A DNA stretch of 41,943 nucleotides. Origin: a virus. Positions 1 through 41,943 of the stretch are shown here, in pieces. The position numbers and the translations under genes were made by a program. Where the stretch lies: the IMG/VR virus record IMGVR_UViG_3300036985_008102, positions 1 to 41,943 of that record, one strand, 5' to 3'. Each line of letters begins with the position of its first letter. The stretch's first letter is position 1. The notes beneath the pieces were generated by a model that worked only from the letters and a program-made list of their open reading frames with translations, did no database searches and was not told the DNA's origin.

Positions 1-33
1 ATGAATTAACGATGTTTTAGGTTTAGGCATATA

Positions 34-118
34 TGGTAGTCACGGTGGGACTCGAACCCACAAACCCATTCGGGGACCGGGTTTTAAGCCCGACTGCTGT
101 GCCATTCGCAACGTGACC
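34..118 (-). tRNA. tRNA-Leu(TAA)
   Basis: Class II tRNA with a 7-bp acceptor stem (one G-T pair), a long variable arm with a CCC/GGG stem, a GTGGG/CCCAC T arm, and loop CTTAAAA giving anticodon TAA. The 3' CCA is encoded. It is the last gene of the leftward tRNA cluster 1. Confidence 0.9.
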
Positions 119-134
119 AAAAACAAATATTCAG

Positions 135-206
135 AGCTGATTGAGGGAATCGAACCCCCACCTGTACCTTACGACGGGACTATACTACCACTAATACTAA
201 ATCAGC
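135..206 (-). tRNA. tRNA-Thr(CGT)
   Basis: Cloverleaf with acceptor GCTGATT/AATCAGC, T arm GGGGG/CCCTC and anticodon loop GTCGTAA (CGT). The anticodon stem has one mismatch. No CCA is encoded. Confidence 0.8.
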
Positions 207-221
207 AAATTGGGATGTTCA

Positions 222-295
222 CCTACTCCTTCAGAATCGAACTGAACCTGAACGATTACATTTCGTTAGTGCAACCACTACACTTGGTTAACCTT
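222..295 (-). pseudogene. Degenerate tRNA-like sequence
   Basis: A perfect T arm (TTCAG/CTGAA around TTCGATT) and a D arm (AACC/GGTT) are present. The acceptor strands do not pair, and the anticodon region only forms with an enlarged 9-nt loop (possible AAC). It is followed on its 5' side by a 9-bp hairpin at 293..315. Most likely a decayed tRNA gene; the boundaries are approximate. Confidence 0.4.
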
Positions 296-332
296 GAAAG
301 ATTTGCTCTTTCAAGCAGTTACTATTTCCCAG

Positions 333-404
333 AGCCGGCATCGGGAATCGAACCCGAGATCGCTCCATACCAAAGAGCCGTGTTACCACTAGCACCATGC
401 CGGC
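333..404 (-). tRNA. tRNA-Thr(GGT)
   Basis: Perfect acceptor GCCGGCA/TGCCGGC, T arm TCGGG/CCCGA, and anticodon stem GCTCT/GGAGC with loop TTGGTAT (GGT). No CCA is encoded. Confidence 0.88.
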
Positions 405-422
405 ACAAATAACATTTTCACA

Positions 423-506
423 TTCATCAGATGGGACTTGAACCCACAAACCCTTTCGAGTAGAACAGTTTAAGTGTTCCGCATTTGCCATTTTCGCCAC
501 TGTGTA
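423..506 (-). tRNA. tRNA-Leu(TAA), second copy with defective acceptor stem
   Basis: Class II tRNA with anticodon stem GAACA/TGTTC and loop CTTAAAC (TAA), a Leu-like D arm and a normal T arm. Only the inner three acceptor pairs (CAG/CTG) and an end pair form unless a 3-nt bulge is allowed. It duplicates the isoacceptor at 34..118, so it may be decaying. Confidence 0.55.
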
Positions 507-566
507 TGCTTAATTTTAAGCATAAACTATTGTTACTTACGTTACCTAGGTCATAAAAACCCAGAG

Positions 567-639
567 AGTCGACGGAAGGAGTCGAACCTTCATTCACCTG
601 TTTTGCAGACAGGTCGCTAGCCAGTTTGCGCTCGTCGAC
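567..639 (-). tRNA. tRNA-Cys(GCA)
   Basis: Perfect acceptor GTCGACG/CGTCGAC, anticodon stem CCTGT/ACAGG with loop CTGCAAA (GCA), T arm GAAGG/CCTTC. No CCA is encoded. Confidence 0.92.
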
Positions 640-664
640 ATAAATTCGTATCATACAATTTCAG

Positions 665-736
665 TGCGTCTTCCAGGTATCGAACCTGGTTCTACTGCTC
701 TTCAGGCAATCGCTACACCATTTCAGCTAAAGACGC
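665..736 (-). tRNA. tRNA-Phe(GAA)
   Basis: Acceptor GCGTCTT/AAGACGC, anticodon stem ATTGC/GCAGT with loop CTGAAGA (GAA), T arm CCAGG/CCTGG, discriminator A, no encoded CCA. Confidence 0.92.
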
Positions 737-752
737 ATTCATAATGAATCGG

Positions 753-821
753 CAAGGAAAATCGGGATCGAACCGATGTCTTCTTGGTTAAACCAAGCGC
801 TCTACCATTGAGCTATTCCTT
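753..821 (-). tRNA. tRNA of uncertain identity, apparent anticodon TTA
   Basis: D arm GCTC/GAGC and T arm ATCGG/CCGAT are good, and the acceptor is AAGGAA/TTCCTT. The anticodon arm reads CTTG-GTTTAAC-CAAG. With T33 and A37 in place the anticodon is TTA, which would decode UAA. The body is only 69 nt because one or two core bases (around positions 9 and 26) are missing, so the numbering is uncertain. Read one base later the anticodon would be TAA (Leu), but there is no long variable arm. Confidence 0.6.
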
Positions 822-868
822 AGGAACGTAGATTGTCAAAGATCAAACGATCTTGTGTGATCGTTTTG

Positions 869-942
869 TCGGGGCGGCGGGATTCGAACCCACGACCACC
901 GGTTTCCAAAACCGGGATGCAACCAGCCAACACCTCGCCCCG
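869..942 (-). tRNA. tRNA-Pro(TGG)
   Basis: Perfect acceptor CGGGGCG/CGCCCCG and anticodon stem CCGGT/ACCGG with loop TTTGGAA (TGG). No CCA is encoded. Confidence 0.93.
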
Positions 943-955
943 TTAACTTCTTCTT

Positions 956-1035
956 ACCGGCGTCTCTTCCGGTCCCGCTATCTTCAACCCCTGAGGGGTA
1001 GCGGTCGTCTAGTGCCTGTTGATAGCCTAAACGAC
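956..1035. ncRNA. Structured non-tRNA element inside tRNA cluster 1
   Basis: The 200-bp gap between tRNA-Pro and tRNA-Glu has no supported gene but holds three consecutive inverted repeats. These are ACCGG/CCGGT (956..973), CCGCTA/TAGCGG enclosing CCCC-TGA-GGGG (975..1004), and a 9-bp stem 1004..1012/1027..1035 with one G-U. If transcribed with the tRNAs (leftward) it would fold as a compact three-stem RNA. No known RNA family was recognised and the strand is inferred from the neighbours. Confidence 0.4.
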
Positions 1036-1143
1036 TCAGGGCGATGGCGGACGAGTGACGTACTTAACAAGCACCCACTTTCCTTACATCGTTCTGTTAT
1101 CATCGTTTTCATTGGCGTATCAACTCTTTATCGTTTCAGTTTG

Positions 1144-1217
1144 TGACCCTAATGAGATTCGAACTCATGCCTTCACCTTGAGAGGGTGACCACCTAACCA
1201 GTTAGTCAGATAGGGCC
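1144..1217 (-). tRNA. tRNA-Glu(CTC)
   Basis: Acceptor GGCCCTA/TAGGGTC, anticodon stem TCACC/GGTGA with loop CTCTCAA (CTC), T arm ATGAG/CTCAT. It is the first tRNA downstream of the cluster promoter at 1232..1261. Confidence 0.92.
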
Positions 1218-1231
1218 GCAATCACAATCTA

Positions 1232-1261
1232 ACTATAACTTAATTTTGTTGTTTAGTTCAC
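1232..1261 (-). promoter_or_regulatory. Phage-type promoter for tRNA cluster 1
   Basis: GTGAAC, 17 bp, TTATAGT on the minus strand. It has the same -10 motif as the promoter at 7580..7609. The tRNA-Glu 5' end lies 14 bp beyond the -10, giving a very short precursor leader. Confidence 0.6.
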
Positions 1262-1319
1262 TTTTTTAAAAAAAACATCGATATATCATTATGATCCAAT
1301 AGCAACAACGATTTCGAAT

Positions 1320-2159
1320 TCAAACAAGTGGTTGACGAACCACTTTTAACACACCCTCCGAGGAGAGAGCTGGTGCTAGCGTAGGACTTGCAAAGACATC
1401 AAAAATGTTAGTTTCTACGTTATCAACGAGACAACGTTTCGAAACTAATCGAGTCCCATGTGCGTAATCACTATAATCGTTGCCATGTCCGAGGTACAAC
1501 GGTTGGATCGGTTTCTCGTTTGCTTGATGCCATCCAAAAATCGCGACCTGCTTCGGGCGGGCTGCAAGTTGATTAGTTAGAACAATGTCCTTCTTATGCC
1601 CGGCGATAAATGCAGATTTGCTCACGCCGAGTCGCGTTAACGTGTCATCTACTCGTACGCTATGAGCTACGATACGTGAAGTGCTCATCATACTAGCGTC
1701 ATAAGGTGGTCCCCAGGGTTGCGGTGGCAATTTATGTGCCGCCTTCCAGATATTCGTAACGAGTTTTGTCGTCGGCAAAACGCAACCGTAAGCATCAGCG
1801 ATCCTTTGAGCAGTTAATGGCCAAAGTGGTGTCCGCAGCGCAATGCTATCAGTTGCAGTTGCTAACGTTAAGTAATCACGAGTGACAAAGACTGAAACTG
1901 TTTGTCTTTTGTCGGGTGTCAAACAATCAACACGCACTAACTCACGCAATGCATCAGGTACATGACCCAATAAAAACAACTCTTCAAAACGCTTCTCACG
2001 TTCGTTAACGTTTTTGATCCCAAGGAGTTTGGCGTATTCTTGTCCATCTAACTTCGTCTCAGGAACAGATACGTTGAGGACGTTAATATCGACAACGACT
2101 TCATCAGAACACCCACGCTCGTCATCATTGAAATCTAACATGCACATAAGTATGTGCAT
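1320..2159 (-). CDS. Unknown protein, last gene of the metallopeptidase/VWA operon
   Basis: 279 aa, soluble, and no family could be named. The best ordered part is residues 185-240, which runs AGHKKDIVL, then a W-H containing IFGWH, then PLYLGHG and DYSDYAHGTR; the His/Asp/Tyr-rich pattern suggests an enzyme-like core, but no catalytic signature was identified. Three in-frame ATGs (codons 1, 5 and 7) sit inside or at the edge of a 20-bp palindrome, so the true start is uncertain by up to six codons. It follows the gene at 2186 after 26 bp. A T-run near 1277 before the next promoter may end the transcript. Confidence 0.75.
   Translation of the reverse strand: MHILMCMLDFNDDERGCSDEVVVDINVLNVSVPETKLDGQEYAKLLGIKNVNEREKRFEELFLLGHVPDALRELVRVDCLTPDKRQTVSVFVTRDYLTLATATDSIALRTPLWPLTAQRIADAYGCVLPTTKLVTNIWKAAHKLPPQPWGPPYDASMMSTSRIVAHSVRVDDTLTRLGVSKSAFIAGHKKDIVLTNQLAARPKQVAIFGWHQANEKPIQPLYLGHGNDYSDYAHGTRLVSKRCLVDNVETNIFDVFASPTLAPALSSEGVLKVVRQPLV
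2140..2159. repeat. Palindrome covering the start codons of the 1320 gene
   Basis: ATGCACATA and TATGTGCAT arms separated by AG. All three candidate ATGs lie in or beside it. It could be an operator or an mRNA hairpin controlling translation. A similar CATA-N2-TATG palindrome lies before the gene at 25826. Confidence 0.5.
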
Positions 2160-2185
2160 CGGATGTTATGAGTTGTTTGATGCTT

Positions 2186-2503
2186 CTAGATGTCGACAAC
2201 GTCGCTTGGATCACCACCAAATCTAACGTATTCAGCTTTCACATCAACATTTAATGCTCTGAGTTTTACTGTATACGAAGCATCTCTAATGATCGATCGT
2301 GTCCACACTTTAATGAAGATTGGTGTATGTCTTACGTTAGACTCAGATGATTTTGCAACGACGGTCTGACCAACACGCATTTCGACGACCCAAAAAGCGC
2401 TTGTGAACAACGGTATAAAAACACCTTCAACAACAATCAGTGCCGGCTCAATGTTTAGTTGTGGCCAAACAAACGTCTCATCATCAAAATCGAGATCCAT
2501 CAT
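2186..2503 (-). CDS. Small protein of unknown function
   Basis: 105 aa beginning MMDLDFDDET, acidic at the N-terminus and then beta-rich (LIVVEGVFIPLF, FWVVEMRVGQTVV). No family recognised. It starts 4 bp after the stop of the gene at 2508, in the same operon. It may be one of the small beta-barrel-like proteins common in this window, but only on predicted strand content. Confidence 0.72.
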   Translation of the reverse strand: MMDLDFDDETFVWPQLNIEPALIVVEGVFIPLFTSAFWVVEMRVGQTVVAKSSESNVRHTPIFIKVWTRSIIRDASYTVKLRALNVDVKAEYVRFGGDPSDVVDI

Positions 2504-2507
2504 TAAA

Positions 2508-2726
2508 TCAATTCACTTTAGCGTAACGATACCAAACTTTATTTTCGTCGTGTAGCATCACCGCGCTCATGCCATGTACGCCCCAGTCAAGATTAAGTTG
2601 CCAATCATTTCGTTCTTTATTGAATTGAACTGAAACTACGTTGCATACAAGCCCACGCAAGTTTGAAACGACGATTCGCTCTCCAACTGCCGGCGCCAAC
2701 ACTGTTCTAATTGATACGTTTTGCAT
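2508..2726 (-). CDS. Small beta-rich protein of unknown function
   Basis: 72 aa. The order GERIVVSNLRGLVCNVVSVQF, then a charged turn, then WQLNLDWG resembles an SH3-like small barrel, which is an inference from the strand pattern only. An AGGAGA Shine-Dalgarno lies 5 bp before the ATG. The 213 bp upstream hold no gene. Confidence 0.75.
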   Translation of the reverse strand: MQNVSIRTVLAPAVGERIVVSNLRGLVCNVVSVQFNKERNDWQLNLDWGVHGMSAVMLHDENKVWYRYAKVN

Positions 2727-2896
2727 ATTTTCTCCTGCATTTTTCTTTGTTGTTTGAAGAAACTAAAACTTAAGCAGTGCTTGTTTAACCTTTAATCGTC
2801 ACCCTCATTCATCCCTAAAAAAGCTTGTGTCAATCAAAGGCAGTGACCACTATTGTACAACGCAGTGTTTTTCTGGGATGAACTAGAAGCTCTCAA

Positions 2897-2924
2897 ACCC
2901 TTCGCGCGAGCGTGCTCGCGAGGG
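2897..2924. repeat. GC-rich hairpin in intergenic gap
   Basis: CCCT and CGCGAGC pair with GCTCGCGAGGG around a GT turn (11 bp with a 3-nt bulge), unusually GC-rich for its surroundings. It sits just after the stop of the gene at 2940 and lacks a U-run, so it may be an RNA processing or attenuation structure. Nothing else was seen in 2727..2939. Confidence 0.45.
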
Positions 2925-2939
2925 AGCAACGCTACACAC

Positions 2940-3236
2940 TCACTCATCATAATCATTGATGATTTCTGGAATTGAAATTTTAGTGATGAAAGCTGTCGAA
3001 ACGTAACCGGCACTCTTTGGTGTGACAATGTACAAGGAACTGTGATCGCATCCAATAACAGCGATACAAACCGCGAGTTCACCAACAAGTAGTTTCGAAG
3101 GTTCTTGTGTGGGTGCTTGGTATTGCACAACCCGGGCTGCCCACATTTCTGGCAATACGTCATAAACCCAAACAGACGAACGTAAGTCAGAGTTGACAGT
3201 GACAAGATCACCGACCGATATCGACGTCTTTGTCAC
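2940..3236 (-). CDS. Small beta-rich protein of unknown function, GTG start
   Basis: 98 aa. MTKTSISVGDLVTVNSDL at the N-terminus followed by alternating hydrophobic strands (VWVYDVL, AARVVQY, LAVCIAVIG, SLYIVTP) suggests a small barrel. The GTG start is chosen because AAGGA lies 5 bp upstream. It overlaps the end of the membrane protein gene at 3208 by 29 bp. A longer frame on the same strand (2834..3211) was rejected. Confidence 0.7.
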   Translation of the reverse strand: MTKTSISVGDLVTVNSDLRSSVWVYDVLPEMWAARVVQYQAPTQEPSKLLVGELAVCIAVIGCDHSSLYIVTPKSAGYVSTAFITKISIPEIINDYDE

Positions 3237-3462
3237 CGTTTCCTTGTTTCCCAGTCGACTTTGGTATTGACATCCACCTCAAATAGGTAATGACACCGAT
3301 GCGAATGATCTGCAGATGCACCCAAACTAGCGCAACAACTGCGGATGCAATTGGGGCAGTGACATGACCAGCAATTGTTGCCAACATCACCATAATAGAC
3401 ACGAGAGCCCAGGCAGTGTTAGTAAAAACGTCAAAGAACGTTGGTTTTGCATTAAGAAACAT
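3208..3462 (-). CDS. Small membrane protein, two predicted helices
   Basis: 84 aa from the ATG at 3462; a GTG six codons upstream (3480) is an alternative. Hydrophobic segments at about residues 13-32 and 36-55, then a basic, hydrophilic tail. It overlaps both neighbours and is the third of three consecutive membrane proteins downstream of the metallopeptidase/VWA gene. The function is unknown; membrane-anchoring of that complex is only a guess from position. Confidence 0.7.
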   Translation of the reverse strand: MFLNAKPTFFDVFTNTAWALVSIMVMLATIAGHVTAPIASAVVALVWVHLQIIRIGVITYLRWMSIPKSTGKQGNGDKDVDIGR

Positions 3463-3703
3463 CGCCTTCTTCGCCTTCACTTGCTTCGTTGATACGAACA
3501 GTCAGATTATTTCCATGGAATGCACCAGCCATAGATTCACTTAGGATCAAACACGTCATAAGGAACGTAAGAACTGGACCGCAGAATATGTTCCAAACGG
3601 AAATTTCGGTGTACGCACTATCTAACATGGGAAACACAACGCGGTTCCATGAGACGTATACTCCAAATGTCAACAACGGCGCATACAATAGAATCAATTT
3701 CAA
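3452..3703 (-). CDS. Small membrane protein, two predicted helices, TTG start
   Basis: 83 aa. Helices at about 2-18 and 38-55, then an acidic C-terminal tail (EASEGEEGD). The TTG start is supported by GAGGAAG 8-10 bp upstream and by its position 2 bp after the stop of the gene at 3706. Overlaps the next gene's start. Function unknown. Confidence 0.68.
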   Translation of the reverse strand: MKLILLYAPLLTFGVYVSWNRVVFPMLDSAYTEISVWNIFCGPVLTFLMTCLILSESMAGAFHGNNLTVRINEASEGEEGDVS

Positions 3704-3705
3704 AG

Positions 3706-3957
3706 TTATTTACTTCCTCTTACGCAAACAGCTATGACGATAGCTGCAAACACACCTATTGCTATGAATGAAAAAAACCAGCTAAGTGTGTTAAACGTAT
3801 CACTCAAGATCGCTGTTATCGACCAGAAAAATCCGCCGGCTGTGAATCCTAAAAATGGAGCGATGACGAAAAAAACTAAAGCATCATACCATTTTGGGTA
3901 CCACGTCGCGAGGATCCAAGCACATACAACGAAAGCGATGATTAATACGAATTCCAT
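3706..3957 (-). CDS. Small membrane protein, three predicted helices
   Basis: 83 aa, almost entirely hydrophobic, with helices at about 2-20, 25-50 and 58-79 and a basic end (VRGSK). It begins 35 bp after the metallopeptidase/VWA gene and is followed directly by two more membrane proteins. A holin-like role is possible from size and topology, but no lysis gene is nearby. Function unknown. Confidence 0.72.
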   Translation of the reverse strand: MEFVLIIAFVVCAWILATWYPKWYDALVFFVIAPFLGFTAGGFFWSITAILSDTFNTLSWFFSFIAIGVFAAIVIAVCVRGSK

Positions 3958-3992
3958 TATTAACTCATCATCGCTTTCATCGTGAATTCACT

Positions 3993-5324
3993 TCAACGCC
4001 AAGCACCCGTCATCGGGCGTTCCTTGGTGACGAAGACCTGAAGTTCTTGGCTGGGAAACTCCAACTTACATCCCGGCGCAAGAATCCATCCACGCTTTCC
4101 GCGGACGCCAATAGGCGCCGGTGCCATTCCATCAGTCATAATCAAAAGACCATCCCATCGTCCACGATTCTTCGAATCGTTATAGACTCGAGTCGGCGCG
4201 TTGAAATCAGTGCCGCCACCGCGTGTTCGCATGGTCGCCTTCAATGGAACTGAACCCCGAGACCATCGAACGATGTCTGACTCTCGAGCGCTACAATCAA
4301 ACGGGATGAAGTCGATTTCAATTTTTCGAGTGAGCGCATTCAGCTCGCTGAAGAACAGTGCTAGCATCTCGTCACCAACGCTTCCTGACTCATCACGAGC
4401 AATGAGAAGCTTTGCCATGTAACCACGCTTCACTCCCGGGTGAATGTACGGGTAACGTCGATTGATACGCTTGATGGACGTCGTCCGACCACCGCGCAGC
4501 AACTTTCCGATGAACTGACGAAACACAGCACGCCAGTCGATAATATGCGAAACTGACTTGCGGATGCTTATCTGCAACTCTGCCGGGATATTCCCCCAAC
4601 CAGTTGACTCACTATCAGCATGCCGCACTGCCTTCTCGACGATCGCCTTGATTTTGCCTTCAACGTAAGCGCGTTGTTCCTCGGTGACTGAATCCCACGC
4701 GTCGTGGTCATCCATGGAATCGATATCACCAAAGACATCTCCCGGCTCGGCACCACCGTTCTTCTTCTGCTTCTCACAGAATTGTTGTAGGCGATCAAAG
4801 TACCACTCAGACGCTTGCATCTTCGGAAAGGATGCGATGAGATGAGCGACAGTGTTCCCAGACTTTTCATCATCGGAAGCCTTGCGCCCATCAGGAAGTT
4901 CAGGCATTACACCCGGGACCAATGCAAACTTCGGAAGCGTTCTCACATCTCGAGCATCGTTTTCGCCCCGGGGCCGAGCAGCACTTTCAAGAATGAGTGA
5001 GTTAATCGCAAGATCAGTCGCGACGTTCCACATTTTGTGCGGCTCACGACGTCGACCATAAAGGTGACCGAAGATGAGGTGATAGAATTCGTGTGTGATA
5101 ACACCTTGAATTTGGTTGTCGCTCAGCGTCGCCAAGAAATCAGGATTGTAGAACATACATACCTGATCACTCTTCGGGTCAAACGTGACCGCAGCTGTTG
5201 GAATCTGCTTTGTTGGCAGCTTCGTCAGTTGCCTCGACAGTTCAGCAAAGAACGCATGGTTCTGCAAGAACGGAATGAGGTACTTCTCAAAGTTGAAATC
5301 AGTCTCACACACGTTGAACATCAT
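3993..5324 (-). CDS. Metallopeptidase-like and VWA-like domain protein (DUF2201 type)
   Basis: 443 aa. The N-terminal half carries a zincin motif HEFYH at residues 78-82, in the setting of the DUF2201 putative metallopeptidase domain. The C-terminal part is a von Willebrand A-like domain with the MIDAS motif DESGS (311-315), GGGTDF (369-374) and MTDG (396-399). Such proteins pair with MoxR-type AAA ATPases in bacteria as chaperone or metal-insertion-like systems; a MoxR protein is encoded at 21344, but in another operon. It is the first gene of its unit, with ATG exactly 6 bp after a phage-type -10. A second ATG one codon on is 5 bp from GGAG. Three membrane protein genes follow. Confidence 0.9.
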   Translation of the reverse strand: MMFNVCETDFNFEKYLIPFLQNHAFFAELSRQLTKLPTKQIPTAAVTFDPKSDQVCMFYNPDFLATLSDNQIQGVITHEFYHLIFGHLYGRRREPHKMWNVATDLAINSLILESAARPRGENDARDVRTLPKFALVPGVMPELPDGRKASDDEKSGNTVAHLIASFPKMQASEWYFDRLQQFCEKQKKNGGAEPGDVFGDIDSMDDHDAWDSVTEEQRAYVEGKIKAIVEKAVRHADSESTGWGNIPAELQISIRKSVSHIIDWRAVFRQFIGKLLRGGRTTSIKRINRRYPYIHPGVKRGYMAKLLIARDESGSVGDEMLALFFSELNALTRKIEIDFIPFDCSARESDIVRWSRGSVPLKATMRTRGGGTDFNAPTRVYNDSKNRGRWDGLLIMTDGMAPAPIGVRGKRGWILAPGCKLEFPSQELQVFVTKERPMTGAWR

Positions 5325-5330
5325 GTCTCC

Positions 5331-5360
5331 ATCTTACCACGTTGGGTAACTCGTTTGCAC
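5331..5360 (-). promoter_or_regulatory. Phage-type promoter, leaderless arrangement
   Basis: GTGCAA, 17 bp, GTAAGAT, then 6 bp to the ATG at 5324. Drives the metallopeptidase/VWA operon. Confidence 0.8.
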
Positions 5361-5365
5361 CAGTC

Positions 5366-5635
5366 TCACGTCGGGTTGGTTTTGCTAGCTTCATGCGCTA
5401 GCAATTTCGAAAACGATTCCCAACACTTATCACACGCCCACGTTTCATCCGCGGCTAGCTTCATCTGCATGCCTGAAAGACAAGTTGGGCGTGCATTGTA
5501 AAAATGTTGCTTCGCCCCTGAATTCGGGCACGAATATCCGTTTCCATGACACGGATGAGGCTTATCATTCGACGCGTCGCGACCGCATCTGCATTTATCA
5601 CTTGACATCGTATTAACTTTTCCTAGTTGACTCAC
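5366..5635 (-). CDS. Small cysteine-rich, probably zinc-binding protein
   Basis: 89 aa from a GTG whose last two bases overlap the preceding TGA (GTGA, 4-bp overlap). An ATG at 5608 preceded by AGGAAA is the alternative start (80 aa). Cysteines occur as CRC, CHGNGYSC, one single Cys and a closing CDKC pair, a pattern suited to zinc ribbons or knuckles. No family named. Last gene of the RSH-like hydrolase operon. Confidence 0.72.
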   Translation of the reverse strand: MSQLGKVNTMSSDKCRCGRDASNDKPHPCHGNGYSCPNSGAKQHFYNARPTCLSGMQMKLAADETWACDKCWESFSKLLAHEASKTNPT

Positions 5636-5916
5636 ATGTTGTCGATGATGCGGCCGCGTTTGCCCGTGTGTTCAGACGTCTGTCTGACGTGGTCAGCGAG
5701 ACGCGTCAATAGGTCAAGCGTCGTCGGATTCAACGATGACCAGTCGGTCTCGCGAATCAGTTGCAAGACACGACCTTTGCATGCACCACACGTGCAATCA
5801 CTTACGTTCGCCGACGTTTGTTCAACGCGCTCATTATCAGGCATCTGCCAATTAAAATTGCTGCAATCGGTGAAGAGATGCGTTTTTCGCTGCGTTATAC
5901 GTTGTTTGAGCGTCAT
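5632..5916 (-). CDS. Small protein with CTCGAC motif, unknown function
   Basis: 94 aa. A CTCGAC motif in the middle could hold a metal ion, and the second half is predicted helical (a Leu/Thr-rich stretch, then RTSEHTGKRGR). Its ATG overlaps the stop of a 36-codon gene as ATGA, and AAAAAGG lies 7 bp upstream. Function unknown. Confidence 0.7.
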   Translation of the reverse strand: MTLKQRITQRKTHLFTDCSNFNWQMPDNERVEQTSANVSDCTCGACKGRVLQLIRETDWSSLNPTTLDLLTRLADHVRQTSEHTGKRGRIIDNM

Positions 5917-6023
5917 GGCATAACCTTTTTAAAGATATCATCCGGAAAACAAGGTGTCGGAGAACACCAAATCCAAGATATCTTCAATGCAGCATTCATC
6001 GTTGGCGTTAACGCCAACGTCAT
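5913..6023 (-). CDS. Hidden 36-aa gene between coupled neighbours
   Basis: The frame MTLALTPTMN...FKKVMP starts with an ATG overlapping the TGA of the gene at 6020 (ATGA), and its TGA overlaps the ATG of the gene at 5632 (ATGA). Perfect 4-bp overlaps at both ends fit the translational coupling used across this operon and are the main evidence. The first codons lie in a 20-bp perfect palindrome at 6000..6019. The peptide has Trp, Cys and Pro and no recognisable domain. It could be a chance frame. Confidence 0.45.
   Translation of the reverse strand: MTLALTPTMNAALKISWIWCSPTPCFPDDIFKKVMP
6000..6019. repeat. 20-bp perfect palindrome
   Basis: CGTTGGCGTTAACGCCAACG, identical on both strands, centred on GTTAAC. 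It lies within the first codons of the 36-codon gene, right after the stop of the 6020 gene. It could be an operator or an RNA hairpin affecting coupling. Confidence 0.55.
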
Positions 6024-6469
6024 GATTCTTCCTTGAAGGTAACGAGGCACCTGGCTTCAAATGGAACCTCCCGCGACAGGTCTTCACAACGCTTCATCCC
6101 AACGAGTGTAAGCGCGTTCTTGAATCGCTGCTTTTTCGAAGGATCAGCCATGATCGCTCTGTACCAAAACGGTTTATGCCGCGGCGCGCCCGAACATGGA
6201 CCACAAGATCCACAGAAAAGCCCGTTGTAAAAAAAGTGTTTTCCAGTGTAACCGTTGTGTGGGCCAAAATAAGTGGCGCCCAGCGCCTCTCTTCCGCGCC
6301 ATTCTTTAGCAAATTCTTCCACTTCTTTGAGACCGATGAAAGGTCCGATCGCCCTAAACAACAAGATGATTGCGTCTTGGTTGTTGATGAACCCAGCGCT
6401 AAAATCAGTCTTGGGACTGTGCTTCAAGGTGAGCAAATACTTGACGAGTGGATGATTTAGATCAATCAT
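6020..6469 (-). CDS. Unknown protein
   Basis: 149 aa from the ATG at 6469 (MIDLNHPLVKYLL), which overlaps the stop of the 6462 gene by 8 bp; a start further upstream would lie wholly inside that gene. The middle has a glycine/cysteine-rich stretch (YNGLFCGSCGPCSG) that might bind metal, followed by KPFWYRAIM. No family recognised. Confidence 0.72.
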   Translation of the reverse strand: MIDLNHPLVKYLLTLKHSPKTDFSAGFINNQDAIILLFRAIGPFIGLKEVEEFAKEWRGREALGATYFGPHNGYTGKHFFYNGLFCGSCGPCSGAPRHKPFWYRAIMADPSKKQRFKNALTLVGMKRCEDLSREVPFEARCLVTFKEES

Positions 6470-6737
6470 TGAACACCGTAATGTTGATGCTCGGGTCGTC
6501 TGCGCTTTGCCACTTCGTGGCAAGTAGTTCACCGTCCACGCTCTTGTCCTCAGCAAGAAATGTGAAAAGCATCTTGCGGTTGGTTTTGTGTGATTGTACA
6601 TAAAAACCTACATCGCAAGCGTCAGCATAAACACGTTTGGCAATTGGTCCGCCCAAAGTTGATTCTTCGGAGAAGCCAGTCTTCTTATTCCACGTGAACT
6701 GGGCGCCGTCGTGTACGGGAATATCAAGCGTTTTCAT
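6462..6737 (-). CDS. Small protein of unknown function
   Basis: 91 aa. Mixed alpha/beta with GGPIAKRVYADACDVGFYV and later a WQSADDPSINITVF end. AAGGAAA lies 6 bp before the ATG. Second gene of its operon, 19 bp after the RSH-like hydrolase. Function unknown. Confidence 0.75.
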   Translation of the reverse strand: MKTLDIPVHDGAQFTWNKKTGFSEESTLGGPIAKRVYADACDVGFYVQSHKTNRKMLFTFLAEDKSVDGELLATKWQSADDPSINITVFND

Positions 6738-6756
6738 TTGTGTTTTCCTTTAAAGG

Positions 6757-7383
6757 TCAGCGATTATCGGTAAGGAAACAGTTGTAAAAAGAAGATGCCG
6801 ATTGAAACAGTTGACGTTCAGAATCGATAAGACGTTTTGCAGCCCATGCATATGTGTTCGTCATGCACCCGGCGTCTTTGCCCATCATGTCGAACGTCGC
6901 AAACGCTGAAACAAGACCCATTACATGGCGACGTGTTTCTTCGCAGTAATTCAAACGCCATTGCGTTGTGAAACCAGACGTCACGCCATCACGAAGGTTG
7001 CAAATACGATCGCATACTTTCACCATTCGCGCTCGAACTGAAGCCTTGCGCAAATCTGTTAGGTACTCACTTTTGCTAGCTTTCGCTGGTTTACTCAAGG
7101 CAATGACATCTTCTACAACACTCATTGCAAAACCGAAGTTGAGCAAATCTTGCGCTGTATAACGACAAAGACTTTGAGGCTTGAAAGCGTCTTCGACAAA
7201 ATCATGAAGCCATGCGACCTGCAAAAACTCATCATCGATGAGGCCACTTGGAATGAGCGTTACAAGCTCAGCAACATCCCGTGGATGTTCCCACGCTCTA
7301 CGATATCGATCGTTTTCACTCGGTCTTGGCATCTGCATATGCGCTTTGACGAGTTCTTCTGCCATTCTCAACATTGTTGACAT
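6757..7383 (-). CDS. RSH/SpoT-like HD-domain hydrolase (small alarmone hydrolase type)
   Basis: 208 aa. The HD signature of RelA/SpoT hydrolases can be followed: EHP at 32-34, HD at 60-61 and ED at 64-65 (HDFVED, the characteristic HDxxED), and CDR at 124-126 in KVCDRICNLRD. There is no synthetase or regulatory domain, so the size matches stand-alone hydrolases such as MESH1 and other small alarmone hydrolases. Cleavage of (p)ppGpp or a related nucleotide is the expected activity. In a phage this could blunt the stringent response, but that is inference. A second such protein is at 24043. First gene of its unit, leaderless ATG 6 bp from the -10. Confidence 0.82.
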   Translation of the reverse strand: MSTMLRMAEELVKAHMQMPRPSENDRYRRAWEHPRDVAELVTLIPSGLIDDEFLQVAWLHDFVEDAFKPQSLCRYTAQDLLNFGFAMSVVEDVIALSKPAKASKSEYLTDLRKASVRARMVKVCDRICNLRDGVTSGFTTQWRLNYCEETRRHVMGLVSAFATFDMMGKDAGCMTNTYAWAAKRLIDSERQLFQSASSFYNCFLTDNR

Positions 7384-7389
7384 GATTCA

Positions 7390-7419
7390 ATTCTACCTTG
7401 GGTTAACTGTGACTTTCAC
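7390..7419 (-). promoter_or_regulatory. Phage-type promoter, leaderless arrangement
   Basis: GTGAAA, 17 bp, GTAGAAT, 6 bp, ATG at 7383. It lies directly after the possible 36-codon gene and a GTGAC/GTCAC inverted repeat. Confidence 0.78.
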
Positions 7420-7436
7420 TTTAACGTCACTCGTTA

Positions 7437-7547
7437 TCACTTTGCGCCGGGCGGTGGTTTCGCTCCACTCTTCCACGTTTCCGTACGTCTACGGAGCGTC
7501 ACCCCTTCGGGGCCAACCAAGCTTTGGTTCGTCACGATCGCCCTCAT
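7437..7547 (-). CDS. Possible 36-aa GC-rich gene or structured RNA
   Basis: Frame MRAIVTNQSLVGPEG...PPGAK in a GC-rich stretch about 25 bp downstream of the transcription start predicted from the promoter at 7580. GGAAAG directly precedes the ATG. The same stretch holds CCCC-TTC-GGGG (7502..7512) and a 6-bp stem at 7480..7495 with CGCTCC/GGAGCG around it, so the product might be an RNA instead. The promoter makes expression likely; the nature of the product is open. Confidence 0.4.
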   Translation of the reverse strand: MRAIVTNQSLVGPEGVTLRRRTETWKSGAKPPPGAK

Positions 7548-7579
7548 CTTTCCGGCTTCCGTTCCGTTCCAATAAGACT

Positions 7580-7609
7580 ACTATAAACCATTGGCCATGA
7601 CCTTTGCAC
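7580..7609 (-). promoter_or_regulatory. Phage-type promoter of the dyad class
   Basis: GTGCAA, 17 bp, TTATAGT. The dyad at 7620..7637 is exactly 10 bp upstream of the -35 motif, as in three other copies. Confidence 0.68.
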
Positions 7610-7619
7610 CCTTTTCATT

Positions 7620-7637
7620 ATTGAAAGCACTTTCAAT
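7620..7637 (-). promoter_or_regulatory. Upstream dyad of promoter 7580..7609
   Basis: ATTGAAAGTGCTTTCAAT, two perfect 8-bp arms around TG. Best of the four copies and a likely regulator binding site. Confidence 0.62.
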
Positions 7638-7804
7638 AGGACCGATCACCTAGCACCCGAACAAGGGGCTTTTTCAATGGCTCGAAGAGGCCCTCGGGTG
7701 ACCCTTTAAAGGGCTTTCATGACCCAAAGGTGGTAACCTACCCGAGCCCCGAAAAGCCCTTCGAATGACTTAAAATTACACTCACGTTGTAATTGCAAAA
7801 AATG
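7638..7804 (-). other. GC-rich region with repeated GGGCTT/AAGCCC words
   Basis: No supported gene. Several copies of AAGGGCTTT-like words and their complements (near 7660, 7710 and 7755) and inverted CCCGAG/CTCGGG words give many possible stems between the terminator at 7805 and the dyad promoter. It may be a leader-like regulatory region or an untranslated RNA. Frames in it lack start signals. Confidence 0.35.
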
Positions 7805-7836
7805 CAAAAAAAAGACCAGAAACAGTGTAACTGGCC
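7805..7836 (-). terminator. Rho-independent terminator
   Basis: GGCCAG/CTGGTC stem (one G-T) followed by eight T on the minus strand. Ends the unit that starts at 9260. Confidence 0.62.
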
Positions 7837-7892
7837 AAATTTCAAACTTGATTTTGATGGATAGACATCTATCCACAATGATGAGCGCGGAT

Positions 7893-8096
7893 TCAGATCA
7901 TCAACATCACTGTCGCGACCGGTAACAAACATGCAATGTGCAAGAACTGATCTATGGTGATTACCAAGATGAGACCAAGTGGCGTAGAAGCAAACGCCTT
8001 GAATGCTTCGGCATCAGTTTTGAACTCTTTGTCTTTTCCAATATGTTTAAACTGTTCCGCCTTTATTTGAAGGTGGCAAACTGAATCCCAATTCAT
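7893..8096 (-). CDS. Small protein with hydrophobic C-terminus
   Basis: 67 aa from ATG at 8096. The N-terminal part is charged (KHIGKDKEFKTDAEAF) and residues 42-67 form a hydrophobic helix ending at the stop, as in a tail-anchored membrane protein. It overlaps the end of the 8047 gene by 50 bp and has no clear Shine-Dalgarno, so it is less certain. A terminator follows 57 bp downstream. Function unknown. Confidence 0.45.
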   Translation of the reverse strand: MNWDSVCHLQIKAEQFKHIGKDKEFKTDAEAFKAFASTPLGLILVITIDQFLHIACLLPVATVMLMI

Positions 8097-8472
8097 GATA
8101 CCAAAGTTGTGTGTACCCATCGCGTGGTACACGCCCTTTTAGATCAAGTGAATCGCTTGCATAAAACGTTTGCGTGTGAAACGGGCGTTCGCCAACATGT
8201 CCACCAATACGAATAAGCAAAACTTCCCAGTTATTTGAGTTTTGAATTGACTTCGCGTGACGTCGAGTCGTTGCTTTTCTACGCCTTGAACTCACGACCA
8301 TCCACAACGACGTCTGAAGTCGGTATGGTTCATTTGGCCTGGGACGAAACAATGCAGTAAGTGGCACGGCGAATCCGCTTACTTGCGATCTAGTAGGCTG
8401 AGCCTCGCACCCGATTGTTAAACACCCGAAAACACGTCCGGGCGCAAAATCTCTATCGCACATCCTACGCAT
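8047..8472 (-). CDS. Unknown basic protein
   Basis: 141 aa, rich in Arg, Pro and Thr, with hydrophobic strands (TSLWMVVSS, WEVLLIRIGG, TQLWYHELGFSL). Start and preceding stop share a base (TGATG), supporting the ATG at 8472. It recalls other small proteins here that alternate Gly/Trp strands (10088, 38470, 39958), but that resemblance is weak. Function unknown. Confidence 0.65.
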   Translation of the reverse strand: MRRMCDRDFAPGRVFGCLTIGCEAQPTRSQVSGFAVPLTALFRPRPNEPYRLQTSLWMVVSSRRRKATTRRHAKSIQNSNNWEVLLIRIGGHVGERPFHTQTFYASDSLDLKGRVPRDGYTQLWYHELGFSLPPSNKGGTV

Positions 8473-8663
8473 CAGAAACCCCAGCCGCTACCAAAACTCT
8501 TAATGAAACGCTCACGTTTTTCCTTACGGGTGAACAGCCAATAGAGAAACCGGCATAGTTGCCTATGTGACATCTCATCAACGTTGCGAACATTCAATGA
8601 TTTCGCCAACCGCTTTACATCGATCGGTTTTGAAGTGTAAAGGTCACGTTTCTCGATTTTCAT
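8472..8663 (-). CDS. Small basic helical protein
   Basis: 63 aa from the ATG at 8663, with AGGTGA upstream (a GTG three codons earlier is possible). Rich in Arg and Lys (RQLCRFLYWLFTRKEKRERF) and predicted helical, so nucleic-acid binding is possible but not shown. Coupled to the 8047 gene by TGATG. Confidence 0.68.
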   Translation of the reverse strand: MKIEKRDLYTSKPIDVKRLAKSLNVRNVDEMSHRQLCRFLYWLFTRKEKRERFIKSFGSGWGF

Positions 8664-8686
8664 CGGTGTCACCTGCCCGCGCGCCG

Positions 8687-9049
8687 TTAGGCGTTACCAT
8701 TCTTTCGTGCTGCCTCTTCCTTTGCGAGTTGCGCATTGAATTCCTGCTCATCATGCATCTCAGCAATAACATCTTTGGTCGTTGAATCAACCACAACAAT
8801 GCGATCGCTGATCATCAAGCGAGCCCTAAACGAAACGCCTCGCGAATATCGATAGCCACAATCAGAACCATAAGGTTTATTGCGATCAACAACGTAGCTC
8901 GTGTGCGAGACGACGTCTACCATGATAGCATCCTCGTTGTCTTTACAAAAACGCCTTACAATTCCTAGGCGAATTGATTGTCCATGATTCGCATTCGTAT
9001 ACGCAACCACGTGACCGATTTTGATCTCACGATCCAATATGTCCTTCAT
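8687..9049 (-). CDS. Small beta-rich protein of unknown function
   Basis: 120 aa from the ATG at 9049, chosen because GGAGA lies 9 bp upstream; an upstream ATG would overlap the preceding gene. IKIGHVVAYTN, IRLGIVRRF, AIMVDVVSHTSYVV and RIVVVDS suggest a small barrel fold like the 16180 and 16521 proteins, followed by a charged helical tail. Function unknown. Confidence 0.75.
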   Translation of the reverse strand: MKDILDREIKIGHVVAYTNANHGQSIRLGIVRRFCKDNEDAIMVDVVSHTSYVVDRNKPYGSDCGYRYSRGVSFRARLMISDRIVVVDSTTKDVIAEMHDEQEFNAQLAKEEAARKNGNA

Positions 9050-9083
9050 GATGAAGATTCTCCGGTGATTATTGTTGTGACGT

Positions 9084-9260
9084 TTATTCGTCGTTGAATT
9101 GTTGTGATTCAATGTCTCGAAAACGATTTCGACCACCACCACGACCTGAACGCTTATCACGCATGCGGCCGCCCTTACGGGTCAACAACATGTCGCGAAC
9201 GATCAGGTTACGCGGAGCGTTAACCTTCTTCGGGATTTTCTGAGCTTGTTTTAGCGACAT
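9084..9260 (-). CDS. Very basic 58-aa protein, leader gene of its unit
   Basis: 58 aa, about one third Lys plus Arg, with a KGGRMRDKRSGRGGGRNRF stretch resembling RGG-type RNA- or DNA-binding tails. The ATG follows the promoter at 9270..9299 by 9 bp, so the mRNA leader would be about 3 nt. The downstream order is 8687, 8472, 8047, 7893 and a terminator. Nucleic-acid binding is inferred from composition only. Confidence 0.72.
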   Translation of the reverse strand: MSLKQAQKIPKKVNAPRNLIVRDMLLTRKGGRMRDKRSGRGGGRNRFRDIESQQFNDE

Positions 9261-9269
9261 GATTGATCA

Positions 9270-9299
9270 AGTATACCATGTCGTTGACGTTGTTTACAC
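9270..9299 (-). promoter_or_regulatory. Phage-type promoter
   Basis: GTGTAA, 17 bp, GTATACT, 9 bp to the ATG at 9260. The -35 overlaps the stop of the previous gene. Confidence 0.75.
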
Positions 9300-9551
9300 C
9301 TTCATGTCTTCTTCAACGTCAAACTTTCGCAATGCGCGCGCCAAAGTACGGACAGCAGTCGCACTCAACCGCGTCGAAATTGCCTCGCCATCACTGTTGT
9401 GTGAGACTACGTCAGCCTCGCCAGATGATTCATTAACATGAATCTCAAGTGTGGAACCAGAAGTCGTATACGAAAAACGCTCAATCCAGGTCATGTAGTT
9501 CGACATCTGGATGATGTTGTTCTTCTTTACGATGTTTTTCTTAGCCTTCAT
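9294..9551 (-). CDS. Small protein of unknown function
   Basis: 85 aa from the second of two adjacent ATGs, 6 bp after GGAG. A basic N-terminus (KAKKNIVKKNNI) is followed by SGSTLEIHVNESSGEADVV and a helical C-terminal part. The region after residue 25 resembles the plan of the 9541 protein just upstream (strand, acidic turn, then an AxRTLARAL-type helix), so the two may be distant paralogues. It overlaps that gene by 11 bp. Confidence 0.7.
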   Translation of the reverse strand: MKAKKNIVKKNNIIQMSNYMTWIERFSYTTSGSTLEIHVNESSGEADVVSHNSDGEAISTRLSATAVRTLARALRKFDVEEDMKV

Positions 9552-9780
9552 CATTCGCTCCAGTTTGTTCTTCAAGTGCATCATCTGGCGTTGTGAAAAC
9601 AGAACCTAACGTCTGTGTGAGAGCCATGAGTTGCTTCATCGTCAGCGTTGCACCAAAATCTCCGGTGTCGTCGTCAACGAAAAACCTCACACGACCTTGC
9701 GTTGAAACATGAACAGTTAGACCAGCTTCATCGAAGACCTCGGCCCAACGTTCCGCGTTCATCTTGACAACTTCACCCAT
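9541..9780 (-). CDS. Small protein of unknown function
   Basis: 79 aa from the ATG at 9780 with GAGGAG 9 bp upstream. TVHVSTQGRVRFFVDDDTGD followed by a helix (MKQLMALTQTLGSVF) gives the same strand-turn-helix order as the 9294 protein. Overlaps the gene upstream by 8 bp. Function unknown. Confidence 0.72.
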   Translation of the reverse strand: MGEVVKMNAERWAEVFDEAGLTVHVSTQGRVRFFVDDDTGDFGATLTMKQLMALTQTLGSVFTTPDDALEEQTGANDEG

Positions 9781-10066
9781 GATGTAGCGCTCCTCTTTCT
9801 GCTTCTCGAGCACGAAATCTCAGACCGTGAAACGTTCCAAACAGCACAGGAAGTTCAGCTTCAAGGCGAACGATTTGATTGATCGCCTTTACATGTTCTG
9901 CACGAAAAGCTGGCGTTTGCATGCTAAAACGCTTTGAACGCAAGTTCGCAAGTTGTTCGCGAGATGAGACCAACCGCGCACCGACACGATTGATTTCGTT
10001 TGTGATTGCCCCAAAAAAATCCGGATCACTCTCGTTCACATTTACGGGTCGCATTACAGTAATCAT
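9773..10066 (-). CDS. Small helical, probably coiled-coil protein
   Basis: 97 aa from the ATG at 10066 (GTG one codon upstream possible). After VNESDPDFFGAITNEI there are long charged helices (SREQLANLRSKRF, IVRLEAELPVLF, FRAREAERGAL) with heptad-like spacing. No family recognised. Starts 21 bp after the 10088 gene. Confidence 0.7.
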   Translation of the reverse strand: MITVMRPVNVNESDPDFFGAITNEINRVGARLVSSREQLANLRSKRFSMQTPAFRAEHVKAINQIVRLEAELPVLFGTFHGLRFRAREAERGALHHG

Positions 10067-10087
10067 CACGTTTCTTTCGTTTGGTTT

Positions 10088-10567
10088 TTACATCAACGCA
10101 TGTGGAACGACATTGCTGAGACTTTCGACCATGTACTTTCCGCCGGCAACGATGAACGTATGAAACGGAACACTAACCTTATAGTCTTTGCCCATCGCCA
10201 CCATCCGCGTCACTCGCGTAATCCCAGCGTACATCATCAACGTTCCTGGCTTCATATTCGAGTTCTGAAATGTGGCGTACATAGGACTATACAACGGATA
10301 TACTGGTGTCCCTGTTGCTGTAGCAGCAACACACCATAGAACTCGTTCATCGAACCCGTTAGGGTGAGACACAGCACTTTGCGGAAGAAAAAATCCTTTC
10401 ATCACCCAAAACGTTCCCACCTCGAGAAATTCCGCATACTCGCGAGGTGGTTCAGGCCCGTTAAAATGAAACGGAATGTTTGCGATGACTTTTTTCGCAG
10501 GCGTTACGCCTTGATTCCAGGCGACGACACGTCTTCCCTTCGCTCGACTGACACTTGGCCTTGCCAT
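10088..10567 (-). CDS. Unknown beta-rich protein, first gene of its unit
   Basis: 159 aa. A basic N-terminus (RPSVSRAKGRRVV), then many Gly- and aromatic-rich strands (VGTFWVMKGFF, VLWCVAATATGTPVY, PGTLMMYAGI). The FL-VG-F and PGTL patterns resemble the PGDI(V/I) proteins at 38470 and 39958, a weak similarity judged by eye. Leaderless ATG 6 bp from the -10. Function unknown. Confidence 0.75.
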   Translation of the reverse strand: MARPSVSRAKGRRVVAWNQGVTPAKKVIANIPFHFNGPEPPREYAEFLEVGTFWVMKGFFLPQSAVSHPNGFDERVLWCVAATATGTPVYPLYSPMYATFQNSNMKPGTLMMYAGITRVTRMVAMGKDYKVSVPFHTFIVAGGKYMVESLSNVVPHALM

Positions 10568-10573
10568 ATTTCA

Positions 10574-10603
10574 ATCTTAACACAAGGCCACGACAGTTTT
10601 CAC
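10574..10603 (-). promoter_or_regulatory. Phage-type promoter, leaderless arrangement
   Basis: GTGAAA, 17 bp, TTAAGAT, 6 bp, ATG at 10567. Confidence 0.75.
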
Positions 10604-11193
10604 CATTGCGATGCAGAAGCCATCGTTGCCTTGATGAGCCTCAGATCACTGACGAGTGTACGGTGCGTGTACGTTGCACGATAAAAAGCGACCGCAAGTT
10701 CATCATCGATTTTATCCATGTACTTCGCGATGAAGTCGTGTCCCCAATCATTCGCTGCCTTCTTGGCGCGGAACGTTTCGAGGTCAGCGGGTAGCTCTTC
10801 GAAGGCGCGGAAGCTTCCCATGAAGTCCACGACGTCAGCCGCACGACCGACAGCGCCTAGAGCGACAGCCATCTGACCACACTTCAACATGCGACCGCGA
10901 AGGATGTACTTGTCGCCATCGCTATATTTCGTGGCATCGCCGGCGTCCCACTTGAGTTGGGGCAGCACGAGGAGCGCGTAGTTGCTTTTTTCTGCGTAGT
11001 TCCCGTTACGTTCAAGCTTCGATTCACTCGGATCGAAAACGACCTCGCAGTGATACCAGAACTTGTAATGTCCGTGAGGGCGTGCGTTTTCCCAGTGACC
11101 ATCACTGATTTGTCCGTTAATCTCAGCATGCCAAAGTGCAACTGCAGGAAGCGATGTCAGTGTCATCCGGGGCGAAGCGGCTTTTTTGTCCAT
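10600..11193 (-). CDS. Unknown soluble protein, single-gene unit
   Basis: 197 aa, mixed alpha/beta. The N-terminal half (VALWHAEINGQI, GHYKFWYHCEVVF, YALLVLPQL) looks like a beta domain and the C-terminal half is helical (MGSFRAFEELPADLETF, KYMDKIDDELAVAF). No motif recognised. It has its own dyad-class promoter and leaderless ATG, and its upstream 100 bp closely resemble those of the 17223 gene, suggesting shared regulation. Confidence 0.78.
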   Translation of the reverse strand: MDKKAASPRMTLTSLPAVALWHAEINGQISDGHWENARPHGHYKFWYHCEVVFDPSESKLERNGNYAEKSNYALLVLPQLKWDAGDATKYSDGDKYILRGRMLKCGQMAVALGAVGRAADVVDFMGSFRAFEELPADLETFRAKKAANDWGHDFIAKYMDKIDDELAVAFYRATYTHRTLVSDLRLIKATMASASQW

Positions 11194-11199
11194 GATCTA

Positions 11200-11229
11200 A
11201 TCTTACCCTGTTTACGGCTAACCTTGCAC
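11200..11229 (-). promoter_or_regulatory. Phage-type promoter of the dyad class, leaderless
   Basis: GTGCAA, 17 bp, GTAAGAT, 6 bp (TAGATC), ATG at 11193. Same -10-to-ATG sequence as at 17607. Confidence 0.82.
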
Positions 11230-11239
11230 CGTTTTCATT

Positions 11240-11257
11240 GTTGAAAACACTTTCAAT
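11240..11257 (-). promoter_or_regulatory. Upstream dyad of promoter 11200..11229
   Basis: ATTGAAAGTGTTTTCAAC, 10 bp from the -35 motif. Followed upstream by a conserved ACCAGGTCGGGT block (near 11283..11296) inside a TGGTTA/TAACCA inverted repeat, also present at 17676..17716. Confidence 0.62.
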
Positions 11258-11316
11258 AACGATCTCAAAAGTGGTTAGAAACCCGACCTGGTCAGTGCGT
11301 TAACCATTGTCAAAGA

Positions 11317-11520
11317 TTATTTCTTTTCCTTTTCTTCTTCGCTTTTTTCACACTGATAAATCGGATCGTCCGAACCGTCGCGCGTTGGGAACATGCAATC
11401 AGGATACATGTGCTTGTCAGTCGTACGAATCGTAGAAGCAATACAACCCGGTGATGTTGCGATCAACAGCACAAACAAAAGCACGATCAATACGATTTCA
11501 AGCAACGAAAACTTTTTCAT
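11317..11520 (-). CDS. Small membrane-anchored or lipoprotein-like protein
   Basis: 67 aa. MKKF plus a long hydrophobic stretch (residues 5-22) followed by ATSPGC, where Cys26 could be lipidated, although the SPG sequence is a poor lipobox. The rest is hydrophilic with two more Cys and ends in a KSEEEKEKK tail. It resembles small phage lipoproteins in size only. Its ATG overlaps the stop of the 11517 gene (ATGA). Confidence 0.7.
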   Translation of the reverse strand: MKKFSLLEIVLIVLLFVLLIATSPGCIASTIRTTDKHMYPDCMFPTRDGSDDPIYQCEKSEEEKEKK

Positions 11521-11807
11521 GTATATGTTCCTGCGTTTAACGCTTTCATTGCCATGTCACGATGTTTTCGACATCGTGCTCGCCATCCCTTGATATAGAG
11601 AAACACGTTTGCAGTTCGCATGCCCAGGTCTAGACCATATGCATACATTACCTTCACTGCATGTGTATACAGTTCATCATCAGTGAATTCTTCTGGCGTT
11701 CGATAACCAGTGTTCATGAGAAATTGTCGCCTAATCATTCGCTTTTCTTCATCAGTAAACTGACCATACGCGTCGTCAGGATCATTGTTATTTTGTCGCG
11801 AGGTCAT
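11517..11807 (-). CDS. Small helical protein of unknown function
   Basis: 96 aa. FTDEEKRMIRRQFLMNTGY and EFTDDELYTHAVKVMYAYGLDLGMRTA suggest a helical bundle; the tail is basic. Stop and start codons overlap those of both neighbours by 4 bp (ATGA). Function unknown. Confidence 0.72.
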   Translation of the reverse strand: MTSRQNNNDPDDAYGQFTDEEKRMIRRQFLMNTGYRTPEEFTDDELYTHAVKVMYAYGLDLGMRTANVFLYIKGWRARCRKHRDMAMKALNAGTYT

Positions 11808-12142
11808 TCCTCTTCCTTTTTCTTGTTATCGAAGTGATCACAACATTTATCGACTAGACGCTCGAGTTCGGCGTGAAATGCATGTTGCAAAAACTGACGT
11901 TCACATCCAACATCATATTCTGAAAGTGAAAGCCTCTTCTTTTCTTTCTTGAGATGCAATTCAGCAATGTCGCGAACTGTATCACGAAGCCACGTTCGTA
12001 GCTTGTTCTTTGGTCGAACCTCAAGAACCTTGAAACATTCATCAATGAAACGCGAAGTAAGCACTACGTCATTTTCATCTCTCGGAAATTCATCACGCGT
12101 AATCTTTCGTGTGAGCGCATCCGAGGCATCACGTAATAACAT
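11804..12142 (-). CDS. Small helical protein of unknown function
   Basis: 112 aa, strongly charged. RDEFPRDENDVVLTSRFIDECFKVLEV is followed by long helices (KKEKKRLSLSEYDV, HAFHAELERLVDKC) and an acidic/basic tail. No motif recognised. Coupled to 11517 by ATGA. Confidence 0.72.
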   Translation of the reverse strand: MLLRDASDALTRKITRDEFPRDENDVVLTSRFIDECFKVLEVRPKNKLRTWLRDTVRDIAELHLKKEKKRLSLSEYDVGCERQFLQHAFHAELERLVDKCCDHFDNKKKEEE

Positions 12143-12180
12143 AGAGATTTCTTTCTAGAAAATTTAGTGTGTAATGAAAC

Positions 12181-13263
12181 TTAGACCACACGACAGATAA
12201 GCGGATTAATCATCTGCCCACTTATCTTTCCGCTAAAAATAGTGACAATAAATTCTTGTTTTCTTGGCATCGGATTCGTTTTAGAATCCAAGTAGAGAAC
12301 ATAACGATATACCATGATATCATCATTGCGAGATGCAATTATTCCATAAAACACATCACGACGTTTATATGACGCATCTCGCACAGGTAGACGCCTTGAC
12401 TCACCCACAGCTAAATGATAGCACTCACCATTGGGAACTCGTGTTGATCGCTTAATCCCGTTATAATGACCCATATGCGATTGTGACCTAAACGTATCAA
12501 TGAATTCAGTCAAACCTTTGATAGTCGTTGTCAATGGAACCAACGAAGATTCTGCGGTTTTTGACGTCTTTTGTCTTGTGGTCTTTACTGTTTTCTTCGG
12601 AACAACAACCTTCTTCTTCACGACTGCTTTCTTAAAAGCAAATTCAATTGGCACGTCATTGCAGAACTTACTGGCATTAATAGTTCGTAGAAACCTACCA
12701 ATGCAGAAAACAACATTATGTTGCAATTGATTAAACGCTTCAAGCTGCCGCGACACATTAACGTTGATATCAGATCCTGGACCACTAGCAGTGAATGCCG
12801 GCACTAAAATTGTTTCAAGTCTTGAACGAACCTTGAAACAAATATGTCCGGACACATGATTGAAAAAGAAATCCAATATACAACGCCCGTTCTTGTATAT
12901 GTTTGCGTTCGTACGTTCCGATGACTTCTCTTTTGTTTTTAGAAGACGATGATCGCGTTCACTCATAAATGTGATCGACCCAAGATTACTCAAACGCGCA
13001 TCCCAGGCATCGCGAGGACTTAACGACGTAACATTTACGTAGATATCAAAACGTTGCCTGTCATCTTTAAAATCACGGCCAATGACAAATGAATTTGAAT
13101 TTTTCTTCATAAACCTATCAAGGCGTTGATGAAAAAAATCTCGATTTTTTGTCCACACGCCGTTATTCAATTCCCACTTCCCAGGAAACATAGGCGTCCC
13201 TGGTTTCGCTGAGACGGAGGTAGAAACTGTCTTTTTTACACTAGACTTTTTGTATGCCATCAT
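12181..13263 (-). CDS. Large protein of unknown function
   Basis: 360 aa from the ATG at 13263, chosen because AAGG lies 5 bp upstream; an ATG at 13287 is possible but its AAAGG is only 2 bp away. The N-terminal 20 residues are Ser/Thr/Lys-rich. A Lys/Thr-rich linker (KKKVVVPKKTVKTTRQK, about residues 215-232) divides it into a larger domain with several beta strands and a C-terminal domain (GHYNGIKRSTRVPNGECYHL, then strands). No enzymatic motif seen. Confidence 0.75.
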   Translation of the reverse strand: MMAYKKSSVKKTVSTSVSAKPGTPMFPGKWELNNGVWTKNRDFFHQRLDRFMKKNSNSFVIGRDFKDDRQRFDIYVNVTSLSPRDAWDARLSNLGSITFMSERDHRLLKTKEKSSERTNANIYKNGRCILDFFFNHVSGHICFKVRSRLETILVPAFTASGPGSDINVNVSRQLEAFNQLQHNVVFCIGRFLRTINASKFCNDVPIEFAFKKAVVKKKVVVPKKTVKTTRQKTSKTAESSLVPLTTTIKGLTEFIDTFRSQSHMGHYNGIKRSTRVPNGECYHLAVGESRRLPVRDASYKRRDVFYGIIASRNDDIMVYRYVLYLDSKTNPMPRKQEFIVTIFSGKISGQMINPLICRVV

Positions 13264-13306
13264 TATTACCTTATCATGATGAGCCATGACCTTTCACTAT
13301 TAAGCG

Positions 13307-13546
13307 TCAGAATCCGTCACCTGAACTCAGCGCCCACCTAGCGTATCCACAACGAGAACAGATGCGTTCTTTCTTTGAATCAGTTCCATCATGTTGGCAT
13401 GTTGTCTGGATCAACTTTTCCATCGCTGCAACGTAATTCATCGCAGCACGACACTCTTCTTTCAATGCCTTCAGTTCAACAAGTGTCGGTAGAATACACT
13501 CATTGTTAATTGGAAACGTGACCTGAGGAATCTTGATGAACTTCAT
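13307..13546 (-). CDS. Small zinc-ribbon-like protein
   Basis: 79 aa. A helical middle (LVELKALKEECRAAMNYVAAMEKLI) is followed by a C-terminal TCQHDG...RICSRCGYARW. The CxxCG knuckle with the upstream Cys/His pair fits a zinc ribbon. TGATG coupling to the gene at 13546 supports the ATG. Role unknown. Confidence 0.74.
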   Translation of the reverse strand: MKFIKIPQVTFPINNECILPTLVELKALKEECRAAMNYVAAMEKLIQTTCQHDGTDSKKERICSRCGYARWALSSGDGF

Positions 13547-14439
13547 CAGCGTGGAGCTTTCGGCTTCGGTAGAAAGACAACGCCTCCGTCGCCGAGCGTG
13601 AATCCTTGTGCCTCAACAGATTCAAAATTGACAGCGCCACTCTTAATCATCTGATCCAGAACATCAATGTCTCCAGTCGATGGCCCGATGAGCGAAGGAT
13701 CAGTAAGCCGTTCATCATGGATTACAACATTTTTACGCTCATCTTTTTGTGGCGTTGATGAAAGTGCTAACATCTGGAAAACGAGTTCTCGTTCTTTTTC
13801 TACGAGTTTAAGACGGGTGCGGCCGTCATCAATTTCTTTTGTAAGAATGCTTACCTTCTCGGTAAGATGATCCCAACGTTTCGTCAGGGCGTCCTTGAAT
13901 TGGTCATCGACATTTTCAGTGACTGGTTCAGTCAGTGCTGATTTCGGTTCTTGATCTTTTGATTGCGCTTGAAGATGACAACATTCCATGTGTGTGCGTT
14001 TCGCATTATAGCATTGACGAATGAGATCTAGTCTCTCAAATGCTTCGCTTTCGCGTTTAGTGTTTGCCGCCCGCCATGCGCCCTTCAACCGCTTCAACGC
14101 GTCATTAACGATGGGTTCAAGTGACTCACGAAATTTTCCTGTTTCGTTTGAAACATCAAACAAGAATTTCAGTTCATGAACATTAGCATTAACAATGAAA
14201 TGTTTCAGGTCATGACATCGATATGCGAGATTTCTCGCAATATTCAAACAAATTTTACAGTCTTTACAACCATGTCGTTGTCCGACGTTACTGGCAGAAT
14301 TAACAATGATAGCGGCTTCAATGCATGCTAAGACGTTAGACATATACTCAAACCCAGCGCCGCGCATGCGCTCACACTTTTGAAAAAGCTCAGATGATTC
14401 TTCGCTTTGATTCAAATCCTTTTGCTCGTCATTCTTCAT
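13546..14439 (-). CDS. Coiled-coil protein with cysteine cluster
   Basis: 297 aa. A Cys/His cluster (GQRHGCKDCKICLNIARN, about residues 53-70) and further CxxxxC patterns suggest metal binding in the N-terminal half. Residues 180-225 (HLTEKVSILTKEI...KERELVFQM) form a likely coiled coil. The C-terminus ends in a short glycine-containing strand pattern. Coupled by ATGA to 14436 and TGATG to 13307. Function unknown. Confidence 0.74.
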   Translation of the reverse strand: MKNDEQKDLNQSEESSELFQKCERMRGAGFEYMSNVLACIEAAIIVNSASNVGQRHGCKDCKICLNIARNLAYRCHDLKHFIVNANVHELKFLFDVSNETGKFRESLEPIVNDALKRLKGAWRAANTKRESEAFERLDLIRQCYNAKRTHMECCHLQAQSKDQEPKSALTEPVTENVDDQFKDALTKRWDHLTEKVSILTKEIDDGRTRLKLVEKERELVFQMLALSSTPQKDERKNVVIHDERLTDPSLIGPSTGDIDVLDQMIKSGAVNFESVEAQGFTLGDGGVVFLPKPKAPR

Positions 14440-14933
14440 TGCATCACCCTCACAAGCCGAGCCAATAGCTCAAGAATGCACTCATGCCTGACGACTGACA
14501 CACTGTCATTTCCATTTTCGTTATAGGCTGCTTCACCAGCAAACTCGCCATATTCAAACGCGATGTCAACTAGTTCAACATGACGCGCGATGCGCTTGTC
14601 TAGGTCAAATGTTTCAAAACATCGATCTAAAAACTGTGTTTCAAGCGAATTCTTTTTACTCTCACGCTCTTTGGCCTTCGCTTCAACGGCAGCACACTTT
14701 GCCTGATGTTCAAGTAACGCTGCAGGTTTTGCGTCTCTCTCAGCCTGACACAATTCAGAATCTCTGGCAATCAAAACGTACGGTTTTAGTGGGTTAACAT
14801 TAGCCTCCCTGTCAACCCGAAACTTTTCTGAATACCAATCAAATTCACGCTCTCGAATGGCTCTCCGAAGGCATGCAACCTTGTCAGGAATGCTTTCTCC
14901 GGTTGATGTTGTTACCCCTTCTGTTTCTTTCAT
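14436..14933 (-). CDS. Helical protein of unknown function
   Basis: 165 aa, mostly charged helix (CLRRAIREREFDWYSEKFRV, then an Ala/Lys/Glu-rich segment) followed by FLDRCFETFDLDKRIARHVE. It probably forms a coiled coil. ATGA overlaps on both sides place it firmly in the operon led by the mini prepilin-like gene. Confidence 0.72.
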   Translation of the reverse strand: MKETEGVTTSTGESIPDKVACLRRAIREREFDWYSEKFRVDREANVNPLKPYVLIARDSELCQAERDAKPAALLEHQAKCAAVEAKAKERESKKNSLETQFLDRCFETFDLDKRIARHVELVDIAFEYGEFAGEAAYNENGNDSVSVVRHECILELLARLVRVMQ

Positions 14934-15193
14934 GATTCACCTGAAGCCAACTGTGCCTTGACCTCGCGTCGAGTTCGTTCCTTCAGTACGGCTCGTTCTT
15001 TGACCTTGAGAATCCCGATGAGTCCCTTCTGGCGCTCACGGCTCTTGACGTAGAAGATTTCCCAACGTCCGTCCACGAAGATCGCTCTATCGAGCGTGAC
15101 TCCCTTCTCTTGGCACTGAATCCAGTCCTGCTTAGGGATGTTACCCGGGAGCTTGCCGTGCTTGATTCGCTTGTGGGTATTATGTGTGGGCAT
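14930..15193 (-). CDS. Small basic protein of unknown function
   Basis: 87 aa from the ATG at 15193 (MPTHNTHKRIKHGKLPGN). Very basic, with a strand-rich centre (TLDRAIFVDGRWEIFYVKSRE) and a Lys/Arg-rich end. Nucleic-acid binding is possible from composition. A longer frame reading upstream into the 54-aa gene was rejected. Coupled to 14436 by ATGA. Confidence 0.7.
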   Translation of the reverse strand: MPTHNTHKRIKHGKLPGNIPKQDWIQCQEKGVTLDRAIFVDGRWEIFYVKSRERQKGLIGILKVKERAVLKERTRREVKAQLASGES

Positions 15194-15204
15194 CGGGTAT
15201 GGTC

Positions 15205-15369
15205 TCAATGCGTGAAGAGAAAGTGAATGAGTGCCACAATGAGTGTGATGCAAAGCCCAAGAACAACAATGAAGAAGAGCACGAAAAGCAACTCAGCGAC
15301 GGTAAAACCGCGACGGTGCTTCAGGTTACGAATTCGGTTCAACGTGGACAGTGACGATACATTTTCCAT
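15205..15369 (-). CDS. 54-aa protein with type IV prepilin-like N-terminal motif
   Basis: Residues 17-28 read KHRRGFTVAELL: a basic leader, Gly21, Phe22, and Glu26 at position +5, followed by a hydrophobic helix of more than 20 residues. This is the class III (prepilin peptidase) signal of type IV pilins and minor pseudopilins. The protein ends after the helix (HFLFTH), so the usual pilin globular domain is missing. The gene has its own promoter with a leaderless ATG and leads the long operon down to 11317. It might enter or block a host pilus or secretion system, or may only be a small membrane protein. Confidence 0.75.
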   Translation of the reverse strand: MENVSSLSTLNRIRNLKHRRGFTVAELLFVLFFIVVLGLCITLIVALIHFLFTH

Positions 15370-15375
15370 AATTCA

Positions 15376-15405
15376 ATTCTACCCTAGATGCAACTCAACT
15401 TGCAT
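15376..15405 (-). promoter_or_regulatory. Phage-type promoter, leaderless arrangement
   Basis: ATGCAA, 17 bp, GTAGAAT, 6 bp, ATG at 15369. Confidence 0.72.
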
Positions 15406-15431
15406 TGTTTACTGCATGTGCATGAATAGTC

Positions 15432-15758
15432 TTAGTCGTCCCAGTCATCCACAGCGCTTGGCTCTGAGGCGTGGTCACGTCGAAGCAATTCTTCTTCTGC
15501 GCGCTTCTTCGCTGCAAGGCAATCTTCGATCCCGTTTTTCATTATCGAATACAGGCGTGGTCCACCTTCATCAATGTCTTCTTGAGGAATCCCGAGCAAC
15601 GTCGCTAGCGACCTCATGTCCTCATCAAGGCGATGCTTTTCGTCAAGAATCGAAACGATTTCGGCAGTGAGTCGCTCCTTACGCTTATGAAGTTGAAATG
15701 CACGCTTGCCTTTTTCGGAGTAATCAGAAAAACGTTTTTCTTCAATGATCTTTGTCAT
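15432..15758 (-). CDS. Coiled-coil protein of unknown function
   Basis: 108 aa from the ATG at 15758, with GAGG 5 bp upstream. Charged helices (KRKERLTAEIVSILDEKHRL, then AAKKRAEEELLRRD) with an acidic tail ending DDWDD. Probably a coiled coil. Last gene of the unit starting at 17177. Confidence 0.72.
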   Translation of the reverse strand: MTKIIEEKRFSDYSEKGKRAFQLHKRKERLTAEIVSILDEKHRLDEDMRSLATLLGIPQEDIDEGGPRLYSIMKNGIEDCLAAKKRAEEELLRRDHASEPSAVDDWDD

Positions 15759-15777
15759 CACAGCCTCAATTTTAATT

Positions 15778-16167
15778 TCAAACGTCCCAGTTAATGTGTT
15801 GCCCATGTGGCGACTGCTTTGCTGCAGCGACATCACCGTGATACAGAAACAACACGTATTTTCTTGCCGCGGCGTAAATGTCCGCTAGTACTAATGCCAA
15901 CTGATTATTTTTTTCAGGCGTTTCAGGTTGTGTGGAAGTTGCATAATGTTGAGCTGCGGCCCGACTCATCTCTTCACCGATAAGGATAAGCTCGAACGAT
16001 TCATCAACAGTCATCACGGTGCCGTCACCAAACTTCTTGACATGCTTGAGATCCGGATTAGTTCTATATGCTCCCTTCGTATTTTCACTGATGCGTGGAT
16101 CAGCTTCAATACGTGTCAAGAGTTCACAAACGTCTGCCGACAAGATTTCGTCTTTATTCTTCTTCAT
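15778..16167 (-). CDS. Protein of unknown function
   Basis: 129 aa. Helical parts (SADVCELLTRIEADPRISENT, SFELILIGEEMSRAAAQHY) flank KFGDGTVMTVD. No family recognised. AGAGGA lies 4-5 bp before the ATG. Confidence 0.75.
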   Translation of the reverse strand: MKKNKDEILSADVCELLTRIEADPRISENTKGAYRTNPDLKHVKKFGDGTVMTVDESFELILIGEEMSRAAAQHYATSTQPETPEKNNQLALVLADIYAAARKYVLFLYHGDVAAAKQSPHGQHINWDV

Positions 16168-16179
16168 ACATTCCTCTTT

Positions 16180-16473
16180 TCAATTGACTTTTTTCATTCT
16201 GTGAGCGCGTTCACCAAACACAAACGTTTGTCGCCAATATCGATCGATGTCAGAATCATTCGTGATTGTGTGATAACGTTGAACCTCGTATCCTTGTTCA
16301 ATGATTCCGTTTTCGAATTCGAATTGGCGTTCGCTAAAATTGATCGCAATAATGCGGCCCAACATTTTCGTGCGTCTTTGTCGTCCGCACTTCAAGCAGT
16401 CGCGACGACGATAGATTTCATAATTCATAAACTCAACATCATCGCCGATCTTGAGAGATTTCTTAACCTTCAT
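16180..16473 (-). CDS. Small barrel-like protein, tandem paralogue of 16521
   Basis: 97 aa. It shares with the next gene upstream the frame KVGD(D/E)VEFM-Y at the N-terminus, a G-(R/I)-I-I strand in the middle, and a late DRW/DRYWR followed by VGE/FGER and VRKIK-like ends, so the two come from a tandem duplication. A CLKCG pair occurs in this copy only. The pattern suggests an SH3-like barrel. GAAGG precedes the ATG. Function unknown. Confidence 0.75.
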   Translation of the reverse strand: MKVKKSLKIGDDVEFMNYEIYRRRDCLKCGRQRRTKMLGRIIAINFSERQFEFENGIIEQGYEVQRYHTITNDSDIDRYWRQTFVFGERAHRMKKVN

Positions 16474-16520
16474 CGTTGACCTTCAATTGAATGAAACAAC
16501 GTAATTGCTTTGTTCAGAAC

Positions 16521-16832
16521 TCATTGTGGATTTGCTCCTTTGATTTTTCGAACGCAATCAAATTGCTCGCCGACGATTTTATCTTCTTTACGCCAACGAT
16601 CGATAACGACATCACCACTCTCGATCACGAACGGTTCGACTTCGTATGCAACTGAACCATCACCAAAAACGTCATGATAACGTGTGTCAAGAACGCCGAT
16701 GATTATACCCCTCCACTTTACCGGAATGCCTGTGGACGATTCAGTCCCGTCATGACCACGAAAACAGTCGTAATACATGAACTCGACTTCATCGCCGACT
16801 TTGAGATCGTTGTTTTTCGAAGAACTTTTCAT
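16521..16832 (-). CDS. Small barrel-like protein, tandem paralogue of 16180
   Basis: 103 aa. See 16180 for the shared motifs (here KVGDEVEFMYYD near the start, RGIIIGVL in the middle and DRWRKEDKIVGEQ near the end). AAGGA lies 10 bp before the ATG. Acidic. Function unknown. Confidence 0.75.
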   Translation of the reverse strand: MKSSSKNNDLKVGDEVEFMYYDCFRGHDGTESSTGIPVKWRGIIIGVLDTRYHDVFGDGSVAYEVEPFVIESGDVVIDRWRKEDKIVGEQFDCVRKIKGANPQ

Positions 16833-16853
16833 TGTGATCGAATCCTTTCGTAA

Positions 16854-17177
16854 TCACACGTTGATTCGATTGAATCGTTCTGCTCGTTCAATCGCTTGTT
16901 CAGAAACGAGTCTTGCTGATTCGAATGCCAGAGAAACGCATTCAGTGAGTGACGCATTCTCAGCCCAAGGCTCATCGTCATCAGCGAAAACCCACGTCGG
17001 TCCTTGCTCCCAAGTCCAAGTGATGCTGACTGTCTCAGTTGAATCGACCGGGCGAACAATGATAAGGCAATGATTCGGACGATGAATCTCCCAGTCATCA
17101 TTGCTAGCAATAAACCGCTCAGCCTCCTCTAGCGCTCGAACATGCGCGGGTGAAAAATTCCGAATGTCTTCACTCAT
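16854..17177 (-). CDS. Small protein of unknown function, first gene of its unit
   Basis: 107 aa. A helix (SPAHVRALEEAERFIASNDD), a central strand region (HCLIIVRPVDSTETVSITW) and a C-terminal helix ending in INV. The 17223 protein has the same order (helix, strands, helix) and the same last three residues, so they may be paralogues. Leaderless ATG. Confidence 0.75.
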   Translation of the reverse strand: MSEDIRNFSPAHVRALEEAERFIASNDDWEIHRPNHCLIIVRPVDSTETVSITWTWEQGPTWVFADDDEPWAENASLTECVSLAFESARLVSEQAIERAERFNRINV

Positions 17178-17183
17178 GGTCTA

Positions 17184-17213
17184 ATTCTACCTCGATTCAT
17201 CCGTCAGATTCAC
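17184..17213 (-). promoter_or_regulatory. Phage-type promoter, leaderless arrangement
   Basis: GTGAAT, 17 bp, GTAGAAT, 6 bp, ATG at 17177. Confidence 0.72.
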
Positions 17214-17222
17214 TGTTTCAAT

Positions 17223-17600
17223 TCAAACATTGATGTGGACTAGTGCTACTTGGCGACTCAACACAGCTTGGGCCAATTGTTCTGCCCAAACTTTTGCGTT
17301 CGCGATCGTTTCAGCGATCGTTTTGCCACATGCAAACGTTCCGTCGCTGTCGTCAAGCGGTTTAAAAAAGAGCGCGCCATCCATACCAAGAATCCAGTCT
17401 CGCGTTTCGCTAAGAGAACCCCAGCAAACATTGACGTCACCGATCTTCACGCTGATCACAAACCGCCCGCCTCGCCAGTCTTCCATACCTGTCGCGATGA
17501 CCGCGTTCGGGTTCTTTTGTTTGAAGTCTTTTGCGTCATCCAAGGCGATTTGAAACCTCTCGACGTACGCTGCACTTTTCTTACCGGATTCCTTGACCAT
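17223..17600 (-). CDS. Small protein of unknown function, single-gene unit
   Basis: 125 aa. A helix (AYVERFQIALDDAKDFKQ), a strand region (GGRFVISVKIGDVNVCWG) and a C-terminal Ala-rich helix ending in INV. Possibly related to 16854. Transcribed from its own dyad-class promoter, whose upstream region matches that of the 10600 gene. Leaderless ATG. Function unknown. Confidence 0.77.
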   Translation of the reverse strand: MVKESGKKSAAYVERFQIALDDAKDFKQKNPNAVIATGMEDWRGGRFVISVKIGDVNVCWGSLSETRDWILGMDGALFFKPLDDSDGTFACGKTIAETIANAKVWAEQLAQAVLSRQVALVHINV

Positions 17601-17606
17601 GATCTA

Positions 17607-17636
17607 ATCTTACCCTATTGGCGGCCATCTTTGCAC
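17607..17636 (-). promoter_or_regulatory. Phage-type promoter of the dyad class, leaderless
   Basis: GTGCAA, 17 bp, GTAAGAT, 6 bp (TAGATC), ATG at 17600. Confidence 0.82.
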
Positions 17637-17646
17637 TGTTTTCGTT

Positions 17647-17664
17647 GTTGAAAACACTTTCAAT
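17647..17664 (-). promoter_or_regulatory. Upstream dyad of promoter 17607..17636
   Basis: ATTGAAAGTGTTTTCAAC, 10 bp upstream of the -35 motif; identical to the copy at 11240. Confidence 0.62.
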
Positions 17665-17675
17665 AGCGAACTGGA

Positions 17676-17716
17676 AAGTGGTTAGAGACCCGACCTGGTG
17701 GTGATTTTAACCACTT
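17676..17716 (-). repeat. Inverted repeat with conserved ACCAGGTCGGGT loop
   Basis: Perfect 9-bp arms AAGTGGTTA/TAACCACTT. The stop codon of the 17707 gene lies in one arm. The enclosed ACCAGGTCGGGT and flank recur upstream of the 10600 gene. It may act as a terminator-like hairpin or a second regulatory site of the dyad promoters. Confidence 0.5.
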
Positions 17717-18195
17717 TGTAGTGGGTTAACGCCATCACCGCGCACGATCATGTCATCATAAACAAGGCCGTGCACCTGCGCGCAAATTTTCATCTCGACT
17801 TCCCAACTCGCAAAAGCTACTTCGAGATCGTCGTAATGAGCTACGCTGTCGTGTATGCGTTGAATTATAGTCGTTAGGTTCACCAAATCACCCATGTTTT
17901 CGCATGGGAATTCTGAAACGAACCAGTTGGTGATTCTGTTCAGTTGTTGATCGACGCTTCGTAGTGGTTGAAGCGTTGTCAATTCGAAGATCGGATCGTA
18001 TTTGTCATCAGGAATTGAATGCCCAAGTGCACACTTGGCCGCATTATCACCACGGTAGGCGCACCTTTTTTCTGTCGTTGTCAATCCAGGATATACCTTT
18101 ATCGCCTTCATCGAAAAGCAATTTTGTTTTCGAACGCCGTACAGCGCATTATTAAAAATGCGTTGCGCCTGTGTTTTATCGTTCACGTCCAACAT
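17707..18195 (-). CDS. Unknown protein
   Basis: 162 aa from the ATG at 18195; a TTG three codons upstream overlaps the previous stop (TTGA) and is an alternative. Several Cys (KQNCF, KRCAYRGDNAAKCALGHSI) and a helical C-terminal part (SVAHYDDLEVAFASWEVEM). The Cys/His spacing could bind metal. No family recognised. Its stop lies in the conserved inverted repeat at 17676..17716. Confidence 0.73.
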   Translation of the reverse strand: MLDVNDKTQAQRIFNNALYGVRKQNCFSMKAIKVYPGLTTTEKRCAYRGDNAAKCALGHSIPDDKYDPIFELTTLQPLRSVDQQLNRITNWFVSEFPCENMGDLVNLTTIIQRIHDSVAHYDDLEVAFASWEVEMKICAQVHGLVYDDMIVRGDGVNPLQSG

Positions 18196-18200
18196 CCTTT

Positions 18201-18428
18201 TCAAAAGGGATAATCACACCTTCGACCGAGTTGTCCGCTCGTCGTCAACTCAAGACTCGGCTCGATGGGACGCACAATCACTGGACTTGAAATCCGACAC
18301 GTCGTTCCATCGTAAAATCGCGTCCTCACCCGCGGCTTAAAGCCCTTGATTACGAGATCACCTTCAACCCTTGAAAGGCTGACGCTCTCACATTCAAACG
18401 AAAAACCGGGATGCGTATACGTGTCCAT
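18201..18428 (-). CDS. Small protein of unknown function
   Basis: 75 aa from the ATG at 18428 (MDTYTHPGFSFECESVSL). Beta-rich, with SRVEGDLVIKGFKPRVRTRF and VIVRPIEPSLEL. A longer frame upstream would run through the 18466 gene and was not accepted. Function unknown. Confidence 0.65.
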   Translation of the reverse strand: MDTYTHPGFSFECESVSLSRVEGDLVIKGFKPRVRTRFYDGTTCRISSPVIVRPIEPSLELTTSGQLGRRCDYPF

Positions 18429-18465
18429 TATGAGAAACTCGCTTTCGAAATGTTGTTGTAAAATC

Positions 18466-18762
18466 TCACAGCGTGATGTAGCATCGAACGTTGAACGCTT
18501 CGATCGCGAGACGCACCTGGTTTTCGGCTGGCACTGTGAATGGTACCTGACACCCTTGAAGGGCATCTTGAAGGGCTTTCGAGAGTTCTGAAGTGGAAAC
18601 CTTTGGCGTCCCCCTAAACCTCACGAAGACGGTCCCGTCACCCTTGACGTCGCTGATTTGGAATTGAATATTCCCTTCAGCACACGCAGTCAACGTATTC
18701 TGAACGAAGTCATTCAGCTCGGCGAGTTTCCTCTTCGAATCATGAACGAATTCCTTTTTCAC
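18466..18762 (-). CDS. Small protein of unknown function
   Basis: 98 aa. An N-terminal helix (HDSKRKLAELNDFVQNTL), then strands (IQFQISDVKGDGTVFVRF), a helix (SELSKALQDALQG) and a final strand. This alpha/beta order is compact, but no family was recognised. The ATG overlaps the stop of the gene upstream (ATGA). Confidence 0.73.
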   Translation of the reverse strand: MKKEFVHDSKRKLAELNDFVQNTLTACAEGNIQFQISDVKGDGTVFVRFRGTPKVSTSELSKALQDALQGCQVPFTVPAENQVRLAIEAFNVRCYITL

Positions 18763-19001
18763 TTGGGCTCAACTTTCACATATGCCATGACGCCACCAAT
18801 GAATGCGCCTCGTGCAATATGCATGTATAACAGCCTCGTTTCTTTGACGAAGCTCGTCACCTTGCGACAGTCCAAGCGGTTCCCGGTGCTTTCATTCGAA
18901 AAGGCCATACACAACACTTGCAACCTGAATGGAACGCTCGAGCCTTCAAACGTATTGAGTGGCGCCATGCGGGACCCATCGAGTTTCGACCTTGTTTCCA
19001 T
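18759..19001 (-). CDS. Small protein of unknown function, first gene of its unit
   Basis: 80 aa. METRSKLDGSRMAPL start, strands near FRLQVLCMAF, and a C-terminal Gly/Ala-rich helix (LLYMHIARGAFIGGVMAYV) that could lie in a membrane. Leaderless ATG 6 bp from the -10. Leads a four-gene unit. Confidence 0.72.
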   Translation of the reverse strand: METRSKLDGSRMAPLNTFEGSSVPFRLQVLCMAFSNESTGNRLDCRKVTSFVKETRLLYMHIARGAFIGGVMAYVKVEPK

Positions 19002-19007
19002 GGTCTA

Positions 19008-19037
19008 ATAATAACCTTTCTCAACAGCGATTTGCAC
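19008..19037 (-). promoter_or_regulatory. Phage-type promoter, leaderless arrangement
   Basis: GTGCAA, 17 bp, TTATTAT, 6 bp (TAGACC), ATG at 19001. Confidence 0.75.
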
Positions 19038-19103
19038 CAAAACCCGAATAAGAAACTCTGCCATGGTAAACGTCTATCCACGGCCAAAACTAAGGCCAAA
19101 ACT

Positions 19104-19146
19104 GAAACAAAAAAACGGCGGCATCAGAATCTCTTCTAATCCGCCG
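19104..19146 (-). terminator. Strong rho-independent terminator
   Basis: Stem CGGCGG-ATTAGAA/TTCTGAT-G-CCGCCG followed by a run of seven T on the minus strand. Ends the transcription unit of the MoxR region and of the candidate small RNA. Confidence 0.8.
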
Positions 19147-19173
19147 AACGTTACTTGTGAGAGAGGACAGATC
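19104..19173 (-). ncRNA. Candidate small RNA of about 70 nt
   Basis: A promoter-like GTGAAA, 17 bp, GTATGTG (19180..19209) would start transcription near 19173, and the strong terminator at 19104..19146 would end it, with no room for a sizeable gene. The -10 is the weakest of the set. The segment could instead be just the 3' UTR of the 19371 gene. Confidence 0.35.
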
Positions 19174-19179
19174 TACGTT

Positions 19180-19209
19180 CACATACTTTATATAGGCCCA
19201 GCGTTTCAC
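19180..19209 (-). promoter_or_regulatory. Possible phage-type promoter before the candidate small RNA
   Basis: GTGAAA, exactly 17 bp, GTATGTG. Nothing else was seen in 19147..19370 apart from an 18-codon frame near 19300 without a Shine-Dalgarno site. Confidence 0.35.
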
Positions 19210-19370
19210 ACCGCCTGTCAGGGCAAATCTCTATTGGTTGAATGTTAACGTTTAGGCGTGTCTGGTTCCCGAAGAAACACGTTCACATCTTTTGTCGTTT
19301 TCATGCGACCACATTCTCTATTTTTATCGTTGTTTTCTTTATTTCCGTTTAAGATAAGAAAGCGTAAGTG

Positions 19371-19934
19371 TTAGATTTCCGTGATGAGCTTCGCCGCAAC
19401 TGGATCAATGGCGGGAGTTGCGTTCTGTTTTGCAGACGCTTCAAACCTATCGAGCATCGGTGACACGATATCGTGCCAAATCCGAGTGTAGACAAGTCGC
19501 TTACGCTCCTGTCGCTCTTCTCGCGACGGGATACGCTTGCCGGCTCCCATGAGCTTGCGATCACGAATCAACTTCTTAACATGATCGCCAGATGGCGAGT
19601 AGTCTTTCTTAAGTGGAGAATTGGCCGCAGCAACTACGTTAGCCGAACCAATAATCCCGGAATACTTCCGCCAAAGCTTACGAAACTTTCGCTTAAGCAC
19701 CCGAGCCTCTACTGGATCAAGTTGCTTCAACGGAACTCGCATGTCGTGTGCGATCTCTTGAATTGGAATCACACCGAGTTCAAACATCACGCTTTGAACA
19801 AAGGCTTTATCGACCGGTCGCATCTCAGCCCAACTACGTGGCACTGGGCGAATCTTCTTAGGTCCCGGGTCTTTCGTCGTTTTCACTGTCGTGATTCTTT
19901 CAGCTTGTTGTGTCGTGGTTAACGTGCAGCCCAA
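19371..19934 (-). CDS. Basic protein of unknown function, TTG start
   Basis: 187 aa from a TTG that overlaps the end of the 19919 gene by 16 bp; a GTG at codon 17 is an alternative. Basic and largely helical (VEARVLKRKFRKLWRKYSG, KKLIRDRKLMGAGKRIPSREE). The ELGVIPIQEIAHDMRVP segment could be a helix-turn-helix, suggesting DNA binding, which is not certain. Last gene before the terminator at 19104. Confidence 0.7.
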   Translation of the reverse strand: MGCTLTTTQQAERITTVKTTKDPGPKKIRPVPRSWAEMRPVDKAFVQSVMFELGVIPIQEIAHDMRVPLKQLDPVEARVLKRKFRKLWRKYSGIIGSANVVAAANSPLKKDYSPSGDHVKKLIRDRKLMGAGKRIPSREERQERKRLVYTRIWHDIVSPMLDRFEASAKQNATPAIDPVAAKLITEI

Positions 19935-20443
19935 TGGATGTACGAATTTATCATCATCGTCTTCATCTTGTCAAAACGTTCCTTGTCGATAACAAGACCT
20001 ATTCGAGATGCTAGCTTAAGTCCGCGGTGCCATGCTTCAAGTTCTTCATCCAAGATATCAATCTTGTGATGCACGGTTCTGACAGCGTTCGGTGTAAACA
20101 CTTGCGAATAGCCCATTCCAAACCGTTGACCTTTTTCTTTATCTCCTACTAAAAAATGCCCACATTCATGAAGCATGATGTAAAGCTGGTTTTCCGGAGA
20201 CATCCGACAACTAATTTTTATCTCCTTCGTTGCCGGGTAAAAGATGCCATTTTTTCTTCGACAAAACGTAACTACAATTCCTTTTGTCTCGCACCAAGAG
20301 ACCAAAGTCGTAATGTTAACGATTGCATTATCAGAACGCTTACGATCTAGCTTGGCTAGCTTCGGTTTTGCACCACGCTTCACGGCACGTTCGCATCGCG
20401 TTTTAGCTCTCGTATGCCATAAGATTGGATCGAATGTAGCCAT
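19919..20443 (-). CDS. ImmA/IrrE-like zinc metallopeptidase
   Basis: 174 aa from the ATG at 20443 (TTG at 20458 possible). HECGH at 92-96 followed by DEELEAW at 132-138 gives the HExxH plus distal Glu layout of ImmA/IrrE-type zincins. ImmA relatives cut phage repressors and other regulators. Here a partner gene is not obvious; the adjacent basic 19371 protein is one candidate. A basic N-terminal region (RAKTRCERAVKRGAK) precedes the catalytic domain. It lies downstream of a GIY-YIG insertion and a 34-bp palindrome. Confidence 0.75.
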   Translation of the reverse strand: MATFDPILWHTRAKTRCERAVKRGAKPKLAKLDRKRSDNAIVNITTLVSWCETKGIVVTFCRRKNGIFYPATKEIKISCRMSPENQLYIMLHECGHFLVGDKEKGQRFGMGYSQVFTPNAVRTVHHKIDILDEELEAWHRGLKLASRIGLVIDKERFDKMKTMMINSYIHWAAR

Positions 20444-20482
20444 AGCTATAGCTACCAACTTACTTCATAGACACGCCAAGTT

Positions 20483-20516
20483 TCGGGCGCTCGGGTGAAT
20501 TCACCCGAGCGCCCGA
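20483..20516. repeat. 34-bp perfect palindrome
   Basis: Two 17-bp arms meeting at a central GAATTC, arm TCGGGCGCTCGGGTGAA, much more GC-rich than its surroundings. It lies 4 bp from the direct repeat that borders the GIY-YIG insertion, in the position expected for the original moxR terminator, but has no U-run. It could also be a protein-binding or endonuclease-related site. Confidence 0.75.
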
Positions 20517-20520
20517 TCGC

Positions 20521-20542
20521 ATCACTTCTTCGCGTCCTTGGC
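20521..20542 (-). repeat. Direct repeat of the moxR 3' end (copy A)
   Basis: 22 bp identical to 21343..21364. It covers the last codons (AKDAKK) and stop of the GIY-YIG gene. Confidence 0.85.
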
Positions 20543-21301
20543 AACATCTACGCTCATGAATCTTTGCGTGTGACGTCGTACAACATTCTTGACGAGAGCG
20601 TATGATACACATAGTTCTATAGCTGTTTGCTTTCTCGTTTTACCTTCCTTGATGACCATATCAATCATGCGTTGATTTCGTTTAAGAGCGTTTTTCTGGA
20701 GCGTTTTTCCTGAACTAACGTATTGATGTTCTGAACCAACAGGAAGATCTAGATCATGAAGTCGTTTCCAACGTAACAAAATCTTCACAACGTTGTGCTC
20801 ATGTACGTTAAATTCAATCGCAAGTTCTTTGCGCGATTTCCCTGCTTTAAATCCATCAACAATAGGACGATGTTTCTCGTCTGTTTTTCGGGTGCGAGTC
20901 ACAAGTGGCTTACCCAATTTTGACGCTGAAATCTTGACTCGAGCATCTAACGACATGATCCATCCGGATGAATCCTTTTGGTCACCGCCATCAGTCATGT
21001 TATAACCAAAATCCTTGTCAAACGTAGAGAGTTCTGCGACCCAGCGTCGTTCAGCTAAATTTGCATATTCAAGTGATGATATTTCATCTTGAAGAACGCT
21101 GACACAAAAATTCTGAACCCCATGCTTTCGTATCGCGCTGTAAAAACGCGTATCAGCGTTTCGTTTTATCGCTAGCCACACGTGTTTTTTCCAACGTTGT
21201 TTCGCGGTCCTACGCGTCTGACCTACGTATTTCTTATTGTTGACTAAATTGGTGACACAATAAACACACCAATTCCTGACCTTCTTAGTATCGGTATCCA
21301 T
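20522..21301 (-). CDS. GIY-YIG homing endonuclease
   Basis: 259 aa. The GIY-YIG nuclease domain spans residues 12-105: VYCVTN at 13-18, YVGQTRR at 25-31 (the YVG of the motif), conserved Arg and Lys in KQRWKKH, and FYSAIRKHG. The C-terminal half has two helix-turn-helix repeats (SRKELAIEFNVHEHNVVKIL and TRKQTAIELCVSYALVKNVV) for DNA recognition, as in SegA/NUMOD-type free-standing enzymes. It sits between moxR and the ImmA-like gene, and its last codons repeat those of moxR, marking it as an insertion that restored the host gene's 3' end. AGG lies 8 bp before the ATG. Confidence 0.9.
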   Translation of the reverse strand: MDTDTKKVRNWCVYCVTNLVNNKKYVGQTRRTAKQRWKKHVWLAIKRNADTRFYSAIRKHGVQNFCVSVLQDEISSLEYANLAERRWVAELSTFDKDFGYNMTDGGDQKDSSGWIMSLDARVKISASKLGKPLVTRTRKTDEKHRPIVDGFKAGKSRKELAIEFNVHEHNVVKILLRWKRLHDLDLPVGSEHQYVSSGKTLQKNALKRNQRMIDMVIKEGKTRKQTAIELCVSYALVKNVVRRHTQRFMSVDVAKDAKK

Positions 21302-21342
21302 GTTAATACCTATTAAAGGTCAGGAACTAGTTGTGTTAGTCT

Positions 21343-21364
21343 ATCACTTCTTCGCGTCCTTGGC
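21343..21364 (-). repeat. Direct repeat of the moxR 3' end (copy B)
   Basis: 22 bp identical to 20521..20542, the native end of the moxR gene. The two copies are 822 bp apart and frame the GIY-YIG gene. Confidence 0.85.
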
Positions 21365-22513
21365 GTCCTTTTCGGCGAAGATGCCAGGAATATTTGGTAC
21401 CACGCCAATCCCAGCATCACCCATGGGGACCTGGAATACATCGAGGACATGCTTAGCCATGTACTTGTGAACACTCTTCGCGAGCTCGATCTTGTCTACT
21501 CCGGACGAAGTGATCTTCGTCCAAAGCGAAATCCGAAGTTCACCAGGAAGATCCTTCATGAACTCTTCGAGATTCTTTCCTTGTTTGTCAGTGACCTTGT
21601 TCAGCGTCGTGATGTATTCAGACACCTTGTCGATTGCAAGGTTGAGCGTTTCATTTCGACGCCGAGACATCACCTTATTCTTGACCTTCTTGTAGTTCTC
21701 GATGATGTCCTTGCCGGTGAAGCGATCGTCTTGCGACTTCGCGAAGGCAACGAATGCGATAGACGCTTCAGTACCGATGAATCCCAGACTCATCGCGTAG
21801 AACCGCGGGTCCTCTGTCGACTCATCGAGCTTGGACGCCACAAGTGCATCACTGAGCCTCTCCCAGGAACGTCGGGAAACGTGAACCTTGCCGGGCTCTG
21901 CGTTGACCGGCGGGTCGAGCCACTTCTTGTTCTCGGCGATGAAATCCGTGATGACAGAAATGCAGTTCGAACGATTCTGCTTCGACTCATTCTCAGTGCG
22001 ACCCCAATCAAGCCAGTCCTGCTCGTCCGGCTTCAGGTCGATAACCCAGAAACGATCGAGAAGTGCAGGGTCGACCTCATTGACGTTGTATGCAGACGAT
22101 GCGTTGATCGCCGAGAGTACCCGCGTTTGCGGATGAAGCTTCCAACCATTGAGCTCGCGATCGAGTACAATCTGAAACGCTGCTTGCATAACCTCAGGCG
22201 TTGCTCGGTTGAGCTCGTCGAGAAACAGATAACACGGGTTATCACATGCCCGCTTGTACCAGTCAGGCGGATTGAACCGCGTAACTTCACCATTCGTGCT
22301 CGGAAGCCCGATGATGTCACCCTCACTGACCTGCGAGAGTCGGCGATCGATGAGCTCGAAATCCTTGATGCCTTCATTCGTAGCGATCATGCTACGAAGC
22401 AGTCGCCCGAGCTGCGACTTGCCGATGCCGTGGTCACCACGCATCAGGATACTAGTCGAGGCCGGAAGCAACGGGGCCACGGTTAGGAAGGTCTTCACTG
22501 TCATCGTCGTCAT
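21344..22513 (-). CDS. MoxR-type AAA ATPase
   Basis: 389 aa. Walker A GDHGIGKS at 26-33, Walker B CYLFLDE at 94-100, sensor-1 region SAINASS near 135-140, and DPALLDRF at 148-155 with the arginine finger. This is the MoxR subgroup of AAA+ proteins, which act with VWA-domain partners as chaperones or in metal-center assembly. The likely partner is the metallopeptidase/VWA protein at 3993, in another unit. First gene of its transcript, here with a 45-nt leader and AGGAG before the ATG. The long opposite-strand frame over it is a shadow. Confidence 0.9.
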   Translation of the reverse strand: MTTMTVKTFLTVAPLLPASTSILMRGDHGIGKSQLGRLLRSMIATNEGIKDFELIDRRLSQVSEGDIIGLPSTNGEVTRFNPPDWYKRACDNPCYLFLDELNRATPEVMQAAFQIVLDRELNGWKLHPQTRVLSAINASSAYNVNEVDPALLDRFWVIDLKPDEQDWLDWGRTENESKQNRSNCISVITDFIAENKKWLDPPVNAEPGKVHVSRRSWERLSDALVASKLDESTEDPRFYAMSLGFIGTEASIAFVAFAKSQDDRFTGKDIIENYKKVKNKVMSRRRNETLNLAIDKVSEYITTLNKVTDKQGKNLEEFMKDLPGELRISLWTKITSSGVDKIELAKSVHKYMAKHVLDVFQVPMGDAGIGVVPNIPGIFAEKDAKDAKK

Positions 22514-22557
22514 TTTTATCGATTCTCCTGTGTGTTTTTCTTTGCAATCACTTGTCT

Positions 22558-22587
22558 AGTATACCATCGTCTTGTGGTGACATACAC
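22558..22587 (-). promoter_or_regulatory. Phage-type promoter with normal leader
   Basis: GTGTAT, 17 bp, GTATACT, then 44 bp to the moxR ATG. One of the few with a leader and Shine-Dalgarno. Confidence 0.65.
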
Positions 22588-22624
22588 CCTTGCAAATCAC
22601 CGACGATTCTTTGATCTTTTGTAT

Positions 22625-22918
22625 TCAGATTCCTACTGATGTTTCAGACGCCAACCGAGCAGCTTCTGCGTGAGCATCCTGTACCGCTGTAACCAAGAGC
22701 TTGTACGACTTACGCCAGTCTCGCGAGTTCGCTTGTGCAATGAATTTTCCGTCAACAGTGCACTCGGTGAGGTAGCTATCAGATGGCATCGACAACTGCT
22801 TGCAAGTCAACGGCGACAACCGCTGTCCAGTAACGACTACTTTCGCTGAGGTACCGTAAAGCTTCACCGCCATGTTTGCGACTAGCTGCTTTGAATTCGG
22901 CTTGAATGAGTAGAACAT
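22625..22918 (-). CDS. Small protein of unknown function, single-gene unit
   Basis: 97 aa. Strands (VKLYGTSAKVVVTGQRLSPL, YLTECTVDGKFIAQA) followed by a C-terminal helix (YKLLVTAVQDAHAEAARLAS). No family recognised. Leaderless ATG. Confidence 0.75.
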   Translation of the reverse strand: MFYSFKPNSKQLVANMAVKLYGTSAKVVVTGQRLSPLTCKQLSMPSDSYLTECTVDGKFIAQANSRDWRKSYKLLVTAVQDAHAEAARLASETSVGI

Positions 22919-22924
22919 GTTCTT

Positions 22925-22954
22925 ATTTTACCCTGTTTTCACGGTGACTTGCAC
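22925..22954 (-). promoter_or_regulatory. Phage-type promoter, leaderless arrangement
   Basis: GTGCAA, 17 bp, GTAAAAT, 6 bp, ATG at 22918. Confidence 0.8.
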
Positions 22955-22967
22955 CATTCTGAGACAC

Positions 22968-23273
22968 TCAAAAACTTGGTCGTGAGATTTCGTATCCCGC
23001 CGAGCGTAGCAAGTCGATAAGGATGTCAGAGTGAATCAACGCACCAACCTTCGTCTTATCGTACCCACGCCCATGCTCAATGATAATGTCGAGATCACCA
23101 TTGGTATTGATAACGCAATCAATTGTTTCAGTTGGCGTTGACCTAACGACGTAACTCGCGCCGCATCCAAGCGCGTAACGCACGCCATCATCATTGACGA
23201 GAATCTTGTACCCGCGTTCGTCAAACTCGAATTTTTCTTCAGAAGACATTTTCGTTATCGATTTTTCTGTCAT
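22968..23273 (-). CDS. Small protein of unknown function
   Basis: 101 aa from the ATG at 23273; an ATG at 23249 (MSSEEKFEFDERGYKILV) that overlaps the previous stop by 11 bp is equally plausible. Beta-rich with VRYALGCGASYVV and DLDIIIEHGRG. Last gene of the dyad-promoter unit starting at 25710. Function unknown. Confidence 0.7.
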   Translation of the reverse strand: MTEKSITKMSSEEKFEFDERGYKILVNDDGVRYALGCGASYVVRSTPTETIDCVINTNGDLDIIIEHGRGYDKTKVGALIHSDILIDLLRSAGYEISRPSF

Positions 23274-23400
23274 GATCCTGGGTTACCAACGTGTCTGCGT
23301 CTTCATAACGCAAGGGCGATTGAGGCACCGCCCAAGCTTCCTCAACGATCGCCATGAACATCGGAAGCGGCAACAAATCGTCTGCGTTTGCGTTTTTCAT
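23239..23400 (-). CDS. Hidden 53-aa gene
   Basis: MKNANADDLLPLPMFMAIVE...IDNENVF, 53 aa, acidic. Its ATG shares a base with the stop of the 23400 gene (TGATG) and it fills what would otherwise be a gap in the operon, overlapping the next gene. The coupling is the main evidence. No domain recognised. Confidence 0.55.
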   Translation of the reverse strand: MKNANADDLLPLPMFMAIVEEAWAVPQSPLRYEDADTLVTQDHDRKIDNENVF

Positions 23401-23837
23401 CAGTCTATCCAACGTCCGCCCGTCGCTGTAATCTTTTGCTGCTGAAAATCAATTAGAAATTTCATCGCTGCAACGTATTGAACGTTAGATTTGGTTTGAA
23501 ACACTTCCATCACGCCGTTTACAAAAAGACTATGACACCGTTTTGCAAACTCTGTAGACGAGTTAGTACGCGTACACTCTGATGTCAACATAGACCAAAA
23601 ACGAATTCGCGATTCAAAAGGAAGCGCATCCATGAATGCTTTCAACACAAACGTTTCGGTTTCGCTGAATTCGGGATCGCGTTTCCATTCGCTCCTCATC
23701 GCGATAACGACGTTGATAACGTAAGGCTTCGAAGCGAGCACTTGCCCAGTATGATCAGATTCATTTGTGATCAAAGTCTTCATCACCTCGATTTCGTCAA
23801 GCGATATGAAGCGGGTTTGCGATACGTTTGTCATCAT
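23400..23837 (-). CDS. Protein of unknown function
   Basis: 145 aa, helical. SLDEIEVMKTLITNESDHTGQ, ETFVLKAFMDALPFESRIRFW and AAMKFLIDFQQQ. The stretch PFESRIRFWSMLTSE recalls the LPGELRISLWTKITSS stretch of the MoxR protein C-terminus (around residue 340), so the two may share a small helical module; this was judged by eye. ATGA and TGATG overlaps with its neighbours. Confidence 0.75.
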   Translation of the reverse strand: MMTNVSQTRFISLDEIEVMKTLITNESDHTGQVLASKPYVINVVIAMRSEWKRDPEFSETETFVLKAFMDALPFESRIRFWSMLTSECTRTNSSTEFAKRCHSLFVNGVMEVFQTKSNVQYVAAMKFLIDFQQQKITATGGRWID

Positions 23838-24046
23838 TCATCACTCCAGAGTTCTTTGCGACCCTTGCTATATGCAACCACGCGATAGCGTTGTCGACAC
23901 TTCGGACACTTCACTCGAGCCTGATCCTTTGCGCTGTCCTTACACACGATGGTGTCACATTCAAGACACATGTTCCATGCCGGCTCGAGCGGGTCTTCAT
24001 CATCGGAGACCTTGACCTCAATGAAATCGTCAATGAACTTGATCAT
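23834..24046 (-). CDS. Small zinc-ribbon protein
   Basis: 70 aa. An acidic start (VKVSDDEDP) then CLEC and, 17 residues later, CPKC, the four-Cys pattern of a zinc ribbon. Often such proteins bind nucleic acid or polymerase, but the role here is unknown. Overlaps both neighbours by 4 bp. Confidence 0.77.
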   Translation of the reverse strand: MIKFIDDFIEVKVSDDEDPLEPAWNMCLECDTIVCKDSAKDQARVKCPKCRQRYRVVAYSKGRKELWSDE

Positions 24047-24672
24047 ACGTTAACCTCAAGAAGTGTCGCTTGGCGCGTGGTTTCGGCTTGAACTTTGGTG
24101 ATGAGCTTAATCGCTCGAGTTCGATGAGACATTGGAACGAGGTCGACCATCTGCTCGAAGAGAGGAAAGTACTTTTCTGTCGTTTCAAAAACTTGCTTTT
24201 GGCGAAACTCTTTGGAACTTTCGCTCATGGACCTGAGGTTGTCGAGGCGGTCACACGCTTTGATAACGTAGGCTCGCCAGTCTGAACACATTTGAAAGCG
24301 TTCCAAATAACCTTCTTTCGGAACCTTCGACAAGGTTTGCACAAGGAACGCAACTTCGCCGCCGAATACGTGCTCGATCATAGCTGGTGTGAGATCTCTG
24401 GTGTCCTCGATTCCGTCATGGAGAAGTGCCGCAATGACAGACTCACGCTCTACGATCTGGACCTCATCAATGAGGATGAGAGCCACACGACGAACGTGCT
24501 CAAAGTACCTCATCGGTTGTCCGTTAACGTCAGTCTCAGATCGACTTTGAGCCCTGTGACCAAACTTAGCCATGGTGTATGCTAACTCGATGTCAAGGTT
24601 GACGCTCGGCACAAAGAACGGTTGAAGACGTCGGAAGAAAGTCTCACGGTTTTCAGTTTTCATTGTTTTCAT
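24043..24672 (-). CDS. RSH/SpoT-like HD-domain hydrolase, second copy
   Basis: 209 aa from the ATG at 24672, coupled to the previous stop as TGATG. Motifs in RSH order: YTMAKFGHR at 32-40, FEHV at 57-60, LLHDGIED at 83-90 (HDxxED), and KACDRLDNLR at 138-147. This is the (p)ppGpp hydrolase HD layout without synthetase or TGS domains. It is closer to the SpoT consensus than the 6757 protein. The two may act on different alarmones, or one may be a nucleotide hydrolase of another kind. Confidence 0.87.
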   Translation of the reverse strand: MKTMKTENRETFFRRLQPFFVPSVNLDIELAYTMAKFGHRAQSRSETDVNGQPMRYFEHVRRVALILIDEVQIVERESVIAALLHDGIEDTRDLTPAMIEHVFGGEVAFLVQTLSKVPKEGYLERFQMCSDWRAYVIKACDRLDNLRSMSESSKEFRQKQVFETTEKYFPLFEQMVDLVPMSHRTRAIKLITKVQAETTRQATLLEVNV

Positions 24673-25220
24673 CACGCTGCTTTCAAACACGTTTTCGGAA
24701 CCCACACGCCATCTGCCTTGCGATCCTGCCAAACGCTGGGATCCTTAAGGAGGACGCCACCCGAGCCAGAGACGTAAGCAACGATTCCTTTGAGACCGAG
24801 GAGTTGCTTTTGACCTCGAGGCGCCTTCGCAACAACCATGAGCTTCCCGCGTACAGGTTGATTCACCTCTGCTTCGTTGCGACGCTTGCATTCCTCTTCC
24901 CAACGCTGCTTTTCAATGTCAGCAATGCGTTGGTCGTGTTCAGCCTTTCTTGCTAATGCCCATTCGTCAGCGTCTTCCTCGGCGAATCCACCGCCCGAGT
25001 CGAGCTCGAAATTCGAATTGACGAGGATGTCAGAAATTGCACCGTTTTCCTCAACGACGAGTGCATACGTTGCGTAAGAGTAGATGTCAGACATCACTCG
25101 AAGATCGCGGCGGAACACCTTCAGAACCCGACCGACATACGTCAGCTTGGGTTCCTTATCGGTGCGAACGTAACACTCTTTTTCCTTGCAGAAAACTGTC
25201 TCAAAATGCTTGATTGCCAT
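24672..25220 (-). CDS. Unknown two-part protein
   Basis: 182 aa. The N-terminal part is beta-rich (VGRVLKVFRRDLRVM, YALVVEENG). A charged helical linker follows (AEHDQRIADIEKQRWEEECKR, about 90-115), then a C-terminal strand domain (LKGIVAYVSGSGGVLL, VWVPKTCL). The second part recalls KOW/SH3-like barrels by strand pattern. Function unknown. Second gene of its unit. Confidence 0.74.
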   Translation of the reverse strand: MAIKHFETVFCKEKECYVRTDKEPKLTYVGRVLKVFRRDLRVMSDIYSYATYALVVEENGAISDILVNSNFELDSGGGFAEEDADEWALARKAEHDQRIADIEKQRWEEECKRRNEAEVNQPVRGKLMVVAKAPRGQKQLLGLKGIVAYVSGSGGVLLKDPSVWQDRKADGVWVPKTCLKAA

Positions 25221-25257
25221 TAGTTTTTCTCGCTCCTACGTTTGTTTGGCGACTATT

Positions 25258-25710
25258 TCAGGCGACAGTAAATTCTTCTGCAAGGCTCGCAAGAGCATAG
25301 CGGACGTCAGCGTTAAGTGAACGCTTAAGCTTGCTCTTTTGCTTGAACGTTTTGTTCGCAATCTCGATTGCTTCATGAATCGAATCTGCGATGATAACGT
25401 GTTTGAAGGCGATGACAACCGCACCCACAACTGCTCGCAATAATTCGACGGCGATAACGCAGCGAGCAATCGTGTCAGGCGTATACGTTATTTGAACTCG
25501 TGCGTCAAGTTCACCAAATACAGTGGGAAGGAAGATAACCTCTTCGTTGACCCATGAAAGTCTTGTGCCGGGCCGGTGGCCAAACGCAGACTTATCACCC
25601 CGCACCTCTTCGCGCCAGTCACGAACTTCATTGCTAATCGCAATGGAATCGAACGCTCCTTGCCGGCAGACGTTGACAGCCTTCTTCTTCGAAGCAGTTT
25701 TCCTTGCCAT
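25258..25710 (-). CDS. Unknown protein, first gene of a dyad-class unit
   Basis: 150 aa. Basic start (MARKTASKKKAVN), a strand region (EEVIFLPTVFGELDARVQITY), and a hydrophobic helix (CVIAVELLRAVVGAVVIAF) that could be membrane-associated. No family recognised. Leaderless ATG. The unit continues with the RSH-like hydrolase and zinc-ribbon genes. Confidence 0.75.
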   Translation of the reverse strand: MARKTASKKKAVNVCRQGAFDSIAISNEVRDWREEVRGDKSAFGHRPGTRLSWVNEEVIFLPTVFGELDARVQITYTPDTIARCVIAVELLRAVVGAVVIAFKHVIIADSIHEAIEIANKTFKQKSKLKRSLNADVRYALASLAEEFTVA

Positions 25711-25716
25711 AGATAG

Positions 25717-25746
25717 ATCTTACCCTGTTTGGATCGACCTTTGCAC
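25717..25746 (-). promoter_or_regulatory. Phage-type promoter of the dyad class, leaderless
   Basis: GTGCAA, 17 bp, GTAAGAT, 6 bp, ATG at 25710. Confidence 0.8.
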
Positions 25747-25756
25747 CGTTGTTCTT

Positions 25757-25774
25757 AATGAAAGCACTTTCAAC
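25757..25774 (-). promoter_or_regulatory. Upstream dyad of promoter 25717..25746
   Basis: GTTGAAAGTGCTTTCATT, 10 bp upstream of the -35 motif. Confidence 0.6.
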
Positions 25775-25810
25775 AACGACCTACAGGAAATATTTTTGCA
25801 CTAATTTAGC

Positions 25811-25846
25811 AAAAAAAGTGTAAACTCAAACAGCCTTTGAAAGCCT
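25811..25846 (-). terminator. Weak terminator candidate
   Basis: TCAAA-GGCTG-TTTGA hairpin followed after 8 nt by seven T on the minus strand, across the end of the 25826 gene. AT-rich and short, so uncertain. Confidence 0.3.
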
Positions 25847-26227
25847 TTGTCGAACGCTTTTGGCTATCGTAGGAAGGTCATCTGCTAGCTCTTCGTACAG
25901 GGGCCATTGACGATTCATGAGTCGATGACACGTCTGGTATGATAAGCGACCAATCGTTTCTGAAACGTCTTCGTTCCCAGCAAAAAATGCCGGACACATC
26001 GTCGTTACCCATAGAACATGATCACCAATGCGTTGAAATCGATCAAACGTCGGGATTGACCTTGCCTCTGCAAACGCTAACACGATTGATCCGGTCACTA
26101 ATGAAACGTTTGGTTTGCTGTCAATTGTTGTCATCAGCCCTACAACGTACGCTAGTGTATCAGGTCGACACGGAACACCTGTCAAACGTTCACTGAACCA
26201 ACTGCGAAGCGAAGTAACATGTTCCAC
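25826..26227 (-). CDS. Unknown protein, GTG start
   Basis: 133 aa, mostly helical, with hydrophobic stretches (LAYVVGLMTTI, VSLVTGSIVLAFAEA) and a basic end. The GTG start lacks a clear Shine-Dalgarno. A 14-bp palindrome (AACATA-TC-TATGTT, 26230..26243) lies directly upstream. Function unknown. Confidence 0.68.
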   Translation of the reverse strand: MEHVTSLRSWFSERLTGVPCRPDTLAYVVGLMTTIDSKPNVSLVTGSIVLAFAEARSIPTFDRFQRIGDHVLWVTTMCPAFFAGNEDVSETIGRLSYQTCHRLMNRQWPLYEELADDLPTIAKSVRQRLSKAV

Positions 26228-26229
26228 AG

Positions 26230-26243
26230 AACATATCTATGTT
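26230..26243. repeat. 14-bp palindrome before the 25826 gene
   Basis: AACATA and TATGTT arms around TC, 3 bp from the GTG start. Shares CATA-N2-TATG with the palindrome at 2140..2159. Confidence 0.4.
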
Positions 26244-26274
26244 ATTCAATCGTCTTCGTAAACTTGCAATTGGA

Positions 26275-26604
26275 TCATCTAGCTAATCGCTTAAACAACA
26301 ATGATACGTAATGATCAATGTAGTCAAGTTTTTGTGCTACCGCAGCATCGCCAGTATCATCGCTCTTGCCAGACTCGATACGAGTCATCAAATCCTGAAT
26401 TGAACTTATTTCCCAGTCTAACATACGAATATTTTTTTCGTCACCCGTCAACTTAAACAATTCATTTTTTGCAGCAAGAAAAATCTCTTTAGAGGCGACG
26501 TTTCCTGTCATTGCAAAATCAGTCGCGGTTTCAGCAATATCTTTTTCCGAAAAAGATTGTTCACCAACTGTGAGCATCGGTTTTTTTGTTCTAAATTGTG
26601 ACAT
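26275..26604 (-). CDS. Helical protein of unknown function
   Basis: 109 aa. MSQFRTKKPMLTVGEQSF start, then helices (FLAAKNELFKLTGDEKNIR, ISSIQDLMTRIESG) and a final YVSLLFKRLAR. No family recognised. Confidence 0.72.
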   Translation of the reverse strand: MSQFRTKKPMLTVGEQSFSEKDIAETATDFAMTGNVASKEIFLAAKNELFKLTGDEKNIRMLDWEISSIQDLMTRIESGKSDDTGDAAVAQKLDYIDHYVSLLFKRLAR

Positions 26605-26638
26605 GATTTAACTATCATCAATTTTCTTCATTAAACGA

Positions 26639-27049
26639 TTATTCATTTTCGTAAACCTTGTCAAGCATCTGTCGAAGTCGGTTTGCGTCTGCTTCAGCGT
26701 CGTTAACGATTTGGTCAAGCGCTGGAGATAAATTACCAAGACCTCGAATCCGCGCTGCAAGATTCTTCAAAGCATGCGCCCCTTGCAATGCGCCAAGAGC
26801 AGCTGTTCTTCTACCATAAGCTAACACAGCTTGCTGAATCGGGTTCGCTTCAAGTGGCCATTGTTTTTCAAGTTGGTCACTCAACGCAACATTCAAAGGC
26901 GGCACATTCCTTTTCGCATTGATACCATGTTGTTTTGGGCCGCGCCGTTGTTGCGTTTGTTGTTGAGGCTTTGGTTTTTCCGGATGACGTATCTCAATCG
27001 TCTGCCTTCTGGGAGGCCGAGTATGGCCTAGATCATCTTCAAGACTCAT
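26639..27049 (-). CDS. Protein with Pro/Gln-rich basic N-terminus
   Basis: 136 aa from the ATG at 27049, which overlaps the end of the 27039 gene. Residues 15-45 are rich in Pro, Gln and Arg (QQQTQQRRGPKQHG); the rest is helical (IQQAVLAYGRRTAALGAL, then LRQMLDKVYENE). It looks like a disordered binding tail plus helical domain. Function unknown. Confidence 0.7.
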   Translation of the reverse strand: MSLEDDLGHTRPPRRQTIEIRHPEKPKPQQQTQQRRGPKQHGINAKRNVPPLNVALSDQLEKQWPLEANPIQQAVLAYGRRTAALGALQGAHALKNLAARIRGLGNLSPALDQIVNDAEADANRLRQMLDKVYENE

Positions 27050-27437
27050 TCGAAGGTGCAAACCCTTTCTTCTTTTTCAACTTTTTCTGGGGCTCATGAG
27101 AGCCACTAATCATAAGGTCTTGATCCGGATCCGACCAAGAAACTTCTGGTGATTCTGTTTCATTTGTAGAATCACTAAAAGAACTTGATGACACGGCGAC
27201 GACAACGATGCCTTCTGACGGGTTGTTAACAGTTGGAAGCGATTCGTTTGTATTACCACTCGCAGCGTTGAACTCATCAAGACTCGGAGGAACGACACCC
27301 ATACGTTGACACCGATTTACCAACGCATCAAACGTTGTAATTCCAAACTCATTCAAGAGTTGTTTAAGTGTCATCTTCCTACGTTTCAACAATGCTGCGA
27401 GCTTAAGGGTCGGCATGTTGTTAAGCGTTATTTTCAT
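27039..27437 (-). CDS. Protein with N-terminal HTH-like segment and disordered tail
   Basis: 132 aa. Residues 11-45 (LKLAALLKRRKMTLKQLLNEFGI, then TTFDALVNRCQRMG) look like a helix-turn-helix. The rest is Ser/Asn/Glu-rich and probably disordered, ending in KKLKKKKG. DNA binding is an inference. GAGGAAAA precedes the ATG. Confidence 0.7.
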   Translation of the reverse strand: MKITLNNMPTLKLAALLKRRKMTLKQLLNEFGITTFDALVNRCQRMGVVPPSLDEFNAASGNTNESLPTVNNPSEGIVVVAVSSSSFSDSTNETESPEVSWSDPDQDLMISGSHEPQKKLKKKKGFAPSNES

Positions 27438-27473
27438 TTTTCCTCATTTATGTGGTGATCATCATAATCACTT

Positions 27474-27797
27474 TTAGCTGTTCTTATATGTATCAAACGT
27501 AGCATGATCACGTCGAGCCATCTCAACTACGTGAAGTAAATCAGCCATACCACCCTGAAACGTCGGAGATTTGGCAACCTCATCGAGTCGTTTCTCGTCT
27601 AGATCAACTTCGTATACGTGAGCAACTGCTGACACGAATTTTCGCATGACGCGAATCACGTGATTTCGTGCAGATGAATGATTCATCGGAAAACCGAGTT
27701 CTGTCATCGTATCTGCAATCTCACGATAGTTAACACCTTCGTCTAATGTTACGGTCGCATACCCTCGCTCGACCGTTGTTCCCATCTTAAGTGCCAT
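27474..27797 (-). CDS. Small helix-turn-helix protein near the sigma factor
   Basis: 107 aa. NYREIADTMTELGFPMNHSS followed by ARNHVIRVMRKF (residues 23-54) fits a helix-turn-helix of the kind seen in sigma region 4 and related regulators, where REIA opens the first helix and SARNHV the recognition helix. The C-terminal half is helical and charged. AAGGAAA lies just before the ATG. It is separated from the sigma gene only by two membrane-protein genes. It could supply the DNA-binding function that the sigma factor appears to lack. Confidence 0.7.
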   Translation of the reverse strand: MALKMGTTVERGYATVTLDEGVNYREIADTMTELGFPMNHSSARNHVIRVMRKFVSAVAHVYEVDLDEKRLDEVAKSPTFQGGMADLLHVVEMARRDHATFDTYKNS

Positions 27798-27852
27798 ATT
27801 TTTTCCTTCAGTTTCTTTTGTAATGTGTTGTTATTTTTTGTGATTGGAACGT

Positions 27853-28245
27853 TTATTTAATGTTTTTTTTCGTTACTGGCTTTACATTTTTTTGAATTGG
27901 CATTTGAGGTGCCGGTGTGGTGGTTGTCGTTGTCGTTGTCATTGTTCCCAACGTCGAATTTGGATAACGAGGTCTTTGGTTAACACCAAGTAGTTGCCTA
28001 GCTACCTCACCTGGGTGTTGATTACTTGTGTTTCCGTGATCAGTTATTGCAACAATTCCATCATTAACCCATTCGCTTCCTGAAGGAAGTGGAATCAACC
28101 TATGAGGTGTAATGCGTTTCTTGTTAACAATTTCTTTTTGTTTCGTTCTCAAACTAAAAATGAGCCAAACAGATGCTGTTAACGTAACAGTCAACCACCC
28201 AATCGTCCAAGCCGTTGCTAATATGACAATGAAAGTATCTGACAT
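27853..28245 (-). CDS. Single-span membrane protein with Thr-rich tail
   Basis: 130 aa from the ATG at 28245, which shares a base with the stop of the preceding 45-aa gene (TGATG). A transmembrane helix at about residues 5-31 is followed by a basic segment (RTKQKEIVNKKR) and a hydrophilic tail with a run of Thr and a Lys-rich end. Near the sigma gene, so an anti-sigma or membrane tether role is conceivable, but nothing in the sequence shows it. Confidence 0.7.
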   Translation of the reverse strand: MSDTFIVILATAWTIGWLTVTLTASVWLIFSLRTKQKEIVNKKRITPHRLIPLPSGSEWVNDGIVAITDHGNTSNQHPGEVARQLLGVNQRPRYPNSTLGTMTTTTTTTTPAPQMPIQKNVKPVTKKNIK

Positions 28246-28382
28246 CACTTCTTTAAAGCTCGTTGTGCGATTGCATGGCCAAGTTGAGCAGTAAAGACAA
28301 CAAGACCAAAACACGAAACTAACACTACGACAACTTGGCTGAACGTCGCTAGTTGTCCTTTAAAAAAGGATCGTTTCTTCAC
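28245..28382 (-). CDS. Hidden 45-aa membrane protein, coupled to the sigma factor gene
   Basis: MKKRSFFKGQLATFSQ, then a hydrophobic helix (about residues 17-33) and a basic end (IAQRALKK). The GTG start overlaps the sigma TGA by 4 bp (GTGA) and the stop shares a base with the next ATG (TGATG). Overlaps at both ends and a clean transmembrane profile make it likely to be real. It could be a holin-like or membrane-tethering peptide. Function unknown. Confidence 0.65.
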   Translation of the reverse strand: MKKRSFFKGQLATFSQVVVVLVSCFGLVVFTAQLGHAIAQRALKK

Positions 28383-29257
28383 GTCATCCCTTTACCATGC
28401 ATTACAGATTTAAGCTCAATTTCCGTAATTGGAAAAGCGCTTGTATCTGTTGTGAGATCTTCAACGAGTCCGAAACGAAGTCGAAGGATAGCAGCTTCCT
28501 TTGATGACAACGAATCAAGGACGCGTTTCGTCACAGACAAAAGTTGTTTCTCGGCAACATTTTCAAACGGATTCACTCCCGGGCGTTCATCTTCGATTTT
28601 ATCCTCGAGTGAATTACCTTCTGAACCCCCGCTACGATCGAATGAAGGTGTATTAAGTGAAACAATACCACGACCTGAATGTATCGTAGCTCGAGCTACA
28701 GTCTCAGACGCGCCAACAATGTCCATTAATTCTTCCGAAGAAGGTTCTTCGTTGTTAGACGTTCGATATACTTCTGCGGCGTGCATCATCTTTTTCTGCA
28801 ATGAAACCGCATGCGCAGGCAACCTAATCAAACGCCTGCGCTTCAATAGATGTTGCCCAATAGATTGACGAATCCACCACGTTGCATACGTTGAAAACTT
28901 AAATCCTTTCTCCCACTCAAATCGATCAATGGACTTCATCAAACCAATGTTGCCCTCTTGAATGAGATCTTCAAGTGGAATGTTATGTCCTTTATATTGC
29001 TTCGCGATCGAAACAACTAGACGTAGATTGCATTCAATTAGCTTAGCCCTGATACGTTTCGCCTCTGCGGTTAGATCATACGTATCCTCAGTGAGTTCAG
29101 TACGACCTGCCCGATAGTTTTGAAACAGCTCAACTAGTTCAAGGTGTTTAAGTTGGGAAAACCTATGCAAGGCATTCAAATACGAAGCCATGATGTTTCG
29201 TTCAATTGATTCATGAACACGAACCCGTGGTGGCGTGGTGACGAGTTTTGCCTTCAT
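28379..29257 (-). CDS. RNA polymerase sigma-70 family factor with divergent or incomplete region 4
   Basis: 292 aa. Region 1.2-like N-terminus (ASYLNALHRFSQLKHLELVE, 24-43). Region 2 is complete: LIECNLRLVVSIAKQY (73-88), DLIQEGNIGLMKSIDRFEW (97-115), and the 2.3/2.4 -10 reader FSTYATWWIRQSIGQHL (121-137). Region 3 spans about 143-225. Region 4 begins as LSSKEAAILRLRFGLVED (250-267), then lacks the expected region 4.2 helix-turn-helix (the RERIRQIE signature) and ends after 25 unrelated residues. It should read a TATAAT-like -10 but not a standard -35. It probably directs phage transcription from the motif promoters here. TGATG coupling to 29257. Confidence 0.92.
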   Translation of the reverse strand: MKAKLVTTPPRVRVHESIERNIMASYLNALHRFSQLKHLELVELFQNYRAGRTELTEDTYDLTAEAKRIRAKLIECNLRLVVSIAKQYKGHNIPLEDLIQEGNIGLMKSIDRFEWEKGFKFSTYATWWIRQSIGQHLLKRRRLIRLPAHAVSLQKKMMHAAEVYRTSNNEEPSSEELMDIVGASETVARATIHSGRGIVSLNTPSFDRSGGSEGNSLEDKIEDERPGVNPFENVAEKQLLSVTKRVLDSLSSKEAAILRLRFGLVEDLTTDTSAFPITEIELKSVMHGKGMT

Positions 29258-29649
29258 CAGTTACTCTCAGTTCTCGCGAAGAACCCGTTAACCGGCAACA
29301 TCGTAAAACACGAATTATCAAGGTCGGCAACTGGCAATGATGACTCAGGACGATGTTGATAATCAGCATCAAGTCCGGCTACGTATTGTTCATGAGCTGT
29401 TCGGCGCTCACGACGTACCTGTTGTTCCCGCTTTACATAAGCGAGTTCATCCTCCCATAGTCGAACGTCGAGCCCGGCGTTCAACACCTTGTGTCGATCA
29501 TCCTCAAGATGCCGATGCCTTAGCATCAGGTCTTCATCAGACAATAGTGCAAGCTGATCACTTGAAACCACAACCGGAACCGGCACAGGAAAACGAGGTG
29601 CCTGATCACGAACGTCAGACCGATCAAAACGCTTCCAATTATTTTGCAC
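29257..29649 (-). CDS. Unknown protein upstream of the sigma factor gene, GTG start
   Basis: 130 aa. Pro/Val-rich N-terminal segment (PRFPVPVPVVV), then charged helices (DEDLMLRHRHLEDDRHKVL, LAYVKREQQVRRERR). GAGG precedes the GTG by 4 bp. No family recognised. Its upstream region has three palindromes. Confidence 0.7.
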   Translation of the reverse strand: MQNNWKRFDRSDVRDQAPRFPVPVPVVVSSDQLALLSDEDLMLRHRHLEDDRHKVLNAGLDVRLWEDELAYVKREQQVRRERRTAHEQYVAGLDADYQHRPESSLPVADLDNSCFTMLPVNGFFARTESN

Positions 29650-29670
29650 GTAACCTCAAACAAAGTTAAT

Positions 29671-29730
29671 GTTCAACAACGTTGAACTTTTTCACGAAAC
29701 TAGTTTAAAACAACACGTCTCAACTAGTTG
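29671..29730. promoter_or_regulatory. Palindrome cluster upstream of the sigma operon
   Basis: GTTCAAC-AAC-GTTGAAC (29671..29687), AAACTAGTTT (29697..29706) and CAACTAGTTG (29721..29730) lie within 60 bp before the GTG of the 29257 gene. A GTGAAA (29690..29695) stands between the first two, but the matching -10 (ACATTAA) is poor. The first palindrome is followed by five T on the plus strand. Probably an operator region for sigma expression. Confidence 0.45.
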
Positions 29731-29742
29731 AAACCTTACTTT

Positions 29743-29767
29743 AAAAGACACTGTTTGTACACAGTAT
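29743..29767 (-). terminator. Terminator candidate after the 29779 gene
   Basis: ACTGT-GTACAA-ACAGT stem, GTC, then four T on the minus strand. Confidence 0.4.
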
Positions 29768-29778
29768 CTACAGAACAA

Positions 29779-29979
29779 TCACTTAACGTTAACGTACTCA
29801 CAACACAATATTAGGACAGCATCGTAACTATGACATTCAAGCGCTTCCTTACGAAATCGCACGGCTTCATTTGGCATGTCAGCTTTCTTCAAGCAATTGA
29901 CAACGTTGCCGATAATCATGAAAACATTTCCGTCAGTATCTACGAGTTTACAAGACGGCTTCTTAACAAGCTTTTCCAT
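29779..29979 (-). CDS. Small conserved-type hypothetical protein
   Basis: 66 aa. The order KLVDTDGNVFMIIGNVVNCL, KKADMPNEAVRFRKEAL, then SYDAVLILCCEYVNV resembles a short protein often seen in phages and mobile elements (LVGTDGNAFxIIG... followed by YDxLL...WV), whose function is unknown; this is recalled rather than searched. AAGG lies 8 bp before the ATG. It stands alone between the sigma operon and tRNA cluster 2. Confidence 0.75.
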   Translation of the reverse strand: MEKLVKKPSCKLVDTDGNVFMIIGNVVNCLKKADMPNEAVRFRKEALECHSYDAVLILCCEYVNVK

Positions 29980-30047
29980 GTTAACACCTTAACTTAATCG
30001 TGTTTACGTATACACTATTTAATTTCTCACATGAAAACGTAAGAATT

Positions 30048-30122
30048 TGGATGACCGCCCAGGATTCGAACCTAGATTGTCTTGCTTCAAAGGCAAGCGT
30101 CCTGCCGTTAGACGACCGGTCA
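30048..30122 (-). tRNA. tRNA-Gln(TTG)
   Basis: Acceptor TGACCGG/GCGGTCA (U1-A72 as in Gln tRNAs), anticodon stem CTTGC/GCAAG with loop CTTTGAA (TTG), encoded CCA. Confidence 0.9.
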
Positions 30123-30150
30123 ATAATGAATCACTGTGTTTCTGAAATAT

Positions 30151-30225
30151 TGGTTGAGGGAGCAGGATTCGCACCTACGTTTTTAGGGTCAGAGCCTAAC
30201 GCCTTAACTTCTAGACGATCCCCCA
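30151..30225 (-). tRNA. tRNA-Gln(CTG)
   Basis: Acceptor TGGGGGA/TCCCTCA, anticodon stem TTAGG/CCTAA with loop CTCTGAC (CTG), T loop TGCGAAT, encoded CCA. Confidence 0.9.
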
Positions 30226-30228
30226 ATG

Positions 30229-30300
30229 CTGAAGAGGTAGGATTTGAACCCACATCTAGCGATTAACAATCGCTTGTCTTGTCTTTTAAACGACTCTTCA
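30229..30300 (-). tRNA. tRNA-Asn(GTT), first of three
   Basis: Acceptor TGAAGAG/CTCTTCA with discriminator G, anticodon stem AGCGA/TCGCT with loop TTGTTAA (GTT). The D arm is Gln-like (TCGTTTAA). Confidence 0.85.
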
Positions 30301-30302
30301 AG

Positions 30303-30373
30303 CAGGGACGGTAGGAATCGAACCCACGTATGTGAGGTTGGAGCTCACGGTCTTACCACTAAACGACGTCCCT
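30303..30373 (-). tRNA. tRNA-Trp(CCA)
   Basis: Acceptor AGGGACG/CGTCCCT, discriminator G, anticodon stem GTGAG/CTCAC with loop CTCCAAC (CCA). Confidence 0.92.
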
Positions 30374-30387
30374 AAATAAACACTGCG

Positions 30388-30458
30388 CGCTCACGACGAG
30401 ATTCGAACTCGCTTGCGACTGATAGACAATCAGTTGGCCTCCCATGGCCCACGTGAGC
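30388..30458 (-). tRNA. tRNA-Asp(GTC)
   Basis: Acceptor GCTCACG/CGTGAGC, discriminator G, anticodon stem ACTGA/TCAGT with loop TTGTCTA (GTC). Position 37 is unusually T. Confidence 0.88.
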
Positions 30459-30573
30459 AGGCGATTCTCGTTACGTAAGAACAACGAGAACCCTTTAATC
30501 ACATCCAAATTCACCTCCAAACGTTTTAATTAAGCACTATGATTCATAATCAAAATCGTTTTTTCCTACGAAG

Positions 30574-30608
30574 TTAGGAATGGCGCATCGCGCAAGAAGC
30601 ATTCCTAA
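30574..30608. repeat. Hairpin in tRNA cluster 2
   Basis: TTAGGAATG/CATTCCTAA, a perfect 9-bp stem enclosing GCGC-ATC-GCGC. It occupies the 170-bp gap between tRNA-Asp and tRNA-Ala, where no gene was seen. Possibly a processing signal. Confidence 0.5.
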
Positions 30609-30626
30609 AAGTGGAATACATGTCGA

Positions 30627-30702
30627 TGGTGGAAACCGGTGAGATTCGAACTCACAACGTCCCGGATGCAAACCGAGCATTCTCCCGTTGAATTACGGCC
30701 CC
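30627..30702 (-). tRNA. tRNA-Ala(TGC)
   Basis: Anticodon stem CTCGG/CCGGG with loop TTTGCAT (TGC). The acceptor pairs through several G-T pairs, including a G3-T70 type pair typical of Ala. CCA is encoded if one base is bulged in the acceptor. Confidence 0.8.
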
Positions 30703-30811
30703 AAATTACTTAAATTCACAAACGTTTTCAACTACATCAATTATCAATTTTATCATGATTCTTATGGTTTAACCCACAAACTTATTTACCAACGTTTATG
30801 AACTCTAAGAG

Positions 30812-30883
30812 AGTCACGGGTCGGGATCGAACCGACGACTTCGAAGTTAACAGCTTCGTGTTCTACCTCTGAACTACCGAGAC
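30812..30883 (-). tRNA. tRNA-Asn(GTT), second of three
   Basis: Acceptor GTCTCGG/CCGTGAC (one T-T mismatch), anticodon stem CGAAG/CTTCG with loop CTGTTAA (GTT). Confidence 0.88.
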
Positions 30884-30969
30884 AAGATTTAGCATGCACC
30901 ACGCGCCTCGCCGTGACCAAACATAGCCGATGGTGGGCATTGTAAAGACTTGGCTTTCGCTTTGTCTCG

Positions 30970-31041
30970 GGTCAGGTACACGAGTCGAACGTGATGTCTC
31001 AAAGCTTATGAGGCTTGCGTGAACCGTTTCACCCACCTGAC
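30970..31041 (-). tRNA. tRNA-Met(CAT)
   Basis: Perfect acceptor GTCAGGT/ACCTGAC, anticodon stem AAGC/GCTT with loop CTCATAA (CAT). Initiator, elongator or lysidine-Ile identity cannot be told apart by eye. Confidence 0.86.
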
Positions 31042-31067
31042 ACAATCGTAACGTAACACAAACACAG

Positions 31068-31139
31068 TGAACTCGGTGGTAATCGAAACCACACATGCCA
31101 GCTTAAGAGGCTGGTTTCTGCCGCTTGAAGTACGAGTCC
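31068..31139 (-). tRNA. tRNA-Lys(CTT)
   Basis: Acceptor GGACTCG/CGAGTTC, anticodon stem CCAGC/GCTGG with loop CTCTTAA (CTT), T arm GTGGT/ACCAC. Confidence 0.9.
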
Positions 31140-31241
31140 AAATCATCATTACAATTCACTTACTCACAATTCAGAGTTGTTTTTGTTGAACATAAATTAA
31201 AGTGAAAGACTTCAATAAATGTTATGTTACTATGTTAATGA

Positions 31242-31316
31242 TGGTGGGCCCTACGGGATTCGAACCCGTATTTCATAGCTTAAAAGGCTAGTATTCTACC
31301 TTTGAATTAAAGGCCC
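31242..31316 (-). tRNA. tRNA-Lys(TTT)
   Basis: Acceptor GGGCCTT/AGGGCCC, anticodon stem TAGC/GCTA with loop CTTTTAA (TTT), encoded CCA. Confidence 0.92.
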
Positions 31317-31328
31317 AAAACTCAAAAC

Positions 31329-31556
31329 TCAGCGATACTTTCCAACGTATCGAGCCATAACTTGTTGTCGTTTACTATTTTTGATTTTCCCAGCGTTACG
31401 CCCTTTATAGGTGTTAGTCTGAGCGTGACAGTTTGGACAGATCAATCTAAGATTTTCCTTTAAGTTGTTCTTTGGATTTCTATCTATGTGATCTAATTCG
31501 ATTGGAATCGGTTTTTCATTCCAAACACTAAATTCACATACTTCACAACGAAACAT
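31329..31556 (-). CDS. HNH endonuclease inside tRNA cluster 2
   Basis: 75 aa. CEVC at 4-7, the ELDHIDRNPKNN stretch with the catalytic HNH His/Asn, NLRLICPNCHAQ and NTYKGRN near residues 48-54 form a complete Cys4-type HNH core. It is a minimal free-standing homing-type enzyme and has no separate DNA-binding domain, so the N-terminus could be lost. No Shine-Dalgarno is visible. It lies 12 bp from tRNA-Lys(TTT), as such elements do near tRNA genes. Confidence 0.85.
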   Translation of the reverse strand: MFRCEVCEFSVWNEKPIPIELDHIDRNPKNNLKENLRLICPNCHAQTNTYKGRNAGKIKNSKRQQVMARYVGKYR

Positions 31557-31602
31557 GAACCATATTAACGCATTTCGTTGTGATGTTCACCACACATTCT
31601 CG

Positions 31603-31676
31603 CTCGCAAGGAAGGATTCGAACCTTCATATCCCTGGTTAACAGCCAGGTTCACTACCAAGTTGTGATACTCGCGA
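31603..31676 (-). tRNA. tRNA-Asn(GTT), third of three
   Basis: Acceptor TCGCGAG/CTTGCGA (one G-T), discriminator G, anticodon stem CCTGG/CCAGG with loop CTGTTAA (GTT). Confidence 0.9.
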
Positions 31677-31751
31677 ATGTTTCAGAAACACAGGATGTCA
31701 AAGATCACTGATGTTAACGCTCCCGTTTTTAAGAGAAAACGCACATCACGG

Positions 31752-31832
31752 TGGGGTGTCAAGGTAACGATCCTTGCGGGCCGAAGCAGAAGGTTTACAG
31801 CCTTCCCCGTCTCCTTAGCGGTCTACCACCCC
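31752..31832 (-). tRNA. tRNA-Tyr(GTA)
   Basis: Class II tRNA with anticodon stem GAAGG/CCTTC, loop CTGTAAA (GTA), long variable arm and acceptor GGGGTG/CACCCC. Confidence 0.88.
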
Positions 31833-31947
31833 ATGAAGCTTTTCTTCCTTAGCGATTTTTTGTGTATGCTTCAGTTTCCTTCTTCACACCCACTTGGTCA
31901 CCTCGGAAGCTCGAGGCACCTGGGCCTCAATGCTACTGATTATCATC

Positions 31948-31980
31948 AGCAATGGCATTATATTGCCATTGCTTTTGTTT
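31948..31980 (+). terminator. Terminator-like hairpin between tRNA-Tyr and tRNA-Ile
   Basis: AGCAATGGCA-TTATAT-TGCCATTGCT, a perfect 10-bp stem followed by TTTTGTTT on the plus strand. No rightward gene precedes it. On the minus strand it would be an internal hairpin of the tRNA precursor. Nothing else was seen in 31833..32028 except a 24-codon frame with a weak start. Confidence 0.45.
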
Positions 31981-32028
31981 CTTATTCGCTTTGTTTGAAG
32001 AATTCATTTTCGTTTCTTTTTTTCGTCG

Positions 32029-32102
32029 TCGGACCGGGTGGATTTGAACCACCGACCTTCTGCTTATCAGGCGGACACTCTAACCAACTGAGCTACGGTC
32101 CG
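32029..32102 (-). tRNA. tRNA-Ile(GAT)
   Basis: Perfect acceptor CGGACCG/CGGTCCG, loop CTGATAA (GAT), T arm GGTGG/CCACC. First tRNA of cluster 2. Confidence 0.92.
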
Positions 32103-32152
32103 ATGTAATGTAACGTTTTTTGAGAGTCGCTGCAATCCGTTGCAGTATCAAT

Positions 32153-32182
32153 ACAATATACTGTTTACGGGACCATTTACAC
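32153..32182 (-). promoter_or_regulatory. Possible promoter for tRNA cluster 2
   Basis: GTGTAA, 17 bp, ATATTGT; also readable as a sigma-70 type TTGTGT, 18 bp, TATATT. Transcription would begin about 44 nt before tRNA-Ile. Confidence 0.4.
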
Positions 32183-32257
32183 AAAAATTGTAAAAAAACA
32201 TCATTTTTGATTTTAGACCAACTCGCTAGTTCGCAAACACGCTAGAATACTTACACG

Positions 32258-33640
32258 ATGATGGATGCTGTTTCCAATGACGTGTCGCCGGCCTTAGACG
32301 ATAAGCTAATTCCAATCACGGTTGATGTTCCAGTCACAGTTGATATACCAATAATAAATTGCCACACGCAAGTCGATAAACAAACAGTGCAATTCGCACG
32401 GTTTATGTGGGAAACAATGCTATCATTGGCGAATCATCCTGAAAGACTGGCACTAACTGCCCATTGCATGGGTCCAAGTGCCCAGGCTCGTGTAGAAGCC
32501 TGGGCCCACCCTCGAGCTAGAGCAATTATTGTCCCAGATAAAAAGGGCGAGTTGCACGGTTCTCATGGTCACGCCGCTTGTGTCATGAGCGCGATCAAAA
32601 AAATGGGAAATGGCGAGCTTCACATCATCGCAGATTCTGACACTGTTGTCGTTGCCAAAGGGTGGGACGATTTCATCAGGAAACGAATGATTGATGATCG
32701 GATTGGCATCATTGGAGGAACCTACGAAGAATTAGGAGGCTTTTCTTCAGGTGCTAATAAAGTTCAGACATACAAGAATATTCCAACCATCACCTGGTCA
32801 TCCTGGCAGCCAATGCATGATTGGTCTAACATCGATGTCATGCCAAACAAGGCTCATCAAGTCGCGATCACAACGCCTTTGTTATCTCAAATTTACAACC
32901 TACCACAAGGCTATAGCGTTTTTGGCGAAGCTGCATGGCAATTGCCACAATATCTTCACAATCATTCGTTAACGTATGACGGTTGGAAACAGCGAAAACC
33001 GACCAAGGACGCAATCGTACTAAAAGGTCTCTCTGATTACCACGAGGAATTTCATGTCGAAGACAACATTCCTTTTGTCGTTCATCATCGCGGATCCATG
33101 CGTCATGTGTATCGCGGTGACAAGGTGTCTAGACAATTTTATGCAGTTGTCGATTCATACATTATGAACGAATTAACGCGCGAAACTCCGCGGTGGACGT
33201 GGACTCACACTGAAAAAAGCCAAACATTAACGCCATTAATTGCGAACAAAGAAACGAGTGCTGAAGTGTTCAAGCATGCAACAAATACTATTCCTCCTGA
33301 GCATTACGTTACTCGTGGAACCGAATGGTTGAAGATTAGTTATAACGGATGTGTTATCAGACCAAGAAAAAGCGTGAAACGTGGACCTGAAATTGGGCTT
33401 CCACTTACATTCGAGCGATCCAAAGAAACCGGGCACATTAGGTGTGAAGGTATATTAGAACATTGTTATCCGATAACTGTTCCAGCGACCGACGTTGAAC
33501 CATACCTCTTAACGTGCCGAAACGCAACTGGAGCTGCGTTGCTTGTGGGATGTATTAACAAAGGATCGCCCATCGCGGTGCCGCCAAACAAAACATGGTG
33601 GCTATTAGTTGACGTTGATGGCGTTCAGCGTGTCGAATGA
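32258..33640 (+). CDS. Glycosyltransferase-like protein, the only rightward gene
   Basis: 460 aa (second ATG one codon on). After an N-terminal beta region come FARFMWETMLSLANHPERLA, which resembles a GT-A nucleotide-binding start, and ADSDTVV (residues 125-131) as the DxD metal site, followed by KGWDDFI. This layout fits family-2-like glycosyltransferases. The C-terminal 150 residues have no recognised fold. It may glycosylate phage DNA, virion proteins or host surface. TAGAAT lies 9 bp before the ATG with no Shine-Dalgarno, so translation may also be near-leaderless. Its end overlaps the convergent HNH gene by 16 bp. Confidence 0.72.
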   Translation: MMDAVSNDVSPALDDKLIPITVDVPVTVDIPIINCHTQVDKQTVQFARFMWETMLSLANHPERLALTAHCMGPSAQARVEAWAHPRARAIIVPDKKGELHGSHGHAACVMSAIKKMGNGELHIIADSDTVVVAKGWDDFIRKRMIDDRIGIIGGTYEELGGFSSGANKVQTYKNIPTITWSSWQPMHDWSNIDVMPNKAHQVAITTPLLSQIYNLPQGYSVFGEAAWQLPQYLHNHSLTYDGWKQRKPTKDAIVLKGLSDYHEEFHVEDNIPFVVHHRGSMRHVYRGDKVSRQFYAVVDSYIMNELTRETPRWTWTHTEKSQTLTPLIANKETSAEVFKHATNTIPPEHYVTRGTEWLKISYNGCVIRPRKSVKRGPEIGLPLTFERSKETGHIRCEGILEHCYPITVPATDVEPYLLTCRNATGAALLVGCINKGSPIAVPPNKTWWLLVDVDGVQRVE

Positions 33641-34080
33641 TCTCTTCTAGAATCAATTGAGTTATAAGGTGACCAAGCGCCGCGCCAACGTTTCATTCGT
33701 TTTTCCTTGAGTGCTGCAACGACCTCATCTGCTCGACCGCCACGCCCAACATCGCGATCGTGATGAATTCCCTTTTGGTTGTTACATCTCACACAAGCAA
33801 TCGCGAGGTTTTCTGGGTCTTGCATCGCCCCGCCTGCACAAATCGGTTGGATGTGTTCGATTGACGCATTAGCGTCTAAACGCCCGTCTGCATGAACAAC
33901 AACTTGTGATGCGCAGTGAATGCATCGTCCAACCCAAGTACAAAGATCACCCCCGCAATATTCAAGATTGAATGTGGCATCAGTCGCGACGATGCTTAAC
34001 GCAATCTTTTTCTTGCATGATCCAGACCCAATTCTCTTCCGGGCCTTTTCCTTTTTCTTTCCTTTTTTCTTGAGTCCCAT
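33625..34080 (-). CDS. HNH endonuclease
   Basis: 151 aa. A very basic N-terminus (KKKGKKKEKARKR), then CIHC (about 53-56), IEHIQPICAGG with the catalytic His pair, DPENLAIACVRCNNQKG with the second CxxC and the HNH Asn. This is a full Cys4 HNH nuclease, of the type used in homing or in phage DNA degradation and packaging. AAGGAAAAA precedes the ATG. Last gene of its unit, overlapping the rightward gene at its end. Confidence 0.84.
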   Translation of the reverse strand: MGLKKKGKKKEKARKRIGSGSCKKKIALSIVATDATFNLEYCGGDLCTWVGRCIHCASQVVVHADGRLDANASIEHIQPICAGGAMQDPENLAIACVRCNNQKGIHHDRDVGRGGRADEVVAALKEKRMKRWRGAWSPYNSIDSRRDHSTR

Positions 34081-34095
34081 ACTTGTTTTTCCTTT

Positions 34096-34359
34096 TTAGA
34101 TTTTTAACGATGACGAGTCATCAGCAGGGCTATCTTCTGAGGATGTTCCCCCACTAGAGCTTCCGCCAATATCAGCCGGACTAGCAACACCGCCTGAAGC
34201 TGCAGAATGTGCCATAGCAGCATTAGCCGGTGGGTGCATTCCAATGTAGTCATATGGATCATCAGGTCGACCAGGATTGTTTGATGGGTCAGTGTCGACT
34301 TGATTAAGCTCTTCCCTAAGAATCCGTTTTAGATCGCCAAGTTTGATAAACAATCGCAT
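34096..34359 (-). CDS. Small protein with IKLGDLKRILREEL start and disordered tail
   Basis: 87 aa from the ATG at 34359. It opens MRLFIKLGDLKRILREELNQ, like the N-terminal helix tag VRITVGRLKKRIR of the 36092 protein. The remainder is Pro/Ser/Gly/Asp-rich and disordered. Similar short I-T-V-G-x-L-+-x-I-R tags are found at the start of unrelated phage proteins, whose function is not known. A 10-bp hairpin (34380..34404) lies directly upstream. Confidence 0.68.
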   Translation of the reverse strand: MRLFIKLGDLKRILREELNQVDTDPSNNPGRPDDPYDYIGMHPPANAAMAHSAASGGVASPADIGGSSSGGTSSEDSPADDSSSLKI

Positions 34360-34379
34360 GTCTTTAAGTATCAAACGAC

Positions 34380-34404
34380 GAACGCTAGGAAAACCCTAGC
34401 GTTC
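34380..34404. repeat. Hairpin upstream of the 34096 gene
   Basis: GAACGCTAGG-AAAAC-CCTAGCGTTC, a perfect 10-bp stem without U-run, between the CCA-HD gene and the 34096 gene. The adjoining 34405..34507 holds only a short frame without a start. Possibly an attenuator or processing site. Confidence 0.5.
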
Positions 34405-34507
34405 AAGCTATCACTGTTTATTCTGAATTAGAAGCGTCACTTACTTCCACGTGGACAATCGCGTACGAATATCAGTGTTCCCGTAAATCCGCTTTAGAAA
34501 CAAGGGA

Positions 34508-35431
34508 TTAGGAGTGTTTTTCAGATTGAAGTTGTTTCAAACCAATGTTAACGTAATCTTCACGCGTTAAATCAATTGCTAACGTACCAGAAGCCATGTC
34601 AACTTCGAGGCAATCTCGTAGATTCGCAAGCCAATTTCCAGGCTTACGCCCAGATGCAACGAGAATATCGCCCATCGTTCCCTTGGGAAGTTTTGGCGCA
34701 TTCATCTCTGACATCACTACTTTCACTCGTTGCTCGAGATCGTTTGCTCGACGTTCAGCTTTTTGTCGCTTCAAAGGATTCTTTGTTGTCAAATCAGATC
34801 GCGACAATGACATAAGTTTCTCAAAGAAACGTTCATCACCGCATTCTGTGAGCAAACGCCTGACAGCTGAGTCAGTCCATTCGTTTGGTTTATATCCTGC
34901 AGGTCGCAAGTGTTCACGCACAAGGTGGCGCACCGTCTGGAATAGTGCATCGTCGTCATTGAACAACCCAGTTCGCAACTGCATTTGATCAACCATTCGC
35001 GCACCAACGATGTCATGATTGTGAAAGGTCACCCGCTTGCCAATGACACGACGAGTTCGCGATTTCCCAATATCATGTAGGAGAGCACCCCAACGTACGT
35101 CAACCTCAGCTGGAACGCCGGCAACAACGATCAGTGTGTGTTCCCAAACGTCCTTGTGAAGACCGTCGCCATCATAGAGGGCTCGCATCGATGTGACTTC
35201 CGGAAACAACGCATACAAAACATTGAATCGCAAGAGCAACCTAAGGCCGTCTTGAACCCGCGGGGCGCACAACGTTTCATCCAAAAGCCTTCGAACTTGC
35301 TTTGGATCGCGCCGCCAGAGCTGCTCATAGTCGCCGACCCTAAATGGCACATGAATCGCCATACACGTCGGAATGCCTACGCTATCATACGCCGCCTGAC
35401 GACACAACTCGATCGCTTCCATCGGATCCAT
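34508..35431 (-). CDS. HD-domain protein related to the C-terminal half of CCA-adding enzymes
   Basis: 307 aa. The first part (PRVQDGLRLLLRFNVLYALFPEV) matches the RNA-binding segment of bacterial CCA-adding enzymes/poly(A) polymerases, and LHKDVWEHTL, GALLHDIGK (HD at 119-120) and HNHDIVGA the HD phosphohydrolase domain. The nucleotidyltransferase head domain (GGxVRD, DxD) is absent, so it cannot add CCA itself. It may remove 2',3'-cyclic phosphate or 3' phosphate from tRNA ends, or assist host enzymes; most tRNAs here lack an encoded CCA. First gene of its unit with leaderless ATG. Confidence 0.8.
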   Translation of the reverse strand: MDPMEAIELCRQAAYDSVGIPTCMAIHVPFRVGDYEQLWRRDPKQVRRLLDETLCAPRVQDGLRLLLRFNVLYALFPEVTSMRALYDGDGLHKDVWEHTLIVVAGVPAEVDVRWGALLHDIGKSRTRRVIGKRVTFHNHDIVGARMVDQMQLRTGLFNDDDALFQTVRHLVREHLRPAGYKPNEWTDSAVRRLLTECGDERFFEKLMSLSRSDLTTKNPLKRQKAERRANDLEQRVKVVMSEMNAPKLPKGTMGDILVASGRKPGNWLANLRDCLEVDMASGTLAIDLTREDYVNIGLKQLQSEKHS

Positions 35432-35437
35432 ATCACC

Positions 35438-35467
35438 ATCATACCATGGGTAGGTTCATGGTTGCAC
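35438..35467 (-). promoter_or_regulatory. Phage-type promoter, leaderless arrangement
   Basis: GTGCAA, 17 bp, GTATGAT, 6 bp, ATG at 35431. Confidence 0.8.
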
Positions 35468-35509
35468 TGTTACGCTACGTATTATTATGTTGTTGTTATG
35501 TTAACGAAT

Positions 35510-36064
35510 TCAATAACACCAACGAAGTCGTGCGAGATTAACGCGGTTCCAAGCAGCAACTTGAGCGACTGTTTCTACGTCCGGACAAGCGTAATTGCTT
35601 TTATCGTAATATCGATTCATCAATGTTCCATAAACGTGTTGTGCACCAAATGCATGCCCAAGTTCATGCAACAAAATACCACGGACGTCATATTCATAAC
35701 GACCGCGCATCATTGAAATTTCACGCCCACCAAGTGCTGAAACCCATGCTAACGCATTTGGAGAATCCGGATTCGGTCCTTCAACTTCGCTGACGACAAT
35801 TGAACACCCATCAACGAATCCGTCATTTGTACCCAAAATAGCAACGACACGACGCCAGTCGCCAAGAGCAACATTCCATTCGTCGACAGCTGACTTAGCT
35901 GGTTCCCAATGTTCGCCGGGTAAATCAACACAAACTAATATCGTAGATGTCACCGGATCATTGTTTATGAATTCAGGTCGTGACCAACTAGAGGTACACC
36001 CAGATGCCATCGTGATTAAAAACAAAATCAACAAGAGACAACGAATGACGGCTTTCACCATCAT
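35510..36064 (-). CDS. Lipoprotein zinc metalloprotease of the metzincin type
   Basis: 184 aa. A basic start and hydrophobic core lead to lipobox MASGC (residues 19-23), so Cys23 should be lipidated and the protein placed on the cell surface or in the periplasm. HELGHAFGAQH (133-143) is the full metzincin zinc motif HExxHxxGxxH, and GTLM (146-149) supplies the Met-turn, as in matrixin-like enzymes. Substrate unknown; a host envelope protein or competing phage is possible. GAAGG precedes the tandem ATGs. Last gene of the unit from 38363. Confidence 0.85.
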   Translation of the reverse strand: MMVKAVIRCLLLILFLITMASGCTSSWSRPEFINNDPVTSTILVCVDLPGEHWEPAKSAVDEWNVALGDWRRVVAILGTNDGFVDGCSIVVSEVEGPNPDSPNALAWVSALGGREISMMRGRYEYDVRGILLHELGHAFGAQHVYGTLMNRYYDKSNYACPDVETVAQVAAWNRVNLARLRWCY

Positions 36065-36091
36065 AACTAATCGCCTTCAGAAGCGTTTTTT

Positions 36092-36520
36092 TCAAAGTTT
36101 CCAGAAACGTTTTGTTGGTGTCGGATCGATGTTTGTATAGCCGGGATGATCTAATAAAACGTTAACGACAGCATTTTTCACAATCCGATACCACTCGTTC
36201 TCATGTGAAACATCAAGGCCAACATTGACAATATTCGAATGTTTGCCGCCATTTATTGTTGCATCATCAATTGCGAACAACAAATCAGCAAACTCGACAG
36301 GGGAACCCGGTTTAAGATCTTTCAGTTTATCGTCAATGAAATCACGGAGTGCATCATCATCTACGACAACGCCAGATTCATTTGATGTAAAGGTCAAATG
36401 CATATTGTTCCTTGACAAGAATGGACTCGGTTCTCGCTCATGAGCAAACGCTGGTGATTCACTAATAACTGACAGGCGTATACGTTTCTTGAGTCTACCG
36501 ACAGTGATCCTCACGATCAT
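36092..36520 (-). CDS. Protein with VRITVGRLKKRIR N-terminal tag
   Basis: 142 aa. The N-terminal helix tag (see 34096) is followed by a mixed domain: TFTSNESGVVVDDDALRDFI, DLLFAIDDATI and a C-terminal segment NAVVNVLLDHPGYTNID. No family recognised. An internal GTG at codon 3 could also be the start. Confidence 0.73.
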   Translation of the reverse strand: MIVRITVGRLKKRIRLSVISESPAFAHEREPSPFLSRNNMHLTFTSNESGVVVDDDALRDFIDDKLKDLKPGSPVEFADLLFAIDDATINGGKHSNIVNVGLDVSHENEWYRIVKNAVVNVLLDHPGYTNIDPTPTKRFWKL

Positions 36521-36554
36521 TAAGTATGTTACTCACAATTGATACGATGTGTTG

Positions 36555-37559
36555 TCAGGATTTTTCTGATGCTTTTATGTACGAATCCAAATGAGCATAT
36601 GCTGAAATGAATTCTTGACGTAGCGTATGAAACTTTTCATCTTGAACTTCTGTAAACCGAGACCAGTTCATGAATGTCTCAGCGAACCCGCGTTTATCGA
36701 TCGATTCTCGAACGTCGATGAGAGCGTCTTCTATTGATTTCACTGGTTCAACGTTAGGCGATATCATAGGTTTCGTCAAAGAAGGTTCAAGTGGTCGCAT
36801 TCCAGAGTGGCACTGACAATTTCTACGACATCGACATCGTCGATAATCAAAATAACCCGCGGCTTGACGTTCGTTGGCACGTTTCTGTGATTCTTTCGCC
36901 GCCGCGGCCATTGATGCTTTACCTTCAGGCGTTGCAAGCCTTTCAGCTAAGACTTTGGCTGCAGCTTCAATGTTAGCTGCTCTATCATTTTCTACGATTT
37001 TAGCAGTTGCTGTGGGTGTGGGCTCACTAGCGACTGATTTGTTTTTCGGAGGTAACTGAAGACCAAGTTGTCGATTAAGAAAACGAATATTTTCATCAAG
37101 CGTCCAAACATTAGTATTCGCAGCACAAATAAGCCAATGTGGACCTTCCGGGATTAGCATTGCATATGCATCACCCGATGGCAACGTTGTCAACAGCGCG
37201 TTCGGATGCACTTTGTAAAAATCGTGAATTGCTTTTCCAGTATCACGTAAAAATTGTTGATATTTTGAGTTAACGACCGGAGCGGGTTGATTTTCAACCT
37301 TAGCTACTTTGCGTAGGAATACTTCGTGTAGGAAAGCAAGTGCATGTGCCATTGGCACTTCCCATAACGTAATTTCATTGACGCTAGCCGAAACAGCATT
37401 CCATACTTCTGTTTCATCAAGGTAACTTTCCCTATCGGTAACAGTCGTATGCTTACGCGCATATGCTCTTATGTATTCCAACATGCTAGCTCGCCAAGTT
37501 TCATCGATTTGTTCTTTCGTAACAAGTTTATCTGATGATTCAATTGATGCTTTCAACAT
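36555..37559 (-). CDS. Large unknown protein with Ala-rich coiled region and Arg/Cys cluster
   Basis: 334 aa. N-terminal helical domain (QIDETWRASMLEYIRAYARK), a central alpha/beta part (SGDAYAMLIPEGPHWLICA), an Ala-rich helix (IEAAAKVLAERLATPEGKA, about 197-225) and a Cys/Arg cluster RRCRCRRNCQCHSG that may bind metal or RNA. The C-terminal part is helical. No family recognised. Confidence 0.75.
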   Translation of the reverse strand: MLKASIESSDKLVTKEQIDETWRASMLEYIRAYARKHTTVTDRESYLDETEVWNAVSASVNEITLWEVPMAHALAFLHEVFLRKVAKVENQPAPVVNSKYQQFLRDTGKAIHDFYKVHPNALLTTLPSGDAYAMLIPEGPHWLICAANTNVWTLDENIRFLNRQLGLQLPPKNKSVASEPTPTATAKIVENDRAANIEAAAKVLAERLATPEGKASMAAAAKESQKRANERQAAGYFDYRRCRCRRNCQCHSGMRPLEPSLTKPMISPNVEPVKSIEDALIDVRESIDKRGFAETFMNWSRFTEVQDEKFHTLRQEFISAYAHLDSYIKASEKS

Positions 37560-37560
37560 C

Positions 37561-38037
37561 TTAAAATTCTTTCTTGTTTTCTTCGGGCGTTATAGTCGAT
37601 GATTTTTCAGCGTTAACATTTGCAATCTTATCGAACCTAGCAGCCAATGCCGTGACAAACGAAGTAACCTTGTTCAGATGATAACGCTCTTCTCGCGTCA
37701 ATTCCTTACGTGTTCGATCAATGAGCAACGCATGGTTCACTTCATCGATGAATACAATAAGTCCAAGCCTGACATCACTCAACGCCTGTCTGATTGCGTT
37801 CGGATCATTGATGGCATTGTTACTATTGATGGGTATCACAGGCGTTGCGCCATGATCGAACTCAACCGTATAACGTTCGTCTGCGGCATCCCAATCGCGA
37901 CCGTGAACGAAAGGTCGTTCAACACGAAGTGGTGACTGACGTGGAATGAGTTGTCTAACGTTGCTCGATAGGCGCGCTTGTTCCTTGTCGCGTTGTGCCA
38001 ACATCGCTAGCGGTGAATCACGGCGTTCGTCTTTCAT
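37561..38037 (-). CDS. Unknown protein
   Basis: 158 aa from the ATG at 38037; a start upstream would overlap the 38046 gene. After a charged N-terminus come a strand region (RYTVEFDHGATPVIPI) and helical segments (VRLGLIVFIDEVNHALL, NKVTSFVTALAARFDKI). One bp before the 36555 gene. Function unknown. Confidence 0.72.
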   Translation of the reverse strand: MKDERRDSPLAMLAQRDKEQARLSSNVRQLIPRQSPLRVERPFVHGRDWDAADERYTVEFDHGATPVIPINSNNAINDPNAIRQALSDVRLGLIVFIDEVNHALLIDRTRKELTREERYHLNKVTSFVTALAARFDKIANVNAEKSSTITPEENKKEF

Positions 38038-38045
38038 GTTTTCTT

Positions 38046-38363
38046 TCAAAATAGTCGCGTACGTGGTGACCACAGGATGAGCGTCTTCTCTTCGATATCA
38101 TCGTCATTACGTAATGACAGATTTTGAAGCGCGGCTTTCGCAAGCACTAGACCAAAAACTTGTCGTTTTTCGTTCTTGATAGACAAGAACTTCGTTCTGA
38201 CTATCGTTCCCGGAACGAACCAACCAACTTGATCAGGCATTGCATTAAGTTCCATAACCCAATCAACTAAATTTAATCGATAATACCAGCATGGACCGGT
38301 TAAACGATCTACCATACTTCGAAATGCAGGCAATTCAAAATCTTCATAGTTAACTGGTAACAT
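38046..38363 (-). CDS. Member of a PGx(I/V)...LWS small protein family
   Basis: 105 aa. VPGTIVRTKFL, VFGLVLAKA and EEKTLILWSP follow the same order as in the 38470 and 39958 proteins (PGDIV/IIYWS, IGIV/IGLV, F/YILWS), so the three are probably paralogues with a small barrel-like fold. First gene of its unit, but with a 36-nt leader rather than leaderless. Function unknown. Confidence 0.72.
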   Translation of the reverse strand: MLPVNYEDFELPAFRSMVDRLTGPCWYYRLNLVDWVMELNAMPDQVGWFVPGTIVRTKFLSIKNEKRQVFGLVLAKAALQNLSLRNDDDIEEKTLILWSPRTRLF

Positions 38364-38399
38364 TTTAATGTTTTCTAATTGCTATCCTTCTCTATAACC

Positions 38400-38429
38400 A
38401 TCATACCACATTAGTCACTGCGATTGCAC
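38400..38429 (-). promoter_or_regulatory. Phage-type promoter with leader
   Basis: GTGCAA, 17 bp, GTATGAT, 36 bp to the ATG at 38363. Confidence 0.75.
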
Positions 38430-38469
38430 TTAAACGCAGGAACGCGAGATAACTCAAGCCAAGATGAAT

Positions 38470-38802
38470 TCATCTTCGACCATGATGTGTCGATGACCAC
38501 ACTATGTAACACACTGGGCTCGGTTCGCCTAAAACAGCAACAACAAGCCCAATCGCATAAGCCTTATGCCTATCAACCCAATGAATCCCTTGAAGATCGA
38601 TTTGATCTGGCACATATGCTACGCCCTGATCATGACCATATTGTGTCGAACGCGACCACGTCACGATATCACCCGGGACCACGTCCTTAACTGACACTTT
38701 TGCGCCAATTCGCCCGCCATGATCATCAACGAATTCTTCGTTTTTTCTGGTGCGGAGAACGAACGTAATTCCCACCAATAGATGATGTCGTTTTAAGACC
38801 AC
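38470..38802 (-). CDS. PG-D(I/V)..WS family small protein, GTG start
   Basis: 110 aa. VVPGDIVTWSRS, YAIGLVVAVL and VCYIVWSS give the family pattern (see 38046). An in-frame TGA lies upstream, so the GTG at 38802 with GAG 6 bp before it is the likely start. Second gene of the unit from 39198. Function unknown. Confidence 0.7.
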   Translation of the reverse strand: MVLKRHHLLVGITFVLRTRKNEEFVDDHGGRIGAKVSVKDVVPGDIVTWSRSTQYGHDQGVAYVPDQIDLQGIHWVDRHKAYAIGLVVAVLGEPSPVCYIVWSSTHHGRR

Positions 38803-38850
38803 ATGTTGCTCACAAAAGAATTGTTGTCACATCATTTGAACAAAGCGTTA

Positions 38851-39198
38851 TTAGCGTTTTAGGCCCATTCGCTGCGCAATCTTACCCCAGGGCGGACCTG
38901 CCAATGAAACCGGAACTGACCTTCGCACCACCTGAAATCCCTTGAATTCAGGTGGTATCGTAATCGTTTCATCACAAAACGCATAAAGGCGCCAGGCGTG
39001 TTCTTCACCACGAGGAGTGTCAGCATTGTCAGTGCTAAATGCCTTCGGACCAAAACCATAACCTGAACCAACGTTGTAACCAAGTTCCTTTTGAAGCGCA
39101 TCACGAGCCTCGTTCAAACCTTTTGGTCGACCAGGAATTGCATTCGGGTCAACGACAACGACAGCATTCGGATCCGGCTTCTTCTTTCGTCTCATCAT
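38851..39198 (-). CDS. Unknown small protein, first gene of its unit
   Basis: 115 aa. A basic start with tandem ATG (MMRRKKKPDPNA), then GLNEARDALQKELGYN, then strands (AWRLYAFCDETITI, FQVVRRSVPVSL). No family recognised. Leaderless ATG. Confidence 0.73.
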   Translation of the reverse strand: MMRRKKKPDPNAVVVVDPNAIPGRPKGLNEARDALQKELGYNVGSGYGFGPKAFSTDNADTPRGEEHAWRLYAFCDETITIPPEFKGFQVVRRSVPVSLAGPPWGKIAQRMGLKR

Positions 39199-39204
39199 CT
39201 GATA

Positions 39205-39233
39205 ATCCTACAATATGTTAAATGCATTTACAC
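39205..39233 (-). promoter_or_regulatory. Phage-type promoter, leaderless arrangement
   Basis: GTGTAA, 16 bp, GTAGGAT, 6 bp, ATG at 39198. Confidence 0.68.
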
Positions 39234-39325
39234 AAAGCTAAAAATGTCTCTCTTCTCTCAGGTCGACCAAACGATGTATATGAATCGTTTGAGTATGTCG
39301 TAGTCGCTAATTGGCGACATCTTGA

Positions 39326-39424
39326 TCATCTTAAAATCATTAGCAATTCCCGAAGGCGAACAAGTTCTCTGTCTTGACTCCATACGAGATCCTGTAAGTG
39401 TTCTGCATGTGTTCGGCCGCTCAT
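39326..39424 (-). CDS. Possible 32-aa gene
   Basis: MSGRTHAEHLQDLVW... helical and charged, 32 aa, starting with an ATG that overlaps the stop of the 39421 gene (ATGA). After it, 39234..39325 holds a 20-codon frame and a GTCGC/GCGAC hairpin (39303..39318) but no supported gene. Function unknown. Confidence 0.4.
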   Translation of the reverse strand: MSGRTHAEHLQDLVWSQDRELVRLRELLMILR

Positions 39425-39804
39425 GTTTTCACTCCTATATGCTCACTGTCACTCATCGCTGCGCGGTTCACGCCAAGCGCTGCTGCCTCGTCACGCAGAT
39501 CGAACAATCGTGTAAGTGCTGCTCCACGCAAGTGTTGTCCGGGATCTCCAAACTCCCACGCTTCAAACGCTTCAGCGAGCCCGTTTGCCTCTTTTGCGAC
39601 CCGGCGCAGATCGCGCGCGCGAACAAAAGATATCTCTTCCACGACTTTCTCAGCCCTCCATGCTAGCCGCTCCGCCTCAGTTGCAATTGCTAATGCCATA
39701 GTGCGGAACACTGGCCAACGTGCCAAGGTCCCTGAAACTTTTGGCGTTGGTGCTTCACACGGGTCTTTGTCATCATTGCTAGGTGTCTCACCTCGCGGCG
39801 TCAC
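39421..39804 (-). CDS. Unknown helical protein with GTG start
   Basis: 127 aa from a GTG that overlaps the stop of a 19-codon frame (GTGA). TTG starts six codons upstream are possible. Disordered acidic start, then Ala/Glu/Arg-rich helices (ALAIATEAERLAWRAEKV, RDLRRVAKEANGLAEAFEAW) of coiled-coil type. Rather GC-rich for the window. Function unknown. Confidence 0.65.
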   Translation of the reverse strand: MTPRGETPSNDDKDPCEAPTPKVSGTLARWPVFRTMALAIATEAERLAWRAEKVVEEISFVRARDLRRVAKEANGLAEAFEAWEFGDPGQHLRGAALTRLFDLRDEAAALGVNRAAMSDSEHIGVKT

Positions 39805-39860
39805 GCTTTCACCCAACAAATCAATAGATTCTCAATGACGTTCTTCTCGTTTTCGTTCAT
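39801..39860 (-). CDS. Possible 19-codon upstream frame (leader or displaced N-terminus)
   Basis: MNENEKNVIENLLICWVKA with AAAAGG 9 bp before the ATG, the best Shine-Dalgarno in this stretch, and a GTGA overlap with the next frame. Either a coupling leader peptide or the original N-terminus separated from the 39421 gene by a frameshift. A weak promoter-like GTGAAT-17-GTATTTC lies further upstream. Confidence 0.35.
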   Translation of the reverse strand: MNENEKNVIENLLICWVKA

Positions 39861-39957
39861 TTCATATGCCTTTTCAAAATTTCTTTAGATGATGATGAAA
39901 TACATCACGCGCGAACAAACATTCACCAAATGCAGTTTCTCCCGTGTTGACAAACAC

Positions 39958-40329
39958 TTAACGCATAGTCACTGGTTCTTGTGTGATACCTGACCACAAG
40001 ATAAATGCCATGTCAGCTTCCTCAACAAAACTGCCGTCAGCAACATCCGCGCGTGATGTTACAATGCCAATGATGCAAAGATTTTTAAGATAAACATCGT
40101 CAATGCCTCGCCGCTGTGCCTGAACGCGAGAAGACCAATAGATGATATCACCTGGTCGCAATTCATCTGCATAAAGCAAATACGACATCAGACGTTTTGT
40201 CGTGAGCGGACCTGACGGAGATCCACGTTCAACATCAGCCAATAACTCATGTCGACGTGCGACTTTATCTGGACCGATCAGCGTGAAGATCGTATTGCTT
40301 TTGCCCCAATGGGTTGTTAACAAAGACAT
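39958..40329 (-). CDS. PGDI(I/V)..WS family small protein
   Basis: 123 aa. LRPGDIIYWSSRV, LCIIGIVTSR and MAFILWSGI match the order of the 38470 and 38046 proteins, which supports one paralogous family spread over three units. N-terminal part LTTHWGKSNTIFTLIGP is specific to this copy. Function unknown. Confidence 0.73.
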   Translation of the reverse strand: MSLLTTHWGKSNTIFTLIGPDKVARRHELLADVERGSPSGPLTTKRLMSYLLYADELRPGDIIYWSSRVQAQRRGIDDVYLKNLCIIGIVTSRADVADGSFVEEADMAFILWSGITQEPVTMR

Positions 40330-40335
40330 ATCGAT

Positions 40336-40806
40336 TTAATCACGCCTCTCCTCCTCGATGCGCCGCAACGCCTCGCGGCAGAGCCATGCGACGGTCAGAT
40401 ACTGTCGCCGCACGAACCGGCGCTCCTCTTTGGACAGACTCTTCATGGGATCGCGCGCCGAACGCGCATAGTACTTCGCCTCAGCGCTGATGTGCGCGCC
40501 CTTGCGCTCGGACACGTAGCGGACCATGTCGATCCAGAACACGCCGGAGAGCAGCAGCCAATAACAGCACTCCTCCAGCGATAGCCGTCGCGACTCTGCT
40601 GCGCAGCGGGCGAGGCGGGATTGCTCGCGGGCACCGGCAATGGTGAGTTCGGCGCGTGCCTCGTCTCGCTCCGTTGCGATCTTGAGCACGATCGCCAACT
40701 CGCGGCCGCGCTGCCTATCCAACTCGTCCAGCTCTTGCTTTGCCTCCATGCCTGTGGTGCTGTGGATTACGTGCTGGATACATTGCTTGATGGCGTCCGT
40801 CCTCAC
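40336..40806 (-). CDS. Unknown helical protein in a GC-rich cassette
   Basis: 156 aa from a GTG at 40806 with GGAGG 6 bp upstream and a GTGA overlap with the preceding stop, a strong case against longer starts. Arg/Glu-rich helices (ELDELDRQRGRELAIVL, EARAELTIAGAREQSRLARC) and an ECCYWLLLSGVFWIDMVRYV hydrophobic segment. Much richer in G+C than the rest of the window, which suggests recent transfer. Function unknown. Confidence 0.75.
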   Translation of the reverse strand: MRTDAIKQCIQHVIHSTTGMEAKQELDELDRQRGRELAIVLKIATERDEARAELTIAGAREQSRLARCAAESRRLSLEECCYWLLLSGVFWIDMVRYVSERKGAHISAEAKYYARSARDPMKSLSKEERRFVRRQYLTVAWLCREALRRIEEERRD

Positions 40807-41183
40807 CGCGCACCTCCGCATTCCTCGATGAGCCAGGCGCGGAAGGACGCACCGCCGCGCGGGTCGATGTCGCCGTCCGCGGCCACACCAAGCTCCAAGT
40901 CCGTCACCCTCGCAAGGTCGACCCACTGCGAGCTTGAGGCAGTCGGCAACGTGCTGCGCTGCATGAGCTCGAGCACGGCGCGGGCGATGTTAGCATCAGT
41001 CCACATCGCCATGGGGCCTGTGAAGTCGCGCCCCTTGCCGATGACCTCGGCCAGCTCCTCCACCGTCACCGCGGGCACTTCGATGCCGGCTGATTCGATT
41101 TCTGCGCGCACCTTGTCAGGCCCAATCCAACACCCATCAGTGAGCTTGCCCAATTCGTCGTCGCTGATTCGTAGTTTAATCAT
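40803..41183 (-). CDS. Unknown protein in a GC-rich cassette
   Basis: 126 aa. Mixed: KLRISDDELGKLTDGCWIGP, VRAEIESAGIEVPAVTVEE, and FRAWLIEECGGAR at the end. Same GC-rich composition as the 40336 gene, to which it is coupled. No family recognised. Confidence 0.76.
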   Translation of the reverse strand: MIKLRISDDELGKLTDGCWIGPDKVRAEIESAGIEVPAVTVEELAEVIGKGRDFTGPMAMWTDANIARAVLELMQRSTLPTASSSQWVDLARVTDLELGVAADGDIDPRGGASFRAWLIEECGGAR

Positions 41184-41195
41184 CGTTATTTCTTC

Positions 41196-41939
41196 TTATT
41201 TTTTCGTTGGTACAAAATAGGTTTCAACATCGCCGGAGGAAAGTCCGGGATCATACGATCGAGTTGAAGAACCATAACCTTGAAGGGGCATATACACACC
41301 ACATTTCGGTGGAACGTCTATTTTAGACGCATGCCCTCGATGATATTGCTCTTCATCAAGAAAGGCGTCGTCACCATCCACAGAACTAAGCGAAAATGGT
41401 ACGTACGGATCATCCGTCATTAATCGCTCTTCATTCCGCTTGATGTTCTTCGCCTCAAGAACGTATTGATTCATGAGTTTGCAAATGTTGGCCTCTTTCA
41501 AGAGCCGGAAAGCATGCTTTCCTCCTCGAGGCATGTGCACAAAATCATCATCGCCCACTGACGACGCTGCGCGCTTGGAAATATTCGCCATCCGCCTGGC
41601 AACAAGCGGCGTCATAAAATGATTAAAAACAACGACACTTCCGCGCGCCAAAAATTCATGCCACTTTTGCCAGCCATCACCATTTAGTGCCGATCGATAT
41701 GCATTAAATTCTGGCAGCTTACGATGCTCAATATTTTCAAGAAACATGAACTCAGCCGTTTCGCCGTCGACTGCAACGAGCCATGGAACTGCAGTTCGAT
41801 CATCAACCCAGGGCATCACAGTGTTGTCGAGCCACCTGACCAACGGGCCAAGAACGAGTTTCACAGACCAAATGAACGCATCATTAAATGCCTGACCAAA
41901 CGTTTGAAGAAACATTACTCGCTCGCGTTTTCTAGCCAT
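41196..41939 (-). CDS. Unknown protein at the window edge
   Basis: 247 aa, complete: the ATG lies 4 bp from the end of the window, so its upstream signals cannot be seen. A hydrophobic N-terminal stretch (FIWSVKLVLGPLVRWL) may associate with membranes, followed by PWLVAVDGETAEFMFLE and a helical region; the C-terminus is Ser/Gly/Tyr-rich. Composition is like the rest of the phage, unlike the GC-rich pair before it. No family recognised. Confidence 0.75.
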   Translation of the reverse strand: MARKRERVMFLQTFGQAFNDAFIWSVKLVLGPLVRWLDNTVMPWVDDRTAVPWLVAVDGETAEFMFLENIEHRKLPEFNAYRSALNGDGWQKWHEFLARGSVVVFNHFMTPLVARRMANISKRAASSVGDDDFVHMPRGGKHAFRLLKEANICKLMNQYVLEAKNIKRNEERLMTDDPYVPFSLSSVDGDDAFLDEEQYHRGHASKIDVPPKCGVYMPLQGYGSSTRSYDPGLSSGDVETYFVPTKK

Positions 41940-41943
41940 TTCA

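Follow-up and report, generated by a model that had tools for sequence, protein, structure and literature searches.

Sigma-70-type promoters predicted to start transcription on the A of ATG form a conserved class in a clade of uncultured jumbo phages

The lambda cI transcript is a leaderless mRNA, with its AUG at the 5' end and no Shine-Dalgarno (SD) site. In the Thermus phage phiYS40, most middle and late transcripts are leaderless (PMC3594737, citing earlier work). In cluster O mycobacteriophages, several SigA-like leaderless promoters have been predicted (PMC4351075). Leaderless genes marked by a TANNNT motif about 12 bp upstream are also widespread in bacteria, exceeding 20% in Actinobacteria and Deinococcus-Thermus (PMC3160421). 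An earlier, sequence-only reading of the DNA analyzed here proposed that leaderless starts were the default for a set of phage operons and that no such case was known. The claim of no precedent is wrong, because leaderless cases were already known from phiYS40 and predicted in cluster O phages. Here, we describe how the predicted leaderless promoters of this DNA are built, how they are conserved among relatives, and how they compare with these known systems.

The window, meaning the whole stretch of DNA analyzed, is the 41,943-base IMG/VR virus fragment IMGVR_UViG_3300036985_008102. It carries 20 predicted tRNAs, and its genes include a sigma-70-like factor (phrog_351), a MoxR-like ATPase, and a GIY-YIG endonuclease. 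A DNA search with 25 kb of the window against 50,697 phage records returned no close match, a host search of 84,980 bacterial and archaeal genomes gave no close relative, and no WhiB gene was found. Searches with the sigma factor and the DNA ligase, WhiB, and a tmRNA comparison (samples of two phyla) did not lead to a host assignment. Contigs with relatives of the sigma factor and the ATPase reach 369 kb, some with about 50-59 predicted tRNAs and with a tmRNA, a GroEL, a T4-like baseplate wedge protein, and a weak gp55-like match. Because the relatives lie on contigs of this size and gene content, we assign the window, from its sequence, to a deep-branching clade of uncultured jumbo phages. 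This clade turns up repeatedly across environmental metagenomes.

We analyzed the distance between -10-like motifs and ATG codons in the window. At each of the 12 positions named in the sequence-only reading, an ATG on the minus strand is indeed preceded by a TAnnnT hexamer at 6 bp. When GGTAnnAT-Nd-ATG was counted at spacings (d) of 0-29, the minus strand gave 11 occurrences at d=6 and 0-2 at every other spacing, and the plus strand gave none at d=6. A promoter-only weight matrix, built from the -38 to -7 region with the ATG excluded, yielded 18 matches, 12 of which had an ATG at exactly +6 (binomial P ~1e-16 at an ATG density of 0.0205 per position); having been trained on window sites, this matrix is partly circular. 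A non-circular matrix, averaged from four other contigs, recovered 11 of the 12 sites within its 14 best matches in the window. In all 13 window sites, counting a 13th candidate described below, an in-frame stop codon lies 6-27 nt upstream of the ATG, and no earlier start is possible.

The predicted promoters discussed here all lie on the minus strand. Four combine GTGCAA, an 18-bp spacer, and TAAGAT: 5325..5360, followed at 6 bp by ATG 5324 (443 aa, DUF2201 metallopeptidase/VWA-like); 11194..11229, the rank 1 match of the cross-trained matrix (ATG 11193, 197 aa); 17601..17636 (ATG 17600, 125 aa); and 25711..25746 (ATG 25710, 150 aa). GTGCAA with the same spacer precedes TATTAT at 19002..19037 (ATG 19001, 80 aa), TAAAAT at 22919..22954 (ATG 22918, 97 aa), and TATGAT at 35432..35467 (ATG 35431, 307 aa, HD domain). 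Other -35 hexamers, again at 18 bp, are GTGAAA with TAGAAT at 7384..7419 (ATG 7383, 208 aa, HD-domain-like but below the Pfam cut-off) and with TAAGAT at 10568..10603 (ATG 10567, 159 aa), which overlaps the 3' end of the upstream gene; ATGCAA with TAGAAT at 15370..15405 (ATG 15369, 54 aa); and GTGAAT with TAGAAT at 17178..17213 (ATG 17177, 107 aa). The promoter at 39199..39233 (GTGTAA, 17 bp, TAGGAT; ATG 39198, 115 aa) is a weak candidate, missing from the top 25 matches of the cross-trained matrix. The 13th site, 29980..30015 (GTGTAT, 18 bp, TAAGGT; ATG 29979, 66 aa), was not listed in the earlier reading; it lies upstream of the sigma gene and is likewise a weak candidate, with a low score in the cross-trained matrix.

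The same promoter also occurs without an ATG at the predicted +1. The promoter at 22552..22587 would produce a 5' UTR of about 38 nt, with AGGAG before ATG 22513 of the MoxR-like ATPase gene. At 38394..38429, the predicted +1 is near 38393, and the first ATG lies about 30 nt downstream, preceded by AAGGA. A third promoter, at 7574..7609 (GTGCAA, 18 bp, TATAGT), heads a possible non-coding RNA, and one more has its ATG at 9 bp (9263). The description of leaderless starts as systematic thus applies to most promoters of this type and not to all, since some head leadered genes or an apparently non-coding unit. Its counterpart, that downstream genes use SD sites, stands only in part: an SD 4-mer is not obvious at roughly half of the internal genes.

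Across the clade, the promoter consensus is cGGTG(c/a)AA-N18-(GT)GGTAggAT-N5-C-ATG. The extended -10 form, TG(n)TAnnnT, is present as (G)TGGTAggAT in three relatives (G002, G003, and G004); window sites mostly have GGTA, often without the TG. The sigma-70 -35 element TTGACA at 17 bp is not found, and GTG(C/A)AA occupies its place at 18 bp. In extended -10 promoters, a -35 element is not strictly needed. The 6 bp between the -10 and the ATG is a normal discriminator length. Of 387 matrix-supported sites, 87% have C at -1, compared with 45% of other ATG starts; because RNA polymerase prefers a pyrimidine at -1 and a purine at +1, C at -1 followed by A fits a transcription start on the A of ATG. 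In 320 of these 387 sites no start earlier than the ATG is possible, often because an in-frame TAG or TAA at -12 is part of the -10. Strong SD sites occur at 13% of the leaderless sites and at 29% of other starts. These sites thus share sequence features with leaderless (TA-led) genes: a TANNNT that sets the predicted +1 at the start codon, no earlier in-frame start, and reduced SD signals. Where a called gene instead begins 12-90 nt downstream of this promoter, an SD 4-mer is present in 57 of 72 cases, a fraction somewhat inflated because the simple script used for gene calling gives SD sites a scoring bonus. SD sites are therefore seen where +1 and the start codon do not coincide.

Next, we took almost complete sequences of the relatives' contigs and counted TAnnnT-Nd-ATG wherever the frame stayed open for 50 codons or more. 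The 6-bp spike recurred in about 15 related contigs, all of them environmental fragments, some of which may overlap in lineage. Counts at d=6 against background were 113 vs ~20 in G007, 50 vs 3 in G003, 63 vs 10 in G004, 52 vs 14 in G002, and 69 vs 18 in G021. The excess over the mean of the other spacings was 2-19 fold except in G005 (1.3) and G011 (1.8), and G013 was also weak (2.1). In the pooled contigs, ATG occurred 637 times at d=6 against a background of about 150, whereas GTG, TTG, CTG, ATT, ATC, ACG, and AAG gave no spike there. The same count gave no spike in T4 (0.4), SPO1 (1.0), or two uncultured huge phages (0.8 and 1.0), and values at or near background (0.7-1.8) in the distant relatives L026, L027, L028, and L030. 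Two segments of phiYS40, the known leaderless phage, reached 1.5 and 3.3 times background at 6 bp; Myrna, with 2 sites at d=6, offers too few for judgement. The spacing counts, the start-codon controls, and the cross-trained matrix rule out a chance alignment of ATG codons with -10-like words.

We also compared the starts of homologous genes by alignment. For strong leaderless genes paired with homologues on other contigs, the homologue's aligned start again had TAnnnT-N6-ATG in 174 of 381 pairs (46%), compared with 99 of 1426 pairs (7%) for control genes without the 6-bp architecture; the pairs are not independent. Roughly half of the time, a homologue of a leaderless gene is not itself leaderless, which counts against a strictly conserved class. 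The N-termini of the homologues are conserved. Several other contigs have homologues of the 5324 gene in which this promoter precedes the equivalent start, and leaderless architecture was likewise found for homologues of the genes at 11193 (G003, G010, and G018), 22918 (G005, G011, G015, and G017), and 35431 (G002, G004, and G013). For the DUF2201 protein at 5324, the HD protein at 35431, and the 97-aa protein at 22918, the architecture is kept at 30-55% protein identity.

The sites are unevenly distributed. In G007, 26 of the 45 matrix-supported sites fall in one 20-kb bin, and at about 66.5-72 kb there is a promoter every 300-500 bp; G004 and G018 are similar. The plus-strand block with baseplate and late-sigma-like genes has almost no matrix-supported sites. 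This distribution rejects leaderless starts as a whole-genome default; the crowding of the sites into one block of small genes suggests a single temporal class. In large phages, the early regions are rich in small genes for host takeover that have individual promoters, and by this likeness the leaderless class is probably expressed early.

Overall, the leaderless-mRNA reading is strongly supported by the fixed distance, the restriction to ATG, the C-1/A+1 pair, the conservation, and the presence of SD sites when a leader intervenes. Very probably, these sigma-70-type promoters start transcription on the A of ATG and define a conserved, probably early, leaderless class in this jumbo-phage clade. 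An extended -10 with a divergent -35 element, GTG(C/A)AA, would position +1 on the A of the start codon, and each promoter would yield a leaderless mRNA that carries one small gene alone or begins with the leading gene of a short operon. Host RNA polymerase would read the promoters, probably early, and the ribosome would initiate on the 5'-terminal AUG without an SD site.

One alternative, to which we give an even chance, is that the phages mirror a host rich in leaderless genes, such as a member of the Actinobacteria or Deinococcus-Thermus, and use host-type promoters with no phage-specific programme. Many bacteria mark their leaderless genes with TANNNT about 12 bp before the start (PMC3160421), which favors this explanation, as do a -10 and an 18-bp spacer that fit a primary sigma factor. 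On the other hand, neither the 84,980 genomes nor the 50,697 phage records held a close relative, no WhiB gene was found, and the non-leaderless promoters of the same type have SD sites, which indicates that both initiation modes are used. This explanation is compatible with a promoter-encoded leaderless class and bears only on its novelty.

It is less likely, though a real possibility, that the phage's own truncated sigma factor reads the promoters, perhaps with a 107-aa neighbor binding the unusual -35, and that the leaderless genes form a middle class transcribed by a phage holoenzyme. The sigma-70-like factor (28379..29257, minus strand, 292 aa; phrog_351, E=1.6e-52) ends after region 4.1, as do all 17 of the 17 aligned sequences, and its gene was present in 18 of 21 records tested. 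Its HTH-like neighbor (27474..27797, minus strand) recurs in each of the 18 contigs compared, the -35 differs from TTGACA, and L026 and L027, which lack a sigma match, also lack the 6-bp spike. However, the neighbor has no significant similarity to sigma region 4, and an extended -10 could be enough for a host sigma factor. By eye, a region 4.2 role for this neighbor looked plausible. As a region 4.2 HTH or split-sigma subunit, it found no match in Pfam, PDB sequence, or Foldseek searches or in profile-profile alignment against 26 bacterial region 4 sequences. Judged by its sequence, the sigma-70-like factor is a candidate reader of these or later promoters.

Transcripts might instead start 1-3 nt upstream of the ATG, giving ultra-short leaders, which we consider improbable. 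Start positions naturally scatter by 1-2 nt, and the promoter with its ATG at 9 bp (9263) would fit such leaders. G018, G015, and G017 show an excess at 7 bp as well, suggesting that the start may lie 1 nt upstream of the A in some genes. Against a general shift, the C at -1 (87%) followed by A at +1 matches the start-site preference of the polymerase, and 6 bp is an ordinary discriminator.

Similarly doubtful is a dedicated programme in which a phage-modified polymerase acts on a private AUG-start promoter and a phage initiator-type tRNA tilts ribosomes toward 5'-AUG. CAU tRNAs with initiator hallmarks are encoded in G003, G004, G006, and G018, less clearly in G010 and G021, with up to 88% identity to E. 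coli metZ. The earlier reading also suggested that 70S ribosomes could translate these mRNAs under stress or host shut-off; genes for phage IF2, IF3, or ribosomal protein S21, as possible helpers, were looked for in eight contigs and not found. An extra initiator tRNA has been reported to favor leaderless mRNA (PMC9031893). A role of the relatives' tRNAs as leaderless helpers is suggestive only, a lead and nothing firmer because the window fragment has no initiator-type tRNA. If such a programme were true, early phage messages would be translated when SD-dependent host messages are not.

Finally, the motif is most unlikely to be a translation-level or start-associated element inside a longer mRNA, for which the start-associated repeats of some actinobacteriophages might speak, since it consists of two boxes a constant 18 bp apart, has the character of an extended -10, also precedes leadered genes and an apparently non-coding unit, contains in-frame stops, and coincides with reduced SD signals.

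A conserved leaderless class of this kind would mean that an entire set of viral genes can conserve, as a rule, a start codon that coincides with the transcription start. Since some copies of the promoter are followed by a leader with an SD site, matched leadered and leaderless pairs exist, and these could test the benefit of leaderless initiation during infection. The promoter class also provides precise calls of start codons and operons for jumbo phage genes that lack other annotation.

Among the known systems, phiYS40 is alike in that a whole phage gene class is leaderless, with a 6-bp excess of 1.5-3.3 fold by the same count. However, the phiYS40 class comprises middle and late genes in a thermophilic host, with IF2 up and IF3 down (PMC3594737), whereas the clade has a dense block of small genes, probably early, whose promoters share a distinct conserved -35, and its excess reaches 19 fold. 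Cluster O mycobacteriophages, a different phage lineage, have a few such promoters per genome and no block with one every 300-500 bp (PMC4351075). TA-led bacterial genes, including the -10-motif genes of Deinococcus-Thermus, share the TANNNT about 12 bp upstream and the lack of an SD site (PMC3160421, PMC12340547) but are cellular; the phage clade instead combines a conserved -35, an exact 6-bp spacing, and a single phage gene class. Lambda cI is a single transcript, whereas the clade has a class. As far as the papers we found show, what is new is a conserved, dense leaderless class with its own promoter consensus in a jumbo-phage clade.

The phage sigma-70-like factor (28379-29257, minus strand) ends directly after region 4.1 (..RFGLVED..YPITEEE..GKGLT) in 17 contigs. 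The factor seems to be devoid of region 4.2, the part that reads the -35 element. In all 18 contigs compared, the truncated sigma gene lies close to the gene for a 107-amino acid protein with no family assigned (27474-27797, minus strand), which was itself present in 18 of 18. The helix NHSSARN..V.R.M.KF of this protein is invariant across the 18 contigs, and its predicted structure is HTH-like, with a mean pLDDT of 80.

Directly 5' of the -35 element, several promoters of the type that heads the leaderless genes carry the repeat GAAAGTG(T/C)TTTCA(A/T)(C/T)AA.GAAAAC, found on the minus strand upstream of the ATGs at 11193, 17600 and 25710 and at about 7640-7610. This repeat is possibly an activator or UP-type site. 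The same promoter type heads a unit at 7440-7573 (minus strand) whose +1 is not an ATG. A G+C-rich stretch downstream folds somewhat better than shuffled sequences (z = -1.8), and the unit, which had no Rfam match, is a possible non-coding RNA. In a Lachnospiraceae MAG contig (L162), TAnnnT-ATG pairs at spacings of 6 bp (n = 16) and 11 bp (n = 15) far exceed the contig's own background, perhaps owing to a repeat.

The final 21 bp of the GIY-YIG endonuclease gene (20522-21301, minus strand) recur without a mismatch as the last bases of the adjoining MoxR-like ATPase gene (repeat at 21344-21364, minus strand), as though the endonuclease gene carried a copy of its target's terminal sequence.

A tRNA with anticodon TTA, reading UAA, was predicted at 751-821 (minus strand). 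Among related jumbo phage contigs, TTA-anticodon tRNAs were also predicted in G004 and G021, and CTA-anticodon tRNAs in G007 and G021; these predicted tRNAs could be stop-codon suppressors. Phage tRNA genes of G003, G004, G006 and G018 (also G010 and G021) show initiator features, namely a GAGCAG D arm and a TTCAAAT T loop, with a GGG/CCC anticodon stem in some and a 1:72 mismatch in some. Contigs G007, G018 and G021 encode a tmRNA, with tags ANDNGFADDVRLAA, ANDNGALPLRLAA and ANDNGVAPLALAA.
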